From assembly GCF_007018905.1 (NCBI RefSeq), contig NZ_CP041402.1, positions 3,832,001-3,896,000 on the forward strand: DNA of 64,000 nucleotides. Reading direction: 5' to 3'. The DNA is from Tardiphaga sp. vice304 (GTDB taxonomy: Bacteria > Pseudomonadota > Alphaproteobacteria > Rhizobiales > Xanthobacteraceae). The notes under the pieces are model-generated. The model was not told where the DNA came from, did not search any database, and worked only from the letters and a program-made list of their open reading frames with translations. Shown here in pieces: positions 1 to 64,000 of this stretch. Position 1 is the stretch's first letter. Each line of letters begins with the position of its first letter. A program made the translations under genes and the position numbers.

Positions 1-286
<286 letters not shown>

Positions 287-658
287 TTACTTCGGACGCT
301 TCGCGCCGTACTTCGAACGGCGCTGCTTACGGTTCTTGACGCCCTGGGTATCCAGCACGCCGCGGAGAATGTGGTATCGCACGCCGGGCAAATCCTTGAC
401 GCGACCGCCGCGGATCATCACCACAGAGTGCTCCTGAAGGTTATGACCTTCGCCCGGAATGTACCCGATGACTTCGAAGCCATTGGTCAGACGCACCTTG
501 GCGACCTTACGAAGCGCCGAGTTCGGCTTCTTCGGGGTCGTGGTGTAGACGCGCGTACAAACGCCACGCTTCTGCGGCGACTGCTGCAGCGCCGGCACCT
601 TCTTGCGCGACTTCTGAACGACACGCGGACTTGCGATCAGCTGGTTGATCGTCGGCAT
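287..658 (-). CDS. rpsL: 30S ribosomal protein S12
   Basis: S12 lies at the decoding centre and controls translational accuracy; its mutations give streptomycin resistance. The protein reads [15 protein letters not shown]..., with the conserved [18 protein letters not shown] and [28 protein letters not shown] segments, and has 123 residues, normal for the family. An in-frame ATG four codons upstream (670) would add MKAK; the family start at 658 is preferred. The frame ends in a short basic tail ([13 protein letters not shown]). First gene of the str operon, with rpsG 12 bases downstream. Confidence 0.98.
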
Positions 659-1487
659 CTTCGCCTTCACCCTTGTTCAGGCGAAGCCATAACGGCTTCG
701 CAAATTGTTTGGGGCCACCTGCCCCATCGATCCACTCACAGATCAAAGAAAGATTCACGCAAAACGAAATCACGCCAACCGCTCATACCTGAGCAGAAAG
801 CGTTTCACGCCACAGAGGACCGCGATCGTGACTAACGGGCTTGCGCCTGATAGTCTGTACCGAGGTCATGCAATCTGATCTGTCTGTTGAGAACTTGCTC
901 AAAAGACGGACGTTTTGACATTGCCTAGCTTTAAGCGACAGCGTTTGAGCTTCTTGGATCGAGGTTGGTGCCCGCTCCTGCCCCGAAAGGCTGGGTCCCT
1001 CAAGACTGATCTTGGAGGACGCTAGAGGGTGGTCCGTTCCGACACTTACGAAGCTCACCGCCTGTCGGTGAGTGCGCGGGTTTTATCCCCGGGGGTTACC
1101 CAAGTCAACACTAAAGCGCGAGCCGAGAAACGCTTCTGACAGCAGGGCTTCTAGCATGTCGGATGCTGCAAAAACATGCCGGATTCATGGGGTTTGCGTG
1201 ACATCCACCGCAAAATCCGCACCGCAAAAACATTACCGATTGATGAACGCCGGACGACGTTTTCGAGCCAGTTTGAGCGCGATCGGAACAGGATCGGCCA
1301 GAATCGGTAGAACCGGATGCGTTTTGGGGAATCGATAGGGAATCGTATGCGCGGAGCCGTTGGCCGGGTAAGGCGGCATGGCGCGCAGCGGCGCGCGGCT
1401 GCTGTCCGGAGCAGAGGCTCAATGAGGGCCGGCCACGAATGGTTCCGCCCCGCCATGCGGGCAGGCTGCGCTTATCCGGGCTACGGA
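659..1487. other. Non-coding stretch: long leader of the str operon
   Basis: No convincing gene is visible in these 830 bases; the short frames present have no family resemblance. Read on the minus strand it is the upstream region of rpsL. It holds a promoter-like pair (1080-1108) and several short inverted repeats, for example a 7-bp stem around 1053-1071 and one around 996-1018. This suggests a structured 5' leader of about 400 bases. The part from about 1110 to 1487 is the 3' flank of the kinase gene, and I see nothing specific in it. Confidence 0.5.
1080..1108 (-). promoter_or_regulatory. Predicted sigma-70-like promoter for rpsL-rpsG
   Basis: On the minus strand TTGACT (1103-1108) is followed after exactly 17 bases by TAAAAC (1080-1085). 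It is the best -35/-10 pair I find upstream of rpsL and would give a leader of about 415 bases. Prediction by eye only. Confidence 0.45.
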
Positions 1488-2687
1488 CTACACCTTGGGA
1501 ACGAGGGAACTCAGCGGCACGTCGAGCTCATAGACGAACCCCGACGGCTCATAGCTGAGCTTGACCTGGCCGGAGAGCTGCTGGCCGAGTGAGCCCATCA
1601 TCTTGGTGCCGAAGCTGCGCCGGGTCGGCGCCTGCACCAGCGGGCCGCCGGTTTCGCGCCAGACCAGCTTCAGCCGCTCGGTCGCCGTGTCGATGGTCCA
1701 ATCGATCGCGACCCGGCCGGTCGGAACCGACAATGCGCCGAACTTGGTGGTGTTGGTGCACAACTCGTTCAGGGTCATCGCCAGCGCGATCACAGCGCCG
1801 GACGACATCTTGATGTCCGGGCCGGTAATGGTGAACCGTCCCTCGCTCTGGCTGTCATAGGCCTCGGTGGCACCGCGGATGATGTGGTCGAGGCCGGCAT
1901 TGGCCCAGGACACCTGCAGCAGCAGGTCATGGGCGCGGCCGAGCGCCAGCAGCCGGCCTTCGATCGCCTGCTGGCCGTGCGCGAGGCTGGGCGCGGTGCG
2001 CAGGCTCTGGGAGGCGATCGCGCTCACCGTCGCCAGCGTGTTCTTGATGCGGTGATGCAGCTCTTCCAGGATCAGCTTCTGCAGCTTGTCGGCGGCCTCG
2101 CGCTCCTTGGCATCGATGCCGGACTGGGCCAGCAGAACCTTGGCGTCGAACGAGGCCTGCTCTAGCAGCAAACGTAGGCTGTCGTTCTCAGCGGTGAGGA
2201 ATTCCTGGGCGGTCGGCTGGTGCTCCGGCACGACCACGACGGGCGCGACCTCGGCAGCGGTGGGCACGATCGCCAGCACGCCGCCCCCGATCATCTCCTG
2301 CAACTGGGCGATCATCTGCGTGACGCCGATCGGCTTGCCAAAAAAGCGGCTGTCCTCTGGCTTTTCGGCGTCGGTCGGATTGATCCGGCCGGAAACCAGG
2401 ATGATCTTTATCCCCGGCCAGCGGTCATGCACCGCATGCGCCAGCTTCAGCCCGTCCATCGAGCCGGGCATCTGGATGTCGGTGAACAACAGCGAAATGT
2501 CGGAGCGGGATTCCAGGATGCTCATGGCCTCGTCCGCGTTGACGGCCTCGACGGGGTTGAAACCGGCGTCCTCGACGATATCGACCGCGCGCATGCGCAG
2601 CACCATCTCGTCCTCGACGATCAGGACGTTGGGTGTCGCGGGCTGATCTGAACTCATGTCTAGGGGCTCTTCGAACGAGCCAGACAA
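1488..2687 (-). CDS. Response regulator receiver / HWE-family histidine kinase hybrid
   Basis: A soluble two-component protein with an unusual order: receiver domain first, kinase last. Residues about 19-135 form a REC domain (NVLIVEDEMVLR, phospho-acceptor Asp in LLFTDIQMPG, Lys in FFGKPIG). A linker of about 70 residues, partly coiled, leads to the H-box EELHHRIKNTLATVSAIA near residue 210. An HWE/HisKA_2-type ATPase domain follows (LNELCTNTTKFGAL, and a Gly-rich end with FGTKMMGSL). No membrane segment is visible, so it is probably cytosolic. An internal ATG (MSSDQPATPN) 10 codons in is an alternative start. HWE kinases are abundant in rhizobia and often act in light, general-stress or chemosensory signalling; the input here is unknown. 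No partner regulator is adjacent. Confidence 0.85.
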   Translation of the reverse strand: MSGSFEEPLDMSSDQPATPNVLIVEDEMVLRMRAVDIVEDAGFNPVEAVNADEAMSILESRSDISLLFTDIQMPGSMDGLKLAHAVHDRWPGIKIILVSGRINPTDAEKPEDSRFFGKPIGVTQMIAQLQEMIGGGVLAIVPTAAEVAPVVVVPEHQPTAQEFLTAENDSLRLLLEQASFDAKVLLAQSGIDAKEREAADKLQKLILEELHHRIKNTLATVSAIASQSLRTAPSLAHGQQAIEGRLLALGRAHDLLLQVSWANAGLDHIIRGATEAYDSQSEGRFTITGPDIKMSSGAVIALAMTLNELCTNTTKFGALSVPTGRVAIDWTIDTATERLKLVWRETGGPLVQAPTRRSFGTKMMGSLGQQLSGQVKLSYEPSGFVYELDVPLSSLVPKV

Positions 2688-2813
2688 AGATCATCGGGCC
2701 AATTGCTCAGTGGCGCCGATGCACCGGGGGCGGAATGGCGGATGAACGCTCCACCCCGTGCCCGGTTCCGCACATTGGGGCCTTTTCACACCTGATTGCG
2801 AGGAAATTGCGAC

Positions 2814-4856
2814 TCAGTCGTCGTCATCCTCGTCGTCATCGTCATCGTCCGCAGCGGCGGCGCCATGCGGTGCCAGGCCCTGATCGTCCCACAGCTTGCG
2901 GTAGGTCCCGTTCAGCGCCAGCAATTCGACATGCGAGCCGCGCTCGATCGCCTGGCCGCCGGAGATCACGATGATCTCGTCCATCTCCACCACCGAGGTC
3001 AGGCGGTGGGTCGAGAAGATCATGGTGCGGCCACGCGCGAGCTTGAGCAGCGTCTTGTTGATCGCGGCCTCCGTGGTCTGGTCGAGCGCCGAGGTCGCCT
3101 CGTCGAGCAGCAATACGGAGGGATTGCGGACGATGGCCCGGGCGATGGCGATCCGCTGGCGCTGGCCGCCGGACAATGTGTCACCGCGCTCACCGACCGA
3201 GGTGTCGTATTTCTGCGGCAGGCTCATGATGTAGCGGTGGATCTCGGCCTTCTTAGCCGCGTCCTCGACTTCCTTGTCGGTGGCGCCTTCCTTGCCCAGC
3301 CGGATGTTCTCGCGGATCGACATGTTGAACAGCATGTTTTCCTGGAATACGACCGCCATGCTGGAGCGCAGCGACTCCCGCGTTACCTTGCGGATATCGA
3401 CGCCATCGATACTCACCCGGCCCTCGTCGGGCACGTAGAGCCGCAGGATCAGATTGAGCAGCGTGCTCTTGCCGGAGCCGGAGGGTCCGACAATCGCGAT
3501 GGTCTTTCCGACGTTGAGCTTAAGGGTCAGATTGTCGAGCACCGGCGTCTGGCTGCCTTCGTATTTGAAGGAGACGTGGTCAAAAGTGATGTCGTTGACG
3601 ATGCGCGGCAGATTGGGCGCCCCTGCCCGGTCGGCGCCGCGGGTCGGTTCATCGAGCATCTCGTTGATGTGGCGCACGGCCGCGGCCGACTGGATCGACA
3701 CCGGGATGAAGTGCATGACATGGGCGATGTTGTAGGACACCTCCCAGAACGCGCTCTCGAAGGTCACGAAGGTACCGACGGTGATCTGGCCCTTGGTGGC
3801 CAGATAGGCGCCGATCGCCAGCACGACGAGGTGCAGCAGCAGCACCGAGATGGTGACCGAGCGCTCCACCATGGTGGAGAGAAAGATCGCGCGTGACACG
3901 CGGTCGCGGGCCTCGTTGTTGCGCAGCCGGAACCAGCCGAGCGTGCGGCGCTGCAGGCTGAACGCCTTGACCACCGCCTGCGCCGCGACGTTCTCCTGAA
4001 CGGCACCAAGCAGCGCGGATTCCGTGAGCTTCTGGTCGTAATTGGCCTGCACGGCCTTGGGCGTCAGGATGCGCGGGCCGATCAGGGTGATCGGGAAGAT
4101 CAGCAGGGCCACCGCCGCGAGCTGCCAGTTCAGATACAGCATCAGCAAAATGCCGGCGATCAGTTCGAGAAACGGCAGCATCGCACTATTGGCGAAGGTC
4201 TTGATCGAGGTCTCGTAAGCCGCCATGTCGATCGAGAAGCGCGACAGGATCTCGCCACGCTTGGTGCGGGCGAAATAGGCCGACGGCAGGTTCTGCACGT
4301 GCTCGAACAGGCGGACGCGGACGTCGGAAATGACGGTTGCCGCCAGCCGCGCGTCCCAGCGCTCATACCAGATCGCCACGATCGAGGTGATGATGCCGGC
4401 CGCCCCCAGCACCGACAGGATGATGACCAGCGCCTCGAAGTCCTCTTCGCCGAGCGCATCGTCGATCAGATATTTCAGGCTGAGCGGCATGATGACGTTG
4501 AACAGCGTCTCGACCAGAACGCCGAGGCCGACAAAAACCATCATCTTGCGGTAATTCGTCAGGAACGGCCGGGTGAACGCCAGAATGGTGCCAAGCGCGC
4601 CGGCGGCTTCGCGTGCGGTGAAGACGACGAGATCCTCGTCATCATCATCGTCGTCATCTTCCTCGTCGTCATCTTCGGCGACCGGCTTGGATTTAGCCGC
4701 CTTGTCGACCCCCAGGCCCTTGGCCAATGGCGGCTTGATGCCGGGAACCGGCGTCGCGGCCGCGCCGACCGGCAGCGCGAATTTGTCGTCGAGCGGCGAC
4801 GCCGGCTCGCCTTGCGAGGAATCGTCGGAAGGTGGCTTTGGTGGCTGGGACGCCAT
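2814..4856 (-). CDS. ABC exporter (fused membrane and ATPase domains) with acidic ends
   Basis: A half-transporter of the type-IV ABC exporter fold that should act as a homodimer in the inner membrane. Residues about 90-370 hold the transmembrane domain. The ATPase has Walker A GPSGSGKST (about 458), signature LSGGQRQRIAIARAI (about 560), Walker B LLLDEATSALD (about 590) and H-loop STHRL. The N-terminal cytoplasmic arm (about 90 residues) is rich in Pro/Ser and contains an Asp/Glu run near residue 62. The extreme C-terminus is another Asp run. Both acidic blocks are encoded by near-repetitive gac/gat codons. Family relatives export lipids, glucans or drugs; the substrate cannot be read from sequence. 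Stand-alone gene with no obvious operon partner. Confidence 0.88.
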   Translation of the reverse strand: MASQPPKPPSDDSSQGEPASPLDDKFALPVGAAATPVPGIKPPLAKGLGVDKAAKSKPVAEDDDEEDDDDDDDEDLVVFTAREAAGALGTILAFTRPFLTNYRKMMVFVGLGVLVETLFNVIMPLSLKYLIDDALGEEDFEALVIILSVLGAAGIITSIVAIWYERWDARLAATVISDVRVRLFEHVQNLPSAYFARTKRGEILSRFSIDMAAYETSIKTFANSAMLPFLELIAGILLMLYLNWQLAAVALLIFPITLIGPRILTPKAVQANYDQKLTESALLGAVQENVAAQAVVKAFSLQRRTLGWFRLRNNEARDRVSRAIFLSTMVERSVTISVLLLHLVVLAIGAYLATKGQITVGTFVTFESAFWEVSYNIAHVMHFIPVSIQSAAAVRHINEMLDEPTRGADRAGAPNLPRIVNDITFDHVSFKYEGSQTPVLDNLTLKLNVGKTIAIVGPSGSGKSTLLNLILRLYVPDEGRVSIDGVDIRKVTRESLRSSMAVVFQENMLFNMSIRENIRLGKEGATDKEVEDAAKKAEIHRYIMSLPQKYDTSVGERGDTLSGGQRQRIAIARAIVRNPSVLLLDEATSALDQTTEAAINKTLLKLARGRTMIFSTHRLTSVVEMDEIIVISGGQAIERGSHVELLALNGTYRKLWDDQGLAPHGAAAADDDDDDEDDDD

Positions 4857-5043
4857 GAAACAAACCGTTGCTGCACGGTCGTGCGACCGCAGGAATCATT
4901 GCTGCGGCGCGTGCCGCAGTCCCCATGATCCTATGCGATCAGAATGCAATCGGCAAAGCAACGGGAGGGGTATAGGGGATGTGACGCGCATGCCGTGGCA
5001 AGGACGAGCCGCAAGCGATGTGGCCGCCGGGGTCCTCGCGCCA

Positions 5044-5173
5044 TCCCCATGTCGTCCCCGCGAACGCGGGGACCCATAGCCTCAGCCGATCAAGGTGGAA
5101 CGCTGCGGCCTGCAGCGCTGAGCCGAGAAGACGGTGTGTATGGGTCCCCGCGTTCGCGGGGACGACATGGGGA
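5044..5173. repeat. Inverted pair of short palindromic repeats
   Basis: Two 35-bp arms (5044-5078 and 5139-5173) are exact reverse complements of each other, separated by 60 bases. Each arm contains its own hairpin, GTCCCCGCGAACGCGGGGAC (9-bp stem, 2-base loop). This resembles a REP/BIME-type interspersed element. It fills most of the 367-base gap between the ABC exporter start and the 3' end of the flavoprotein gene. There is no CRISPR spacer structure. Confidence 0.85.
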
Positions 5174-5223
5174 CAGGTGAGCGCGTCAACGCATGCAGAT
5201 CCTGGCGGAAGCGCCTCGCCCGC

Positions 5224-7278
5224 TCAGTCTTCGTCATCCATCTTGTCGAAGAACGAATAGCGCAGGCTGTCGGCGTCGGCGTACCAGTGGCCGGGGCCGC
5301 GGTCGGCAGCCAGCGTGGCTTCCCAGACCTCCGCCGTGCAGTCACGGCGGTGCATCGACAGATCGAAGCCGTTGCCGAAGAACAGTTCCGACCATTCCCA
5401 CCAGGTGCCGAGCTTCCGGACGCCGCGCAACAGGTCGTAGCGGTCGATCAGCGCCGGCGCCATGTCGGAGGTCACCGAGCCAAACACCACGCCGGTCTTG
5501 ACCACGCGGTTGAGTTCCCGCACCGCCTTCGGCACCTGCTTCTCGGCGACGTGGCACAGACAGGTCTCGAACACGAAATCGAAGCGCTCATCCTTGAACG
5601 GCAGGTCGGTGACGGAGCCGAGCTGGTTGTACTTCTTCAGCGCCTTCGGCGTCCGGGCGTGGATCACCTTGTTGCTCTCGATGCCCCAGGCGTCGATGCC
5701 ACGGTCGCGCAGCGCGCCGACCAGTTCGCCGGATGCCGAGCCCGCCACCAGCAGCCGGTAGGCCTTCGGCTGGTCCCAGACGATCTGGATCAGCTTCATC
5801 AGATAGTCGGGATCGGTGAAGCGGCTCCACACCTCGCTATAGGGGCCGAGGCCGCGGTAATTCTCGAAATAGTCGCGATCGATCTTGTCGGAGGCAACCG
5901 GCCCGCCGTCGCCGCGGGCACGCCGCAGCCGCATCATCTCGGTGAGAATGATGTCGGTGGCCGCGTCGGAGGAATCCAAGAGGCCATTGAGCGTGGAATC
6001 GAACAGATAGTCGCCGACCAGCACGAGGCCGGGATGGTTCTTCGGTTCCGGCCGGTGGTTGGTCATGACATCGCGCGCCGGCAGGCCGCCGGGGATCGCA
6101 TTGACCGAGGACAGCCAGCGATAGGTCTTGCCCTCCATGAAATGCGCGCGCGCATTGCCGAACGAGACCGGCAGCGATTTCAGCGCCGCGTCGATCAGCT
6201 CCTCGTCGTTGAGGTTGGCAAAGGCCAGCGCGTCGGAGCCCGCGATCAGCCAGTTCAGCACGCCGTGCGTGCCGACATCATGGCGCGAGCCCTCATTGTA
6301 GACGCAGCAGCCGCCGAACGCTTCCGACATGAACCAGGAGCCGGGAATCTGCTCGCCCCAGAACGGCGTGTCGAACAGGATCGAGATGCGCAGGTAATGC
6401 GCGGGCCGGTCGAAATACGAGATGTGCTTGACCATCGACTTGCGCAGCTGCTCGCCGCCCCAGCGCATCGTCGCCAGCCAGGAATGCGGCAGGCACATCA
6501 ACACCAGGTCGAACTCGCGGGTCTCCGGCCCCTTGCCGTTCATCATGTCGAGCTGGTAGCGGCCGGCCTCGGTCTTGCCGACCTTCAGGACACGGTGGTT
6601 GAGCTGGACGTCGGCATCGACCTCCGACTGCAGACAGGTGATGAGCTGCTCATTGCCGTTCTGGATCGAGTACAGGCCGATATAGCCCTCGATATCCATC
6701 ACGAAATTCTTGAGCGCGTTGAGGCCGTTGGTGTTGTGGGCCTCGGTCGCCAGATCGGAACGCGCCATCACCTTCAAGAAACGCTTGGCGGTCGCATCCG
6801 GCACGACCTTGTCGAGCAGTTCCTCGGCGGTCATCCACGCCCAGGGATGCTCGTTGTCATGGGCGCCGACGCCCTCGTAATATTCGACCGGCGACACCAT
6901 CGTGCTGCACAGATCGCGAAACGCCTCGATCGCATTGGCGGTGGTCGGCCCGTAGGTCTTGCGCATGCCCGGCACGTCGTTGAGCAGTTTGCCGTCGAGC
7001 TGCACCTGCTCGGCATCCATCGGAATGGTCTGCAGGCCGAAATGCTGAATCAACTCGCGCAGCGGGTCCGGCCCGGTCATCGAATAATCGTAGATCTCGG
7101 CAACACCGGCCTCGTACATCGCCGGCGCGGAGTCGAATTTCTTGGTCAGGATCTTGCCGCCGACGCGGTCGGACGATTCATAGATGGTGATGCGGCACAG
7201 ATCGCCGAGCTTCCGCTTGAGATACCAGGCGCTCATCAGGCCGCCGGGACCACCACCTACAATTGCAAGATCAAGCAT
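5224..7278 (-). CDS. FAD-dependent amine-oxidase-like protein fused to a class I methyltransferase
   Basis: 684 residues in two domains. The N-terminal ~460 residues are a flavin amine-oxidase/NAD(P)-binding Rossmann protein: dinucleotide motif AIVGGGPGGLMSAWYL at residues 4-19, then the glutamate and VGGK segment (YESSDRVGGK), and a C-terminal FAD-closing motif LVGDYLFDSTLNGLLDSSDAA. From about residue 505 a SAM-methyltransferase-like domain follows (YRLLVAGSASGELVGALRD, acidic ribose contact WGIESN, then FDFVFETCLCHV, ELNRVVKTGVVFGSV). The Gly-rich motif I is atypical (AGSASGE). The substrate is unknown; pigment, quinone or isoprenoid modification is possible. The ATG at 7278 directly precedes the Rossmann strand, supporting the start. 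Monocistronic by spacing. Confidence 0.75.
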   Translation of the reverse strand: MLDLAIVGGGPGGLMSAWYLKRKLGDLCRITIYESSDRVGGKILTKKFDSAPAMYEAGVAEIYDYSMTGPDPLRELIQHFGLQTIPMDAEQVQLDGKLLNDVPGMRKTYGPTTANAIEAFRDLCSTMVSPVEYYEGVGAHDNEHPWAWMTAEELLDKVVPDATAKRFLKVMARSDLATEAHNTNGLNALKNFVMDIEGYIGLYSIQNGNEQLITCLQSEVDADVQLNHRVLKVGKTEAGRYQLDMMNGKGPETREFDLVLMCLPHSWLATMRWGGEQLRKSMVKHISYFDRPAHYLRISILFDTPFWGEQIPGSWFMSEAFGGCCVYNEGSRHDVGTHGVLNWLIAGSDALAFANLNDEELIDAALKSLPVSFGNARAHFMEGKTYRWLSSVNAIPGGLPARDVMTNHRPEPKNHPGLVLVGDYLFDSTLNGLLDSSDAATDIILTEMMRLRRARGDGGPVASDKIDRDYFENYRGLGPYSEVWSRFTDPDYLMKLIQIVWDQPKAYRLLVAGSASGELVGALRDRGIDAWGIESNKVIHARTPKALKKYNQLGSVTDLPFKDERFDFVFETCLCHVAEKQVPKAVRELNRVVKTGVVFGSVTSDMAPALIDRYDLLRGVRKLGTWWEWSELFFGNGFDLSMHRRDCTAEVWEATLAADRGPGHWYADADSLRYSFFDKMDDED

Positions 7279-7493
7279 CGGTTTCTCTCACGCGCCGGAT
7301 CAGACGAACCATACCGGCCGCGCTCGCTGTATCGGATTTTGCTCTAAAGCGAAATGCGACCAATCAGTGAATTGGCGCATCCTGCAATAAACATTTCAAA
7401 GCATGATCATTTTCCACCTGAAGGAAAGATGAACAAAGGCGTGTGGAACGCCGCGCCAGCCACGCCGGGTTGCCGGCTTGACCGGTTACGCCC

Positions 7494-8150
7494 TCAGGCG
7501 GATTGCACCGCCGGACGCTTCAGCAGCCCGACCAGAATGGCGCTTACCAGCGTTCCGCACAAGATGGCTGCGCCATAGGCCACGACATGCGTCACTGCGC
7601 CGGGGATCGGCAGCACAAAGATCCCGCCGTGCGGAACCTTGAGCTCTGCGCCGGCGGCCATCGAAATGGCCCCGGTCAGCGCCGATCCGACCATCAGGGC
7701 CGCGATCACCCGGAAGGGATCCCGCGCCGCAAACGGAATGACGCCCTCGGTCACGAATGCCAGGCCGAGTACGGCGGCGGCCCCGCCGGCCTCGCGCTCT
7801 TCCACGCTGAAACGGCCGCGGAACAGCCACGTCGCCAGCGCCGCCGCGAGCGGCGGCGTCATGCCGGCGGCCATCGTCGCGGCCATCGGCGGATCGATCT
7901 GGGCCAGCACGCGACGCCCGATGTCGCGCAGGTCCGATGCCCACGTCGCCAGCAACGGATTGTCGAGCGACGCCAATTGGCCGGCCATGCGTTCGACCGC
8001 CTGATGCCACGACCACGCGACGCCGTGGCCATCGACCATGATCTGGCAGGCCAGCGTGATCAGGTCGGTGTCGTCGAGCAGCCCGGCCTGGGCCTTGAAG
8101 ATCGCGACATCGGAGACGCCAAAACGGCGCGAAGCCCCGGTCGCCGCCGT
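7494..8150 (-). pseudogene. Remnant of a fructose PTS: enzyme I fragment fused in frame to an EIIC fragment
   Basis: Read from 8150 leftwards the frame has no good start and is closed upstream by a TAG at 8151-8153. It begins with enzyme I-like text ([28 protein letters not shown], then [18 protein letters not shown] and [12 protein letters not shown]). At VLAQ-IDPPM it switches to the last third of a fructose EIIC permease ([52 protein letters not shown]). The enzyme I active-site His, HPr, EIIA, EIIB and most of EIIC are missing. In fruB-fruK-fruA loci these pieces lie in one direction, so one large deletion explains the fusion. An ATG at 8039 could still yield 181 residues, but a working transporter is very unlikely. 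Confidence 0.8.
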
Positions 8151-8205
8151 CTAGACTGGCGCGCACAAGTACGCGGGCGCAGCGCGCGTTGCGCCCTCCA
8201 CAATG

Positions 8206-8233
8206 AAAAAGGCCCGCTTTCGCGGGCCTTTTA
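8206..8233 (-). terminator. Intrinsic terminator after rpoC
   Basis: A perfect stem of AAAGGCCCGC/GCGGGCCTTT with a 4-base loop lies 22 bases after the rpoC stop. On the minus strand it is followed by TTCATTG. It marks the end of the rplJ-rplL-rpoB-rpoC transcript. Confidence 0.9.
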
Positions 8234-8254
8234 CTGTTTGATAGTTCGCTTCGC

Positions 8255-12454
<4,200 letters not shown>

Positions 12455-12547
12455 AGTCTTCTCCTCGCGTGCCGGTCGCCACCAGCAGCAAATTCGAATT
12501 TCTCAGGGTCGCCACGCACTCTGCTCACGTCCGGGCAGAGCGCGGAT

Positions 12548-12568
12548 GCCCGGCCATGAAGGCCGGGC
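12548..12568 (-). promoter_or_regulatory. Hairpin between rpoB and rpoC
   Basis: GCCCGGCC / GGCCGGGC with a 5-base loop lies just after the rpoB stop. There is no T-tract, so it may be a processing or partial termination site rather than a strong terminator. Confidence 0.5.
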
Positions 12569-12581
12569 AGTCGCTGTCAGA

Positions 12582-16748
<4,167 letters not shown>

Positions 16749-17168
16749 CTTGGCCTCTCATTGCGTCGCCCGTAACGGGCGAACCTTCCGAAGCGCGACT
16801 GGCGTCGCCCCCGGGTTGAATTTCCAAACGCTCCGGTCGTTGCGCCCAATATCAGGACCAAAGTCCTGAAATCGAAGGCGCGAATCGCAGAACGCAAAAC
16901 GACGCGCGGGATGCCTGGCTGCACCCTGCCCGTCTGAACCGTCTAGTTACGGACTGAAAAAGCCCGAAATTGCATATCTCCCAACGGCTTAGACAGAAAC
17001 GTCGTCATTCCTGCTGTCAAACCGTGCTTTCGTGCTGTCGTCCCGATATGGGATGGCAATAATGGAGATTCGAGGGTTGTTCCAAGAAATCCCCACACAT
17101 TCCTGTGTACGGACATAAAAGGTCCGGGAGGCGACCCGAAGCTCGCCTCCCGGGATCGTTTTGAAGTC
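16749..17168. other. rplL-rpoB intergenic region
   Basis: 420 bases with no credible gene. It holds a strong hairpin just after rplL (17124-17153) and then about 350 bases before rpoB. As in other bacteria it probably sets the ratio of ribosomal-protein to polymerase transcripts. I could not pick out a clear second promoter. Confidence 0.55.
17124..17153 (-). terminator. Terminator/attenuator hairpin after rplL
   Basis: An 11-bp GC-rich perfect stem (CCGGGAGGCGA with TCGCCTCCCGG) with an 8-base loop, followed on the minus strand by ACCTTTTATG. It lies 15 bases after the rplL stop. It may be a partial terminator, since rpoBC lies downstream on the same strand. Confidence 0.75.
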
Positions 17169-17540
17169 TTACTTGAGTTCGACCTTGGCGCCAGCCTTCT
17201 CGAGCTGAGCCTTGACCTTCTCGGCCTCGTCCTTGGCAATGCCTTCCTTGACAGCCTTCGGAGCGCCTTCGACCAGGTCCTTGGCTTCCTTGAGGCCGAG
17301 ACCCGTGATCGCACGGACTTCCTTGATGACTTCGATCTTCTTGTCGCCGGCAGCGGTCAGCATGACGGTGAATTCGGTCTTCTCTTCAGCGGCAGCAGCC
17401 GGAGCGCCGGCAGGGCCAGCAACAGCGACGGCAGCAGCGGCAGACACGCCCCACTTTTCTTCGAGCAGCTTGGCGAGGTCGGCAGCTTCGAGCACGGTCA
17501 GGCTCGAGAGTTCTTCAACGATCTTATTGAGGTCGGCCAT
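17169..17540 (-). CDS. rplL: 50S ribosomal protein L7/L12
   Basis: 123 residues. L7/L12 forms the mobile stalk that recruits and activates translation GTPases. The N-terminal dimerisation domain ([32 protein letters not shown]), the Ala/Pro-rich hinge ([21 protein letters not shown]) and the C-terminal factor-binding domain ([20 protein letters not shown] ... [19 protein letters not shown]) are all in place. It lies 55 bases after rplJ, the conserved order. Confidence 0.98.
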
Positions 17541-17595
17541 TGTCTTGTTTCCTTAAGCGTATCTAGTTCGAACCAGGGTTTGAATGCGAAGGGCG

Positions 17596-18114
17596 TCAGG
17601 CCGCTTCGCTCTTTGAGGCATAGGCCTGAACAACGCGTGCGAGCTTGGACGCAGGCGCAGTCGACAGCTGAGCGATCTTGGTCGCGGGTGCCACGAGGAG
17701 ACCCAGGATCTTGGCGCGCAGTTCGTCGAGCGAGGGCAGCGCGGCCAGGGCCTTGACGCTGTCGACGCTCAGGACGGTTTTACCCATCGATCCGCCGAGA
17801 ATAACGAAATTCTCGTTTGCCTTGGCGAATTCGACGGCAACCTTCGGTGCCGCTACCGGATCGTCAGAAGTGGCGATCACGGTGGGACCCTTCAGAAGGG
17901 ACCCAATGGCAACGACGTCCGTGCCTTCAAGAGCAATTTTGGCGAGACGGTTTTTCGAGACCTTGACCGAGGCGCCAGCGGCTTTCATCTGCGTACGCAG
18001 AGTCTGCATCTGGGCGACGGTGAGGCCGGAATAATGGGCGACGACCGCAACGCTGGTGGTCTTGAACAGACCGTTCAGCGCTTCGACCGCGTCCTTTTTT
18101 GCCGCTCTTTCCAC
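17596..18114 (-). CDS. rplJ: 50S ribosomal protein L10
   Basis: 172 residues from a GTG start at 18112-18114 ([36 protein letters not shown]). L10 anchors the L7/L12 stalk to 23S rRNA and represses its own operon in many bacteria. The frame is open for 19 more codons upstream to an ATG-like start at 18171, but that extension has no L10 similarity. A purine-rich ribosome site (GGAGAGAGC) sits correctly ahead of the GTG. The C-terminal stalk-binding helix ([16 protein letters not shown]) is present. Confidence 0.95.
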
Positions 18115-18697
18115 AGCAAGCTCTCTCCGGTTGGCGGCCTCTGCATGGCAGGACCGCCGGGTTACACCCACCGACCCGCCCGCAACCTGACCTCAAGACA
18201 CACGATCTATGAGACACGTCGGGCGAGACGATATTTGAAAAGCCTGCCCTTCCCGCGCCGTCACCAGCAGGGGAGTGTCGAGGTTCGAACTGGATACGCG
18301 GTACGCCGCTTGCGCGGCGCTGACGATCCGGTCTTCACCCGTCTATGCTGGCTTGAGGATTAAGCCGTTGAAAAACTTGCGTTTCTCTCGCTAGTTTATC
18401 TTGGGCGCCAGCAGTCTTGGACAGGATCGAGATCATCGGCTTGCCATTGCTGGCTGCCCCAAGACCCCTGCCCGCCTCGTGAACCCGCGTCGGTTGGCCT
18501 TTCCGTCGAGCAATCCATGCGGACAGCCTGAAAGAATGGTCTCCTGACGATGTGGGTTGTCGGATGCGAACACAGACGTGCCAGCTGTCGCCAGCACGTC
18601 CGGAAGCCGGATGTTTAACGAGTCGCGCTGCAATTGCCAAGGGCAAATTTGTTCCGCGGCACGTTTTATGCTGGGGATGCCCGCCGCGGAACCAGCC
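18115..18697. other. Upstream region of rplJ-rplL-rpoBC
   Basis: 583 bases without a credible gene. Read on the minus strand it should contain the promoter and the L10-binding leader of the rplJL operon. A small stem-loop (GGCTT/AAGCC) lies near 18349-18365. I could not identify a promoter with confidence. In most relatives I know of, rplKA lies directly upstream; here it is about 6.3 kb away. Confidence 0.5.
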
Positions 18698-19324
18698 CTA
18701 CAGTCCCAGCGCGTCGAGCGCGGTCGCCACGTCGGCCGACGAGCGGACATGGACCGCCTGGAGCCCGACCGCCCGGGCGGCTTCGACATTCTCGCTTAAA
18801 TCGTCGAAGAACACGATGCGGCCGGCGGGGACGCCGATCGCCTCGACCACATGGCGGTAGGCCTCCGCTTGGGGCTTTCGCAACCCTATGGTCGAGGACA
18901 GGAATATCTCACGGAATGGCCTGAGCACCTCGGCATAATGCTGCGAGAAATGCTCCACATGCGCGCGGTTGGTATTGGAGAACGCGTATAGCGGCAGGTG
19001 CTGCGCCGCCCGTGAAAGCAGCGGCGCGATGCCGGCCATCTCGCCGATGAAGGTCGCGTTCCAGCCTTCCAGCAGTTGCGCCTCGGAAATCTCGATTCCG
19101 AGCGAGGTCCTGACCAGTGCGAAAAATTCCGTATCCGACAACTTGCCGGTCTCGTAGCGCCAGAACGTCTCGTCGCTAACGAAACGCGTCGCAAGCTCAG
19201 CCAGCGGACAGTCGCCATGAGCGGCCCAGGCGGCCAGCGTCAGGTCTACGTCGAAATCGATCACGACGCGGCCGATGTCGAACAGCAGCGCATCGGCGGA
19301 ATGGGGCGCGAGCAAGGATGTCAT
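18698..19324 (-). CDS. HAD-superfamily hydrolase (subfamily IA, YihX-like)
   Basis: 208 residues. Soluble phosphatase-type HAD protein. Motif I is LLFDIGRVVIDFD with the nucleophilic Asp at about residue 16, followed by the GRVV(I)D form seen in YihX-like sugar-phosphate phosphatases. Motif II is FSNTN, motif III is the Lys in GLRKPQAEAYRHV, and motif IV is FFDDLSENVEAA. The helical cap lies between residues 25 and 95. Substrate not predictable; alpha-glucose-1-phosphate is the YihX substrate. Stand-alone; REP-like repeats follow on its 5' side. Confidence 0.85.
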   Translation of the reverse strand: MTSLLAPHSADALLFDIGRVVIDFDVDLTLAAWAAHGDCPLAELATRFVSDETFWRYETGKLSDTEFFALVRTSLGIEISEAQLLEGWNATFIGEMAGIAPLLSRAAQHLPLYAFSNTNRAHVEHFSQHYAEVLRPFREIFLSSTIGLRKPQAEAYRHVVEAIGVPAGRIVFFDDLSENVEAARAVGLQAVHVRSSADVATALDALGL

Positions 19325-19382
19325 CGCCGTCGTTTAGCGAAGCGACGGCAACGGGGCAAATGCTCTTGGATCGCAGACCGTA

Positions 19383-19473
19383 GTGGGCAAAGTCACCAGC
19401 GCGCGAAGCGCGATGGCGCGTGCCCACCACTTCTTCGGCAGGTGGGCACGGCGCAAGGGCGCCTTTGCCCACC
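19383..19473. repeat. GC-rich palindromic repeats (GTGGGCA type)
   Basis: Two adjacent imperfect palindromes. One runs GTGGGCAAAG ... GCGTGCCCAC (19383-19427) and one GGTGGGCACGGCGCAAGGGC ... TTTGCCCACC (19441-19473). The second matches the repeat at 53369-53409 in inverted orientation, so it belongs to a dispersed family in this genome. Confidence 0.75.
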
Positions 19474-19593
19474 CTACAAGTTCAGCTACCCCTTCGGGCA
19501 CACCGCGCCGGAATCGGCCCAGGCCTTGAAGAGCTCGCCGAACTGCTTTTGCGTGCCCGGTGCAGGGGTGCGGTTGCCGCCGGGGTTCCAGCC

Positions 19594-20133
19594 CTAGCCG
19601 ACCAGTTCGTCTTCCGCCATATGGTTGATCAAGGCAGCCATGTCCTTGCCGCCATTGCGCTCCTTGTCCTTGATCTGGACGCAGATCTGGCCGAGCGTCT
19701 TGCCCTGCCAGGCCATCTCGATCGGCGCCAGCGCCCATTTCGGATTACCCGGCACGTTGGCGGCATCGAAATTGGCCTCGTGGTGGCAGGTTGCGCAGGC
19801 CAAGCCGCTGGCGGCGCCTACCCCGCCCTCACCGCGGACAACCAGCGGGATGTGCGGGCGCATCTTGTCGGTCTGGGTCGGACGCTCCGTCGCCGGATGG
19901 CAGTTCATGCAGCGCGGCGACTGGATCACCCGGCCCACTTCCTGAAACAGCGCGAGCGAACGCTCGTTCTTGTTCTTGATGCCGGCGAAGGCCGAGACCG
20001 GCTGCAGCGAAGCGGCATTGGCCGCGGACCCGGTGGCCGCGTCGGCCTGAAAACCCGGGGCGACGAAAGCCAGCAGGCCGGCTGCGAGGGTGCCGGCGAC
20101 GAGTGCCAGCATCGAGTTCCTGAACAGGCTCAT
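19594..20133 (-). CDS. Di-haem c-type cytochrome-like subunit, truncated by a TAG
   Basis: A secreted electron carrier that probably serves the molybdenum hydroxylase encoded just upstream. The start at 20133 overlaps the stop of the large subunit by 4 bases (ATGA). Residues 1-31 form a signal peptide ending near ADAA. Two haem-binding motifs are seen: CMNCH and CATCHH. The frame stops at a TAG (19594-19596) after EDELVG, residue 179. Translation in the same frame beyond that TAG continues sensibly for 35 residues ([13 protein letters not shown] ... [18 protein letters not shown]) to a second stop at 19486-19488. The TAG most likely replaces a Trp codon (TGG), so this looks like a recent nonsense mutation or a base error. 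Both haem sites lie before it. Confidence 0.8.
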   Translation of the reverse strand: MSLFRNSMLALVAGTLAAGLLAFVAPGFQADAATGSAANAASLQPVSAFAGIKNKNERSLALFQEVGRVIQSPRCMNCHPATERPTQTDKMRPHIPLVVRGEGGVGAASGLACATCHHEANFDAANVPGNPKWALAPIEMAWQGKTLGQICVQIKDKERNGGKDMAALINHMAEDELVG

Positions 20134-22304
20134 GCGGAAGCTCCCGGTACGATCGGCAATTGGCGCGGACGCCCTACTCCAAGTTTGGCCATCGCGTTGG
20201 CGACCGCCGGTCCCAGCGGCGGAACGCCGGGTTCGCCGACGCCGCTCGGCTTCTCGGTGGATTTCACGATAACCACTTCGATCGCCGGCATCTCGTTGAT
20301 GCGCAGCGAGCGATAGGTGTCGAAATTGCCGTTGACCGGACGCCCGGCGTCGAGCGTCTGCTCGGCATAGAGGATATGGCCGAGGCCGAAGCCGATGCCG
20401 CCTTCCATCTGCGCGCGGATGATGTCGGGGTTGACGGCAACGCCGCAATCCACCGCGCACCACACCTTGTGGACCTTCGGGCCGTCCTCGCCGATCGACA
20501 ATTCGACGACCTGCGCGACGAAGGTGTTAAAGCTCTCGACCACCGCGACGCCGCGGGCGCGGCCGTCCGGCACCTTGTAGTTCTTCCAGTCGGCGAGTTC
20601 GGCAACCGCCTTCAGCACGCCGGCATGGCGCGGCTTCTTGCTGAGCAGTTCGAGACGGCCCTCGACGGGATCCTTGCCGGCGGCTTCAAGCAGTTCATCG
20701 ACGAACGCCTCGACCGCATAGCCGGTATGGGTGTGGCCCACCGAGCGCCACCACAGCACGGGCACGCCGACGTCGACCTGGTGCATGTCGCACTGGAAGT
20801 TGTCGACGTCGTAGGGAATGTCGTGCGAGCCCTCATAGGAGGTTGGGTCGAGGCCATCCTTGAACATGACCGCTTCGAAGAACGAGCCCTTCATGATCGA
20901 TTGCGAGACGATGGTGTCGCTCCAGGCCTCGATCTTGCCGTCGCGCACCGCGCCGCGCATGCGGTGGATGCTGTAAGGCCGGTAATAGCCGCCGCGCATG
21001 TCGTCCTCGCGGGTCCAGACCAGCTTGACGCCGCGGCCCGGCCCGATCGCCTTGGCGACTTCGGCCAGCTCGATGGCCTGGTGCGTCGTCTGCTGGGCGC
21101 GGCGGCCAAAGCTGCCACCGGCCATCAGCACTTCGATCTTCACCTTCTCCATCGGCAGGCCGAGCACTTTCGAGATCGCCTGGTGATCGGGGGTCGGGAA
21201 CTGACAGCCGTAGCGCGCATAGGCGCTGTCGCCATCCCATTTCAGGTAGGCGTTGAGCGGCTCCATCGCCGCATGCGCAAGATACGGGAACACATACTCC
21301 ACTTCGACGACACGGCCGCCCTTGGCCATCGACTGCTCGAACTGGCCTTCCGCCCGGACCAGCTTGCCCGGCGTCTTCGACAGCGCGCGAAACTCGCTGA
21401 GCAATTGCGCGGAGCCGCGCGTCTCGGCCTTGCTGTCGTCCCACACAATGTTCAGCGCGTCGCGGCCGGTCTTGGCGGGCCAGAAGCCGCGTGCGTAGAC
21501 CGCGACGCCGGTCGGCACCTGTTTGACGTCGACCACGCCGGCGATCGCCTTGGCGGCCGTGGCGTCGAACGACTTGACCGTGCCGCCGAACTTCGGCGAG
21601 CGCGCGACAAGAACCGTCAGCATGTCGGGCTCGTTGATGTCGAGCGTGAAGAACGCACGGCCGTTGGCCTTGTCGGCGCTGTCGAGGCGCTTCACCGCGC
21701 CCTCCTTGCCGATCAGCTTGAACTGCGCCGGGTCCTTCAATTTCGGATCCGCCGGCACCGGCATCGCCATCGCCTTGTCGGCGAACTCGCCGAACCGGCC
21801 CTGCTTGCCCGACGCATGTTTGATCACGCCGTTCTCGACGGTGATTTGATCGGCCGGCACCTGCCACGCATCGGCGGCGGCAGCGACCAGCATCTGGCGC
21901 GCGGCGGCGCCGACCTGGCGCATCTGGATGTAGGAATTGGCAATCGCGGTGGAGCCGCCCGTGCCCTGCAGGCCGAAAGCGAGATTCTTGTACAAGGCCG
22001 GATTGGACGGCGCGTGGTCGGCGCGCATCTGCGACCAGTCGGCGTCGAGTTCCTCGGCGACCAGCGTCGCCATGCCGGTGAACGGCCCCTGCCCGAACTC
22101 CAGGCCCTTGCACAGCACCGTCACGGTGTTGTCCGGCCTGATGATCACAAAGGTGTTCGGCGCGATGTTATAGGCCGGCGCGGCCGGAGCCTGTGCAAAG
22201 GCACGGCCGCCGCGCGCGATATAGGCGCCGATGGCGAGGCCAGCGCCGGCCTTCAGCAGCGAGCGACGCGACAGCGTGGTGATAGCCTTGTCATGCACGG
22301 TCAT
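20130..22304 (-). CDS. Xanthine-dehydrogenase-family molybdopterin-binding subunit (isoquinoline 1-oxidoreductase beta-like)
   Basis: 724 residues. Large subunit of a molybdenum hydroxylase that oxidises aldehydes or N-heterocycles. The N-terminus carries a twin-arginine signal (LSRRSLLKAGAGLAIGAYIARGG then an Ala-rich cleavage region), so the enzyme is exported folded to the periplasm. Molybdopterin-binding segments seen include GSFGRRAQQTTHQAIELA, GLEFGQGPFTGMATLVAEELD and the C-terminal GGIGFGLGHILYAEQTLDAGRPVNGNFDTY ... SGVGEPGVPPLGPAVANA, which contains the catalytic-Glu region (GVGEPG). Operon: [2Fe-2S] subunit 3 bases upstream, cytochrome overlapping downstream. Substrate unknown. Confidence 0.92.
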   Translation of the reverse strand: MTVHDKAITTLSRRSLLKAGAGLAIGAYIARGGRAFAQAPAAPAYNIAPNTFVIIRPDNTVTVLCKGLEFGQGPFTGMATLVAEELDADWSQMRADHAPSNPALYKNLAFGLQGTGGSTAIANSYIQMRQVGAAARQMLVAAAADAWQVPADQITVENGVIKHASGKQGRFGEFADKAMAMPVPADPKLKDPAQFKLIGKEGAVKRLDSADKANGRAFFTLDINEPDMLTVLVARSPKFGGTVKSFDATAAKAIAGVVDVKQVPTGVAVYARGFWPAKTGRDALNIVWDDSKAETRGSAQLLSEFRALSKTPGKLVRAEGQFEQSMAKGGRVVEVEYVFPYLAHAAMEPLNAYLKWDGDSAYARYGCQFPTPDHQAISKVLGLPMEKVKIEVLMAGGSFGRRAQQTTHQAIELAEVAKAIGPGRGVKLVWTREDDMRGGYYRPYSIHRMRGAVRDGKIEAWSDTIVSQSIMKGSFFEAVMFKDGLDPTSYEGSHDIPYDVDNFQCDMHQVDVGVPVLWWRSVGHTHTGYAVEAFVDELLEAAGKDPVEGRLELLSKKPRHAGVLKAVAELADWKNYKVPDGRARGVAVVESFNTFVAQVVELSIGEDGPKVHKVWCAVDCGVAVNPDIIRAQMEGGIGFGLGHILYAEQTLDAGRPVNGNFDTYRSLRINEMPAIEVVIVKSTEKPSGVGEPGVPPLGPAVANAMAKLGVGRPRQLPIVPGASA

Positions 22305-22307
22305 GGC

Positions 22308-22772
22308 TCAACCCTCCAGCGTCTTGGCAGCGCTGTGGATCGCAGCGCGGATACGGACATAGGTGGCGCAGCGGCAGATGTTGCCGTTCATCGCCAGGTC
22401 GATGTCATCGTCGGATGGCTTCGGGTTGAGGTTGAGCAAGGCTGCGGCGCTCATCACCTGGCCGGACTGGCAGTAGCCGCATTGTGGCACGTCGAGCGCC
22501 GCCCAGGCCGCCTGCACCGCCTTGGCCTCCTTGCTATCGAGGCCCTCGATGGTGGTGACCTCGCTGCTGCCTACCGCCCAGACCGGCAGCGAGCAGGATC
22601 GCATCGGCTGGCCGTCGACATAGACCGTGCAAGCGCCGCATTGCGCGACGCCGCAGCCATATTTGGTGCCCATCAGACCCGCGCCGTCGCGGATCGCCCA
22701 GAGCAGAGGTGTATTGGGGTCGACGTCGACCTGACGGGTCTGACCATTTATCTTGAGCGCGAACGCAGCCAT
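22308..22772 (-). CDS. (2Fe-2S)-binding subunit of a molybdenum hydroxylase
   Basis: 154 residues, the usual size. It passes electrons from the molybdenum centre toward the cytochrome subunit. The plant-ferredoxin-type cluster ligands are in CGVAQCGACTVYVDGQ ... RSC; the second, helical-domain cluster is in CGYCQSGQVMSAAALL ... NICRCATYVRIRAAIH. There is no signal peptide; such subunits are carried out with the Tat-bearing partner. First gene of the three-gene operon. Confidence 0.95.
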   Translation of the reverse strand: MAAFALKINGQTRQVDVDPNTPLLWAIRDGAGLMGTKYGCGVAQCGACTVYVDGQPMRSCSLPVWAVGSSEVTTIEGLDSKEAKAVQAAWAALDVPQCGYCQSGQVMSAAALLNLNPKPSDDDIDLAMNGNICRCATYVRIRAAIHSAAKTLEG

Positions 22773-22947
22773 CGCTGATGTCCTTGGTCGATCGAATGTA
22801 CGCCTACATTCGATAGGTTCTAGATTGCCAAGGACCTCTACAACGGGATTGCGAATTCAGACACTCACATAGTTGTGTACCGATCGTTCACGAAAGTATC
22901 GCGTGCGGATCTTGCGGCGCGGACCATCTGGGCGCGTCGCGCCAAGA

Positions 22948-23898
22948 TCACACCACGACCGGGTGTGGCAGCGGCTTGCCTGCATAATAAGCGGTGAGGT
23001 TGGCGATCACGCAGTCCTGCATGCTGACATGCGAATCCAGCGTGTGGCCGCCGATATGCGGCGTCAGCACCACGTTGGGCAGCGCGGTCAGCGCGTCCGG
23101 CGCGTGCGGCTCCTTCTCGAACACGTCAAGGCCGGCACCCGCGATCGTCTTGTCGGTCAGCGCCGCGACCAGCGCCGCCTGGTCGATCACCGAGCCGCGC
23201 GAGATGTTCACCACATAGCCGTTCGGGCCGAGCTTTTTCAGCATGTCGGCATCAATGATGTGCTGGGTGTCCGGCCCTGCGCGCACCGCCACCATCAGCA
23301 CGTCGCACCATTCCACCAGCGCCTCGAGCGAGGCCATGTACCGGTACGGAACGTCGTGCTGGCTGCGGCTGAAATAGGCGACCTCGGTTTCGAACGCCGC
23401 GACGCGCGAGGCGATCTTGCGGCCGATCTCGCCCATGCCGTAGACGCCGACTTTCCGCCCGGGATTGCCGGGCAGCGGCGCCATCAGCGGCGATGGCTTC
23501 GCCGACGACCAGCCGCCCTCGCGCAGATAGTCGTCGGCCGGCAGAATGCGCCGCGTCGCCGCCAGCATCAGGGTCAGCGCGAGGTCGGCGACCGAGGCGG
23601 CATTGGCGCCGGGGCTGTTGCCGACCACGATGCCGCGTTCGCCGGCCGCCTTGAAGTCGACGCCGTCATAGCCGGTGCCGTAGCAGATGATCGCGCCGAG
23701 CGCGGGCAGCGAATCCATCACGTCGCCCCTCAGCGACTGGCCGCCGGCGGTGATCAACGCGCGGACGTCCTTCCGTTCGTCCGCCGAAAACATCTCGGCC
23801 GGCTTCTTGCCGGCGGCATCGATCAGGTCGAAGCGATCGCCGATCCGCTTCATCAAGGTCTTGGGGAACCGCGAATAGATCAGAACCTTGTCGGCCAT
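22948..23898 (-). CDS. D-2-hydroxyacid dehydrogenase (glyoxylate/hydroxypyruvate reductase-like)
   Basis: 316 residues. Cytosolic NAD(P)H-dependent reductase of 2-oxoacids. The nucleotide-binding motif is KVGVYGMGEIGRKIA (about 148-162). The catalytic triad is Arg in VNISRGSVIDQ, Glu in GLDVFEKEP and His in LTPHIGG. The substrate-binding N-terminal lobe includes YGTGYDGVDFKAA. Length and motifs are normal. The order of substrates (glyoxylate, hydroxypyruvate or another 2-ketoacid) is not decided by sequence. Monocistronic; 175 bases separate it from the molybdenum hydroxylase operon. Confidence 0.9.
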   Translation of the reverse strand: MADKVLIYSRFPKTLMKRIGDRFDLIDAAGKKPAEMFSADERKDVRALITAGGQSLRGDVMDSLPALGAIICYGTGYDGVDFKAAGERGIVVGNSPGANAASVADLALTLMLAATRRILPADDYLREGGWSSAKPSPLMAPLPGNPGRKVGVYGMGEIGRKIASRVAAFETEVAYFSRSQHDVPYRYMASLEALVEWCDVLMVAVRAGPDTQHIIDADMLKKLGPNGYVVNISRGSVIDQAALVAALTDKTIAGAGLDVFEKEPHAPDALTALPNVVLTPHIGGHTLDSHVSMQDCVIANLTAYYAGKPLPHPVVV

Positions 23899-23924
23899 CG
23901 AGCATTCCCTTGAATATCAAACAA

Positions 23925-23957
23925 GAGGGCGGAACCGGCTGTGCGATTCCGCCCCTC
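23925..23957 (-). terminator. Hairpin between the small gene and the hydroxyacid dehydrogenase
   Basis: GAGGGCGGAA and TTCCGCCCCTC form a stem with one bulge. Its sequence is close to the terminator after rplA (24416-24451). It may end transcription of the small gene at 24118-24300. Confidence 0.4.
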
Positions 23958-24117
23958 AGGGCCCTGCAGTGCCGAACACCGCAAGGCCGCCTGTACGTTC
24001 GATATGTCTAGGAGAGATCCGGCAGGAAAGCACCCCGCCCCGCGATCATGGCCGGGTGACGCCGGTGCTGGGCTCGCGGCGAGACGCGCCCGCCAAAAAT
24101 CACAGAATCAATTGTCA

Positions 24118-24300
24118 TCAATTGTCGGTGCGACCGTCGAGGGCGGTGGCGACGAGTTCGTCCTCCGGACGATCCCACAGCGCCTGGAGCATCCCGACAC
24201 TGGCGCCGGGGAAGACAACGATTTCGCCGGCATCTTTAGCTGCCCGTCGGGCGCGCGCCGATCGCGGAGTATTCCTTACGAAGGTCAGAATGTCAGCCAT
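24118..24300 (-). CDS. Small conserved-looking hypothetical protein
   Basis: 60 residues from ATG at 24300: MADILTFVRNTPRSARARRAAKDAG then EIVVFPGASVGMLQALWDRP. The pattern MADIL-FVR, a basic linker and EIxxFPG resembles small proteins common in Bradyrhizobium-like genomes, of unknown function. The frame stays open 18 codons upstream to 24354. No transmembrane segment or known domain is visible. Confidence 0.55.
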   Translation of the reverse strand: MADILTFVRNTPRSARARRAAKDAGEIVVFPGASVGMLQALWDRPEDELVATALDGRTDN

Positions 24301-24415
24301 GACACGGCGCCATTGCCCTGCCGGATGCGCCGGGCAAGGCGGCGCGTGGCGCAAGCTTGCGACCGCATGGTTAATGCAACGATAATTTCGCGGTCCGCAC
24401 CTCCCCGGTCAAACG

Positions 24416-24451
24416 AAAGGGGCGGAACCGGTTGCCCGGTCCCGCCCCTTT
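24416..24451 (-). terminator. Intrinsic terminator after rplA
   Basis: AAAGGGGCGG ... CCGCCCCTTT with an inner GGAACCGG/CCGGTCC part gives a long stem 22 bases past the rplA stop. It ends the secE/nusG/rplKA transcript and explains why rplJ needs its own promoter here. Confidence 0.85.
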
Positions 24452-24473
24452 GATAGTCAGCCTGGCTTAAGGC

Positions 24474-25166
<693 letters not shown>

Positions 25167-25171
25167 GATCG

Positions 25172-25600
25172 TTACCCCACCACCTCGACACCCATCGAAC
25201 GGGCAGAGCCCTCAACCATGCTCATGGCTGACTCGATGCTGTCGCAATTGAGATCCTTCATCTTGGTTTCGGCGATCTCGCGCACCTGCGCTTTGGTCAC
25301 CGAGCCCGCCTTGTCGCGGCCCGGCAGCTTGGAGCCGGACTTCAAATCGGCGGCCTTCTTGATGAAGAAGGACATCGGAGGGGTCTTCAGGGCGAAGGTG
25401 AACGAACGATCGGCGAAGATCGTGATCACCACCGGAATCGGGGTGCCCTTTTCGTCCTTCTGCGTCTGCGCGTTGAACGCCTTGCAGAATTCCATGATGT
25501 TGAGGCCGCGCTGACCGAGCGCGGGACCGATCGGGGGCGAAGGATTCGCCGCGCCGGCCGGCACCTGAAGCTTCAGGTATCCGGTCACTTTCTTTGCCAT
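25172..25600 (-). CDS. rplK: 50S ribosomal protein L11
   Basis: 142 residues. L11 forms the GTPase-associated centre with 23S rRNA and is the sensor for stringent RelA activation. Conserved N-terminus [43 protein letters not shown] and C-terminal rRNA-binding domain with [17 protein letters not shown] ... VEGSARSMG are intact. Confidence 0.98.
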
Positions 25601-25754
25601 GTGTCACTCCTGTTGTGCCGGCGAAGGCCGGCGGTTGCAGGTCCCGTGGTTGGGTCGACGAGCGGCTGGCGACCGCCCTCTTCCTCCCACAGGTCTCATG
25701 CGAAGACGTGCTTCGCACTTTAGCTACGCGAGGCGAACCTCGCGCTTCGTCCGA

Positions 25755-26285
25755 TCAGACCTTCTCGACCTGACCGAATTCCAGTTCGACCGGCGTGGCG
25801 CGACCGAAGATCGACACCGCCACCTTGACGCGCGAACGCGCCTCGTCGATTTCCTCGACCACACCGGAGAACGACGCGAACGGGCCATCGGCCACGCGGA
25901 CGTTCTCGCCGATCTCGAACGACACCGACGCCTTCGGGCGCTCCACGCCTTCCTGCACCTGGTGCAGGATGCGCATCGCCTCGGGCTCCGAAATCGGCAT
26001 CGGCTTGTTTTCCGCGCCGAGGAAGCCCGTGACCTTCGGGGTGTTCTTGATCAGGTGGAAGGCTTCGTCGGTGAGCTGCATCTTCACCAACACGTAACCG
26101 GGGAAGAACTTGCGCTCGGTGTCCATCTTGCGGCCGCGGCGCACTTCCGTGACCTTCTCGGTCGGCACCAGGATCTGCTCGAACAGGTCTTCCAGGCCGC
26201 GTTGCTTGGCCTGCTCCTTGATCGACTCCATGACCTTCTTTTCGAAGTTGGAGTAGGCGTGAACGATATACCAGCGCATGCTCAT
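25755..26285 (-). CDS. nusG: Transcription termination/antitermination protein NusG
   Basis: 176 residues. NusG binds the RNA polymerase clamp and links it to Rho and ribosomal S10. The NGN domain starts MRWYIVHAYSNFEKKVMESIKEQ, with FFPGYVLVKM; the C-terminal KOW domain shows GENVRVADGPFASFSGVVEEID and VSIFGRATPVELEFGQVEKV. A start one codon pair earlier (MSMRW at 26285) is annotated; both are equivalent. 14 bases separate it from secE. Confidence 0.97.
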   Translation of the reverse strand: MSMRWYIVHAYSNFEKKVMESIKEQAKQRGLEDLFEQILVPTEKVTEVRRGRKMDTERKFFPGYVLVKMQLTDEAFHLIKNTPKVTGFLGAENKPMPISEPEAMRILHQVQEGVERPKASVSFEIGENVRVADGPFASFSGVVEEIDEARSRVKVAVSIFGRATPVELEFGQVEKV

Positions 26286-26299
26286 AATTCAGTTCCGAG

Positions 26300-26491
26300 T
26301 TAGTGAATGCCGAGCAAAAACGTCACGAGATAGCGGATGATCAGGTCCGCTGCGAAAAAGAAGATCGACGACAGCGCCACCATCACGAACACCATGATGG
26401 TCGTGATCATGGTTTCGCGCCGCGACGGCCAGGTGACCTTGTTGGTCTCCGTGCGCACTTCCTGCAGGAATTTGAACGGGCTGAACGCCAT
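26300..26491 (-). CDS. secE: Protein translocase subunit SecE
   Basis: 63 residues, the short single-membrane-span form found outside enterics. FKFLQEVRTETNKVTWPSRRET is the conserved cytoplasmic amphipathic motif; one transmembrane helix follows (TTIMVFVMVALSSIFFFAADLII). SecE stabilises SecY in the Sec translocon. The ancestral neighbour upstream is tRNA-Trp, now about 18.7 kb away because of the inserted element and the alcohol dehydrogenase. Confidence 0.97.
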   Translation of the reverse strand: MAFSPFKFLQEVRTETNKVTWPSRRETMITTIMVFVMVALSSIFFFAADLIIRYLVTFLLGIH

Positions 26492-26659
26492 CGTTTACTG
26501 TCCGCATCCGTCGTGAGACGACTGTTAGGTTTCGGGAATCCAGACAGCCCTCTTGCGCCCGCACCCTATCTTCAGGATGGGGCACCAAGCGGGCCCGTAT
26601 GTCTGGGGAAATCAAAGCCGCGTCGGAAGTCCGTAGAACGGGCCGACAGCGAGTGCGGC

Positions 26660-26688
26660 TTTGTAAGGCGACAACCGCAAAAGGTCAA
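26660..26688 (-). promoter_or_regulatory. Predicted promoter for secE-nusG-rplK-rplA
   Basis: On the minus strand TTGACC (26683-26688), a 17-base spacer, then TACAAA (26660-26665). It lies about 170 bases before the secE start and downstream of a terminator, a sensible position. By eye only. Confidence 0.5.
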
Positions 26689-26799
26689 GACAAGGGCAGA
26701 TATGGCGACTGTCCCTGCCCCCGCGTGCCGCGAGATGGGCCCAATGAGCCGTTCCCGACCCATACCATGCCGTCGGCGTGACACGGGCCTGAACACCAA

Positions 26800-26824
26800 G
26801 AGGGCAGCGGATACCGCTGCCCTC
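26800..26824 (-). terminator. Intrinsic terminator after the alcohol dehydrogenase
   Basis: A perfect 10-bp stem (AGGGCAGCGG / CCGCTGCCCT) with a 3-base loop, followed on the minus strand by CTTGGTGTT. It lies about 35 bases after the dehydrogenase stop. Confidence 0.8.
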
Positions 26825-26857
26825 CCGAATCGCGTCGCCCTGCACGGCTGATCCCGG

Positions 26858-28033
26858 TTACAGGCCGGGGCGCATCACCACCTTGATCACGCCGTCTTCC
26901 TTGTCCCGGAACTTGCGGTACATCTCCGGCGCGTCCTCGAGGCTGGCCTGGTCCGTGACGACGAAGCTCGGGTCGATATCGCCCTTGATGATCCGCTCGA
27001 GCAGCGGCTTGGTATAGGCCTGCACATGGGTCTGGCCGGTCTTGATGGTCAGGCCCTTGTTCATGCCCGCGCCGATCGGGATATTGTCGCCCATGCCGAC
27101 ATAGACGCCCGGAACCGAGACGGTACCGCCCTTGCGGCACGCCATGATCGCCTGGCGCAGCACATGGACGCGGTCGGTGGCCAGGAAGGTGGCCGCCTTG
27201 ATCTTGTCCATCACCGCATCGATGGCGCCATGACCAGCCGCCTCGGCGCCGACGGCGTCGATGCAGCTGTCCGGGCCGCGCTTGTCGGTCAGGCGCATCA
27301 ACTCGTCATGGACGTCGATCTGCGAGAAATCGATCGTCTCGGCACCGCCGGCACGCGCCATCGCCAGCCGCTCCGGGACCTCGTCGATGGCGATCACCCG
27401 GCCAGCGCCGAGCATGAAGGCCGAGCGGATGGCGAACTGACCGACCGGACCGCAGCCCCAGATCGCCACCGTGTCGCCGTCCTCGATCTGGGCGTTGACG
27501 GCGGCCATGTAGCCCGTCGGGAAGATGTCCGACAGGAACAGCGCCTGCTCGTCGGTGACGTTGTCCGGCACCTTGATCGGGCCGACATCGGCCATTGGCA
27601 CGCGCAAAAACTCTGCCTGGCCGCCGGAATAGCCGCCGAGCATGTGGCTGAAGCCGAACAGGCCGGCCGGCGACTGGCCCATCGCTTTTTCGGCCATCTC
27701 GTGATTGGGATTGGTGCGGTCGCAGCAGGAAAACAGGCCCTTCCTGCAGAAGAAGCACTGGCCGCAGCTGATGGTGAACGGCACTACGACACGGTCGCCG
27801 ATCTTGAGATTGGTGACCTCCGAGCCCAGCTCGATCACTTCGCCCATGTTTTCATGGCCGAGAATGTCACCCTCTTCCATGGTCGGCTGATAGCCGTCGA
27901 GCAGATGCAGATCCGAGCCGCAGATCGCGCAGGCGGTGATCTTGATGATGGCATCACGGGGGTGTTGAATTTTCGGATCCGGAACCGTATCGACCCGGAC
28001 ATCGCCTTTTCCGTGCCAGCAAAGCGCGCGCAT
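26858..28033 (-). CDS. Zinc-dependent alcohol dehydrogenase (formaldehyde-dehydrogenase-like)
   Basis: 391 residues. Medium-chain dehydrogenase. Catalytic zinc site: CGSDLH (about 38) and GHENMGEV. Structural zinc site: [15 protein letters not shown]. The NAD-binding motif is [16 protein letters not shown]. The long insert after the structural zinc site ([33 protein letters not shown]) is typical of the glutathione-independent formaldehyde dehydrogenase branch. Substrate is probably an aldehyde or alcohol; not settled. Starts at ATG 28033. It is the last chromosomal gene before the left boundary of the integrated element. Confidence 0.9.
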
Positions 28034-28235
28034 GAATTCTCTCCATTAAATGATGCGCGGCCAACAACCAATCGTGGAACGCGTTCCACGCGCCGGTAGC
28101 TTTCTGATGGATGCGGCGTCGCGCACGGAAACGCAGCCGCCGGCGTCACGGATATCGGAGATAATCGGGAAAGGCAGCACGCCGGTCAGCCGCGAAGGCC
28201 GGATCGGAACGGGGTCCAGGGACCGGACCATGAAA

Positions 28236-28277
28236 TGGCAGGGGCGGTAGGGCTCGAACCTACGACAACCGGTTTTG
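28236..28277 (-). repeat. Left attachment site: copy of the tRNA-Trp 3' half
   Basis: 42 bases are identical to 45159-45200, which is the CCA end through the anticodon loop of tRNA-Trp. Identity stops sharply at 28278 (A here, G in the tRNA), so the anticodon and 5' half are absent. This is the direct repeat expected from site-specific integration into a tRNA 3' end. Confidence 0.93.
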
Positions 28278-28399
28278 AAGTTCGCCTCCCCTGATACTAG
28301 CTAGTAGCGTCCTGATCCGTTGAGCCTGAGTTACAAGGGTTTCGGCCATCTTGAAACCCGCTCTATTCCCGCTTTGTCCCAGCCCATCGCAGGCAGTTG

Positions 28400-28417
28400 G
28401 GTAGCAAAGCGGTAGCA
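28400..28417 (+). repeat. Left arm-type integrase site candidate
   Basis: GGTAGCA, 4 bases, GGTAGCA. The same pair with the same 11-base period occurs near the right end (45083-45100) and, inverted, at 37834-37851. It lies 123 bases inside the left repeat, where tyrosine-recombinase arm sites are expected. Confidence 0.5.
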
Positions 28418-28418
28418 C

Positions 28419-29936
28419 TTATTGCCCCATCCATCCTGCCGCAAAAAACCGGCGGCGACGGGGCTGGGCCTTTCGGTAAATCTGGTCGGCAAAGCGCAGC
28501 ATCATGATGGCGTAGCGGGTGGCCGAGATCAGATCGTCACCCTCTTTGACCACCTTGCCGTCCTTCCGATGGAAAAGCCGGAACTCTTCGAACCAATCGA
28601 GCAGCGTGCCGAATACCTTGAACTTCCCGGTTTCCATGCGGGTCAGCATATCCATTAAGCCGGCCTCGACGGACACCGAGCCGTCAACGAACTGCGCATG
28701 CGTTGGCAGCATGTTGAGGTGCTGAGCTGTGTATTGATCCGCCAACGCCACGCCAGCACCTTCTAGCGTCTCCCGCCGGCCATCTCGTGGCCACGCCCAA
28801 GGCAGCGCACCCCAGATCCTGATGGCGCCCGCGTGCACCACCGGGGTTGCCTCCCGCAGACGGTGTGCCTTGATCACGTAAACGATGTCCTGATCGGCAT
28901 CCCAAGCGAGCTCGACGGCAGCAAAGGGATGATCCCACCCGAAATCCATGCCGCCGATCCGGTGCCAGTGTTCGGGAATGTCAAAGGGCGCGACGGTGAT
29001 GGTATCTTCTGAAACCGGGAAGATGCGGCCAGAGCCTAAAATCGGGATGCCCTTAGCTCGAGCGTCCCTTTCATGGACAGGGTAGCTGGCAATGATCTTG
29101 GCGCGGGCTTCCTCGGTATAGTGCTCAGCCTCGTTGATCGTCATCTGCGTGATGTGGCGATCTGGCGACTTTTCCAGGAGGAAACGTCGGACAACCTCCG
29201 ACGCGCCCAGCAACGGCGTGAAGGTTAGCCATGTCGGCCCCTGCGTCACGTTTGTTCGGGTCAGGCCTTCCGTGTAAATGGCCGGCGGCGGCTCTTCGTC
29301 GAACCACAGCCAATGCAGCGTTTCGCCCTGCCACTTCTCGCGACCCTGTTCGTATGATTTCAAGCCAATGATGCTGTCGGCAGCCTGAGTGTCACCACCG
29401 CCGCCCCATTTAACGATGATCGTGTCCATCAGATCGGCAACGCCGCGAGCTGGCACGACTTCGCGGATGGCATCCTTTGGAATTGTGCCGGTGCCATGTT
29501 GGCCGACGCGGCCCAGGAGAATGCGCTGCGGGTTGTCGCGGAGCGTCAGTGCTGTGGGACTGCCCACCCACGAAACCGTTGGCTCATTGAACGTTGCGCC
29601 ATCCCACCAGTCCGGGTAGCGGCCGGTCGCATGCATTGCCGCCTCCGATCCGCCAGCCATCGTCTTGCCAAGCTGGTTGCCGGCCATGAAAAGCCGCTCC
29701 CGGTGCACTTTGCCAGCGGCGTGAAATGCACGCTGTTTGGGATAGGGCGAATAGGAGCGAAGGCGGTTTTCAATTAAGCGCCGGCTTTGCTCTGCCGCCA
29801 GTATCGCTTCGATCTTCTCCAGCTCCGGCAGATTTGATGCGTCGAATTTCGGCAAGGTATTCTGCAAGCTCTTCGTCTCCCATGCTTTCCAGGCGCCCAT
29901 CCTCAAGGATGAATTCCTTGGGCAGAACACTCGCAA
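28419..29936 (-). CDS. Phage terminase large subunit
   Basis: Up to 505 residues. DNA-packaging motor with ATPase and nuclease. Walker A is FMAGNQLGKTMAGG (about 84-97), with a preceding adenine-type motif YSPYPKQRAFH. Walker B is LHWLWFDEEPP (about 210). The nuclease domain starts at IGGMDFGWDHPFAAVELAWD and continues to a late acidic/His region (VKEGDDLISATRYAIMML). The reading frame from 29936 overlaps the small subunit by 167 bases; a TTG at 29855 (LPKFDASNLPELEKIE) is a more likely start and cuts the overlap to 86. Last gene of the leftward late operon, ending about 140 bases from the left attachment repeat. No portal gene follows, which is unusual. Confidence 0.85.
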   Translation of the reverse strand: MRVFCPRNSSLRMGAWKAWETKSLQNTLPKFDASNLPELEKIEAILAAEQSRRLIENRLRSYSPYPKQRAFHAAGKVHRERLFMAGNQLGKTMAGGSEAAMHATGRYPDWWDGATFNEPTVSWVGSPTALTLRDNPQRILLGRVGQHGTGTIPKDAIREVVPARGVADLMDTIIVKWGGGGDTQAADSIIGLKSYEQGREKWQGETLHWLWFDEEPPPAIYTEGLTRTNVTQGPTWLTFTPLLGASEVVRRFLLEKSPDRHITQMTINEAEHYTEEARAKIIASYPVHERDARAKGIPILGSGRIFPVSEDTITVAPFDIPEHWHRIGGMDFGWDHPFAAVELAWDADQDIVYVIKAHRLREATPVVHAGAIRIWGALPWAWPRDGRRETLEGAGVALADQYTAQHLNMLPTHAQFVDGSVSVEAGLMDMLTRMETGKFKVFGTLLDWFEEFRLFHRKDGKVVKEGDDLISATRYAIMMLRFADQIYRKAQPRRRRFFAAGWMGQ

Positions 29937-30129
29937 TCAGTTTCAGGTAATCCCTCGGGCTCTCCCGATAGACAATCTCGATGGCCGCTGCGCCCTTCTC
30001 CGCAAAGTGCTCCTGCAAGCCGACAACGAAATCAGCGTGCAGTCGATTGCGTGCGCCCTTCTTTCGCCCACCCCCGCTATTACCAGCCACAAACTGACCG
30101 GCCTTGATCGGCTTGCTATCGTCGCTCAT
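29770..30129 (-). CDS. Probable phage terminase small subunit (DUF5681-like)
   Basis: 119 residues. Starts MSDDSKPIKAGQFVAGNSGGGRKKGARNRLHADFV, the GxGGRxKGxxN pattern of phage small-terminase-like DUF5681 proteins, which recognise the packaging site. A helical C-terminus follows (DEELAEYLAEIRRIK). It overlaps the end of the preceding 701-residue gene by 14 bases and the start of the large subunit. Position directly before terL supports the role. Confidence 0.7.
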   Translation of the reverse strand: MSDDSKPIKAGQFVAGNSGGGRKKGARNRLHADFVVGLQEHFAEKGAAAIEIVYRESPRDYLKLIASVLPKEFILEDGRLESMGDEELAEYLAEIRRIKSAGAGEDRSDTGGRAKPALN

Positions 30130-32221
30130 CGTTGCTTTCTCCGTCTTTCGAACGCCTGCTTTCGTTTGCGATGTTCGAAATCCTGCCGAGCACTGAGATA
30201 TATTGAGTGCTTCCGCGCGGAAGCCTCGCCAATTGCCGAAAGCGGTCGGCAGCCTCCGGTGAAGTCAGGAGGTCGGCGAGTTCGTCAACGTTGCGGCCAA
30301 CGTTCCAGTTCTGAATTGTATTGGTGATTTTTCGAGGAAGTGACAGACCGGCGCCGCCGACAACCTGGGCGGCATTATTAATTGCACCACCGGACTTCAG
30401 ATCCTCAACCCCCGGGATTTTGAAAGCTGTCCGCGAGCCCGTCGCCTGTCTGTATTGCTGCGCTTCCATCACGTTCAGCAGTTCATTGAAGCCCTGCCAT
30501 ACGGTTTGACCATTCGGCAGCGCTAGGACAGAAGCCTCCAGGTTAGCCGCCTGTTGCTGATTGCCGCGAAGTGTAGCCGCAAACTTCGCGCCACCGGATT
30601 GATTGGGACCACCAGATACCAATCGCTGTGCAGCCTCGTTGAAGGTCATCTCGGCATGGGAGCGGACCAAATCGTTCGCAACACCGGGGCGCTGACGGGA
30701 AAGAGCGCGCATAGTCTGCGCTATTTCATCTTGCGAATTCGGCAGCGGGTTAGCCGGAAATAGCGCTTCAACCGCTGCTTTGGTGGTCGTGTCCTGTCCG
30801 GCAATCTTGCCTATCGGACCATCCAGTACCGGCTGAAGATATTGCTGTCGCAACCGCGTCTGATTTGCCAATGCCGCCTGATATGAAGACGGACCATTGG
30901 CTGATGCATGTTCCGAAGCAACTGCAAGATCCTTGATGTCGCCGCCAAGCCTGCCCGTCACCGACGCGACCGCCTGGCTTGCCTGTGGGTTTAATGGCTG
31001 GGCAGCATTCTGCGACCGCTGTTCCAGTTCTTTGGCAACGGCATCATACATTCGCACCGAACGATCTGGCGCATTTTGGACCATTGCATTCAGCGCGGGG
31101 TCGCGGCGGATATTATTGAACGTTTCCGCAAAAAGCGGATCGCCCATCATAGCCGCGTGAACTTGGGGCGGGACAAGATGCTGGCCGCCGGCATCGTACA
31201 TTGGCCGCGTGTAGTTGTTGATCGCCGAGCGGATCTGAGTAACGACGTTTTCGCCGGCAGCACCGGCAGTATGCCCGATCTTTGATGGATTAGGATTCGG
31301 TGAAGCAATGGTATCGAGCGTGCGACCAACAGCGGCTTCGTTCTGCGCCGGCCGCTGCGAATAGAACTCCTTCATTCCGCCCATACCCTCGAGGGTATGC
31401 TGCAAGTCGCCAAGCTTGGTTGATCCATTCGTGATCGACTGAAGCGCCTCAGGACGGCTGATCGGAATGCCCATCTGCTGAGCGCGATTGAAAAGCTGCT
31501 CTGCGGCGTCGATCTGCGGCAAGGTCGCCCGGCCTACTGCGGACCGGACCATGTTTTCAGCTGTGTTAGGTCGCATTGCGATGGCGGCGCCAACTCCGCC
31601 TGCGAGCCCGCCTGCAATGCGAGCCGGGGTCTCAAGTGAGCTTCCTTCAAAAGTCTGTCCGCCGATCTCGGAGAGAGCACCTGGGACCGCACCGAATGCC
31701 ACAGCGTTGCGCATGATGTTGGCGGGCGCTCCGATCATGGCGCCGGGGACAAACTCTGCGGCGCGGCTCGCAATCTTGCCGGCGCGCGTAGTCGGCTCAT
31801 AGGCGGGCCCGGTGACAGTCTCGATACCGTGTTGAATGTTACCTGTGCTGAGCGCTTCAGATGCGCCCGGAAAGGTCACGTTCTGTCGTCGTTCTACCAC
31901 ACGACGGGCCTGATCCTCGGGCGTATCCCAGTTGGCAAGCTGCTCGCCCTTATTCGCAAGCCAGTTGATGCCGGCCGGCAAGGTGTCCGTCACCATGCCG
32001 ATGGTGCCTGCAGTGCCACGCACCAAGCCGCCGCCGATGCCCTTGACTACATCTTCAACTTGCGAGCGGGCGGCTGAGGGTTTGGAGTCGCCAGCATTGC
32101 CAGGCTTGACGCCGAGCGAGGACGCAATCTGAGAAACAAATGCGTTCTGCTCTTGAGGCGATAGCTTCAAAAACCGGTCGTTGACTTCGACTTCCTTGCC
32201 CTGAATTTCCAGTGTCGCCAT
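30116..32221 (-). CDS. Large virion-associated protein, possible DNA-ejection protein
   Basis: 701 residues from ATG at 32221 (MATLEIQGKEVEVNDRFLKLSPQEQNAFV). The start overlaps the previous stop as TAATG. The N-terminal motif of about 40 residues resembles short modules found in phage internal proteins. A Gly/Ala-rich, partly hydrophobic stretch (residues about 60-215: GIGGGLVRGTAGTIGMVTD, AGGLAGGVGAAIAMRP) follows, then a long helical region rich in Gln, Asn and Arg. No enzyme motif is seen. Large helical proteins in series upstream of terminase in this element recall podoviral ejection proteins such as P22 gp7/gp20/gp16; that comparison rests on order, size and composition only. Confidence 0.6.
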   Translation of the reverse strand: MATLEIQGKEVEVNDRFLKLSPQEQNAFVSQIASSLGVKPGNAGDSKPSAARSQVEDVVKGIGGGLVRGTAGTIGMVTDTLPAGINWLANKGEQLANWDTPEDQARRVVERRQNVTFPGASEALSTGNIQHGIETVTGPAYEPTTRAGKIASRAAEFVPGAMIGAPANIMRNAVAFGAVPGALSEIGGQTFEGSSLETPARIAGGLAGGVGAAIAMRPNTAENMVRSAVGRATLPQIDAAEQLFNRAQQMGIPISRPEALQSITNGSTKLGDLQHTLEGMGGMKEFYSQRPAQNEAAVGRTLDTIASPNPNPSKIGHTAGAAGENVVTQIRSAINNYTRPMYDAGGQHLVPPQVHAAMMGDPLFAETFNNIRRDPALNAMVQNAPDRSVRMYDAVAKELEQRSQNAAQPLNPQASQAVASVTGRLGGDIKDLAVASEHASANGPSSYQAALANQTRLRQQYLQPVLDGPIGKIAGQDTTTKAAVEALFPANPLPNSQDEIAQTMRALSRQRPGVANDLVRSHAEMTFNEAAQRLVSGGPNQSGGAKFAATLRGNQQQAANLEASVLALPNGQTVWQGFNELLNVMEAQQYRQATGSRTAFKIPGVEDLKSGGAINNAAQVVGGAGLSLPRKITNTIQNWNVGRNVDELADLLTSPEAADRFRQLARLPRGSTQYISVLGRISNIANESRRSKDGESNDERR

Positions 32222-33690
32222 TATTTCACCCGCCAATCAATGCCGTTGATGCTTCCGGTCGGTGCTGCACTCTGCAGGAACGGTTCTGCTTGTTTCCGCA
32301 AATCACCAAAGCGATCCATCTTTGAAACACGCTGTCCCCTGCCGAACTCGAACTCTTCAAAGCTCTTGCTCTTGTTTGTCGGGTCATCCTTCCATGACTG
32401 ATAGTCTAGCATTCGCTCGATATTGGCGTTCTGGGTGCGGCGGGCAGCCTCAATCATGATTTTGTTAGCACGGGTATCGTTGCCGAGTTTCGGGAAAATA
32501 TCTGTCAGAAATTGACGATCGTTGTCACTGAAGTTGTTAGACGGAAATCCACCTGGACCGAGCTTTCCAATGACCAGTTCGTTGACGAGCGACTGCACCG
32601 CCTGGGCAGTGCCCACTTTCTCAGGGTTAAGACCGAGAGACTTTGCAAAATCGTCGTTCACGCCGAGCGACTTTGCCCATGCAGAGATCGTCATCCGCCC
32701 CGGTTCAAGCTTGCCCTGATCGATCTGATCAAGCAACGTCTGCACTCTTGTGAGACCCGCCAAATTGGTGGTGGCGCTCTGGGCAGCACCGAACATTGAA
32801 GCGCGGCGTTCGCCGGCTGCCTTACCGGCGGCCTTTGCTTCCTCCGTCTCGCCTTTCTGGTCGATGTTGGTGGTTACATCGGTCTTGCTCGCGCGACGTA
32901 GCTGCATTTCAAGTTCAAGCGGCGTACCCTGAAAGCCGCTGACGCGCGCCAGCTCTTGCAGATGCTTCACCTTTTCGTCGGGCTTGCTTCCGTCCAGCGC
33001 TCTCGTGAGCAGAGTTTTTGCAACCTCCCGATCAGCGGCAGGCAGGTGGGGGTGCATTGCTGCCTGCACCAGCGTTGGAATGTGAGAAGCGTTCAAGCCC
33101 TCGAAATTGTTAGAAGGCGACGGTGCAACAGTCTGGGCCGGCATTCCGCCAGCCTGAACCATGCCTTGCGGGGGTTGACCAAGCGAAGATGGGGATGCAC
33201 GGCCCGCCTGGTTAGGCAAAGGATCGTACAAGCCGGCAGCAACGGCCTCATCATCGCCCCATACTTTCGAAGACGATGCAACAGGCGCTCTGCCGCCAAG
33301 TGGCAGGGGTGCTATTGACCGCTCTCTCGCAGGGGTGGGGCTGACGGGGGGTTCTGCCCCACCCGATGGCGGTGCGCCCGGATTATTGCCGCCAAAGATG
33401 CCTCCGATGCTGGTGGCAAATCCCTGGTGCGCAGCACGCTCGTCGTCGAGCCGCTTCCTTTCATCTGCAAGGGCAAGGAACTTTAGAGTGCTTCCGATAT
33501 CGCCCATACCCGCTACTTGACCGGCGGCGGTCCGATAGTCGATTGATCCGTTCGAGAGCTGCTGGCCGAGCTCAGCCAACTTCTGCTCATTTTGAGATTT
33601 TTTATAGACCTGCCCAAGGTTAGCCAACGACGTGAAATCGAGCGACTGAGGTGCGGCGTACGAAGGAAGCTGAAGGCTGTTTATCGGCAT
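32221..33690 (-). CDS. Virion-like helical protein, possible DNA-ejection protein
   Basis: 489 residues from ATG at 33690 (MPINSLQLPSYAAPQSLDFTSLANLGQVYKKSQ), overlapping the upstream stop as TAATG. An N-terminal helical part with repeated small-residue stretches is followed by a Pro/Gly-rich linker (residues about 105-190) and a long helical C-terminal region (ELEMQLRRASKTD, AKAAGKAAGERRASMFG, TRVQTLLDQIDQG). FGLNPEKVGTAQAVQSLVNELVIGKLGPG resembles passages in phage internal virion proteins. Function is inferred from context only. Confidence 0.6.
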   Translation of the reverse strand: MPINSLQLPSYAAPQSLDFTSLANLGQVYKKSQNEQKLAELGQQLSNGSIDYRTAAGQVAGMGDIGSTLKFLALADERKRLDDERAAHQGFATSIGGIFGGNNPGAPPSGGAEPPVSPTPARERSIAPLPLGGRAPVASSSKVWGDDEAVAAGLYDPLPNQAGRASPSSLGQPPQGMVQAGGMPAQTVAPSPSNNFEGLNASHIPTLVQAAMHPHLPAADREVAKTLLTRALDGSKPDEKVKHLQELARVSGFQGTPLELEMQLRRASKTDVTTNIDQKGETEEAKAAGKAAGERRASMFGAAQSATTNLAGLTRVQTLLDQIDQGKLEPGRMTISAWAKSLGVNDDFAKSLGLNPEKVGTAQAVQSLVNELVIGKLGPGGFPSNNFSDNDRQFLTDIFPKLGNDTRANKIMIEAARRTQNANIERMLDYQSWKDDPTNKSKSFEEFEFGRGQRVSKMDRFGDLRKQAEPFLQSAAPTGSINGIDWRVK

Positions 33691-34763
33691 TAGCCAACAC
33701 TCCATGGAGAGTTATTGAAAAACATTCCGCTGCCGCTGCCGGGAGCATTCGCAGCCAATCGCGCGAACAATCCGCCGGAGTTGCCAGCAGACGCCGGTGT
33801 GTTGCCTAATCCGCTGAAGCCTGATCCGGTGAGACTTCCGCCGAAGGGATTTCCCCCGGCAGCCAAGGTCGCAAGCGACATTCCAGCACCAAGAAGATTT
33901 TTGGCACCGGCCGCTTTGCCGGCGGCCTCTGCATTGTTTGCTTGCGCGTTCCCGCTCGTCACGGAGCCGGCCAGATTGGTCAAATCTGAAGCATTTTGAC
34001 TGTACAAACCCGCCTGCCCCGCGCCGAGCGAAGCCAGATTTCCTGCAATGGCCGAGTTAGCGCCAGCCTGCCCTTGAGCCACGCTGCCAGCCACGCCCAC
34101 GCGATTTGTGGCGTCCTGCCCGTATAGCCCTGCGATCTGCCCATTGACGCCAGCGCGGCCCGCTGCGGCTCCTGACGTGGCCTGCAATTCGGGCGACATA
34201 AACCCGCCCAGCTTGGTCTGCCAGTTGCCGTATTCCTGGTTGGCGAGACCCTGCCCGAACTTCATCGCGTCAATGTCGGCGTTACCGGAATTGAGCATCC
34301 CGCCAGCCGCGCGACGGCGGTTAATAGCGTCATTGCCCTGATCGACCTGAAACTGGTAGCCCGGCCCGGCGTGGAAGGAGTCAACCGCGTGTTGATTGCC
34401 CGCCGCGCCATTGGCGCCCAGCGAGTCCATATAGAGCGACGTGCCCTGCCCGTATTTCTGGCCCAGCGCTGCCAACGGATCATAATCGGACCGCGCCTGA
34501 CCGAGCGCACCAAGCGAGGACGAAAGCCCCCTATCGAGCGCGCCGTTTGCCGTGGCGCCGTAGCCGGACCATACGTCCCGGTTCTGCCCAAGCTGGCTAT
34601 TAGCATCGCCGTATCCGGTGCCAAGCGAACCAAGCGATTGCGTCAGGCCGTTGCCAAGGTTCTTCGTGCCGTCGGTCTGATACTGTGAATAAAGCGCGCG
34701 GTTTTTGTCTGCCGCTTCCTTTTCGGCAGCGCCGCCGAAAAGAGTATCCCAAAAGGAAGCCAT
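33690..34763 (-). CDS. Gly/Ala/Asn-rich virion-like protein
   Basis: 357 residues, very low complexity. MASFWDTLFGGAAEKEAADKNRALYSQYQTDG is followed by long tracts with repeating GxxxG/SLG/AQG patterns and few charges. The first residues (SFWDTLFGG) look like the start of phage internal proteins that insert into membranes. No catalytic motif. It is the third member of a set of tightly coupled genes (one-base overlaps between 33690 and 32221), suggesting stoichiometric co-translation. Confidence 0.55.
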   Translation of the reverse strand: MASFWDTLFGGAAEKEAADKNRALYSQYQTDGTKNLGNGLTQSLGSLGTGYGDANSQLGQNRDVWSGYGATANGALDRGLSSSLGALGQARSDYDPLAALGQKYGQGTSLYMDSLGANGAAGNQHAVDSFHAGPGYQFQVDQGNDAINRRRAAGGMLNSGNADIDAMKFGQGLANQEYGNWQTKLGGFMSPELQATSGAAAGRAGVNGQIAGLYGQDATNRVGVAGSVAQGQAGANSAIAGNLASLGAGQAGLYSQNASDLTNLAGSVTSGNAQANNAEAAGKAAGAKNLLGAGMSLATLAAGGNPFGGSLTGSGFSGLGNTPASAGNSGGLFARLAANAPGSGSGMFFNNSPWSVG

Positions 34764-34765
34764 GA

Positions 34766-35425
34766 TTACGCCTCCTCGTTCGGGATGGCGTCATGGTCGA
34801 TATAACCGTCCTTGTCTCGACCGTGCTGATCACGCTCGATTTCGTCGCTCTGGTCGTAATTCCAAGTCAGCTTTTCGGACGCCTTATTCGGCCCGTCCGA
34901 ATTCTTCGAAAGCCACTTCTCCAGGATGTTTTCTTGGCTTGGATCGCGATCATGACGGCTGGCGAAAACCTCGCTTGCGGCGGCGTCATAGTCGCCATCG
35001 GCAGACTTGTCGTCCGACACTTCCAAACGGCCGACATGCTCCCGCGACAACTCGGCATATGTCTGTGCGTCGATCTTTTGCGACAACCATGCTTCGTCCA
35101 ACGCATCCGCCTTGACCTTATGGAGGACTGCGGCACGTTCCTGCTCAACGTCGGACCCGTTGCGGCTGTCCTCATGGCTGGCCAAGGCCATCAGTTGATC
35201 AAGCCGGCCGTCGTTCATCATTTCGTGGAAATCATCGACCGGCAGCGCCGAGATATACTGTCCCCAAAGGTGGCCCTCTAGGTCGGCCATCTCTGCCTTG
35301 GACAGTTTGCCCGCCTTATGCATCTTCGCTGCATAGGCGACAGTTGATTCAATTTCCCTGATTGCAGAGGCAAATTCAGGGTTCACTTTCGACTGAGAAA
35401 GCTCACGTAAAACCTGGGGGTGCAT
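34766..35425 (-). CDS. Acidic phage-like protein of unknown function
   Basis: 219 residues from ATG at 35425 (MHPQVLRELSQSKVNPEFASAIREIE). Highly charged and helical, with a strongly acidic C-terminal half (DEIERDQHGRDKDGYIDHD). It could be a scaffold, chaperone or head-associated protein; nothing decides between them. A longer frame to 35482 exists, but its first 19 residues are Arg/Ser-rich filler and overlap a GC hairpin. First gene of the late operon, about 170 bases from a promoter-like pair. Confidence 0.6.
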   Translation of the reverse strand: MHPQVLRELSQSKVNPEFASAIREIESTVAYAAKMHKAGKLSKAEMADLEGHLWGQYISALPVDDFHEMMNDGRLDQLMALASHEDSRNGSDVEQERAAVLHKVKADALDEAWLSQKIDAQTYAELSREHVGRLEVSDDKSADGDYDAAASEVFASRHDRDPSQENILEKWLSKNSDGPNKASEKLTWNYDQSDEIERDQHGRDKDGYIDHDAIPNEEA

Positions 35426-35594
35426 AGGCGCGCTCTTCCGGGCGCCAGACTGATCTGGCGAGCGCCCTAAACGGCGGCGCAATGTTCCGAAAGAGGTTTT
35501 TGCGGTTGCCTCTCCGCTTAGCCCGTTAACGAGGGCCAGATCGAAAACGCCAAACCAGAGGGCGCGTCTCTATGAATGCAAATCAACTAACAAA

Positions 35595-35623
35595 AATCTA
35601 ATGCTGATTTGCGAAATAGTCAA
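35595..35623 (-). promoter_or_regulatory. Predicted promoter of the element's late operon
   Basis: On the minus strand TTGACT (35618-35623), 17 bases, TAGATT (35595-35600), in an AT-rich patch between the lipoprotein gene and the 219-residue gene. A GC hairpin in the leader (about 35440-35466) follows. This would drive the six genes from 35425 to 28419. Confidence 0.55.
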
Positions 35624-35663
35624 GAAACTGCACGCCAACTAATTGCCTATCCTAGAAGCGCTC

Positions 35664-36041
35664 CTACGTACCCGGCGGGCGCTGACCCTGAAATTGTATC
35701 CCGCATTTCTTCATGACGCTGGCCTGTTCGATGGCGACCATTTGCCCCTTCATCTGCGCAAGCTCGGCTGCTGTCTGCTTATCCCCGCCAACAAAGAACG
35801 CGGCAGGCCAGAAAATGACCACGGCGGCTGCTGTCGCGAGAGTGTCATTGGTGCGTTTCTGGTCCTGCGCGCCAGACAATGACGCTGCGCGCTGAGAGAT
35901 CCCTTGAGCCTCCATGGCGAGCTGCGGGCAGGTGTATTGCTGGTACATGACCGGCGAAACGTAGGCCGCTGTGATGTCCGACGAAGCGGACGCGCAGCCA
36001 GCTAGAACGGCAGCAATTGCCGGTACCCATAGAATCCGCAT
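35664..36041 (-). CDS. Small lipoprotein
   Basis: 125 residues. MRILWVPAIAAVLAGCASA: signal peptide with lipobox VLAGC, so it is lipidated at Cys16. The remainder (YVSPVMYQQYTCPQLAMEAQGISQRAASLSGAQDQKRTNDTLATAAAVVIFWPAAFFVGG) includes a second hydrophobic segment and resembles a lipoprotein family common in alphaproteobacterial genomes and prophages. Possible roles are superinfection exclusion or envelope change after lysogeny; this is inference. Confidence 0.75.
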   Translation of the reverse strand: MRILWVPAIAAVLAGCASASSDITAAYVSPVMYQQYTCPQLAMEAQGISQRAASLSGAQDQKRTNDTLATAAAVVIFWPAAFFVGGDKQTAAELAQMKGQMVAIEQASVMKKCGIQFQGQRPPGT

Positions 36042-36134
36042 TTTTGAAAGAACTCCCCAGACCCGGTGGTATCCAAGCGCAACCTGGGGAAGTTGGCAAG
36101 CGATGACGCGCGAAAGCGCCCCGATGGGTGGGAT

Positions 36135-36230
36135 TTAACGGACAATCATAAATGAGATTGCGACGGAGACAATCACCAGCACAAATGCGGCGATGATCCA
36201 CTTCATGTCGCGGCGCTCGTTATTGTTCAT
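36135..36230 (-). CDS. 31-residue single-span membrane peptide
   Basis: MNNNERRDMKWIIAAFVLV then IVSVAISFMIVR. A charged N-terminus of 9 residues leads into one hydrophobic helix. Its ATG overlaps the stop of the ribbon-helix-helix gene as ATGA, with the purine run GAAAGAGAA before it, so it is probably translationally coupled. Shorter than most gene-finding cut-offs. Function unknown. Confidence 0.55.
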   Translation of the reverse strand: MNNNERRDMKWIIAAFVLVIVSVAISFMIVR

Positions 36231-36424
36231 TTCTCTTTCGCCTTCAGCCCGGTCTCGACTAGTCGGCGAATGGCTTCTGGCTGCGACGGTATTGGCCGCT
36301 GGGCGGCTCGCCATCCATCGATCTGCGCTGCCAATTCGGACTTTATCCGCACGCCGATCGTACGTCCGGTGCCAGTTGCAGGCCGCCCGCGCTTTTTTGC
36401 TATCTTTTTATCTTGTAAGGTCAT
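36227..36424 (-). CDS. Ribbon-helix-helix-type DNA-binding protein
   Basis: 65 residues from ATG at 36424: MTLQDKKIAKKRGRPATGTGRTIGVRIK, then SELAAQIDGWRAAQ and PEAIRRLVETGL. The basic AT-hook-like RGRPATG followed by a predicted beta strand (TIGVRI) and two helices is typical of CopG/Arc-like regulators. It may control neighbouring element genes. A frame extension to 36502 lacks the motif. Confidence 0.7.
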   Translation of the reverse strand: MTLQDKKIAKKRGRPATGTGRTIGVRIKSELAAQIDGWRAAQRPIPSQPEAIRRLVETGLKAKEK

Positions 36425-36506
36425 GATTTTATGATAGCTTAAAAGCAAGCCGAGGGGAAGCTGCAACTCCTCCTCGGCTCTAACCCAACCATGAGGATGC
36501 ATCCCA

Positions 36507-36902
36507 ATGGATCAGGCTAACAGCGTGCATAGCACGCCACCCACAAACACGTCTGCACTTCCGCCCCGTCTTGCCGAGCAGGAAGCCGCCCGGCTCGCGT
36601 CTGTTGATCTGCTCCGCCAGCTTCGACGCCAAGCCCGCGACGAGATCGAGCGGCTGCTGTCGTTCCTCGACGCCAGCGACACCTACGTGATGACCGAACT
36701 TGAAGACGATGGCGACCAGGATGACGCCTCATATCCCGCAGGAACCCGGCTCTGCTCCAGCCCGATGGAGGACGACGAGGACGATGACCCGGCCGAGGAC
36801 AGCGACCCCCGCGAATGTTCCGACACCGGCATTGGCGACCTGGACGGCTTACTCGAACAGACCCGGCCGCGCGGCAGCTACCAGCGCGGAGGTGTGGAAT
36901 GA
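36507..36902 (+). CDS. Hypothetical acidic protein
   Basis: 131 residues. The N-terminal half is helical (LAEQEAARLASVDLLRQLRRQARDEIERLLSFLDA); the C-terminal half is strongly acidic (ELEDDGDQDD, MEDDEDDDPAEDSDP). GAGGATG lies before the start as a plausible ribosome site. Not recognised. It is transcribed rightwards, opposite to its neighbours, together with the next gene. Confidence 0.55.
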   Translation: MDQANSVHSTPPTNTSALPPRLAEQEAARLASVDLLRQLRRQARDEIERLLSFLDASDTYVMTELEDDGDQDDASYPAGTRLCSSPMEDDEDDDPAEDSDPRECSDTGIGDLDGLLEQTRPRGSYQRGGVE

Positions 36903-37210
36903 TGTCGGGGGACCCTCGCGACCTCGATGCTGCCGCCGTCATAGAACTGTGCGCTGCCGGCCTTGTCCCGGTCAACGTGCTGCCCGGAGTTGCAATAGCA
37001 GTCCACCGCCAAATGGCGACACCCTTCACCCTGCGAGCGGTCCTGTTGGCCTGCACGCCGACCGTCGAGGATAGCCGGACTCAGTTAGATTATCTGGCCG
37101 ATCTGCCGGACGCGGCCTGGTGCTCGATCGGACCCGAATGGCAGAACTACCGAGAGGCCTCGCTGGCGAGCATGCGGCGCAGCATCGCGTGGAGGACGGT
37201 ATGCGTCTGA
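36899..37210 (+). CDS. Hypothetical protein
   Basis: 103 residues starting MMSGDPRDLDAAAVIELCAAG; the ATG overlaps the previous stop as ATGA. Sequence ends SLASMRRSIAWRTVCV. No recognised domain. Its coupling to the gene before it is the main evidence that both are real. Confidence 0.5.
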   Translation: MMSGDPRDLDAAAVIELCAAGLVPVNVLPGVAIAVHRQMATPFTLRAVLLACTPTVEDSRTQLDYLADLPDAAWCSIGPEWQNYREASLASMRRSIAWRTVCV

Positions 37211-37284
37211 TCCGGCTCTATGCCGCTAGGTTCGTGCTGCGGGCCAGCATGAGGCTTGCGAGGCGGGCGGCAACCTTGTTTTAA
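37201..37284 (+). CDS. Possible 27-residue Arg-rich peptide
   Basis: MRLIRLYAARFVLRASMRLARRAATLF overlaps the end of the preceding gene by 10 bases and ends before the terminator at 37345. Amphipathic and basic. Could be chance; listed because of its position. Confidence 0.25.
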   Translation: MRLIRLYAARFVLRASMRLARRAATLF

Positions 37285-37344
37285 CCACCCGCTGGCATCC
37301 TGACACCAAGCGGGCTTCGTACTCATACCGCGACTACAGACTAA

Positions 37345-37375
37345 GCCCGCCGGCCTTCTCACCCGGCGGGTTTTC
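37345..37375 (+). terminator. Intrinsic terminator of the rightward pair
   Basis: CCCGCCGG and CCGGCGGG with an 8-base loop, followed by TTTTCT on the plus strand. Confidence 0.85.
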
Positions 37376-37380
37376 TACGT

Positions 37381-37743
37381 CTAAGCCTCAAAGGGCGGCG
37401 CGGTTCGCTCGTACGAGAAGGGATGGGCTGTATTAAACCCACATCTTGGACATTCGAACACCGGGCCAGTCTTCGGCCGGCCAGCATGCATTCCGACCGT
37501 CAACATCGGCGTCGGCGGGAATTGGCACTTGCACAGATCATATCCGAGTGCCTTGGCAACCTCTGCCTCGCCCAGTTTCGCATCCCTTTCCGCTTGCTCA
37601 AGCGTTGCCGTTATCGCGGCGCTCTTTGCATCGTCAGGCAGAAGATCCTTGGCGTCCTTTGCGAGACCGATGGCAGCACGGAGTGTGTCAAAACCGGCCT
37701 TCGCGTAGCCGAGACCGGCAACGATTGTCATTGGATCAGCCAT
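37381..37743 (-). CDS. Hypothetical phage-type protein with a C-terminal cysteine cluster
   Basis: 120 residues. MADPMTIVAGLGYAKAGFDTLRAAIGLAKDAKDLLPDDAKSAAITATLEQAERDAKLGEAEVAKALGYDLC is helical; the C-terminus has CKCQFPPTP and ECPRCGF, four cysteines spaced like a small zinc ribbon. Similar helical proteins occur in phages of alphaproteobacteria, but I cannot name a function. Confidence 0.6.
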   Translation of the reverse strand: MADPMTIVAGLGYAKAGFDTLRAAIGLAKDAKDLLPDDAKSAAITATLEQAERDAKLGEAEVAKALGYDLCKCQFPPTPMLTVGMHAGRPKTGPVFECPRCGFNTAHPFSYERTAPPFEA

Positions 37744-37791
37744 GAAACTCCCCGAACCGAATTGATAAACCGGTAAACGCCATCTTCTAAG

Positions 37792-38151
37792 CTATTGATC
37801 CGACTCGCAATAGTCGTCGTCCAAAGCCCCATTTGCTACCGGATTGCTACCAAAGATCCTGAAAACGACGCCACCAGGCCGATCACGCCGCACCCTTGTT
37901 GCCACTCTCGACGCCGCCCGAACGATTGCCCAGCGGTGCTTCCGGAGTGGTTCGTCCTCCATCCTGGGATAACACCAGCGCGCCAGTTCGGCCGTCGTCA
38001 TCTCGCGATCAGGATAGGTCATGAAGGCGTACCAGATGCGACGCTGAAGCCTGCCGCGACCGCGCAAGTCAACAAGCGCGGGGCCGCTCGCGTTATCACC
38101 GGCCGGCTGTGGCCCTCTATTCCCCACCTTGCCCCCTCTTCTGCAGTCCAT
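37792..38151 (-). CDS. Hypothetical protein, possible winged-helix DNA-binding
   Basis: 119 residues if started at ATG 38151; a GTG at 38127 is an alternative that leaves only an 11-base overlap with the upstream gene. RRIWYAFMTYPDREMTTAELARWCYPRM looks like the helix-turn-helix part of a replication-initiator or regulator, followed by a basic wing (RAASRVATRVRRDRPGGVVFRIFG). The C-terminal codons contain the inverted GGTAGCA pair at 37834-37851. Confidence 0.55.
   Translation of the reverse strand: MDCRRGGKVGNRGPQPAGDNASGPALVDLRGRGRLQRRIWYAFMTYPDREMTTAELARWCYPRMEDEPLRKHRWAIVRAASRVATRVRRDRPGGVVFRIFGSNPVANGALDDDYCESDQ
37834..37851 (-). repeat. Internal copy of the GGTAGCA pair
   Basis: TGCTACC, 4 bases, TGCTACC: the reverse complement of the end-proximal pairs, same spacing. 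It lies inside the coding sequence of the preceding gene. It may be a third recombinase or regulator site, or chance. Confidence 0.35.
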
Positions 38152-38425
38152 CCAGCACCTTTTCGAACGCCATCTGAACCGCGTCTCTCTCAGCTTCCGC
38201 CCGTTCCCTGCGCCCTCGTTCTTCCCGCAGCTCCCTCTTGAGCTTCCTGAAGACAGCCGGCGGCATGCCCTTCAATTCGCCTGCCGCACCTGCCGCACTT
38301 GAGGTGCGGCAAAGGCTAGGCAAGTTAGGCACTGCCTCTGCCGCACCACCACCCCCCTTAGGGGTGTGGGGGTGGGGCGCGGCAAGACCTGGCGATAAAT
38401 CAAGGTGCGGCAAATCAGTCTTCAT
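38117..38425 (-). CDS. Hypothetical basic helical protein
   Basis: 102 residues. A Pro/Gly/Ala-rich N-terminal half is followed by a charged helix (KLKRELREERGRRERAEAERDAVQMAFEKVLDGLQKR) that should form a coiled coil. The ATG overlaps the helicase stop by 11 bases, so it is coupled to it. Not recognised. Confidence 0.5.
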   Translation of the reverse strand: MKTDLPHLDLSPGLAAPHPHTPKGGGGAAEAVPNLPSLCRTSSAAGAAGELKGMPPAVFRKLKRELREERGRRERAEAERDAVQMAFEKVLDGLQKRGQGGE

Positions 38426-39746
38426 TTGCCACCTGCACGAACTTTTTGATCATCCGCTTTTCGTCCAAATCTTCGACGACAACGAGACTGCCTGCTGCGA
38501 GCCAGTATTTAACCAAGCCGGTCGTTTTGGCCTTGTCAGCTTTGTTGTCGATGTTGAGAGCGAGTGCCTTGGCGACAGCGCGGCCAACCCAGTCTTTGGC
38601 TTGGTTGCTTTCCCTCCATTTCCCAGCCCGGATGATTGCCGCCGCCTTGTCGAAGTCAGCTCCCGTGACGCCTGCCGTGTGATCCGGCCACATCCAGTTC
38701 TCCACCACGCCAACACTGTCCCCGTCGTAATGCAGCGGACCCTTGCTGCCATTCCCAAGCTCGATGGAAACGATGCGGTACCAATCCTTCCCCTCAGCCG
38801 GCGGAGCGAGATTGGCCTTCCCGTTTTCAACCTTGAAATAGGCCCGGAAGTTCTCAACGCCCGCCTTGGCAGCCTCGTCTGCGGTCATTTTATTGATGAT
38901 TTGCGCGGATCGGACAGCCGCTAGAAGTGCCACGGCGCCGCGACCGTCTTCGACTGTGGCCTCCGCTCCGTGTGTCTTTTTAGTATGGTGTATCAGCTCG
39001 ATTGCGCTGTTTGTGGTGCCAGCAATGCTGGTCCACTTCTTGGCGACGAGGTCCATCGCCATGTTGTCGTTTTCGGTGACGCGATGGGACGACACGAAGG
39101 GATCGATTATCATCACGTCGATCTGGTTGGCGAAAATCGTATCGACAACGGCATTGACGACTGGGGTGGCAATTTTAGCGCCGGATTTTGAATCCTGATC
39201 AGCAATGACGATTTCCTGATCGCGACCACTATCGAGGAAAAGCCAACCTTCGAGTTCGGAGGCCTCGATGCCGTAGCGAAGACGTATCGCCGCGACACGG
39301 CGCTCCGTTTCTTCAAGAGGGTCTTCGCCGTTCCAATACCAGACACGACAACGCTGGCGTGGAGCGATCCCTAGGAGTGCCCGGCCGGTCGCAAGCGCAA
39401 TTGCCTCAGTCAGAGCCAAGATTGACTTTCCAACGCCGCCGGCTGCAAACTTCGCGGAGCCGTACTTGCGGATCAAATGCGATCCGTAGAGAAACTCCCG
39501 TCGGGGAATTTCCTTTGGGTCGCGGCCAACGAACGGGGTGGCCGTGATCTTGTTAGGCTTCGGCGGCAAGATCGCTGGTACGGCGTCTGGGTACTTATCC
39601 CACCATCCCCGGATGATCTCCGGATCGGTACTGGCCTCGTCTGCTGGCACGAAGGGAGCGCCAGTGCGCGCGTGAGCGGGAAGCACAAGAAAACCATTTG
39701 CGGCCGCGTTGAGCGCGTCGAAAAGGTAAGCTGACTTTTCCTTCAT
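38415..39746 (-). CDS. RepA-like AAA ATPase/helicase with a vestigial primase-polymerase N-terminus
   Basis: 443 residues from ATG at 39746 (MKEKSAYLFDALNAAANGFLVLPAHA). The first ~65 residues look like the beginning of a phage bifunctional primase-polymerase (GFLVLPAHARTGAPFVPADEASTDPEIIRGWWDKYPDAVPAI), but the catalytic part is missing and the ATPase begins at once (FLYGSHLIRKYGSAKFAAGGVGKSIL, Walker A). Walker B is IDVMIIDPFVSSHRV; a later IELIHHTKKTHG follows. The fold is that of RepA/AAA_25 hexameric helicases used in phage and island replication. The frame extends 18 codons further into the IS21 end; that extension is an artefact of the insertion. The IS lies 18 bases upstream of the start codon and may have separated it from its promoter. 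Confidence 0.8.
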   Translation of the reverse strand: MKEKSAYLFDALNAAANGFLVLPAHARTGAPFVPADEASTDPEIIRGWWDKYPDAVPAILPPKPNKITATPFVGRDPKEIPRREFLYGSHLIRKYGSAKFAAGGVGKSILALTEAIALATGRALLGIAPRQRCRVWYWNGEDPLEETERRVAAIRLRYGIEASELEGWLFLDSGRDQEIVIADQDSKSGAKIATPVVNAVVDTIFANQIDVMIIDPFVSSHRVTENDNMAMDLVAKKWTSIAGTTNSAIELIHHTKKTHGAEATVEDGRGAVALLAAVRSAQIINKMTADEAAKAGVENFRAYFKVENGKANLAPPAEGKDWYRIVSIELGNGSKGPLHYDGDSVGVVENWMWPDHTAGVTGADFDKAAAIIRAGKWRESNQAKDWVGRAVAKALALNIDNKADKAKTTGLVKYWLAAGSLVVVEDLDEKRMIKKFVQVANED

Positions 39747-39919
39747 GCGCACGCCTCCGCCAACTGTAGCGCGACAATCAGGATGAGAATCCCGCGACAA
39801 TCAGGATGAGAATGCGCCGCTGCTGGGGTGACGAAGGGAGGGCGTAGCCCGACCGGAGGCACCCCAGCAGCGGCGTGTCGGCCCGAAGGGGCCTCATTGG
39901 CGGTAACGGCGGCTGGTAA

Positions 39920-42267
<2,348 letters not shown>

Positions 42268-42321
42268 TTGTCGCTCCACGACAATCAACTCTACAGCACG
42301 CGATTATCGCTTGCGTTATCG

Positions 42322-42903
42322 TCAGGCCGCGACAATCATCCCCACGCCGCGACCGCTAAATTGCCATCCTGATTGTCGCGCTTCCCATCCAGATTGACGC
42401 GCTACAGCCAACGGAATGCAGCAGAAGATCGGCAATTCCTTTTTGCCTCTCACCTTTTCGATACGCTGCCGCCAAGCTTCCTGTTGGTGAGGCAGCGACT
42501 CGATCAGAAGCACGTTCTTTCGGGGCTTTACAGCCATCGTGGCGGCATAACGATAAGGAAACGGATCAGGACCGCTGGTGATAAGAACACAGTTGTCGGC
42601 CGCCAGAATGGCGGCATCCAACGCTGCCGCGCCGAAAGCTTGCGGACCCCATGCAAAATGCATATCGTCGCCGATGTAGACAATCCACGGATTGCGGGGT
42701 AGCTCAAACGTCTCGCAACCTTGCGGAACGAGCGCCAAAGAAACGGCGAACGTAGCCACGGCGTCAAAGAGTGGAAAAAGATACTGCGAGCGGACAGCCG
42801 GATTTTTTTTGATAAATTCTCGCGTCTTATCGGCTGAATTTGAAATCGACACCGTCTCCGGCAGCAACACCGTCATTCCGTTTGCTTCAAAGATTATCGA
42901 CAT
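42322..42903 (-). CDS. Element gene of unknown function, 3' end replaced by IS21 sequence
   Basis: 193 residues as it now reads: MSIIFEANGMTVLLPETVSISNSADKTREFI ... KKELPIFCCIPLA, then about 30 residues encoded by the IS21 end (VARQSGWEARQSGWQF...). Removing the IS and one copy of GCCAAC restores ...CCIPLAEACA followed by TGA, overlapping the helicase ATG. So the original protein lost only its last four residues. The protein has a hydrophobic middle (LFDAVATFAVSLALVP) and resembles nothing I can name. It was translationally coupled to the helicase. Confidence 0.6.
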   Translation of the reverse strand: MSIIFEANGMTVLLPETVSISNSADKTREFIKKNPAVRSQYLFPLFDAVATFAVSLALVPQGCETFELPRNPWIVYIGDDMHFAWGPQAFGAAALDAAILAADNCVLITSGPDPFPYRYAATMAVKPRKNVLLIESLPHQQEAWRQRIEKVRGKKELPIFCCIPLAVARQSGWEARQSGWQFSGRGVGMIVAA

Positions 42904-42908
42904 TAGGA

Positions 42909-43097
42909 CTAGCCCTCCGGCTTGAGTGCGACAAGGCCGGCAGCGCCGATCTCAGTTATCCATGCAGCAGCGTCTTCGGCGCTGATGAGCCCGGCTTTCA
43001 GGGCAACGCCAATTGAGTTGATCTCTGTCTCGAAGAGTTTGGCGCGGATGCTCCCGACGCGAAGCGCGGACAGCATGTATTCTGTTCGATCGCTCAT
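42909..43097 (-). CDS. Hypothetical 62-residue protein
   Basis: MSDRTEYMLSALRVGSIRAKLFETEINSIGVALKAGLISAEDAAAWITEIGAAGLVAL. All helical; the pattern LKAGLISAEDAAAWI resembles small phage proteins with a short two-helix motif. It overlaps the upstream 58-residue gene as ATGA and is followed 5 bases later by the next start. Function unknown. Confidence 0.6.
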   Translation of the reverse strand: MSDRTEYMLSALRVGSIRAKLFETEINSIGVALKAGLISAEDAAAWITEIGAAGLVALKPEG

Positions 43098-43270
43098 GCG
43101 CGGCCCTCCCCAAAGACCAGAGGGGCAATAATGGCAGCCATCGCAGCGCTGATGGCGCAGCGGCGGGTAATTCTGGATACTTGATATTCGCGGGTGGCTG
43201 CGCTATGTTCCGAATTGTCCTGGCAGACATCATTCGAAATCGGCTCGCCCTCAAAGCGGGCCTTTTTCAT
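43094..43270 (-). CDS. Hypothetical 58-residue protein
   Basis: MKKARFEGEPISNDVCQDNSEHSAATREYQVSRITRRCAISAAMAAIIAPLVFGEGRA. The start overlaps the excisionase-like stop and the end overlaps the next start, both as ATGA. The C-terminal half is hydrophobic and may be one membrane span. No motif recognised. The double coupling is the reason to accept it. Confidence 0.55.
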   Translation of the reverse strand: MKKARFEGEPISNDVCQDNSEHSAATREYQVSRITRRCAISAAMAAIIAPLVFGEGRA

Positions 43271-43464
43271 GCTGCCTCCATGCCGAGTTGCCGACGCAGT
43301 GCGGCGGTCGGCACTTTGAGCAACCGGCCTACCTTAATGGTCGGAAAGTCTCCTCGCTTCGCAGCGTCGTAGCTGCCGTTCCTACTCAATCCAAAACAAA
43401 TACGACCTACGTCGGGTACGTCGGCGGTGGGGCTGGAAAGTAACTGAGACAGTTCCTGATTCAT
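43267..43464 (-). CDS. Excisionase-like helix-turn-helix protein
   Basis: 65 residues from ATG at 43464. The core DVPDVGRICFGLSRNGSYDAAKRGDFPTIKVGRLLKVPTAALRRQLGME is the MerR-like HTH_17/excisionase fold: helix, turn, Tyr-Ala-Ala, and the wing FPTIKVGRLLKVP. Such proteins direct excision or regulate island genes. First gene of the leftward operon, with a good promoter at 43516-43543. Confidence 0.75.
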   Translation of the reverse strand: MNQELSQLLSSPTADVPDVGRICFGLSRNGSYDAAKRGDFPTIKVGRLLKVPTAALRRQLGMEAA

Positions 43465-43486
43465 CTTCGTGGCCTCCGGTCTATTT

Positions 43487-43572
43487 AAAGCACGCACAAA
43501 TCAGTGCGATAATTTAAAATAGGCCTTGAGTGCCCCTTGTCAAGGTTTAAAGCACGTGATATTTAGTGCTTT
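43487..43572. promoter_or_regulatory. Divergent overlapping promoters with operator-like repeats
   Basis: Minus-strand promoter: TTGACA (43538-43543), 16 bases, TATTTT (43516-43521). Plus-strand promoter: TTGTCA (43537-43542), 17 bases, TATTTA (43560-43565). The two -35 boxes lie on the same bases. AAAGCAC occurs at 43487-43493 and 43549-43555; the second is paired with GTGCTTT at 43566-43572 and brackets the plus-strand -10. This layout is suited to repression by the Arc-like or excisionase-like protein and to mutually exclusive transcription. Confidence 0.6.
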
Positions 43573-43597
43573 ATAGTACAGAAATGGATTAGGTAGG

Positions 43598-43927
43598 ATG
43601 GCAGACAAAGAAAAACGTCCACGAGGCCGGCCGGCTGTCCCGGCAGCCGACAAGAAGCGTCGCAATTTCACCTTTCGTGGCACCGACGAACTTCACGAAC
43701 ATATGTCGGCTGCGGCAGCAGCGAGCGGACGCTCGATGAGTGAAGAGATTGAGTGGCGGCTCGGCCAATCGTTCTTCATCGACTTTGTTGTGAAACGCGC
43801 GACCGATACCGCCGTTGCCAAAACCTTGGCTTACGTTGACGATTTGCGGGCCAAGGAAGACGCCGAGCGCTCTCGCCCACGATATTCACTTGCCGATCTG
43901 CACAAACTTGGAGGGGAAGAAAAATGA
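43598..43927 (+). CDS. Arc-family ribbon-helix-helix regulator
   Basis: 109 residues. MADKEKRPRGRPAVPAADKKRRNFTFRGTDELHEHMSAAAAASGRSMSEEIEWRLGQS is a classic Arc motif: a basic arm, a beta strand (NFTFR) and two helices, with the S-E-E-I-E-x-R-L signature of Arc DNA-binding proteins. The C-terminal half is extra and helical. It overlaps the integrase start as ATGA, so regulator and integrase are co-expressed. Confidence 0.85.
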   Translation: MADKEKRPRGRPAVPAADKKRRNFTFRGTDELHEHMSAAAAASGRSMSEEIEWRLGQSFFIDFVVKRATDTAVAKTLAYVDDLRAKEDAERSRPRYSLADLHKLGGEEK

Positions 43928-45087
43928 AGGGCTCTATTCGCGAACGCTCGCCCGGCCACTGGGCAATCATCCTCGATCAGCGCGACGCCGCCACCGGCCA
44001 GCGCAAGCGCAAGTGGCACAGTTTCGCCGGCACCAAACGGCAGGCCCAGGTCGAATGTGCCCGCCTGATTTCCGAGCTGAAGGGCGGCAACTATCTGGAG
44101 CCCAGCAAAACCACCGTCGCTCAGTTCCTCGATCGCTGGATTGACGACATAAAGGCCCGGGTTTCGCCCCGGACCCACGAGCGGTACGAGGAGATTGCCA
44201 AGAAAAACATCGTCCCGCTGATCGGCGGCACAGTTCTATCCGCGCTCCGGCCGGCTGCGATCTCTGCGGCATACACCAAGGCGCTAGCCGAAGGCCGCCG
44301 GGACGGATCGGGCGGACTGTCCCCTCGCACCGTCCACCATATGCATAGGATCTTGAAGCAGGCGCTATCGCAGGCGGTTCGCTGGGAAATCCTCTCCCGG
44401 AACCCGGCGGACGCGGTGGACCCGCCCAAGGTCGAAAAGAAGCCCATGCTGACCTATGGGCTCCCTGAAACGGTTGACGTGATCGAGGCCATGAAGGGCA
44501 CTGACATGTTCGTGCCGGCGCTGCTGGCCGTCCTATGCGGCATGCGACGCGGCGAGATTGCCGCCCTTCGGTGGAGGAACGTGGATCTTGTCGCCGGACA
44601 GATATCGGTTGCCGAGAGCGCCGAGCAGACTAAGGCCGGCGTCCGGTACAAAGTCCCTAAGAGCGGCGCCGGGCGCACCCTAGCGCTCTCTGGCACCGTG
44701 GTAGACGAACTGAAGGCCCACCGCGTCCGGCAAGGCGAAGGCCTCCTGAAGTTGGGGGAAAAGCTAACTGACGCCAGCTTCGTCTGCGCCCAGGCTGACG
44801 GGTCCGCGCTCAAGCCGCGCGCCATCACCCAGGCATGGGTCAAGCTCATCTCTGGCAGTGAGGTGATTCGGCGCCGGTTCCATGATCTGCGGCACGCACA
44901 TGCGACGCACCTGCTCCAGTCCGGCGTCCATCCCAAGGTCGCCAGCGAGCGGCTGGGCCACAGCAACATCGGGATCACGCTGGATCTGTATTCGCATGTC
45001 ATCCCCGGCATGCAGGAAGATGCCGCGTCGAGGGTGGACGATGCGTTCAAACTGGCGAAAAGCGGCAGAAAGAACCCGATTGGGTAG
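43924..45087 (+). CDS. int: Tyrosine-type site-specific integrase
   Basis: 387 residues. N-terminal Arm/SAM-like domain (MKGSIRERSPGHWAIILDQRDAATGQRKRKWHSFAGTKRQAQ ... FLDRWIDDIKARVSPRTHERY) followed by the catalytic domain: Arg I in LLAVLCGMRRGEIAALRW (about 205), Lys region VPKSGAGRTLALS, HDLRHAHATHL (His-x-x-Arg, about 320), GHSNIGIT and the nucleophile Tyr in LDLYSHV (about 355). All five catalytic positions are present. It lies 71 bases from the tRNA-Trp 3' end, in keeping with its target. Confidence 0.95.
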   Translation: MKGSIRERSPGHWAIILDQRDAATGQRKRKWHSFAGTKRQAQVECARLISELKGGNYLEPSKTTVAQFLDRWIDDIKARVSPRTHERYEEIAKKNIVPLIGGTVLSALRPAAISAAYTKALAEGRRDGSGGLSPRTVHHMHRILKQALSQAVRWEILSRNPADAVDPPKVEKKPMLTYGLPETVDVIEAMKGTDMFVPALLAVLCGMRRGEIAALRWRNVDLVAGQISVAESAEQTKAGVRYKVPKSGAGRTLALSGTVVDELKAHRVRQGEGLLKLGEKLTDASFVCAQADGSALKPRAITQAWVKLISGSEVIRRRFHDLRHAHATHLLQSGVHPKVASERLGHSNIGITLDLYSHVIPGMQEDAASRVDDAFKLAKSGRKNPIG

Positions 45088-45100
45088 CATTCCGGTAGCA
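45083..45100 (+). repeat. Right arm-type integrase site candidate
   Basis: GGTAGCA, 4 bases, GGTAGCA, overlapping the last codons of the integrase gene and lying 58 bases inside the right attachment repeat. Same orientation and spacing as the left pair at 28400-28417. Confidence 0.5.
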
Positions 45101-45158
45101 ACGCCACACGGAAGAACATTTGCAGACCAAGATTATTTAGCTTTATCAATGAGATGAC

Positions 45159-45234
45159 TGGCAGGGGCGGTAGGGCTCGAACCTACGACAACCGGTTTTG
45201 GAGACCGGTACTCTACCAACTGAGCTACACCCCT
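45159..45234 (-). tRNA. tRNA-Trp (CCA anticodon), right attachment site
   Basis: 76 bases including an encoded CCA. Acceptor AGGGGTG pairs with CGCCCCT (one G-U). D-arm GCTC...GAGT and T-arm with GTTCGAGCC are standard. The anticodon loop is CTCCAAA, giving CCA for tryptophan. Bases 45159-45200 are duplicated at 28236-28277, so this intact copy was restored by the incoming element. It lies between tuf and (before insertion) secE. Confidence 0.97.
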
Positions 45235-45318
45235 AAGCAAACGGCATCGCTGCCGTTTCGCGCCGTTTGAAGCATAGACCGCGCCTGATTTGCAAGAGGC
45301 AAGGCGGCCAAAACGCAA

Positions 45319-45365
45319 ATGGCGGGCGACGAACCAGGGCATCTGCCCGATTCGTCGCCCGCCAT
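45319..45365 (-). terminator. Long hairpin after the tuf remnant
   Basis: A perfect 15-bp inverted repeat (ATGGCGGGCGACGAA at 45319-45333 and its complement at 45351-45365), followed on the minus strand by TTTGCGTTTT. It is the likely terminator of the tuf transcript. Confidence 0.8.
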
Positions 45366-45377
45366 CCGGTAATCGTC

Positions 45378-45410
45378 TTATTCGATGATCGACGCCACCA
45401 CGCCTGCACC
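45378..45410 (-). pseudogene. Left-over 3' end of a second tuf gene
   Basis: Reads GGT GCA GGC ... ATC GAA TAA, that is [10 protein letters not shown] and a stop: the exact C-terminus of EF-Tu, using different codons and a different stop from the intact tuf (which ends ATT GAA TGA). It lies 69 bases downstream of the intact stop and directly before the terminator hairpin. The rest of the copy is gone. Confidence 0.85.
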
Positions 45411-45414
45411 GCAG

Positions 45415-45438
45415 CCAAGTGCGGTAGGCCGCACTTGG
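45415..45438. repeat. Perfect 10-bp stem palindrome between tuf and its remnant
   Basis: CCAAGTGCGG and CCGCACTTGG with a 4-base loop. It has no T-tract on the minus strand. It may mark the recombination joint or act as a processing site. Confidence 0.6.
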
Positions 45439-45478
45439 GAATCTTTAATTCGGTTGGAGCTTTCGGAGTGTCCGTCGA

Positions 45479-46669
<1,191 letters not shown>

Positions 46670-46717
46670 GATCCACCTTAGTTACGCCGCGCCCGTGCGC
46701 AGCACCGAACCGGCGGC

Positions 46718-46746
46718 TGGTTACAAGGGAAAACGGCCCTGTTCAA
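46718..46746 (-). promoter_or_regulatory. Predicted tuf promoter
   Basis: On the minus strand TTGAAC (46741-46746), 17 bases, TAACCA (46718-46723), about 50 bases before the tuf start. By eye only. Confidence 0.45.
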
Positions 46747-46846
46747 GTGCGAACTTGGCTGCCATTCTCGCCCGAGCATGCCGGTGAAGCCCCCTATGTA
46801 GGCCGGCCAAGGACAAGATCAATCACCGGGGAACGGGAGACGAAAC

Positions 46847-48079
46847 ATGACAGTTCAAAGTGCGCGCCAGGCCCCTGCGCAGACCCCTGCCCCGCGGACG
46901 CCGGCACTGCCGATGGCCGCCCCGCAGACGATCGGCCTGTCCCCTGCCCGCCTGGACGCCATGTCGGACGCCTTCCGCCGCGAGATCGACAAGGGAACCG
47001 CGCCCGGCGTCACCATGCTGGTCGGCCGCCGCGGAAAGGTCGGCTATTTCGAGAGCTTTGGCCGGCAGGCGCCGGAGGCGGACACGCCGATGGCCCGGGA
47101 CAGCCTGTTCCGGATCTTCTCGATGACCAAGCCGATCGTCTCGCTGGGCATCCTCATGCTGGTCGAGGATGGCCATCTGCTGCTCAGCGATCCCCTGGCG
47201 AAATTCATCCCGGAGTTCGCCGATACCCGCGTCGGGGTCGAGTGCCACGGCCAGCTGGAACTGGCGCTGCTGCAGCGCCCGATCACCATCCAGGACCTGC
47301 TGCGGCACACCTCCGGCCTGACCTATGAGATCACCGGCAACGGCATGGTGCAGCGGATGTACCAGAAGTCGCGGCTGCGCGACCGCAGCCTCACCAACGC
47401 CGAACACGCCGCAATCGTCGCCGGCCTGCCGCTGATCTGCCAGCCCGGAGCGGAATGGAATTACAGCCGCTCCACCGACATTCTTGGCCGCGTCGTCGAG
47501 GTCGTCGCCGGCCAGACGCTGGGCGCGTTCCTGACCGAACGCATCCTCGCGCCGCTGCAGATGGCCGAGACCGGCTTTCACGCCGCGGCAGAGCATGCCG
47601 GACGGCTGGCCCAGCCATTCGATAAGGATCCCTGGACCGGCGACAAGGTCGCGCTGTTCGATCCGCTGGAGATTCCCAAGATGGAATCCGGCGGCGGCGG
47701 GCTGGTCTCGACGACGATGGACTATGCGCGGTTCTGCCAGATGCTGCTCAATGGCGGCACGCTGGACGGCACCCGCCTGATCGGCCGCAAGACACTGGCC
47801 TTCATGGCATCGAACCATCTCGCCGCGGGCGTCAAGGCCGACAGCCCGCTGCTGCCGCCCGGCCATGGCTTCGGCCTCGGCTTTGCAGTACGCACCGACG
47901 AAGGCCTGGCGCCGTTCGCGGGATCGAAGGGCCAGTTCTTCTGGAGCGGCGTGGCCGGCACGTTCTTCTGGATTGATCCTGTCGAGGACCTGTTCGCCGT
48001 GTTCATGTCGCAGGGCCCGGGCCAGCGCGAATATTTCCGCACGCTGATCCGCGGCCTGGTCTACGCGGCGGTGGAGTAG
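46847..48079 (+). CDS. Serine hydrolase of the class C beta-lactamase/esterase family
   Basis: 410 residues. Nucleophile motif S-M-T-K in FRIFSMTKPIVSLG (about 92-95); second motif Y-S-R in WNYSRSTDILGRVVE (about 205). The third K/H-x-G motif appears as the late WSGVAGTFFWIDP region. ITIQDLLRHTSGLTYE is a hallmark of this family. No clear signal peptide (the N-terminus is Pro/Ala-rich), so a cytosolic esterase or D-aminopeptidase-like enzyme is likelier than a periplasmic beta-lactamase. Converges with the histidine phosphatase gene, 11 bases apart. Confidence 0.88.
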   Translation: MTVQSARQAPAQTPAPRTPALPMAAPQTIGLSPARLDAMSDAFRREIDKGTAPGVTMLVGRRGKVGYFESFGRQAPEADTPMARDSLFRIFSMTKPIVSLGILMLVEDGHLLLSDPLAKFIPEFADTRVGVECHGQLELALLQRPITIQDLLRHTSGLTYEITGNGMVQRMYQKSRLRDRSLTNAEHAAIVAGLPLICQPGAEWNYSRSTDILGRVVEVVAGQTLGAFLTERILAPLQMAETGFHAAAEHAGRLAQPFDKDPWTGDKVALFDPLEIPKMESGGGGLVSTTMDYARFCQMLLNGGTLDGTRLIGRKTLAFMASNHLAAGVKADSPLLPPGHGFGLGFAVRTDEGLAPFAGSKGQFFWSGVAGTFFWIDPVEDLFAVFMSQGPGQREYFRTLIRGLVYAAVE

Positions 48080-48090
48080 CGCCGCCGGTA

Positions 48091-48828
48091 TCACGCCAGC
48101 TTGGTCGGCACCACTTCCGGCCCGGCCGGCTGATGCATCGCAGCGTGCGAGGCGTCCGCGATCCACGGCTGCTGGTTGACCATCGGAATCCGCCAGCCGG
48201 CATGGCCGTCGCTGGCAAGATGGTCGAGCCGCGTCACCGAGCAATTGTCGATGGTGAAGGCGAGGCCGCGGTCCGGCTGGTCGTTGAGCGCCAGGCCGAT
48301 CGCGGCCTTGATGGTGCCGCCATGCGCGACTGCGACGATGTCCTGCCCGGCATGGCTGATATTGATGCGCTCGATGGCGCGACGCACGCGGGTGTACAGA
48401 TCCATGAAACTCTCGCCGTTCGGCGACGGCTCATCGATCGGCGCGAACCAGTAGCTGCCGACCGCGATCGGACGGCTGGCGAAGAACGCCGCGCGGTTCA
48501 TGCCCTGCCAGTCGCCGAGATGCTGTTCGGCCAGATCCGGCTCCTGCAGCATGGTATCCGGCTTAGGAAACCCGGCGGCCCAGATCGCATCCGCGGTCTG
48601 GTGCGTGCGTTTCAAATTGCTGGCAAACCACGCCGCCTGGCGCGGCAGGATGCGGCTCACTGCATTGAAGACAACGCGATCGCTGCAATCGCAGTCCATG
48701 TCCTTCTGGCCGTAGATGTTGCCGCCGTCGCTGCGCACCGGCGCATGGCGCACCCACCACCACCTGGTCGCGACGACGCCTTGGGGAACGCTGTGCTGCG
48801 CGACGAATGGCTTCTCGGCGTTGGACAT
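48091..48828 (-). CDS. Histidine phosphatase family protein
   Basis: 245 residues. Phosphoglycerate-mutase-like fold: WVRHAPV (a variant of RHG, phospho-His about residue 28), FASNLKRTHQTADAIW, PDLAEQHLGDWQGMN with the catalytic Glu region, and VAVAHGGTIKAAIG with the second His. The substrate is unknown; relatives act on phosphosugars, cobalamin precursors or signalling nucleotides. Monocistronic, divergent from the SDR gene. Confidence 0.88.
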   Translation of the reverse strand: MSNAEKPFVAQHSVPQGVVATRWWWVRHAPVRSDGGNIYGQKDMDCDCSDRVVFNAVSRILPRQAAWFASNLKRTHQTADAIWAAGFPKPDTMLQEPDLAEQHLGDWQGMNRAAFFASRPIAVGSYWFAPIDEPSPNGESFMDLYTRVRRAIERINISHAGQDIVAVAHGGTIKAAIGLALNDQPDRGLAFTIDNCSVTRLDHLASDGHAGWRIPMVNQQPWIADASHAAMHQPAGPEVVPTKLA

Positions 48829-48960
48829 CGCAATCCCTCTTCAATACTGTTTCAACCGCTGTACGTCAGTGCGCGCAACGTCTCAAGCCTCTTCAAGATG
48901 CATGCGAATTGCGAATTCCACGCGGCGGCACGCCGACAAGAACAACACAGGGAGCAACCC

Positions 48961-49746
48961 ATGGGCCGCCTCGAAGGCAAATCCGTCGTGATCACCGGCG
49001 CCGGCAGTGGCATCGGCCGCGCCGCAGCGCTCTTGTTCGCCAAAGAAGGCGCGAGACTGATCGTGGTCGATCGCAGCGACTCTGTGCAGGAGACCGCGAC
49101 GCTGGTCCGCGATGCCGGCGGCACCATCGAAGCCGTGACGGCCGACGCCGGTTCCGAGAGCGACGTGCAGGCCTTCATCGCCAAGGCGGTTTCCACCTAT
49201 GGAAGGCTGGACGCGATCTGGGCCAACGCCGGCATCTCCGGCGGGCTGGTGCCGCTGGCGGACCAGACCGTGGAGCAGTGGCAGGAGATCCTGCGCATCA
49301 ATCTGATCGGGCCGTTCCTCGCGATCAAATATGCGATGCCGCATATGGTGGCGCAGCACTACGGCTCGATCGTCTGCACCGCCTCCGTCGCGGGCCTGAA
49401 GTCCGGCGCGTCGGGACACCCCTATGCCGCGAGCAAGGCCGGCGTGATCAGCCTGGTGCAGACCACCGCTTATTCGCTGTCCGGCACCGGCGTACGGATT
49501 AATGCGGTGTGCCCCGGACTGATCGAAACCGGCATGACCAGGCCGATTTTCGACAATGCGAAAGACCGCGGCACCGAGAGCAAGATCGGCCAGCTCAATC
49601 CGTTGAAGCGCGCCGGCCAGCCGCATGAACTCGCCGCGATGGGATTGTTCCTGGCGAGTGACGACGCCTCCTACGTCAACGGCCAGGCAATCCCGGTCGA
49701 TGGCGGGCTGACGGCGTCGATGCCGTATTCGGGGAAACCGATCTGA
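48961..49746 (+). CDS. SDR-family oxidoreductase
   Basis: 261 residues starting MGRLEGKSVVITGAGSGIGRAAALLF at 48961, with AGGGAG as ribosome site. NAD(P) motif TGAGSGIG, NAG (WANAGISG), catalytic Ser in CTASVAGL, Tyr-x-x-x-Lys in PYAASKAGVISL and the PG motif NAVCPGLIETGM. Classical short-chain dehydrogenase/reductase, likely acting on a hydroxyacyl, sterol or sugar alcohol. The frame is open for 276 codons upstream, but that part is antisense to the histidine phosphatase. Its last 41 bases are duplicated at 51134-51174. Confidence 0.93.
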   Translation: MGRLEGKSVVITGAGSGIGRAAALLFAKEGARLIVVDRSDSVQETATLVRDAGGTIEAVTADAGSESDVQAFIAKAVSTYGRLDAIWANAGISGGLVPLADQTVEQWQEILRINLIGPFLAIKYAMPHMVAQHYGSIVCTASVAGLKSGASGHPYAASKAGVISLVQTTAYSLSGTGVRINAVCPGLIETGMTRPIFDNAKDRGTESKIGQLNPLKRAGQPHELAAMGLFLASDDASYVNGQAIPVDGGLTASMPYSGKPI

Positions 49747-49762
49747 CGGCTCCGGCGAGCCG

Positions 49763-50983
49763 TCAGGCCATGCGCCTGACGATCGCGGGTTTCAGCAAAA
49801 GTCCGAGCGCCGAGGCGACCTGGATAACGACGCCGATGAAGATCGGCGTGGTGTAGCCGCCGCTCAGGTCGCGCAACAGGCCCATCGCCGCGGGCCCGCA
49901 GGCGTTAATGACGCCGGCGACGCCCATCGACAGGCCCAGCACGACACTGAACGCGCCCGGCGCAAACTCGCGTTGGACGATCAGCGCCGGCAGCGTGATC
50001 AGGTTGCCGATCGAGAAGCCGAACACGGCGCAGGCAACCAGCAGCGCGCTGTCGTCGCTGGATTGTCCGATCACCGCCAGCGCGGCGGACTGGCTCAATA
50101 TCGACAACACGGCGACGCGCCGCGGGTCGATCCGATCGGCGAATAGACCGAGGCCAATTCGCCCGGCGAGCGACATCGCCGTGGTCAGCGACACCGCGAC
50201 GCCTGCGCGTTGAAACCCGATCGATGGAATCAGGATGGCGATCTGATGCACGATGAAAGCGACCTGCACGAACAGCGCCAATGCAAAAGGTGCGGTCAGC
50301 GACCAGAAGGCCGCGTCCTGCAGCAGGCTCCAGCGCGACAACGTCGCCGATGTCGGGTTAGTACTTGCCACCAGCCGTTCTGCCGCTCGCGGAAACCGAA
50401 CGATGGTCGCCACGACAGGTATCAGCACGATCAGCGTTGCAGCGGCCGCCAGCCAGAGCGCTTGCTGAAATCCGATCGATCCAACCAGCAGTACCAGCCC
50501 CGGCGCAAGCACGATGCCGCTGCAAGTCGCGCCCGAATAGGTCAGACTGATCGCAAGGCCGCGCTTGCGGTCGAACCATGCGCCGACAATAGCAGCGGCC
50601 GTGACGGCTCCCAGACCGACCCAGGCCAATGCCAGCACCGAGAAGCCGATATATAGCTGAAGGACCGAAGTCGCCGATCCAAGTAGCGCCAAGCCGGTTG
50701 CGAGCGCGGCGACACCGGCCAGGACCAACGAGCGCGGCCCCAGCCATCGCAGCAGATCGCTGACGAACATCGACAGCAGCGAGCCCAGCACCAGGGAGAG
50801 CGTCGTGCCGCTCGCGATCAGCCCGGTCGGCCAATCGTTGAGGCGGCGCAATTCGGTGACGTAGATCCCGTGACCGTATAGGCCGAAACCGAAGATGGAC
50901 AGTTCGACCAGGAACAAGGCGGCGACGATGCGCCAGCCGAAATATCGCGGCGATTGCTCATCGGACGAGATTGAATCACGCAT
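49763..50983 (-). CDS. MFS transporter
   Basis: 406 residues with about 12 hydrophobic spans. FGWRIVAALFLVELSIFGFGLYGHGIYVTEL, ASGTTLSLVLGSLLSMFVSDLLRWLGPR and GAWFDRKRGLAISLTYSGATCSGIV (a motif-like GxxxDRxxR loop) fit the major facilitator family, perhaps the monocarboxylate/oxalate-type branch. Substrate unknown. It lies between the intact SDR gene and a duplicate of the SDR 3' end, which suggests the gene was inserted there. Confidence 0.88.
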   Translation of the reverse strand: MRDSISSDEQSPRYFGWRIVAALFLVELSIFGFGLYGHGIYVTELRRLNDWPTGLIASGTTLSLVLGSLLSMFVSDLLRWLGPRSLVLAGVAALATGLALLGSATSVLQLYIGFSVLALAWVGLGAVTAAAIVGAWFDRKRGLAISLTYSGATCSGIVLAPGLVLLVGSIGFQQALWLAAAATLIVLIPVVATIVRFPRAAERLVASTNPTSATLSRWSLLQDAAFWSLTAPFALALFVQVAFIVHQIAILIPSIGFQRAGVAVSLTTAMSLAGRIGLGLFADRIDPRRVAVLSILSQSAALAVIGQSSDDSALLVACAVFGFSIGNLITLPALIVQREFAPGAFSVVLGLSMGVAGVINACGPAAMGLLRDLSGGYTTPIFIGVVIQVASALGLLLKPAIVRRMA

Positions 50984-51133
50984 GTAGTCGCGCTCCCCGT
51001 GCCCGCATCGTCGCGTTCTTTAGCCCATCAATTTTCTATTTTAGATTGCAGTAAAGCACCACCGTCCGTAGCAGGCATTGCGGTCAACAAACAAAACAGG
51101 TCGTTACAATCCGTCATAGAATTCGCTGAGACC

Positions 51134-51177
51134 GGCGGGCTGACGGCGTCGATGCCGTATTCGGGGAAACCGATTTA
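51134..51177 (+). pseudogene. Duplicate of the SDR gene 3' end
   Basis: 41 bases are identical to 49702-49742 and code for GGLTASMPYSGKPI, followed by TAG instead of TGA. Nothing of the SDR gene precedes it. Together with the original copy it flanks the MFS gene as a direct repeat. Confidence 0.9.
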
Positions 51178-51191
51178 GCTCGTGCTTTCTT

Positions 51192-51349
51192 CTCCCTCCC
51201 CCTTGCGGGGAGGGTGGCCGCGCGAAGCGCGGTCGGGTGGGGGTAGCCACAAACTCCTTCGCCTGTGGCACCCCCACCCCGGCCTCCACTTCCGCCGATG
51301 CTGTCGCATCGACGTCGTTCGGCCGACCCTCCCCGCAAGGGGGAGGGAG
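51192..51349. repeat. Dispersed inverted repeat with two 24-base arms
   Basis: Arms at 51192-51215 and 51326-51349 are exact reverse complements, each containing a CCCCCTTGCGGGG-type hairpin. Between them is a GTCGGGTGGGGG/CCCCCACCCCGGC pairing. This type of element is common in Bradyrhizobium-group genomes. Confidence 0.8.
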
Positions 51350-51377
51350 GCCATCACCGCCGTCGAGTCAGATTAAG

Positions 51378-52235
51378 TTACACCGCATCCGTCGCCGCGG
51401 CCGTCGTGGCCAGCAGGCGGTTGCGGATGCGCTCGCGGTGGAAGGCGTAGATGCCGGACAGCACGATGATCGTGGAACCGATCAGCATCGCGTTGTCCGG
51501 CACTTCGGCAAAGACGAGATAGCCGAACAGCATCGCATACAGCATCTGCGAGTAGCGGAACGGCGCCACGGCGGAGATCTCGCCGGCGCGCAGCGCCAGG
51601 ATCGCGCATTGATAGCCGATCAGCGTCGTCACGGCCGCCAGCGCCAAGAGAGCCGTCGACGCAAGCGACGGTTCACGCCAGCCGCCGAGCGGGAACACCA
51701 GAACGGCGCCGGCCGCGGTCACCGCGATGGTGGTCAGAAAGATGATGAACAGCGTCGGAATTTCCGGCGGGATGCGCTTGGTGACGAGCTCGCGCATGAC
51801 ATAGAACGCCACTGAAACCACCGCCAGCAGACTGTACAGGTTGAAGCCATCTGCGCCCGGCCGCACGATGATCAGCACACCGATAAAGCCCGCGGCGATC
51901 GCCAACCAGCGGCGCCAGCCCACCGGCTCGCCGAGCAGCAGCACGGCGCCGAGCGTCATCGCCAGCGGCAGCGACTGCACGATCGCGGTGACGTTTCCCA
52001 ACGGCAGATAGGAAATCGCCGCGAGGAACAGGCCCGAGCCGCCGATCTCGCCGCAAACCCGCAGCGTCACGGCGGGCACGAACAGCGTTCGCAGCGGGCG
52101 CAGCGCGCCCCGGTGCGTGGCCAGGGCGCCGATCAGGATGCAGGCGAACAACCCGCGCAGCAGCATCACCTGGCCGAAATTCATCTGCGTGGTGAGATAT
52201 TTGGCGACGGCATCATTGACGCTGAAGCCGGCCAT
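51378..52235 (-). pseudogene. EamA/DMT-family transporter with a frameshift near its start
   Basis: 285 residues are readable from ATG at 52235 (MAGFSVNDAVAKYLTTQMNFGQVMLLRG). Compared with the neighbouring paralogue (ALSPNIRGAVLMTAAMAGFSLND), the expected beginning (LPLSPNLRGSLLMAIA) is encoded just upstream in another frame; one base is missing at about 52236-52238 (GCATGG where GCxATGG is expected). The reading frame that runs to 52406 starts with unrelated residues. If the internal ATG is used, only about half of the first membrane helix is lost, so the protein could still fold. Two EamA repeats, about ten spans; substrate unknown. Confidence 0.7.
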
Positions 52236-52426
52236 GCGATCGCCATCAGCAGGCTTCCGCGCAGATTGGGAGAGAGCGGCAAGGCGAATTCCGGGCGGGT
52301 CAGAAACAGCCGCAAAAGTGTGCGGCGCAACACGCTCTCTTAACCGCACGGCAGTGAAGGTCAAGCAACAGGCAACGTCATTTAGTGCCTGAATCGCATG
52401 CGGCATCCACCCGTTGCGGGAAGCGG

Positions 52427-53338
52427 CTAAAGCCCGTCAGGCGGCAGCGCGGCGGCGTTGGTCGCCTGCAGCCGGTTGCGGACGTGTTCGCGGTGGAAGG
52501 CGTAGAGGCCGGACAAGACGATGACCGACGCACCGAGGATCATCATGGCGTCCGGCACGTCGCCGAATACGAGATAGCCGAGCAGCATCGCCCATAGCAG
52601 CTGGAAGTAGCGAAACGGCGCCACCGCGGAAATGTCGCCGGCGCGCAGCGCGAGGATCACGCACTGGTAGCCGATCAGCACCAGCACCGCAGCGAGCACC
52701 AGCAGGCCCAGTGCGGACGACGACGGCGGCGACCAGCCGCCGAGCGGGACCACGAGGATGCCACCGACGGTGGTCACCACCAAAGTGGTGAGGAAGGTCA
52801 CGAACAGAGCGGGTATTTCCGCCGGGATGCGCTTGGTGGCGAGATCACGCACCGAGCAGAACGCCACCGAGACCAGCGCCAGAACCGAAAACTGGTTGAA
52901 GCCCTCGACGCCCGGCCGCACGATGATGAGTACGCCGACAAAGCCCGCCGCGATCGCCATCCAGCGCCGCCAGCCGACCCGTTCGCCGAAGAACAAGGCG
53001 GCGCCCATCGTGATCGCCAGCGGCAGCGACTGGAAGATCGCCGACGTATTGGCGAGCGGCAGATGCGTGATCGAGGCCAGGAACGTGGTGGTGCCGCCGA
53101 TCTCGCCGAACACCCGCAACGCGACGGATCGCTTGAGCAGGATGCGCCACGGCCGCAGCGCGCCCTGATGATAGGCGAGCGCGCCGATCAGCGCACAGGC
53201 GAACACCCCGCGGAGCAGCATGACCTGGCCGAAATTCATCTGCAGCGAGAGAAATTTGGTCAGCGCGTCATTGAGACTGAAGCCGGCCATTGCCGCCGTC
53301 ATCAGCACGGCGCCGCGGATGTTGGGAGAAAGAGCCAA
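52427..53338 (-). CDS. EamA/DMT-family transporter
   Basis: About 303 residues if started at TTG 53338 (LALSPNIRGAVLMTAAMAGFSLNDALTKFL). An ATG at 53302 is an alternative; the frame upstream of 53338 runs through a dispersed repeat and is not trusted. Ten membrane spans in two EamA repeats (VLLRGVFACALIGALAY, GWRRWMAIAAGFVGVLIIVRPG, RYFQLLWAMLLGYLVFGDVP). About 70% alike by eye to the previous gene; the pair is a tandem duplication. Exports or imports small metabolites of unknown identity. Confidence 0.85.
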   Translation of the reverse strand: MALSPNIRGAVLMTAAMAGFSLNDALTKFLSLQMNFGQVMLLRGVFACALIGALAYHQGALRPWRILLKRSVALRVFGEIGGTTTFLASITHLPLANTSAIFQSLPLAITMGAALFFGERVGWRRWMAIAAGFVGVLIIVRPGVEGFNQFSVLALVSVAFCSVRDLATKRIPAEIPALFVTFLTTLVVTTVGGILVVPLGGWSPPSSSALGLLVLAAVLVLIGYQCVILALRAGDISAVAPFRYFQLLWAMLLGYLVFGDVPDAMMILGASVIVLSGLYAFHREHVRNRLQATNAAALPPDGL

Positions 53339-53368
53339 GATGTTTCCAGGTCGTCGCCGGCAGCGGCT

Positions 53369-53409
53369 GCAGGGTGGGCAAAGGCGCCCTTGCGCCTTGC
53401 CCACCCTGC
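53369..53409. repeat. GTGGGCA-type palindromic repeat
   Basis: GCAGGGTGGGCAA at 53369-53381 pairs with TTGCCCACCCTGC at 53397-53409. The centre (AAGGCGCCCTTGCGCC) matches the copy at 19441-19473. Confidence 0.8.
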
Positions 53410-53422
53410 ATTCAACTTGTTA

Positions 53423-54484
53423 TTATTTCGCGCCGGCCTTCTGCGCGTAGTCCCACGACGCCTTGGCGAGCGGCACGGTGCGCTTGACCGATTCCATCGC
53501 CTTGGCCGAGGACGCGGTGCCATCGCGGATGCGGCCGGCGATCCCCTGCAGAATGCCCGCGAGACGGAACAGGTTGTAGGAGTAGTACCAGTTCAGGTCC
53601 GGCACGCTGGAGCGACCGGTCGCGCGGCAATAGATCTCGGCAGCCTCTTCCATCGTCGGGATGTTGAGCTCCTTGAGATCGAGGCCGGCGAGGCCGGGCA
53701 TGGTCCACTGCATCAGAAGATAGGTGAAGTCGGCCATCGGATCGCCCAGCGTCGACAGCTCCCAGTCCAAGACCGCCTGCACCTTCGGCTGCGTGGCATG
53801 GAACACCATGTTGTCGATGCGGTAGTCGCCATGCACCACCGACACCCGCTCCTGCTGCGGCACCGAGGTCGGCAGCCATTCCATCAGCCGGTCCATCTCC
53901 GGGATCGACTGCGTCTCGGACGCCTTGTACTGCTTCGTCCAGCGATCGACCTGCCTTGCAAAGTAGTTGCCGGGCTTGCCGTAGTCGCCGAGCCCGATCT
54001 GGTCAGGCTCGTACATATGCAGCTTCGCCAGTGTCTCGATCTTGTCGGTGAAGATCGGCCGGCGTTCTTCCTTGGGCAATTGCGGCAGCGCCGGATCCCA
54101 GAAGATGCGACCGTCTTCCATCGACATTACGTAGAACGCCGAGCCGATCACGCCGTCATCCATGCACAGCGCGTAAGCCTTGGCCACCGGAAAGCCCTGC
54201 TTGCCCAATGCTGCGATCACCTTGAACTCGCGATCGACGGCGTGGGCGGACGGCAGCAGCTTGCCGAACGGCTTGCGACGCATGACGTAGGAGCGACCCG
54301 GCGTGTTCAGCCGGTAGGTCGGGTTCGACTGACCGCCCTTGAATTGCAGGACGGTCAGCGGACCCTGGTAACCCTCGACGTGTTCCTGCAGGAAGCCGTC
54401 GAGGCGCAGCTCATCGATGCGATGCCGCTCCTCGACCGGCTTGGTGCCGGAATAATCGTCGTCGTTGCGCACGTTTTCAGTCAC
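53423..54484 (-). CDS. Phosphotransferase family protein (APH-like, ACAD10/11 type)
   Basis: 353 residues. Aminoglycoside-phosphotransferase/choline-kinase fold: LQFKGGQSNPTYRL (nucleotide loop), Lys in YVMRRKPFGK, Brenner motif VVHGDYRIDNMVF and the DFG-equivalent VLDWELSTLGDP. In mitochondria and bacteria these kinases pair with acyl-CoA dehydrogenases (ACAD10/11) to phosphorylate 4-hydroxyacyl-CoA before dehydration. Here the acyl-CoA dehydrogenase gene lies 12 bases upstream in the same direction, which supports that role. Confidence 0.9.
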   Translation of the reverse strand: MTENVRNDDDYSGTKPVEERHRIDELRLDGFLQEHVEGYQGPLTVLQFKGGQSNPTYRLNTPGRSYVMRRKPFGKLLPSAHAVDREFKVIAALGKQGFPVAKAYALCMDDGVIGSAFYVMSMEDGRIFWDPALPQLPKEERRPIFTDKIETLAKLHMYEPDQIGLGDYGKPGNYFARQVDRWTKQYKASETQSIPEMDRLMEWLPTSVPQQERVSVVHGDYRIDNMVFHATQPKVQAVLDWELSTLGDPMADFTYLLMQWTMPGLAGLDLKELNIPTMEEAAEIYCRATGRSSVPDLNWYYSYNLFRLAGILQGIAGRIRDGTASSAKAMESVKRTVPLAKASWDYAQKAGAK

Positions 54485-54496
54485 GCCGAACCCCCG

Positions 54497-55759
54497 TCAG
54501 TGCCGGCCGGCCATGGTCTCGACCGAGACGTCCGGCGCATTGGCATATTTGCGCAGCTCGAGCCGCGCAATGGCGCGGTTGTGGACTTCGTCCGGACCGT
54601 CTGCAAGCCGCATGGTGCGCATCGAGGCGTAGTCGCGGGCGAGCCCGGCATCGTCGGAGACGCCGGCGGCACCATAGGCCTGGATCGCGTTGTCGATGAT
54701 CTTCAGCGCCATATTCGGGCCGGACACCTTGATCATCGCGATCTCGAGCTGCGCGGTCTTGTTGCCGACCTTGTCCATCATGTCGGCGGCCTTCAGGCAC
54801 AGCAGGCGGTTCATCTCGATGTCGGTGCGGGCTTCCGCGATGCGCTGCTCCCAGACCGAGAATTCGATGATCTTGCGGCCGAACGCGGTGCGCGACGACA
54901 GCCGCTTGACCATTTTCTCCAGCGCCTCCTCGGCCTTGCCGATGGTCCGCATGCAGTGATGGATGCGGCCGGGGCCGAGGCGGCCCTGCGCGATCTCGAA
55001 GCCGCGGCCTTCGCCGAGCAGGATGTTGCTAACGGGCACACGGACATTGTCCAGTTTGACCCGCGCATGGCCATGCGGTGCGTCGTCGAAGCCGAACACC
55101 GGCAGCATCTTCTCGATGGTCACGCCCTTGGTATCGACCGGCACCAGAATCTGCGACTGCGCCTGATGCTTCGGCGCCGACGGATCGGTCTTGCCCATCA
55201 CGATCATGATCTTGCAGCGCGGATCGCCCATGCCCGACGACCACCACTTGGTGCCGTTGATGACGTATTCGTCGCCGTCGCGGACGATCGAGGTTTCAAT
55301 GTTGGTCGCGTCCGACGACGCCACGTCCGGCTCGGTCATCAGGAAGGCCGAGCGGATCTCACCGTTCATCAACGGCTTCAGCCACTTCTGCTTATGCTCT
55401 TTCGAGCCGTAGCGCATAAACACTTCCATGTTGCCGGTGTCCGGCGCGGAACAGTTGAACACTTCGGAGGCCCAGCCGATGTGGCCCATCTGTTCGGCGA
55501 GCAGCGCGTATTCCAGATTGCTCAGTCCCGCGCCGTGGAATTCCTCGTCCTCATGCGACGATGGCGGCATGAACATGTTCCACAGCCCCTCGGCCTTCGC
55601 CTTGGCCTTCAGCTCCTCGACGATCGGGATCACCTTCCAGCGCTCGCCTTCGGCGTCCTGCTGCTTGTAGACCGGCACGGCCGGGCGCACGTGCTTGTCC
55701 ATGAACGAGGAAACACGATCGAGCCATTCGCGCTGGCGATTCGAGAGATTGAAATCCAT
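54497..55759 (-). CDS. Acyl-CoA dehydrogenase (ACAD10/11-like)
   Basis: 420 residues from ATG at 55759 ([26 protein letters not shown]) with AGGAA in the ribosome-site position. The frame extends 55 codons further, but without similarity. FAD/acyl-CoA segments: [65 protein letters not shown], and the C-terminal [37 protein letters not shown]. The last passage (DGPDEVH) is the usual ACAD closing motif. Operon with the phosphotransferase downstream; divergent from a TetR gene. Confidence 0.93.
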
Positions 55760-55920
55760 GGGGCGTTCCTCATCTTTTTTCGAACGAATTTGGCGGCACT
55801 GTTGTCCGGTCGGTGAAGGTCCGCAAGCGTTTTTGTTGTTATTGCAGTTGCGAGCAGGACCGACACTGACATGACCGCGACGCTTCCAGCTGCCCGCAGG
55901 CAATTGACATTCGCGGCTGG

Positions 55921-55949
55921 TCAAACGATAGTTTCATACAAGCGTTTGA
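55921..55949. promoter_or_regulatory. Operator-like inverted repeat for the TetR regulator
   Basis: TCAAACG (55921-55927) and CGTTTGA (55943-55949) are separated by 15 bases in the divergent region between the acyl-CoA dehydrogenase and the TetR gene. Position and symmetry suit a TetR operator; unproven. Confidence 0.45.
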
Positions 55950-55992
55950 ATTGCAATCTCCCCGTCCCGCGCCCGGCGCATAGGGCCCACTC

Positions 55993-56637
55993 ATGGCGGC
56001 AGACCACACAAGAACGGCGATCCTTTCCGCGGCTGAGCAACTTTATGCCGCCCGCGGCTTCGCGGATGTGACGATGCGTGACATCGTCGCCGCGGCGTCC
56101 GTCAACCTTGCCGCGGTGAACTATCATTTCGGCTCGAAGGACGAACTGATCGCCGAACTGTTCGTGTCCCGCGGTCTGGTCACCAACCGCGAGCGGCTCA
56201 ACGAGCTGAAGGCTGCGGAGGAAGCGGGGAAGGGCCGCGCCGAGCTTGCGGCGATCTTCACCGCTCTGGTCGGCCCAACGCTGCGCGGCTGCCTCGGCCC
56301 GGAGAAGCAGCGTTCGGACGCCGCGCGCTTCATGATCCGCGCCTCGATCGAGGCGGTTCCGCCGATCCGCAAGATCAAGAACCGTGAGGTCGATCACCTC
56401 CGGCGTTTTGCGGCGGCGATGCGCCGCACCCTGCCCGACCATGAGGACGCCGACATCTACTGGGGCATCCATTTCGCGCTGGCGATGGCGCACCAGACCA
56501 TCCGCGACAGCGAGCGGCTGGCCAAGATGTCCGACGGCGCCTGCGATCTCCATGATGTCGCGGGGATCATCGCCCGGATCGTCGGTGTGTCGGTGCTGGC
56601 GCTGGGCGGGCCAAGCCGCGGGCGTGAGCGCAGATAG
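55993..56637 (+). CDS. TetR-family transcriptional regulator
   Basis: 214 residues. The N-terminal helix-turn-helix is standard: RTAILSAAEQLYAARGFADVTMRDIVAAASVNLAAVNYHFGSKDELIAEL. The ligand domain resembles fatty-acid/acyl-CoA-responsive members (C-terminal TetR_C domain). It probably represses the divergent acyl-CoA dehydrogenase-phosphotransferase operon and is released by an acyl-CoA. Inference from context. Confidence 0.9.
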   Translation: MAADHTRTAILSAAEQLYAARGFADVTMRDIVAAASVNLAAVNYHFGSKDELIAELFVSRGLVTNRERLNELKAAEEAGKGRAELAAIFTALVGPTLRGCLGPEKQRSDAARFMIRASIEAVPPIRKIKNREVDHLRRFAAAMRRTLPDHEDADIYWGIHFALAMAHQTIRDSERLAKMSDGACDLHDVAGIIARIVGVSVLALGGPSRGRERR

Positions 56638-56692
56638 TCCGTGACGAACGGGCCCGGCCAGCCTATTGCGGGTTCGCAACCGGACGCATCGC

Positions 56693-57391
56693 ATGGATTC
56701 GCAGCAGGCAAGCCGCCATGTCGCGGCGGAGATCGAAGACGTCGGCAATTTGATGCGCTCGCTCGCCGGGCGCTATGAGGGGATTTTCTCCGGGCTGGCG
56801 GCGACGCTTCGGGAAACGCTGGCCCAATCCGGCACCATGGCCGAGGCCGCGCGCGACGCGACCGCGATCGCCGAGGCCGCCGCATCAAGCTTCCGCGACC
56901 ATATCTCCAACCAGCCGGCCATGGCTTGCGCCAGCGGCTGCAGCCCGTGCTGCCACCTCTACGTCCAGCTGCCGCCCGGCAGCGCCGCGCTGATCGCCGA
57001 CCATATTGCCGCGACCTTCCCGCCGGCCGCGCGCGCCGCGCTGCTGGCACGGCTGGCGGAGGCCGCCGCCGCCCTGCGCGACGCGCCGGAACCCAGCCGG
57101 CTACGGCTGCGCTGCGCGCTACTTGGCAACGACGATCGCTGCACGGTCTACGAGGTGCGCCCGCTATCCTGCCGCGCCTTCACCTCGAAATCGCTGCCGC
57201 GCTGCCAGCAGGTGGTGTTCGGCGACGCCCCGGGCGGCGTCGAGCAGAACGCCGGCCATTTCCGCATTCACACAGAGGCGACCTTCGCGCTCGAACAGGC
57301 GGCGAAGGATCGCGGGCTGCCGGCGGAGCAGAAGGGGCTGGTGGCGGCGCTGCTGGAGGAGATGCAGAAACGGAACAGCGACGCCGATTAG
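56693..57391 (+). CDS. YkgJ-family cysteine cluster protein
   Basis: 232 residues from ATG at 56693 (MDSQQASRHVAAEIEDVGNLMRSLAGRYEG). Cysteine motif ACASGCSPCCHLYVQL (about 78-88), then RCALLGNDDRCTVYEVRPLSCRAF, the CxxCC...C...C(x)YxxRPxxCR pattern of putative zinc or iron chelating proteins. A long N-terminal helical region is an addition to the minimal domain. Function unknown in the family. The end overlaps the convergent aldehyde dehydrogenase by 4 bases. Confidence 0.85.
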   Translation: MDSQQASRHVAAEIEDVGNLMRSLAGRYEGIFSGLAATLRETLAQSGTMAEAARDATAIAEAAASSFRDHISNQPAMACASGCSPCCHLYVQLPPGSAALIADHIAATFPPAARAALLARLAEAAAALRDAPEPSRLRLRCALLGNDDRCTVYEVRPLSCRAFTSKSLPRCQQVVFGDAPGGVEQNAGHFRIHTEATFALEQAAKDRGLPAEQKGLVAALLEEMQKRNSDAD

Positions 57392-58827
57392 CCGGAAAAC
57401 TGGCTGACATATTTGGTCGTCTGGAATTCCTGCAGGCCTTCGACACCGCCCTCCGAACCCACGCCGCTGTCCTTGTAGCCGCCGAACGGCGTTTCGGGCA
57501 GCGAGGCCTGCCAGTGGTTGATGATGACGTTGCCGCTCTGGATCACCTCGGCCATGACGGACGAATTCCGCATGTCATTGGTCATGACGTAGGACGCCAG
57601 ACCGAAGGGCAGCCGGTTCGACAGTCGGATCGCGTCCTCGACGGTCCGGAACGGCGCCGTGACCGCCAGCGGGCCGAACGGCTCGACGTTCGAGGCCATG
57701 CAATCATCGTCGACATTCGTCAGCACCGTCGGCCGATAAAAGAAGCCCTGATTGCCGCAGCGCTCGCCGCCGGCGGTCACGGCAATGGAACGCGCGCGCG
57801 CATCGTCCACAAACCGCTCCATCGATTCGACGCGCCGCGCATTGGCGAGCGGGCCCATCTTTGTCGTTGCTGCAAAGCCGTCGCCCACGGTGATCTTGTC
57901 TGCCAGCTCCGACAAACTGGCTGCGAAGCGATCGTGGATTGACTCGTGCACGAAGAACCGCGTCGGCGAGGTGCAGACCTGCCCGGAATTGCGAAACTTG
58001 GCGGCTACGGCCGACAAGGCCGCCGCCTCCGGATCGACATCGCCGAAGATCACCACCGGCGCGTGGCCGCCGAGTTCGAGCGTCATACGCTTCATGGTCT
58101 GCACGGCCAGCGCGCCGAGTTGCTTGCCGATCTGCGTCGAGCCGGTGACGGAGATGCCGCGAACGATGCTGGAGCCGACCAGTCTCGCGGAGATCATCGC
58201 GGGATCGCCGAACACGACGTTGAGCGCGCCCTCCGGTAGGCCAGCCTCCTGCAAGGCGCCGGCGATCGCCAGCGTCGTTGCCGGAGTTTCTTCCGACGGC
58301 TTGATGATGACGGAGCAGCCGGCGGCCAGCGCGCTGGAGATCTTTCGAGCGGGCGTGATCGCCGGCGCGTTCCACGGCGCGAAGGCTGCGATCGGACCGA
58401 GCGGTTCGCGAACCGCGATCTGCCGGATGTTCGAGCTGCGCGACGGGATCACGCGGCCATAGGCGCGGCGGCCCTCCTCTGCATTCCAGTTGAAGATCGC
58501 CGCCGCCGTCTCGACCTCGACGCGCGATTCCGCGATCGGCTTGCCGAGTTCGAGCGTGATCAGGCTCGCAATATTTTCGGCGCGCTCCAGCAGCAGCGCC
58601 GCGGCGCGCTGCAGGATTCGGCCCCGCTCGACCGGCGAGGTCTTGCGCCAGACCTCGTGGCCGCGCGCCGACGATGCCAGCGCAAGGTCGAGATCAGCGC
58701 CGGTGACATGCGGCAATTCTCCGAGCACGGCGCCGGTCGATGGATTGAGCACAGGCTCGGTGGCGCGACCGGCGCCGTCGCACCATCGGCCGTCGATCAG
58801 CAGCTTCAGCGCAGGATAATCGGCCAT
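57388..58827 (-). CDS. NAD(P)-dependent aldehyde dehydrogenase
   Basis: 479 residues. Rossmann segments GPIAAFAPWNAPAITPARKISSALAAGCSVIIKPSEETP and SVTGSTQIGKQLG. The catalytic Glu is in LELGGHAPVVIF and the Cys in NSGQVCTSPTRFFVH. The C-terminal NHWQASLPETPFGGYKDSGVGSEGG is the succinate-semialdehyde/benzaldehyde-dehydrogenase-like end. Last gene of the leftward catabolic operon; it probably oxidises the aldehyde produced by that pathway. Confidence 0.93.
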   Translation of the reverse strand: MADYPALKLLIDGRWCDGAGRATEPVLNPSTGAVLGELPHVTGADLDLALASSARGHEVWRKTSPVERGRILQRAAALLLERAENIASLITLELGKPIAESRVEVETAAAIFNWNAEEGRRAYGRVIPSRSSNIRQIAVREPLGPIAAFAPWNAPAITPARKISSALAAGCSVIIKPSEETPATTLAIAGALQEAGLPEGALNVVFGDPAMISARLVGSSIVRGISVTGSTQIGKQLGALAVQTMKRMTLELGGHAPVVIFGDVDPEAAALSAVAAKFRNSGQVCTSPTRFFVHESIHDRFAASLSELADKITVGDGFAATTKMGPLANARRVESMERFVDDARARSIAVTAGGERCGNQGFFYRPTVLTNVDDDCMASNVEPFGPLAVTAPFRTVEDAIRLSNRLPFGLASYVMTNDMRNSSVMAEVIQSGNVIINHWQASLPETPFGGYKDSGVGSEGGVEGLQEFQTTKYVSQFSG

Positions 58828-58846
58828 CTTCGTCTCCAGAAAGAAA

Positions 58847-58870
58847 CGGGCACGGCGAATGCCGTGCCCG
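58847..58870 (-). terminator. Hairpin between binding protein and aldehyde dehydrogenase
   Basis: CGGGCACGGC and GCCGTGCCCG with a 4-base loop, followed on the minus strand by TTTCTTTCT. It may lower expression of the aldehyde dehydrogenase relative to the binding protein, or end a transcript. Confidence 0.65.
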
Positions 58871-58899
58871 AGTTGGAAGGTCGCTTCGTATGCCGGCTC

Positions 58900-60114
58900 T
58901 TATTTGGCCACGCTGACCAGCGGGCAGTTGCCGTCCTTGATGGGACGGAACGCCTTGTCGCCGGGAACGGTGGCGAGGGTCTTGTAGTAGTCCCACGGAT
59001 ATTTGGACTCGGAGGGCTCCTTGACCTGCAGCAGGTACATGTCGCGGATCACCCGGCCGTCTTCGCGGATCGAGGCGTTGGTGGTGTAGAAGTCGTTGAT
59101 CGGCGTCTTCTTCATTTCCGGCACGACGACCGATCCGGCATCGCTCTTGCTGGCATCGACCGCCTTCAGATAGTGCGTGACCGCGCCGTAGACGGCGGCC
59201 TGCAGGCTGCCCGGCGCCTTGCCGCCGAACCGGGCCATGAAGCGCTTGCTCCATTCGCGGGTCTTGTCATTGGCGTCCCAATAGAAGCTGTCGGCGAAGA
59301 TAAGGCCCTTGGCGCTGGCGAGGCCGAGCGCATGAATGTCCGGCAGGTTGACCAGCAGTGCCGCGATGCTCTGGCCGCCCGCCGTGATGCCAAACTCGTT
59401 GGCCTGCTTCATCGCGGTCATCATGTCGGAGCCGGCATTGGCGAGGCCGATAACCTGCGCCTTGGAGGCCTGCGCCTGCAGAAGGAACGACGAGAAGTCC
59501 GACGAATTCAGCGGGTGCTTGGCGGAGCCGAGCACGGTGCCACCATTGGCCGTGACCACCTTGGCGGCTTCGGCTTCCAGCGCCTGGCCGAACGAATAGT
59601 CCGCGGTCAGGAAGTACCAGGACTTCAGGCCCTTCTGCACCAGCGGCGCGGTGGCGACATTGGCGAGCGCATAATTGTCGTAGGCCCAGTGGATGCCGAC
59701 CGGCGAGCAGGCCTTGCCGGTCAGATCCGGCGTGCCGGGCCCCGTGGCCAGAAACACCTTGTCCTTGTCGCGCGACAGCTGCTGCACGGCGAGCGCCACG
59801 CCGGACGACACGACCTCGGTGATGGTATCGACGCCTTCGGTATCGTACCACTTCCGCGCTAGCGCGAGACCGATGTCGGCCTTGTTCTGGTGATCGGCCG
59901 AAACCAGCTCGACCGGCATACCCGCGGCCTTGCCGCCGAAGTCTTCAACAGCCATTCTGGCAGCCAGCACGGAGCCGGCGCCGACATTGTCGGCATAGGG
60001 GCCGGACATGTCGGTCAGCACGCCGATCTTGACGGTGCCATTGGAGATCTCGGCCGACGCCGAGGTAATGAATGACATGACCGCAACGGTCGCCAGCAAT
60101 TTCTGCAATTTCAC
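58900..60114 (-). CDS. ABC transporter periplasmic substrate-binding protein (branched-chain amino acid type)
   Basis: 404 residues. Signal peptide MKLQKLLATVAVMSFITSASA, then the Peripla_BP_6 fold: ISNGTVKIGVLTDMSGPYADNVGAGSVLAARMAVEDFGG. Later VATAPLVQKGLKSWYFLTADYSFGQALE and IREDGRVIRDMYLLQVKEPSESKYPWDYYK are typical of the LivK-like proteins that bind aromatic acids or related carboxylates in rhizobia. No permease or ATPase gene is adjacent, so the rest of the transporter is elsewhere or outside the window. Confidence 0.92.
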   Translation of the reverse strand: MKLQKLLATVAVMSFITSASAEISNGTVKIGVLTDMSGPYADNVGAGSVLAARMAVEDFGGKAAGMPVELVSADHQNKADIGLALARKWYDTEGVDTITEVVSSGVALAVQQLSRDKDKVFLATGPGTPDLTGKACSPVGIHWAYDNYALANVATAPLVQKGLKSWYFLTADYSFGQALEAEAAKVVTANGGTVLGSAKHPLNSSDFSSFLLQAQASKAQVIGLANAGSDMMTAMKQANEFGITAGGQSIAALLVNLPDIHALGLASAKGLIFADSFYWDANDKTREWSKRFMARFGGKAPGSLQAAVYGAVTHYLKAVDASKSDAGSVVVPEMKKTPINDFYTTNASIREDGRVIRDMYLLQVKEPSESKYPWDYYKTLATVPGDKAFRPIKDGNCPLVSVAK

Positions 60115-60169
60115 GTTTCGCTCCCAGTGTTGTTTTTGTGTCGATGCGTGTTGAACCGGTTCGCCCGGC

Positions 60170-61012
60170 TCATTTGATCTTGTCGAGGACCGGCAGCAGG
60201 TAGCCGAGAAACTTCTCGGGATCCTCGCTCATCGGGAAGTGGCCGAGGCCCTGCATGATCTGGACGTGGCTGCCCTTGACCGACTTCGCCACGGCAAGCG
60301 TCTCTTCCGGCGTGCAGGAATAGTCATATTCGCCCGACAGCAGAAACAGCGGACACTTCGTGGTATCAATCTGCGCGACGCGCTCGCGGATATCTCCGTC
60401 GAGCTTGTAGAAATAAAGGTCGCCCTTGAACACGCCGGGGCCGCCCTGCATGTAGTGCCACAGCGTCTCCCAGCGCTCCTTGTCCGACGCATCGGGGCCG
60501 ACCAGGCCGGAGACGATGGCGGCACAGACCTCGCCGCCGTGCACGTCGGGGCGGTGCAGGAAGTTGAGGTCGTAATACGGATCGACATGCGCGCCGGCCT
60601 GCAGGCCGATGATCGCGCGGAAGGCTTCGGGGTGCTCCAGCGCCAGATGCAACACGATGCGGCCGCCGATCGAGCAGCCCATCACGATCGGCCGGTTGAG
60701 CTCAAGCGCCGCCGAGATCTCCAGGATCATCGTGGTATATTGCGCCGAGGTGAGCTGGTACTCTTCGTTGTGCCAGCCTTCCGGCGGCGACGACTTGCCG
60801 TGCCACGGCATGTCGAAGGCAATGACCCGATGCTTCGCCGTGACACGCGCATCATTCATCAGCGCGCGATACTGTCGGCCGTCGGCCCCGGCGGTGTGCA
60901 GGCACAAAAGCGGCGTGCCGTGGCCTGCTTCCTCGACATAGATGCGATGCTGGCGGCCGAACAGGTCGAGATGCAGATAGCGGCCGATGGTCGGCTCGAA
61001 GGTCACGGTCAT
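60170..61012 (-). CDS. Alpha/beta hydrolase
   Basis: 280 residues from ATG at 61012 (MTVTFEPTIGRYLHLDLFGRQHRIYVEEAG), overlapping the upstream stop as ATGA. Nucleophile elbow GCSIGGRIVLH, oxyanion segment LLCLHTAGADGRQY, AFDMPWHGKS, acid in SGEYDYSC and the His in LGHFPMSEDPEKF. Soluble esterase or C-C hydrolase. Coupling to the acyl-CoA genes suggests it cleaves a pathway intermediate or a thioester. The frame continues in a misleading way to 61468. Confidence 0.9.
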   Translation of the reverse strand: MTVTFEPTIGRYLHLDLFGRQHRIYVEEAGHGTPLLCLHTAGADGRQYRALMNDARVTAKHRVIAFDMPWHGKSSPPEGWHNEEYQLTSAQYTTMILEISAALELNRPIVMGCSIGGRIVLHLALEHPEAFRAIIGLQAGAHVDPYYDLNFLHRPDVHGGEVCAAIVSGLVGPDASDKERWETLWHYMQGGPGVFKGDLYFYKLDGDIRERVAQIDTTKCPLFLLSGEYDYSCTPEETLAVAKSVKGSHVQIMQGLGHFPMSEDPEKFLGYLLPVLDKIK

Positions 61013-61377
61013 CGAGCGGCTCCCGTCTCGCGCAGTTTCACCAGCGCTTCCTTGAAGTATCGAAGGTTGGCCATGAAGACCTGCAGATTGCCTTCGGCCT
61101 TCAGGGTGCGGCGCTTGATCAGCGCCATGAGGTCGTGATGCCCCGGCTGCGGCTTGGCAGTCCAGAACGCCGACCACTCCTCCTCGGAGGCGCGCAGCGC
61201 GAACGACCACGACGGCATCACGAACGGCCCGCGGGTGACTGAGACGATCTTGCCTTCCGCGATGGCAATCAGCCACGCTATCGCGCCGACCTCGAGCAGG
61301 AAGGTGGTGGTCAGGAACCGGCCGCGTTGCACCAGCATCGCGTCGGCATTGACCCTGGTTTGCAGTTCTTCGATCAT
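61009..61377 (-). CDS. Conserved hypothetical protein in the catabolic operon
   Basis: 122 residues: MIEELQTRVNADAMLVQRGRFLTTTFLLEVGAIAWLIAIAEGKIVSV, then FALRASEEEWSAFWTAKPQPGHHDLMALIKRRTLKAEGNLQVFMANLRYFKEAL. The pattern of a beta-rich first half and W-SAFW...P-PG-HD-MAL...-L-G resembles sterol-carrier (SCP-2)-like small proteins. It overlaps both neighbours by 4 bases (ATGA), so it is firmly part of the operon. It probably binds a hydrophobic acyl intermediate; inference. Confidence 0.75.
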   Translation of the reverse strand: MIEELQTRVNADAMLVQRGRFLTTTFLLEVGAIAWLIAIAEGKIVSVTRGPFVMPSWSFALRASEEEWSAFWTAKPQPGHHDLMALIKRRTLKAEGNLQVFMANLRYFKEALVKLRETGAAR

Positions 61378-63524
61378 GTTTCCTCCGTTCCGGCGAGGGC
61401 CACGAGCGCGTCGACCGCGACGACGCCCTGGCCCACCGGATTGATGATGAGCGGATTGATTTCGGCATCCAGCACGGTGACGTCGTTATCGAGCGCGAGT
61501 TGCGACATCGCCACGATGGCCTGCGCCAGCGCCTCTAGATCGCCGTGCGGCTTGTTGCGGAAGCCCTGGAACACGCTGGTGATCGCGAGTTCCGAAATCA
61601 TCTCCCGCGCGCCGTCGAGCGTGACCGGCGCCAAGCGGATGCTGCGGTCGCGGTAGATCTCGGTATAGATGCCGCCGGCGGCGAGCAGCACCAGCGGCCC
61701 GGCCTCGGGATCAACGCGGTAGCCGAGCAGCATTTCGCCGAGGCCGGAGGTCATCGGCTGCACCAGCACCTGCGAGACGTTGGCATCGGGGCGATGCGCG
61801 CGCACGCTGTCTGCGATCTTGCGGATCGCGGCTTCGAGCTGCATGGCATCTGCGACGTTGAGGACCACGCCGCCGACCTCGGTCTTGTGCGCGATTTCCT
61901 CGGACAGCAGTTTGACAGCCACCGGATAGGCGAATGGCAATTCGGTGGCGGTGGCATCGATGGCAATCGCAACGGCAGGCGCGTGCCGCATGCCGTGCTT
62001 GGCGAGAAGTTCGTAGGCCGCGAGTTCGTCGAGCTGCCTCGGGGTGTTCGCCGCGACGACACGCGGTTTGGGCATCGCACTCGGCGACCGGCGCTGCAGC
62101 GCCGCCTGGATCGCGTCGGCGCAGGATTCCGGCGTGCGGAAGTTAGCGATGCCGGCAGCCGTCAGCATCGCCAGCGCCTCAGGCGCCTCCGGCACCAGGA
62201 AGGTCACCAGCGGTTTCTGCGACAACGCGCTCTCGATCACCGGCTTCACCGCAAGCTCCGGCTGGAAGCGTGCGGAGGATCCGATCACGGCCACCACCAC
62301 ATCGAATTCCGGCGCGGCCAGCATGGTCTCCAATGCCGCCTTCATGATGTCGTAGCGCGTGCCGGCCAGCGTGAGGTCGATAATGCGCTCGCGCCCGGCG
62401 GCGACGCCGGCCTCGGTCAGCCGATCATAGGTCTCATGGCTTAGCTTGACGACATCGATGCCGCGGATGCCCAACTCATCCACGACCATCGCGGCGCCGC
62501 CCCCGGTCGTCGTGACGACGCCGACGCGCATGCTGCGCGGGCCCGCCGGGCGCGCCGGGAGACGCTGCAGCAGCGGCAGCGTCTCGAGCAGGGTTTCGAA
62601 ATTGAACACGCGCGCGATGCCGCAATCGGCGAGGAAGGCAGCGGCGACGTCGTCTTCGCCGGCCAGCGCGCCGGTGTGCGACAGCGCCAGTTCGGCGGCC
62701 GCCGCGGAGCGCCCGAGCTTGTAGGCGACCACCGGCTTGCCGCGCGCGGCCGCGCCGATCGCAAAGGTGCGCAGCGCATCGGCGTGGCGGATGCTTTCGA
62801 GAAACAGCATGTAGCCGGTGACTTCGGGATCATCGAGCGTCGCCGAGCAGATTTCACCGAGGCTGAGATCGATCTCGTTACCGACCGAGACCAGTCCGGC
62901 AAAGCCAATGTTGCGCGCCTTGCCGCGCGACACCAGCGCGCCGAGCAGACTGCCGGAATGCGAGGCGACGAAGATGCTGCCGCTCGGCAGGTCCGGTTCG
63001 GCGAAGGCGGCGTTCGCGGTGATGATGGTCTTGGCGCGCAGATTGATGGCGCCGAGGCTGGACGGGCCGAGGATGCGGAGCGACGTCGTCGCGCACAGCG
63101 CCTGCAGGCGTGCGACCAGTTCCTTCCCCTCCGCGCCGCCTTCGGAAAACCCGGCGGCCAGAATGGTGACCACGGCAACGCCGAGCCGCGCGCATTCCTC
63201 TGCGGCGGCAACGGCATCCGCGGTCGGCGTCAGGATGAAGACGTGATCCGGCACTTCCGGCAAAGCTGCGAGCGACGGCCACGCCTTCTCACCCAGCACG
63301 GTGGGCCGACGCGGATTGATCGGATAGACCATGCCCTTGTAACCGGCGCGTCGCAGAAACTGCAGCGGCCGCGACGAGGTCTTGGTGACATCATCGGACG
63401 CGCCGACCAGCGCGATGCTGCGCGGGGCCAGCAGCGCCTGCCCGAGCGTCGGCTTTGTCAGGTCATCCCGCACGGGCAGCATTTCCGCGCTGGTCGAACT
63501 TGCGTTCGAATACGTCTTCGGCAA
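61374..63524 (-). CDS. ADP-forming acyl-CoA synthetase (acetate-CoA ligase family)
   Basis: Up to 716 residues. Fused alpha-beta type: CoA-binding domain (LLAPRSIALVGASDDVTKTSSRPLQFLRRAGYKGMVYPINP), succinyl-CoA-ligase-like domain with phospho-His region LALSHTGALAGEDDVAAAFL, and a C-terminal ATP-grasp domain (LAKHGMRHAPAVAI ... GYRVDPEAGPLVLLAAGGIYTEIYRDRSIRLAP). It makes or uses acyl-CoA with ATP/ADP. The frame from 63524 overlaps the upstream gene by 62 bases; an ATG at 63482 (MLPVRDDLTKP) overlaps by 20 and is likelier. The stop overlaps the next start as ATGA. Confidence 0.9.
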   Translation of the reverse strand: MPKTYSNASSTSAEMLPVRDDLTKPTLGQALLAPRSIALVGASDDVTKTSSRPLQFLRRAGYKGMVYPINPRRPTVLGEKAWPSLAALPEVPDHVFILTPTADAVAAAEECARLGVAVVTILAAGFSEGGAEGKELVARLQALCATTSLRILGPSSLGAINLRAKTIITANAAFAEPDLPSGSIFVASHSGSLLGALVSRGKARNIGFAGLVSVGNEIDLSLGEICSATLDDPEVTGYMLFLESIRHADALRTFAIGAAARGKPVVAYKLGRSAAAAELALSHTGALAGEDDVAAAFLADCGIARVFNFETLLETLPLLQRLPARPAGPRSMRVGVVTTTGGGAAMVVDELGIRGIDVVKLSHETYDRLTEAGVAAGRERIIDLTLAGTRYDIMKAALETMLAAPEFDVVVAVIGSSARFQPELAVKPVIESALSQKPLVTFLVPEAPEALAMLTAAGIANFRTPESCADAIQAALQRRSPSAMPKPRVVAANTPRQLDELAAYELLAKHGMRHAPAVAIAIDATATELPFAYPVAVKLLSEEIAHKTEVGGVVLNVADAMQLEAAIRKIADSVRAHRPDANVSQVLVQPMTSGLGEMLLGYRVDPEAGPLVLLAAGGIYTEIYRDRSIRLAPVTLDGAREMISELAITSVFQGFRNKPHGDLEALAQAIVAMSQLALDNDVTVLDAEINPLIINPVGQGVVAVDALVALAGTEET

Positions 63525-64000
63525 TCCGGTTCTTGAGGATTTCGGTCGAGCCGCCGGCGATCATCCAGCCGCGGGTGCGGCGCATGCAGTATTCGGCGAG
63601 CGAGTCCTGGCTGTAGCCGAGCCCGCCCATGATCTGCACCGCCTCGTTGGCGACGTCGAACCCGGCCTGGTTGCAGGCGAGTTTCGCGATCGCCGTGTTG
63701 TAGGGCGACGGCAGGCCGCTCTCGATGCTGGCGGCGCGGTACAGCAGCATCTGCGCGGAATCGAGCTTCAGCGCCATGTCGGCGAATTTCCACTGCAGGC
63801 CCTGGAATTCGCACAGCGGCCGGCCGAACTGCTTGCGGATCAGCGCGTGCTCGCGCGCCAGGTTAAAGGCGTAGCGGCCGAGCGCCAGCGAGCGCGACGA
63901 ATTGCCGAGCCGCTCGACGTTGAAGCCGGAGATCTGTTTCTTGAAGCCGCCAATGCCGAGCAGGACATTCTCCTTCGGGATGCGGCAATTCTCGAAATAC
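63463..64000 (-). CDS. Acyl-CoA dehydrogenase, C-terminal part (5' end outside window)
   Basis: About 178 residues at the right edge. From the edge it reads YFENCRIPKENVLLGIGGF ... SGFNVERLGNSSRSLALGRYAFNLAREHALIRKQFGRPLCEFQGLQWKFADM, continuing into MALKLDSAQMLLYRAASIES and ending in IMGGLGYSQDSLAEYCMRRTRGWMIAGGSTEILKNRIAEDVFERKF. The catalytic-base helix and the substrate-binding C-terminal bundle are visible. It starts the catabolic operon, or lies further down it, and oxidises the acyl-CoA made by the synthetase. Confidence 0.93.
   Translation of the reverse strand, partial: YFENCRIPKENVLLGIGGFKKQISGFNVERLGNSSRSLALGRYAFNLAREHALIRKQFGRPLCEFQGLQWKFADMALKLDSAQMLLYRAASIESGLPSPYNTAIAKLACNQAGFDVANEAVQIMGGLGYSQDSLAEYCMRRTRGWMIAGGSTEILKNRIAEDVFERKFDQRGNAARAG

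Follow-up and report, generated by a model that had tools for sequence, protein, structure and literature searches.

An integrated element of Tardiphaga sp. vice304 is one of a recurrent group of apparent phage parasites carrying both terminase subunits

The element found at the tRNA-Trp gene of Tardiphaga sp. vice304, a relative of Bradyrhizobium, is a mobile unit belonging to a recurring family of putative phage parasites. Its members are probably previously unrecognised phage satellites that use podophage heads but have a terminase and virion-tip parts of their own; a satellite family is the most likely account, and a single decayed prophage is less likely. The element lies within a window of 64,000 nucleotides (the whole stretch of DNA analysed) and encodes an integrase, helix-turn-helix (HTH) and ribbon-helix-helix regulators, a helicase, a small terminase subunit (TerS), a P22-type large subunit (TerL) and three coupled proteins (Table 1). 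Like a phage satellite it is a discrete unit bounded by attachment (att) repeats with its own integrase, the tyrosine recombinase bearing out the integration gene that a sequence-only reading had placed there. That reading had described exact 42-bp attachment repeats; direct repeats are indeed present at tRNA-Trp, but they measure 45 nt with one mismatch and only a shorter core is exact. Positions 28233-28280 match at 98% the tRNA-Trp of three genomes of the same genus, all three of which are without the element. Removal of the insertion sequence (IS) leaves about 14.3 kb, in agreement with the first estimate. An open reading frame (ORF) in the left flank, considered as a possible SecE, was dropped as its translation is unlike SecE.

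Table 1. Features of the vice304 element (window coordinates).
Feature	Position	Strand	Remarks
Left attachment repeat (partial copy, tRNA-Trp 3' part)	28236..28280	.	Repeats 45159-45203 directly, with one mismatch over 45 nt
TerL, large terminase subunit, P22 type	28419..29816 (or ..29936)	-	Pfam Terminase_6N/6C
TerS, small terminase subunit	29770..30129	-	Overlaps TerL start
g03, ejection-type protein 3, about 703-706 aa	30116..32236	-	Homologue of L083 880-aa protein
g04, ejection-type protein 2, 494 aa	32221..33705	-	37% to L083 514-aa protein, same module place
g05, ejection-type protein 1, 357 aa	33690..34763	-	phrog_598; 39% to L083 255-aa protein
g06, helical protein, family marker	34766..35425	-	See text
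g07, small lipoprotein-like accessory protein	35664..36041	-	75% identical copy in Bradyrhizobium element L103; phrog_13472
g09, small regulator	36227..36502	-	phrog_4738 transcriptional repressor, E 1.9e-6
g12, conserved backbone protein	37792..38151	-	Identity to seven relatives, 50-78%
AAA_25 / partial Prim-Pol replication helicase, 461 aa	38415..39800	-	Pfam AAA_25, E 9.7e-33
Inserted IS, presumably IS21-like	39766..42382 (approx.)	+	Terminal inverted repeats; IstA 39953-41461, IstB 41458-42267
g16, conserved backbone protein	42909..43097	-	Profile match, E 2e-27
g18, HTH_17-type small regulator/excisionase candidate	43267..43497	-	Weak HTH_17, E 0.026
Ribbon-helix-helix protein	43598..43927	+	Pfam Arc, E 0.0014 (under cut-off); 60% identical in L105
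Tyrosine integrase	43924..45087	+	Pfam Phage_integrase, E 1.5e-20
Right attachment repeat	45159..45203	.	Inside tRNA-Trp (45159-45234, minus strand), equal to its 3' part

The assignment of the large terminase subunit was upheld by the Pfam matches to Terminase_6N (E 8.3e-27) and Terminase_6C (E 2.2e-18), and the family profile retrieved PDB chain 4dkw_A, 'Large terminase protein' (E 3.6e-56). The vice304 TerL is 80-82% identical to those of the seven other family members. TerS is so named because of its position and its similarity (36%) to the protein preceding TerL in Rhizobium phage RHph_N3_2; the earlier naming of a small subunit agrees with both, but no Pfam family matched it and its library matches are all phrogs of unknown function. 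The order TerS-TerL is retained in all eight members. The replication protein, earlier called a RepA-like helicase, consists of an AAA_25 domain and a short Prim-Pol stretch, so that the name was a fair one. It was not matched by the profile of the relatives' helicase; the two helicases scanned, this and one other, are both AAA_25. The L095 copy of g18 matches HTH_17 at E 1.8e-7, the integrase is 57-58% identical in five Bradyrhizobium elements, and the lipoprotein-like signal of g07 was judged by eye.

The three large coupled proteins (g05-g04-g03) had been likened to podoviral ejection proteins. They are present, ejection-like and in podophage order, with sizes of 357, 494 and 706 aa (357, 489 and 701 as first given); neighbouring frames overlap by 16 nt. 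Protein by protein and in the same gene order, the trio is matched in the podophage contig L083 (43,108 bases), where g03 aligns in two blocks of 43% and 52%. The only named library match within the trio is that of g05 to phrog_598 'DNA ejection' (E 4.5e-6). The g03 protein shows 61% to L188, and the complete podophage RHph_N65 encodes a homologue at 30.7% over 86%; this phage resembles the vice304 element in that gene and differs from it in having a portal. The g03 profile matched no PDB sequence. Relatives of the trio are few among 50,697 named phage records (one record for g04, five each for g03 and g05). The podophage module runs Hc3, g05, g04, g03, fibre in L083, L111 and L188. L083 resembles the vice304 element in this g05-g04-g03-fibre module and differs from it in having its own portal and capsid and a TerL of another family. 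Since its portal and capsid genes are separate and upstream of the same trio, the late proteins of the element can be taken as ejection-type and not as a portal or capsid in disguise. The relatives have a tail fibre in place of the trio, and in the podophage that fibre comes after it.

The protein encoded by g06 went unnamed in the sequence-only reading, yet it is the best marker of the family. Its homologues amount to 37 proteins in 5.8 billion, and those with an organism name are all from Bradyrhizobium. The vice304 copy weakly matches phrog_17210, of unknown function (E 0.0011), and the copies from L003 and L104 show SHOCT-like Pfam domains under the cut-off (E 0.031 and 0.07) and no phrog; the L103 copy gave no Pfam match and the g06 profile no match among PDB sequences. 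The AF2 model, of only moderate confidence (pLDDT 69), contains ten helices. Homology to a phage scaffold was rejected: when its profile was set against the scaffold candidates of L083 and RHph_N3_2, the probabilities were 0.9% and 0.3%. A capsid-size, redirecting or assembly factor is our guess for its role.

The block g12, g06, TerS and TerL was found in vice304, in six of 265 Bradyrhizobium genomes and in the metagenome contig L003, with g06, TerS and TerL in one module in all eight. Of the 265 genomes, the six g06 carriers, and no others, have a TerL of the satellite type (1105-1135 bits). In the TerL tree the eight form one clade (100/100), apart from 23 rows with a recognised portal on the contig. 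The repeats of five relatives derive from tRNA-Ser (39-41 nt, in one case as two separate 21-nt blocks) and those of a sixth from tRNA-Asn (54 nt). In L003, a partial contig in which g04 and g03 are truncated, TerL and the integrase converge on an apparent half tRNA-Cys, probably an attP-like junction as judged from its sequence. These sites, five at tRNA-Ser and one each at tRNA-Asn, tRNA-Trp and, probably, tRNA-Cys, suggest continued movement. The seven integrated units, six of them from one genus, span 14.06-14.96 kb (mean 14.47, SD 0.36; vice304 counted without the IS), about one third of a 43-kb podophage. The order int-g18-g16-helicase, with an HTH_17-like g18, is kept in five relatives; the L104 integrase was not matched by the family integrase profile. 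DNA matches to TerL/TerS of 65-70% were also seen in six plasmid records of Rhizobiales replicons. A sister TerL clade of 11 contigs shows no portal-size ORF after TerL; it was not counted as satellites because no more than 0.3-6.9 kb of sequence lies downstream, an ORF in one case continues past the contig end, and in L005 TerS is preceded by an ORF of 691 codons.

For the eight least diverged of 28 pairs, dN/dS is 0.05-0.11 for TerL and 0.10-0.23 for g06; that of the integrase is 0.05-0.08 in six Bradyrhizobium pairs and 0.36 for vice304 versus L103. TerL is thus under strong purifying selection. This constraint, together with the single TerL-TerS-g06 module of all eight members, argues against ordinary mobilisation of the type used by phage-inducible chromosomal islands (PICIs), with TerL, fibre and ejection genes acting as interference or superinfection-exclusion factors or as passengers. 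We consider this reading unlikely, although the virion-tip genes are swapped among members as accessory genes would be, and known PICIs, as described, have an integrase, an AlpA-type regulator, a primase/helicase and packaging in helper particles (PMC6092414, PMC11773190).

Among 20 selected ORFs of the vice304 element, none matched a portal, capsid, scaffold or lysis gene, in line with the sequence-only reading. The portal profile matched none of the eight members, one of them the partial L003, but it misses divergent portals: in other Bradyrhizobium prophages, ORFs of 622-774 codons that directly follow TerL escaped it. In the six relatives the longest stop-to-stop ORF is at most 513 codons, and library scans (41 of 77 unassigned ORFs, six more separately) returned no portal or capsid. 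By these three tests, each of limited reach, no portal or capsid gene came to light in the six elements from the 265 genomes, where relatives with the full head module named at the outset as counter-evidence had been sought. The virion gene set of all eight members is accordingly incomplete, and neither the capsid, portal and connectors of a capsid-forming PICI nor the portal and capsid that follow TerL in a podophage prophage were found. The variable regions beyond TerL in the six relatives (4.7-5.3 kb) would suit a chromosomal defence island or a domesticated transfer agent built of phage parts; this is highly improbable given the integrase and att repeats, the lack of any PADLOC defence match among 42 scanned proteins of relatives and, for a transfer agent, of any capsid gene found.

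The satellite reading, set at the outset against a headless prophage, is supported in part. On the rival view a single ancestral podoprophage lost its head genes and left descendants that are in decay but can still excise. In its favour, all virion genes found belong to podophages, g04 and g03 are in pieces in L003, and the vice304 unit is interrupted by the IS. The Hc3 podophage family was found in none of the seven carrier genomes (the control matched in one of 14, E. coli), nor was a portal matching A5, in a search without positive control, so that no resident helper was seen. Against decay stand the same block in two host genera and a metagenome, the att repeats and narrow size kept by the seven integrated members, the open TerL, g06 and integrase genes under purifying selection, the variety of tRNA sites, and the finding that g06 (MOS002 copy) matched none of the 50,697 phage records. 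Defective prophages are therefore unlikely, and a maintained satellite fits better than independent decay because of the conserved size, the att-bounded layout and the low dN/dS.

For such a satellite we infer packaging of the element, a helper phage and the role of g06. Excision would accompany the growth of a podophage in the host cell, and the excised element would replicate to concatemers. The satellite TerS-TerL would dock on the helper portal and drive satellite DNA into helper heads, either small ones (g06 redirecting them is a guess) or full-size ones holding about three units. The satellite ejection proteins or fibre would be incorporated into the resulting particles. The vice304 unit itself, with an IS beside its helicase, may be inactive. 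With the g06-TerS-TerL block there is now a marker by which satellites can be sought in the nitrogen-fixing symbiont genus Bradyrhizobium.

P4-like satellites have a gene set that includes Sid, Delta and Psu. We know of no satellite that carries TerS and TerL without portal or capsid. The PICI EcCIMP1 of phage Kapi1 (19,963 bp, integrated at a tRNA and mobilised by its helper) resembles the family in its site, its integrase and its primase/helicase and has an AlpA-type regulator where g18 is HTH_17-like; in its description it has no identifiable terminase or capsid genes, whereas the present family has both TerS and TerL in 14.1-15.0 kb (PMC11773190). The AH14b satellite prophage has its own primase and, at 16.8 kb, is about a third the size of its helper (55 kb); it was inferred to be packaged as trimers in full-size heads. 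It differs from the present family in that its authors could identify no terminase or structural genes (PMC4936722). SaPI-type PICIs are likewise about one third of helper size, some with their own TerS and some with capsid-size control, but as described they carry only the small terminase subunit and no ejection or fibre genes (PMC6092414, PMC10690885). Capsid-forming PICIs share both terminase subunits with the family; they encode capsid, portal and connectors and need helper tails only, whereas portal and capsid were not found here (PMC10690885). In these accounts satellites thus bring no terminase, the small subunit only, or both subunits plus a capsid. Both subunits without portal or capsid imply a foreign motor working on a helper portal, and motor-portal compatibility becomes directly testable. 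The exchange of fibre and ejection genes hints that satellites might change how stolen particles are delivered. Tentatively, the family could even follow an inverted version of the capsid-forming PICI strategy, in which motor and virion tip are supplied and only head and portal are stolen, packaging being redirected and the particle re-armed with exchanged, podophage-derived ejection or fibre cassettes.

The unit, boundaries and gene content of the window element are established: a 45-nt piece of tRNA-Trp is duplicated with one mismatch, and a single element lies between the copies (see table). It measures 16,923 bases from start to start, or about 14,306 without the IS, agreeing with the ~14.3 kb of the sequence-only reading, whose overall description of the element was confirmed. 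From the right, integrase and an RHH protein are followed on the opposite strand by g18 (a small regulator candidate), g17, g16, a 193-aa protein, the IS, helicase, g12, accessory genes, g06, three ejection-type proteins (g05, g04 and g03, the trio), the small and large terminase subunits (TerS, TerL) and the left repeat. The IS lies directly at the start of the helicase, which has only the first third of a Prim-Pol domain, differs from the relatives' helicase and was not matched by their helicase profile. The tRNA-Trp and the adjoining gene, presumably tuf, occur in three same-genus genomes with different DNA beside the tRNA, and a search of 17 further genomes of this genus found neither g04 nor g06 in any of them; the element is an insertion at a variable site.

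Coordinates of features in the window and in related loci
Feature	Locus	Position	Strand	Remark
tRNA-Trp repeat, left	window	28236-28280		
AAA_25/Prim-Pol helicase	window	38415-39800	minus	
IS21-like insertion	window	about 39766-42382		between 193-aa protein and helicase
g18	window		minus	weak HTH_17
Integrase and RHH protein	window	right end	plus	
tRNA-Trp repeat, right	window	45159-45203		
Second integrase	L103	18156-19310		
Accessory protein	L094	5117-6016		
Accessory protein	L104	12106-13059		
Fibre protein (example)	L094	8752-9756		
TerL open frames	L219	6273-7031; 12289-13071		

In Bradyrhizobium, another genus of the bacterial family, the profile of g06, the helical marker protein, matched 6 of 265 genomes, among them B. 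cosmicum (G379) and Bradyrhizobium sp. MOS002 (G483), and across the order it matched one of 397 genomes, the window's own; a single-sequence search within the family matched 4 of 391. The profile found one match among genome contigs (MOS002) and two among viral contigs, namely metagenome contig L003 and a record holding the MOS002 element (L004, L087, L088, L103 and L115 are this one element, counted once). The TerL profile matched 11 of the same 265 genomes: scores were 1105-1135 bits in the carriers of g06 and no more than 630 bits in the remaining five. Among the latter, L218 is a podoprophage with g05 and the head-closure protein Hc3, genes resembling capsid and fibre genes are present in L220, and the profiles used recognised nothing beyond TerL in L217, L219 and L221. 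This recurrence strengthens the interpretation as a satellite, which is favoured over a prophage deprived of its head genes.

The order int, g18, g16, helicase, g12, fibre, g06, TerS, TerL is common to five of the six Bradyrhizobium elements (L093, L094, L095, L103, L105). The sixth, L104, located at tRNA-Asn, agrees from g16 onward; the family profiles miss its integrase and g18, the former being likely the 486-aa ORF adjoining the left repeat. The relatives carry a fibre before g06 instead of the trio that in the window separates g06 from TerS, which are adjacent in the seven other members. In the six relatives, variable genes fill the 4.7-5.3 kb from TerL to the far att, whereas in the window the left repeat is only 138 bases past the TerL stop. 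Just past TerL, L094 and L104 encode ~300-aa accessory proteins (57% identical) that match phrog_5990, of unknown function, and whose starts resemble, by eye, proteasome-type Ntn hydrolases; most fibre proteins show, also by eye, a signal-peptide-like start. L003 contains a C-terminal piece of g04, fibre, an N-terminal piece of g03, g06, TerS, TerL and an integrase in opposite direction. The sequence between TerL and this convergent integrase includes a stretch read by eye as the 3' half of tRNA-Cys (ARAGORN calls no tRNA there), an arrangement expected of an excised circle, concatemer or tandem array. At the MOS002 locus (L103) a second integrase immediately follows the element's right att and no whole tRNA was called, which suggests islands in tandem.

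The seven units measure 14,220, 14,057, 14,918, 14,649, 14,958, 14,209 and, for the window without the IS, 14,306 bases (mean 14,474, SD 365), roughly a third as long as podophage contig L083 and Rhizobium phage RHph_N3_2, both of 43 kb. The 16 contigs below 20 kb among the g06 matches, all of at most 15,037 bases, agree weakly with this size. According to PMC6092414, a PICI typically has about a third of the size of its helper. Selection is evident from the dN/dS values (Nei-Gojobori, least diverged pairs) of TerL (0.047-0.114, 8 of 28 pairs), integrase (0.047-0.075 in six Bradyrhizobium pairs; 0.36 for window versus L103) and, with nearly all pairs at dS >1 and near saturation, g06 (0.098-0.231, 8 of 28) and fibre (0.149-0.337, 7 of 28). 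Likewise near saturation (dS >1) are the window comparisons of TerL with L003 (0.111), g03 with contig L188 (0.17) and g05 with L083 (0.29).

The window TerL is of P22 type: its identity is 58% to that of RHph_N3_2 (88% of the query aligned) and about 47% to those of a group of enterobacterial phages, presumably relatives of P22. With the family profile, PDB chain 4dkw_A, presumably the P22 gp2 nuclease domain, was also matched. The eight satellite TerL sequences share a common descent, forming one group (support 100/100) with no other row inside in a maximum likelihood tree of 85 sequences. Their sister comprises 11 metagenome contigs (joint 19 rows, 100/99), and all 23 rows from contigs with a recognised portal fall outside both groups, 54 of the 85 rows being unlabelled, from contigs perhaps too short or with portals too divergent. 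The TerL sequences nearest the satellite clade belong to metagenome contigs L005-L013, L015, L023 and L028 (that of L013 is split and was left out of the tree), with g12 also in L013 and L015 and g16 in L008, L009 and L012; these contigs may represent a second satellite lineage. In L219 (G507, another Bradyrhizobium) TerL is split into two open frames that are separated by about 5 kb and flank a tRNA-Trp gene.

Contig L083 (43,108 bases, completeness not stated) encodes TerL (phrog_38), portal (phrog_156), major head protein (phrog_334) and Hc3 (phrog_578), followed by g05, g04 and g03 homologues and a tail fibre. Since portal and major head protein are encoded apart from these homologues, the window trio is judged to be neither portal nor capsid, and its earlier description as ejection-type proteins stands. 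Hc3, g05, g04, g03 and fibre keep this order in L111 and L188, as do Hc3, a g05 homologue and fibre in nine further contigs (L108-L110, L112-L114, L116, L118, L121), whose intervening genes were unmatched by single-sequence g04 and g03 profiles; a g03 homologue also occurs in the complete phage RHph_N65, which encodes a portal as well. As trio and relatives' fibre both belong to one podophage module, recombination with helper-type phages would be their simplest source.

Iterated portal, scaffold and capsid profiles matched nothing in the eight members. Stop-to-stop ORFs in the six relatives do not exceed 513 codons; whole portal ORFs recognised by profile span roughly 600-800. Library scans covered 42 proteins of the relatives, one lipoprotein and 41 from the 77 unassigned ORFs that reach 85 aa; none matched a portal or capsid family or any other family of head proteins, and one of the 42 (set A8) was a phage integrase. 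Six more of the 77 were scanned (fibres, helicase), and the remainder, mostly short or antisense, were left out. The ORF-size test is the weightiest for the portal because the portal profile overlooked portal-size ORFs in other prophages. The apparent absence of a capsid protein rests on profiles and library scans, and all three tests are of limited reach.

By analogy with known families, integrase and small regulator would excise the element, the helicase would replicate it as a concatemer, TerS-TerL would package it by a pac-type mechanism through a borrowed portal, and a helper would supply lysis. The g06 protein might, as a guess, adjust head size or assembly; its resemblance to phage proteins is weak at best (phrog_17210, E 0.0011). 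No description of TerS and TerL without portal or capsid was found in the open-licence literature searched; PMC11389934 gives a list of satellite families as known in 2024. The cf-PICIs, as summarised in PMC10690885, carry capsid, portal and both terminase subunits, whereas in the present family TerS and TerL were found and portal and capsid were not. AH14b, described in PMC4936722, is without terminase and was inferred to be packaged as trimers, whereas the present family has its own TerS and TerL.
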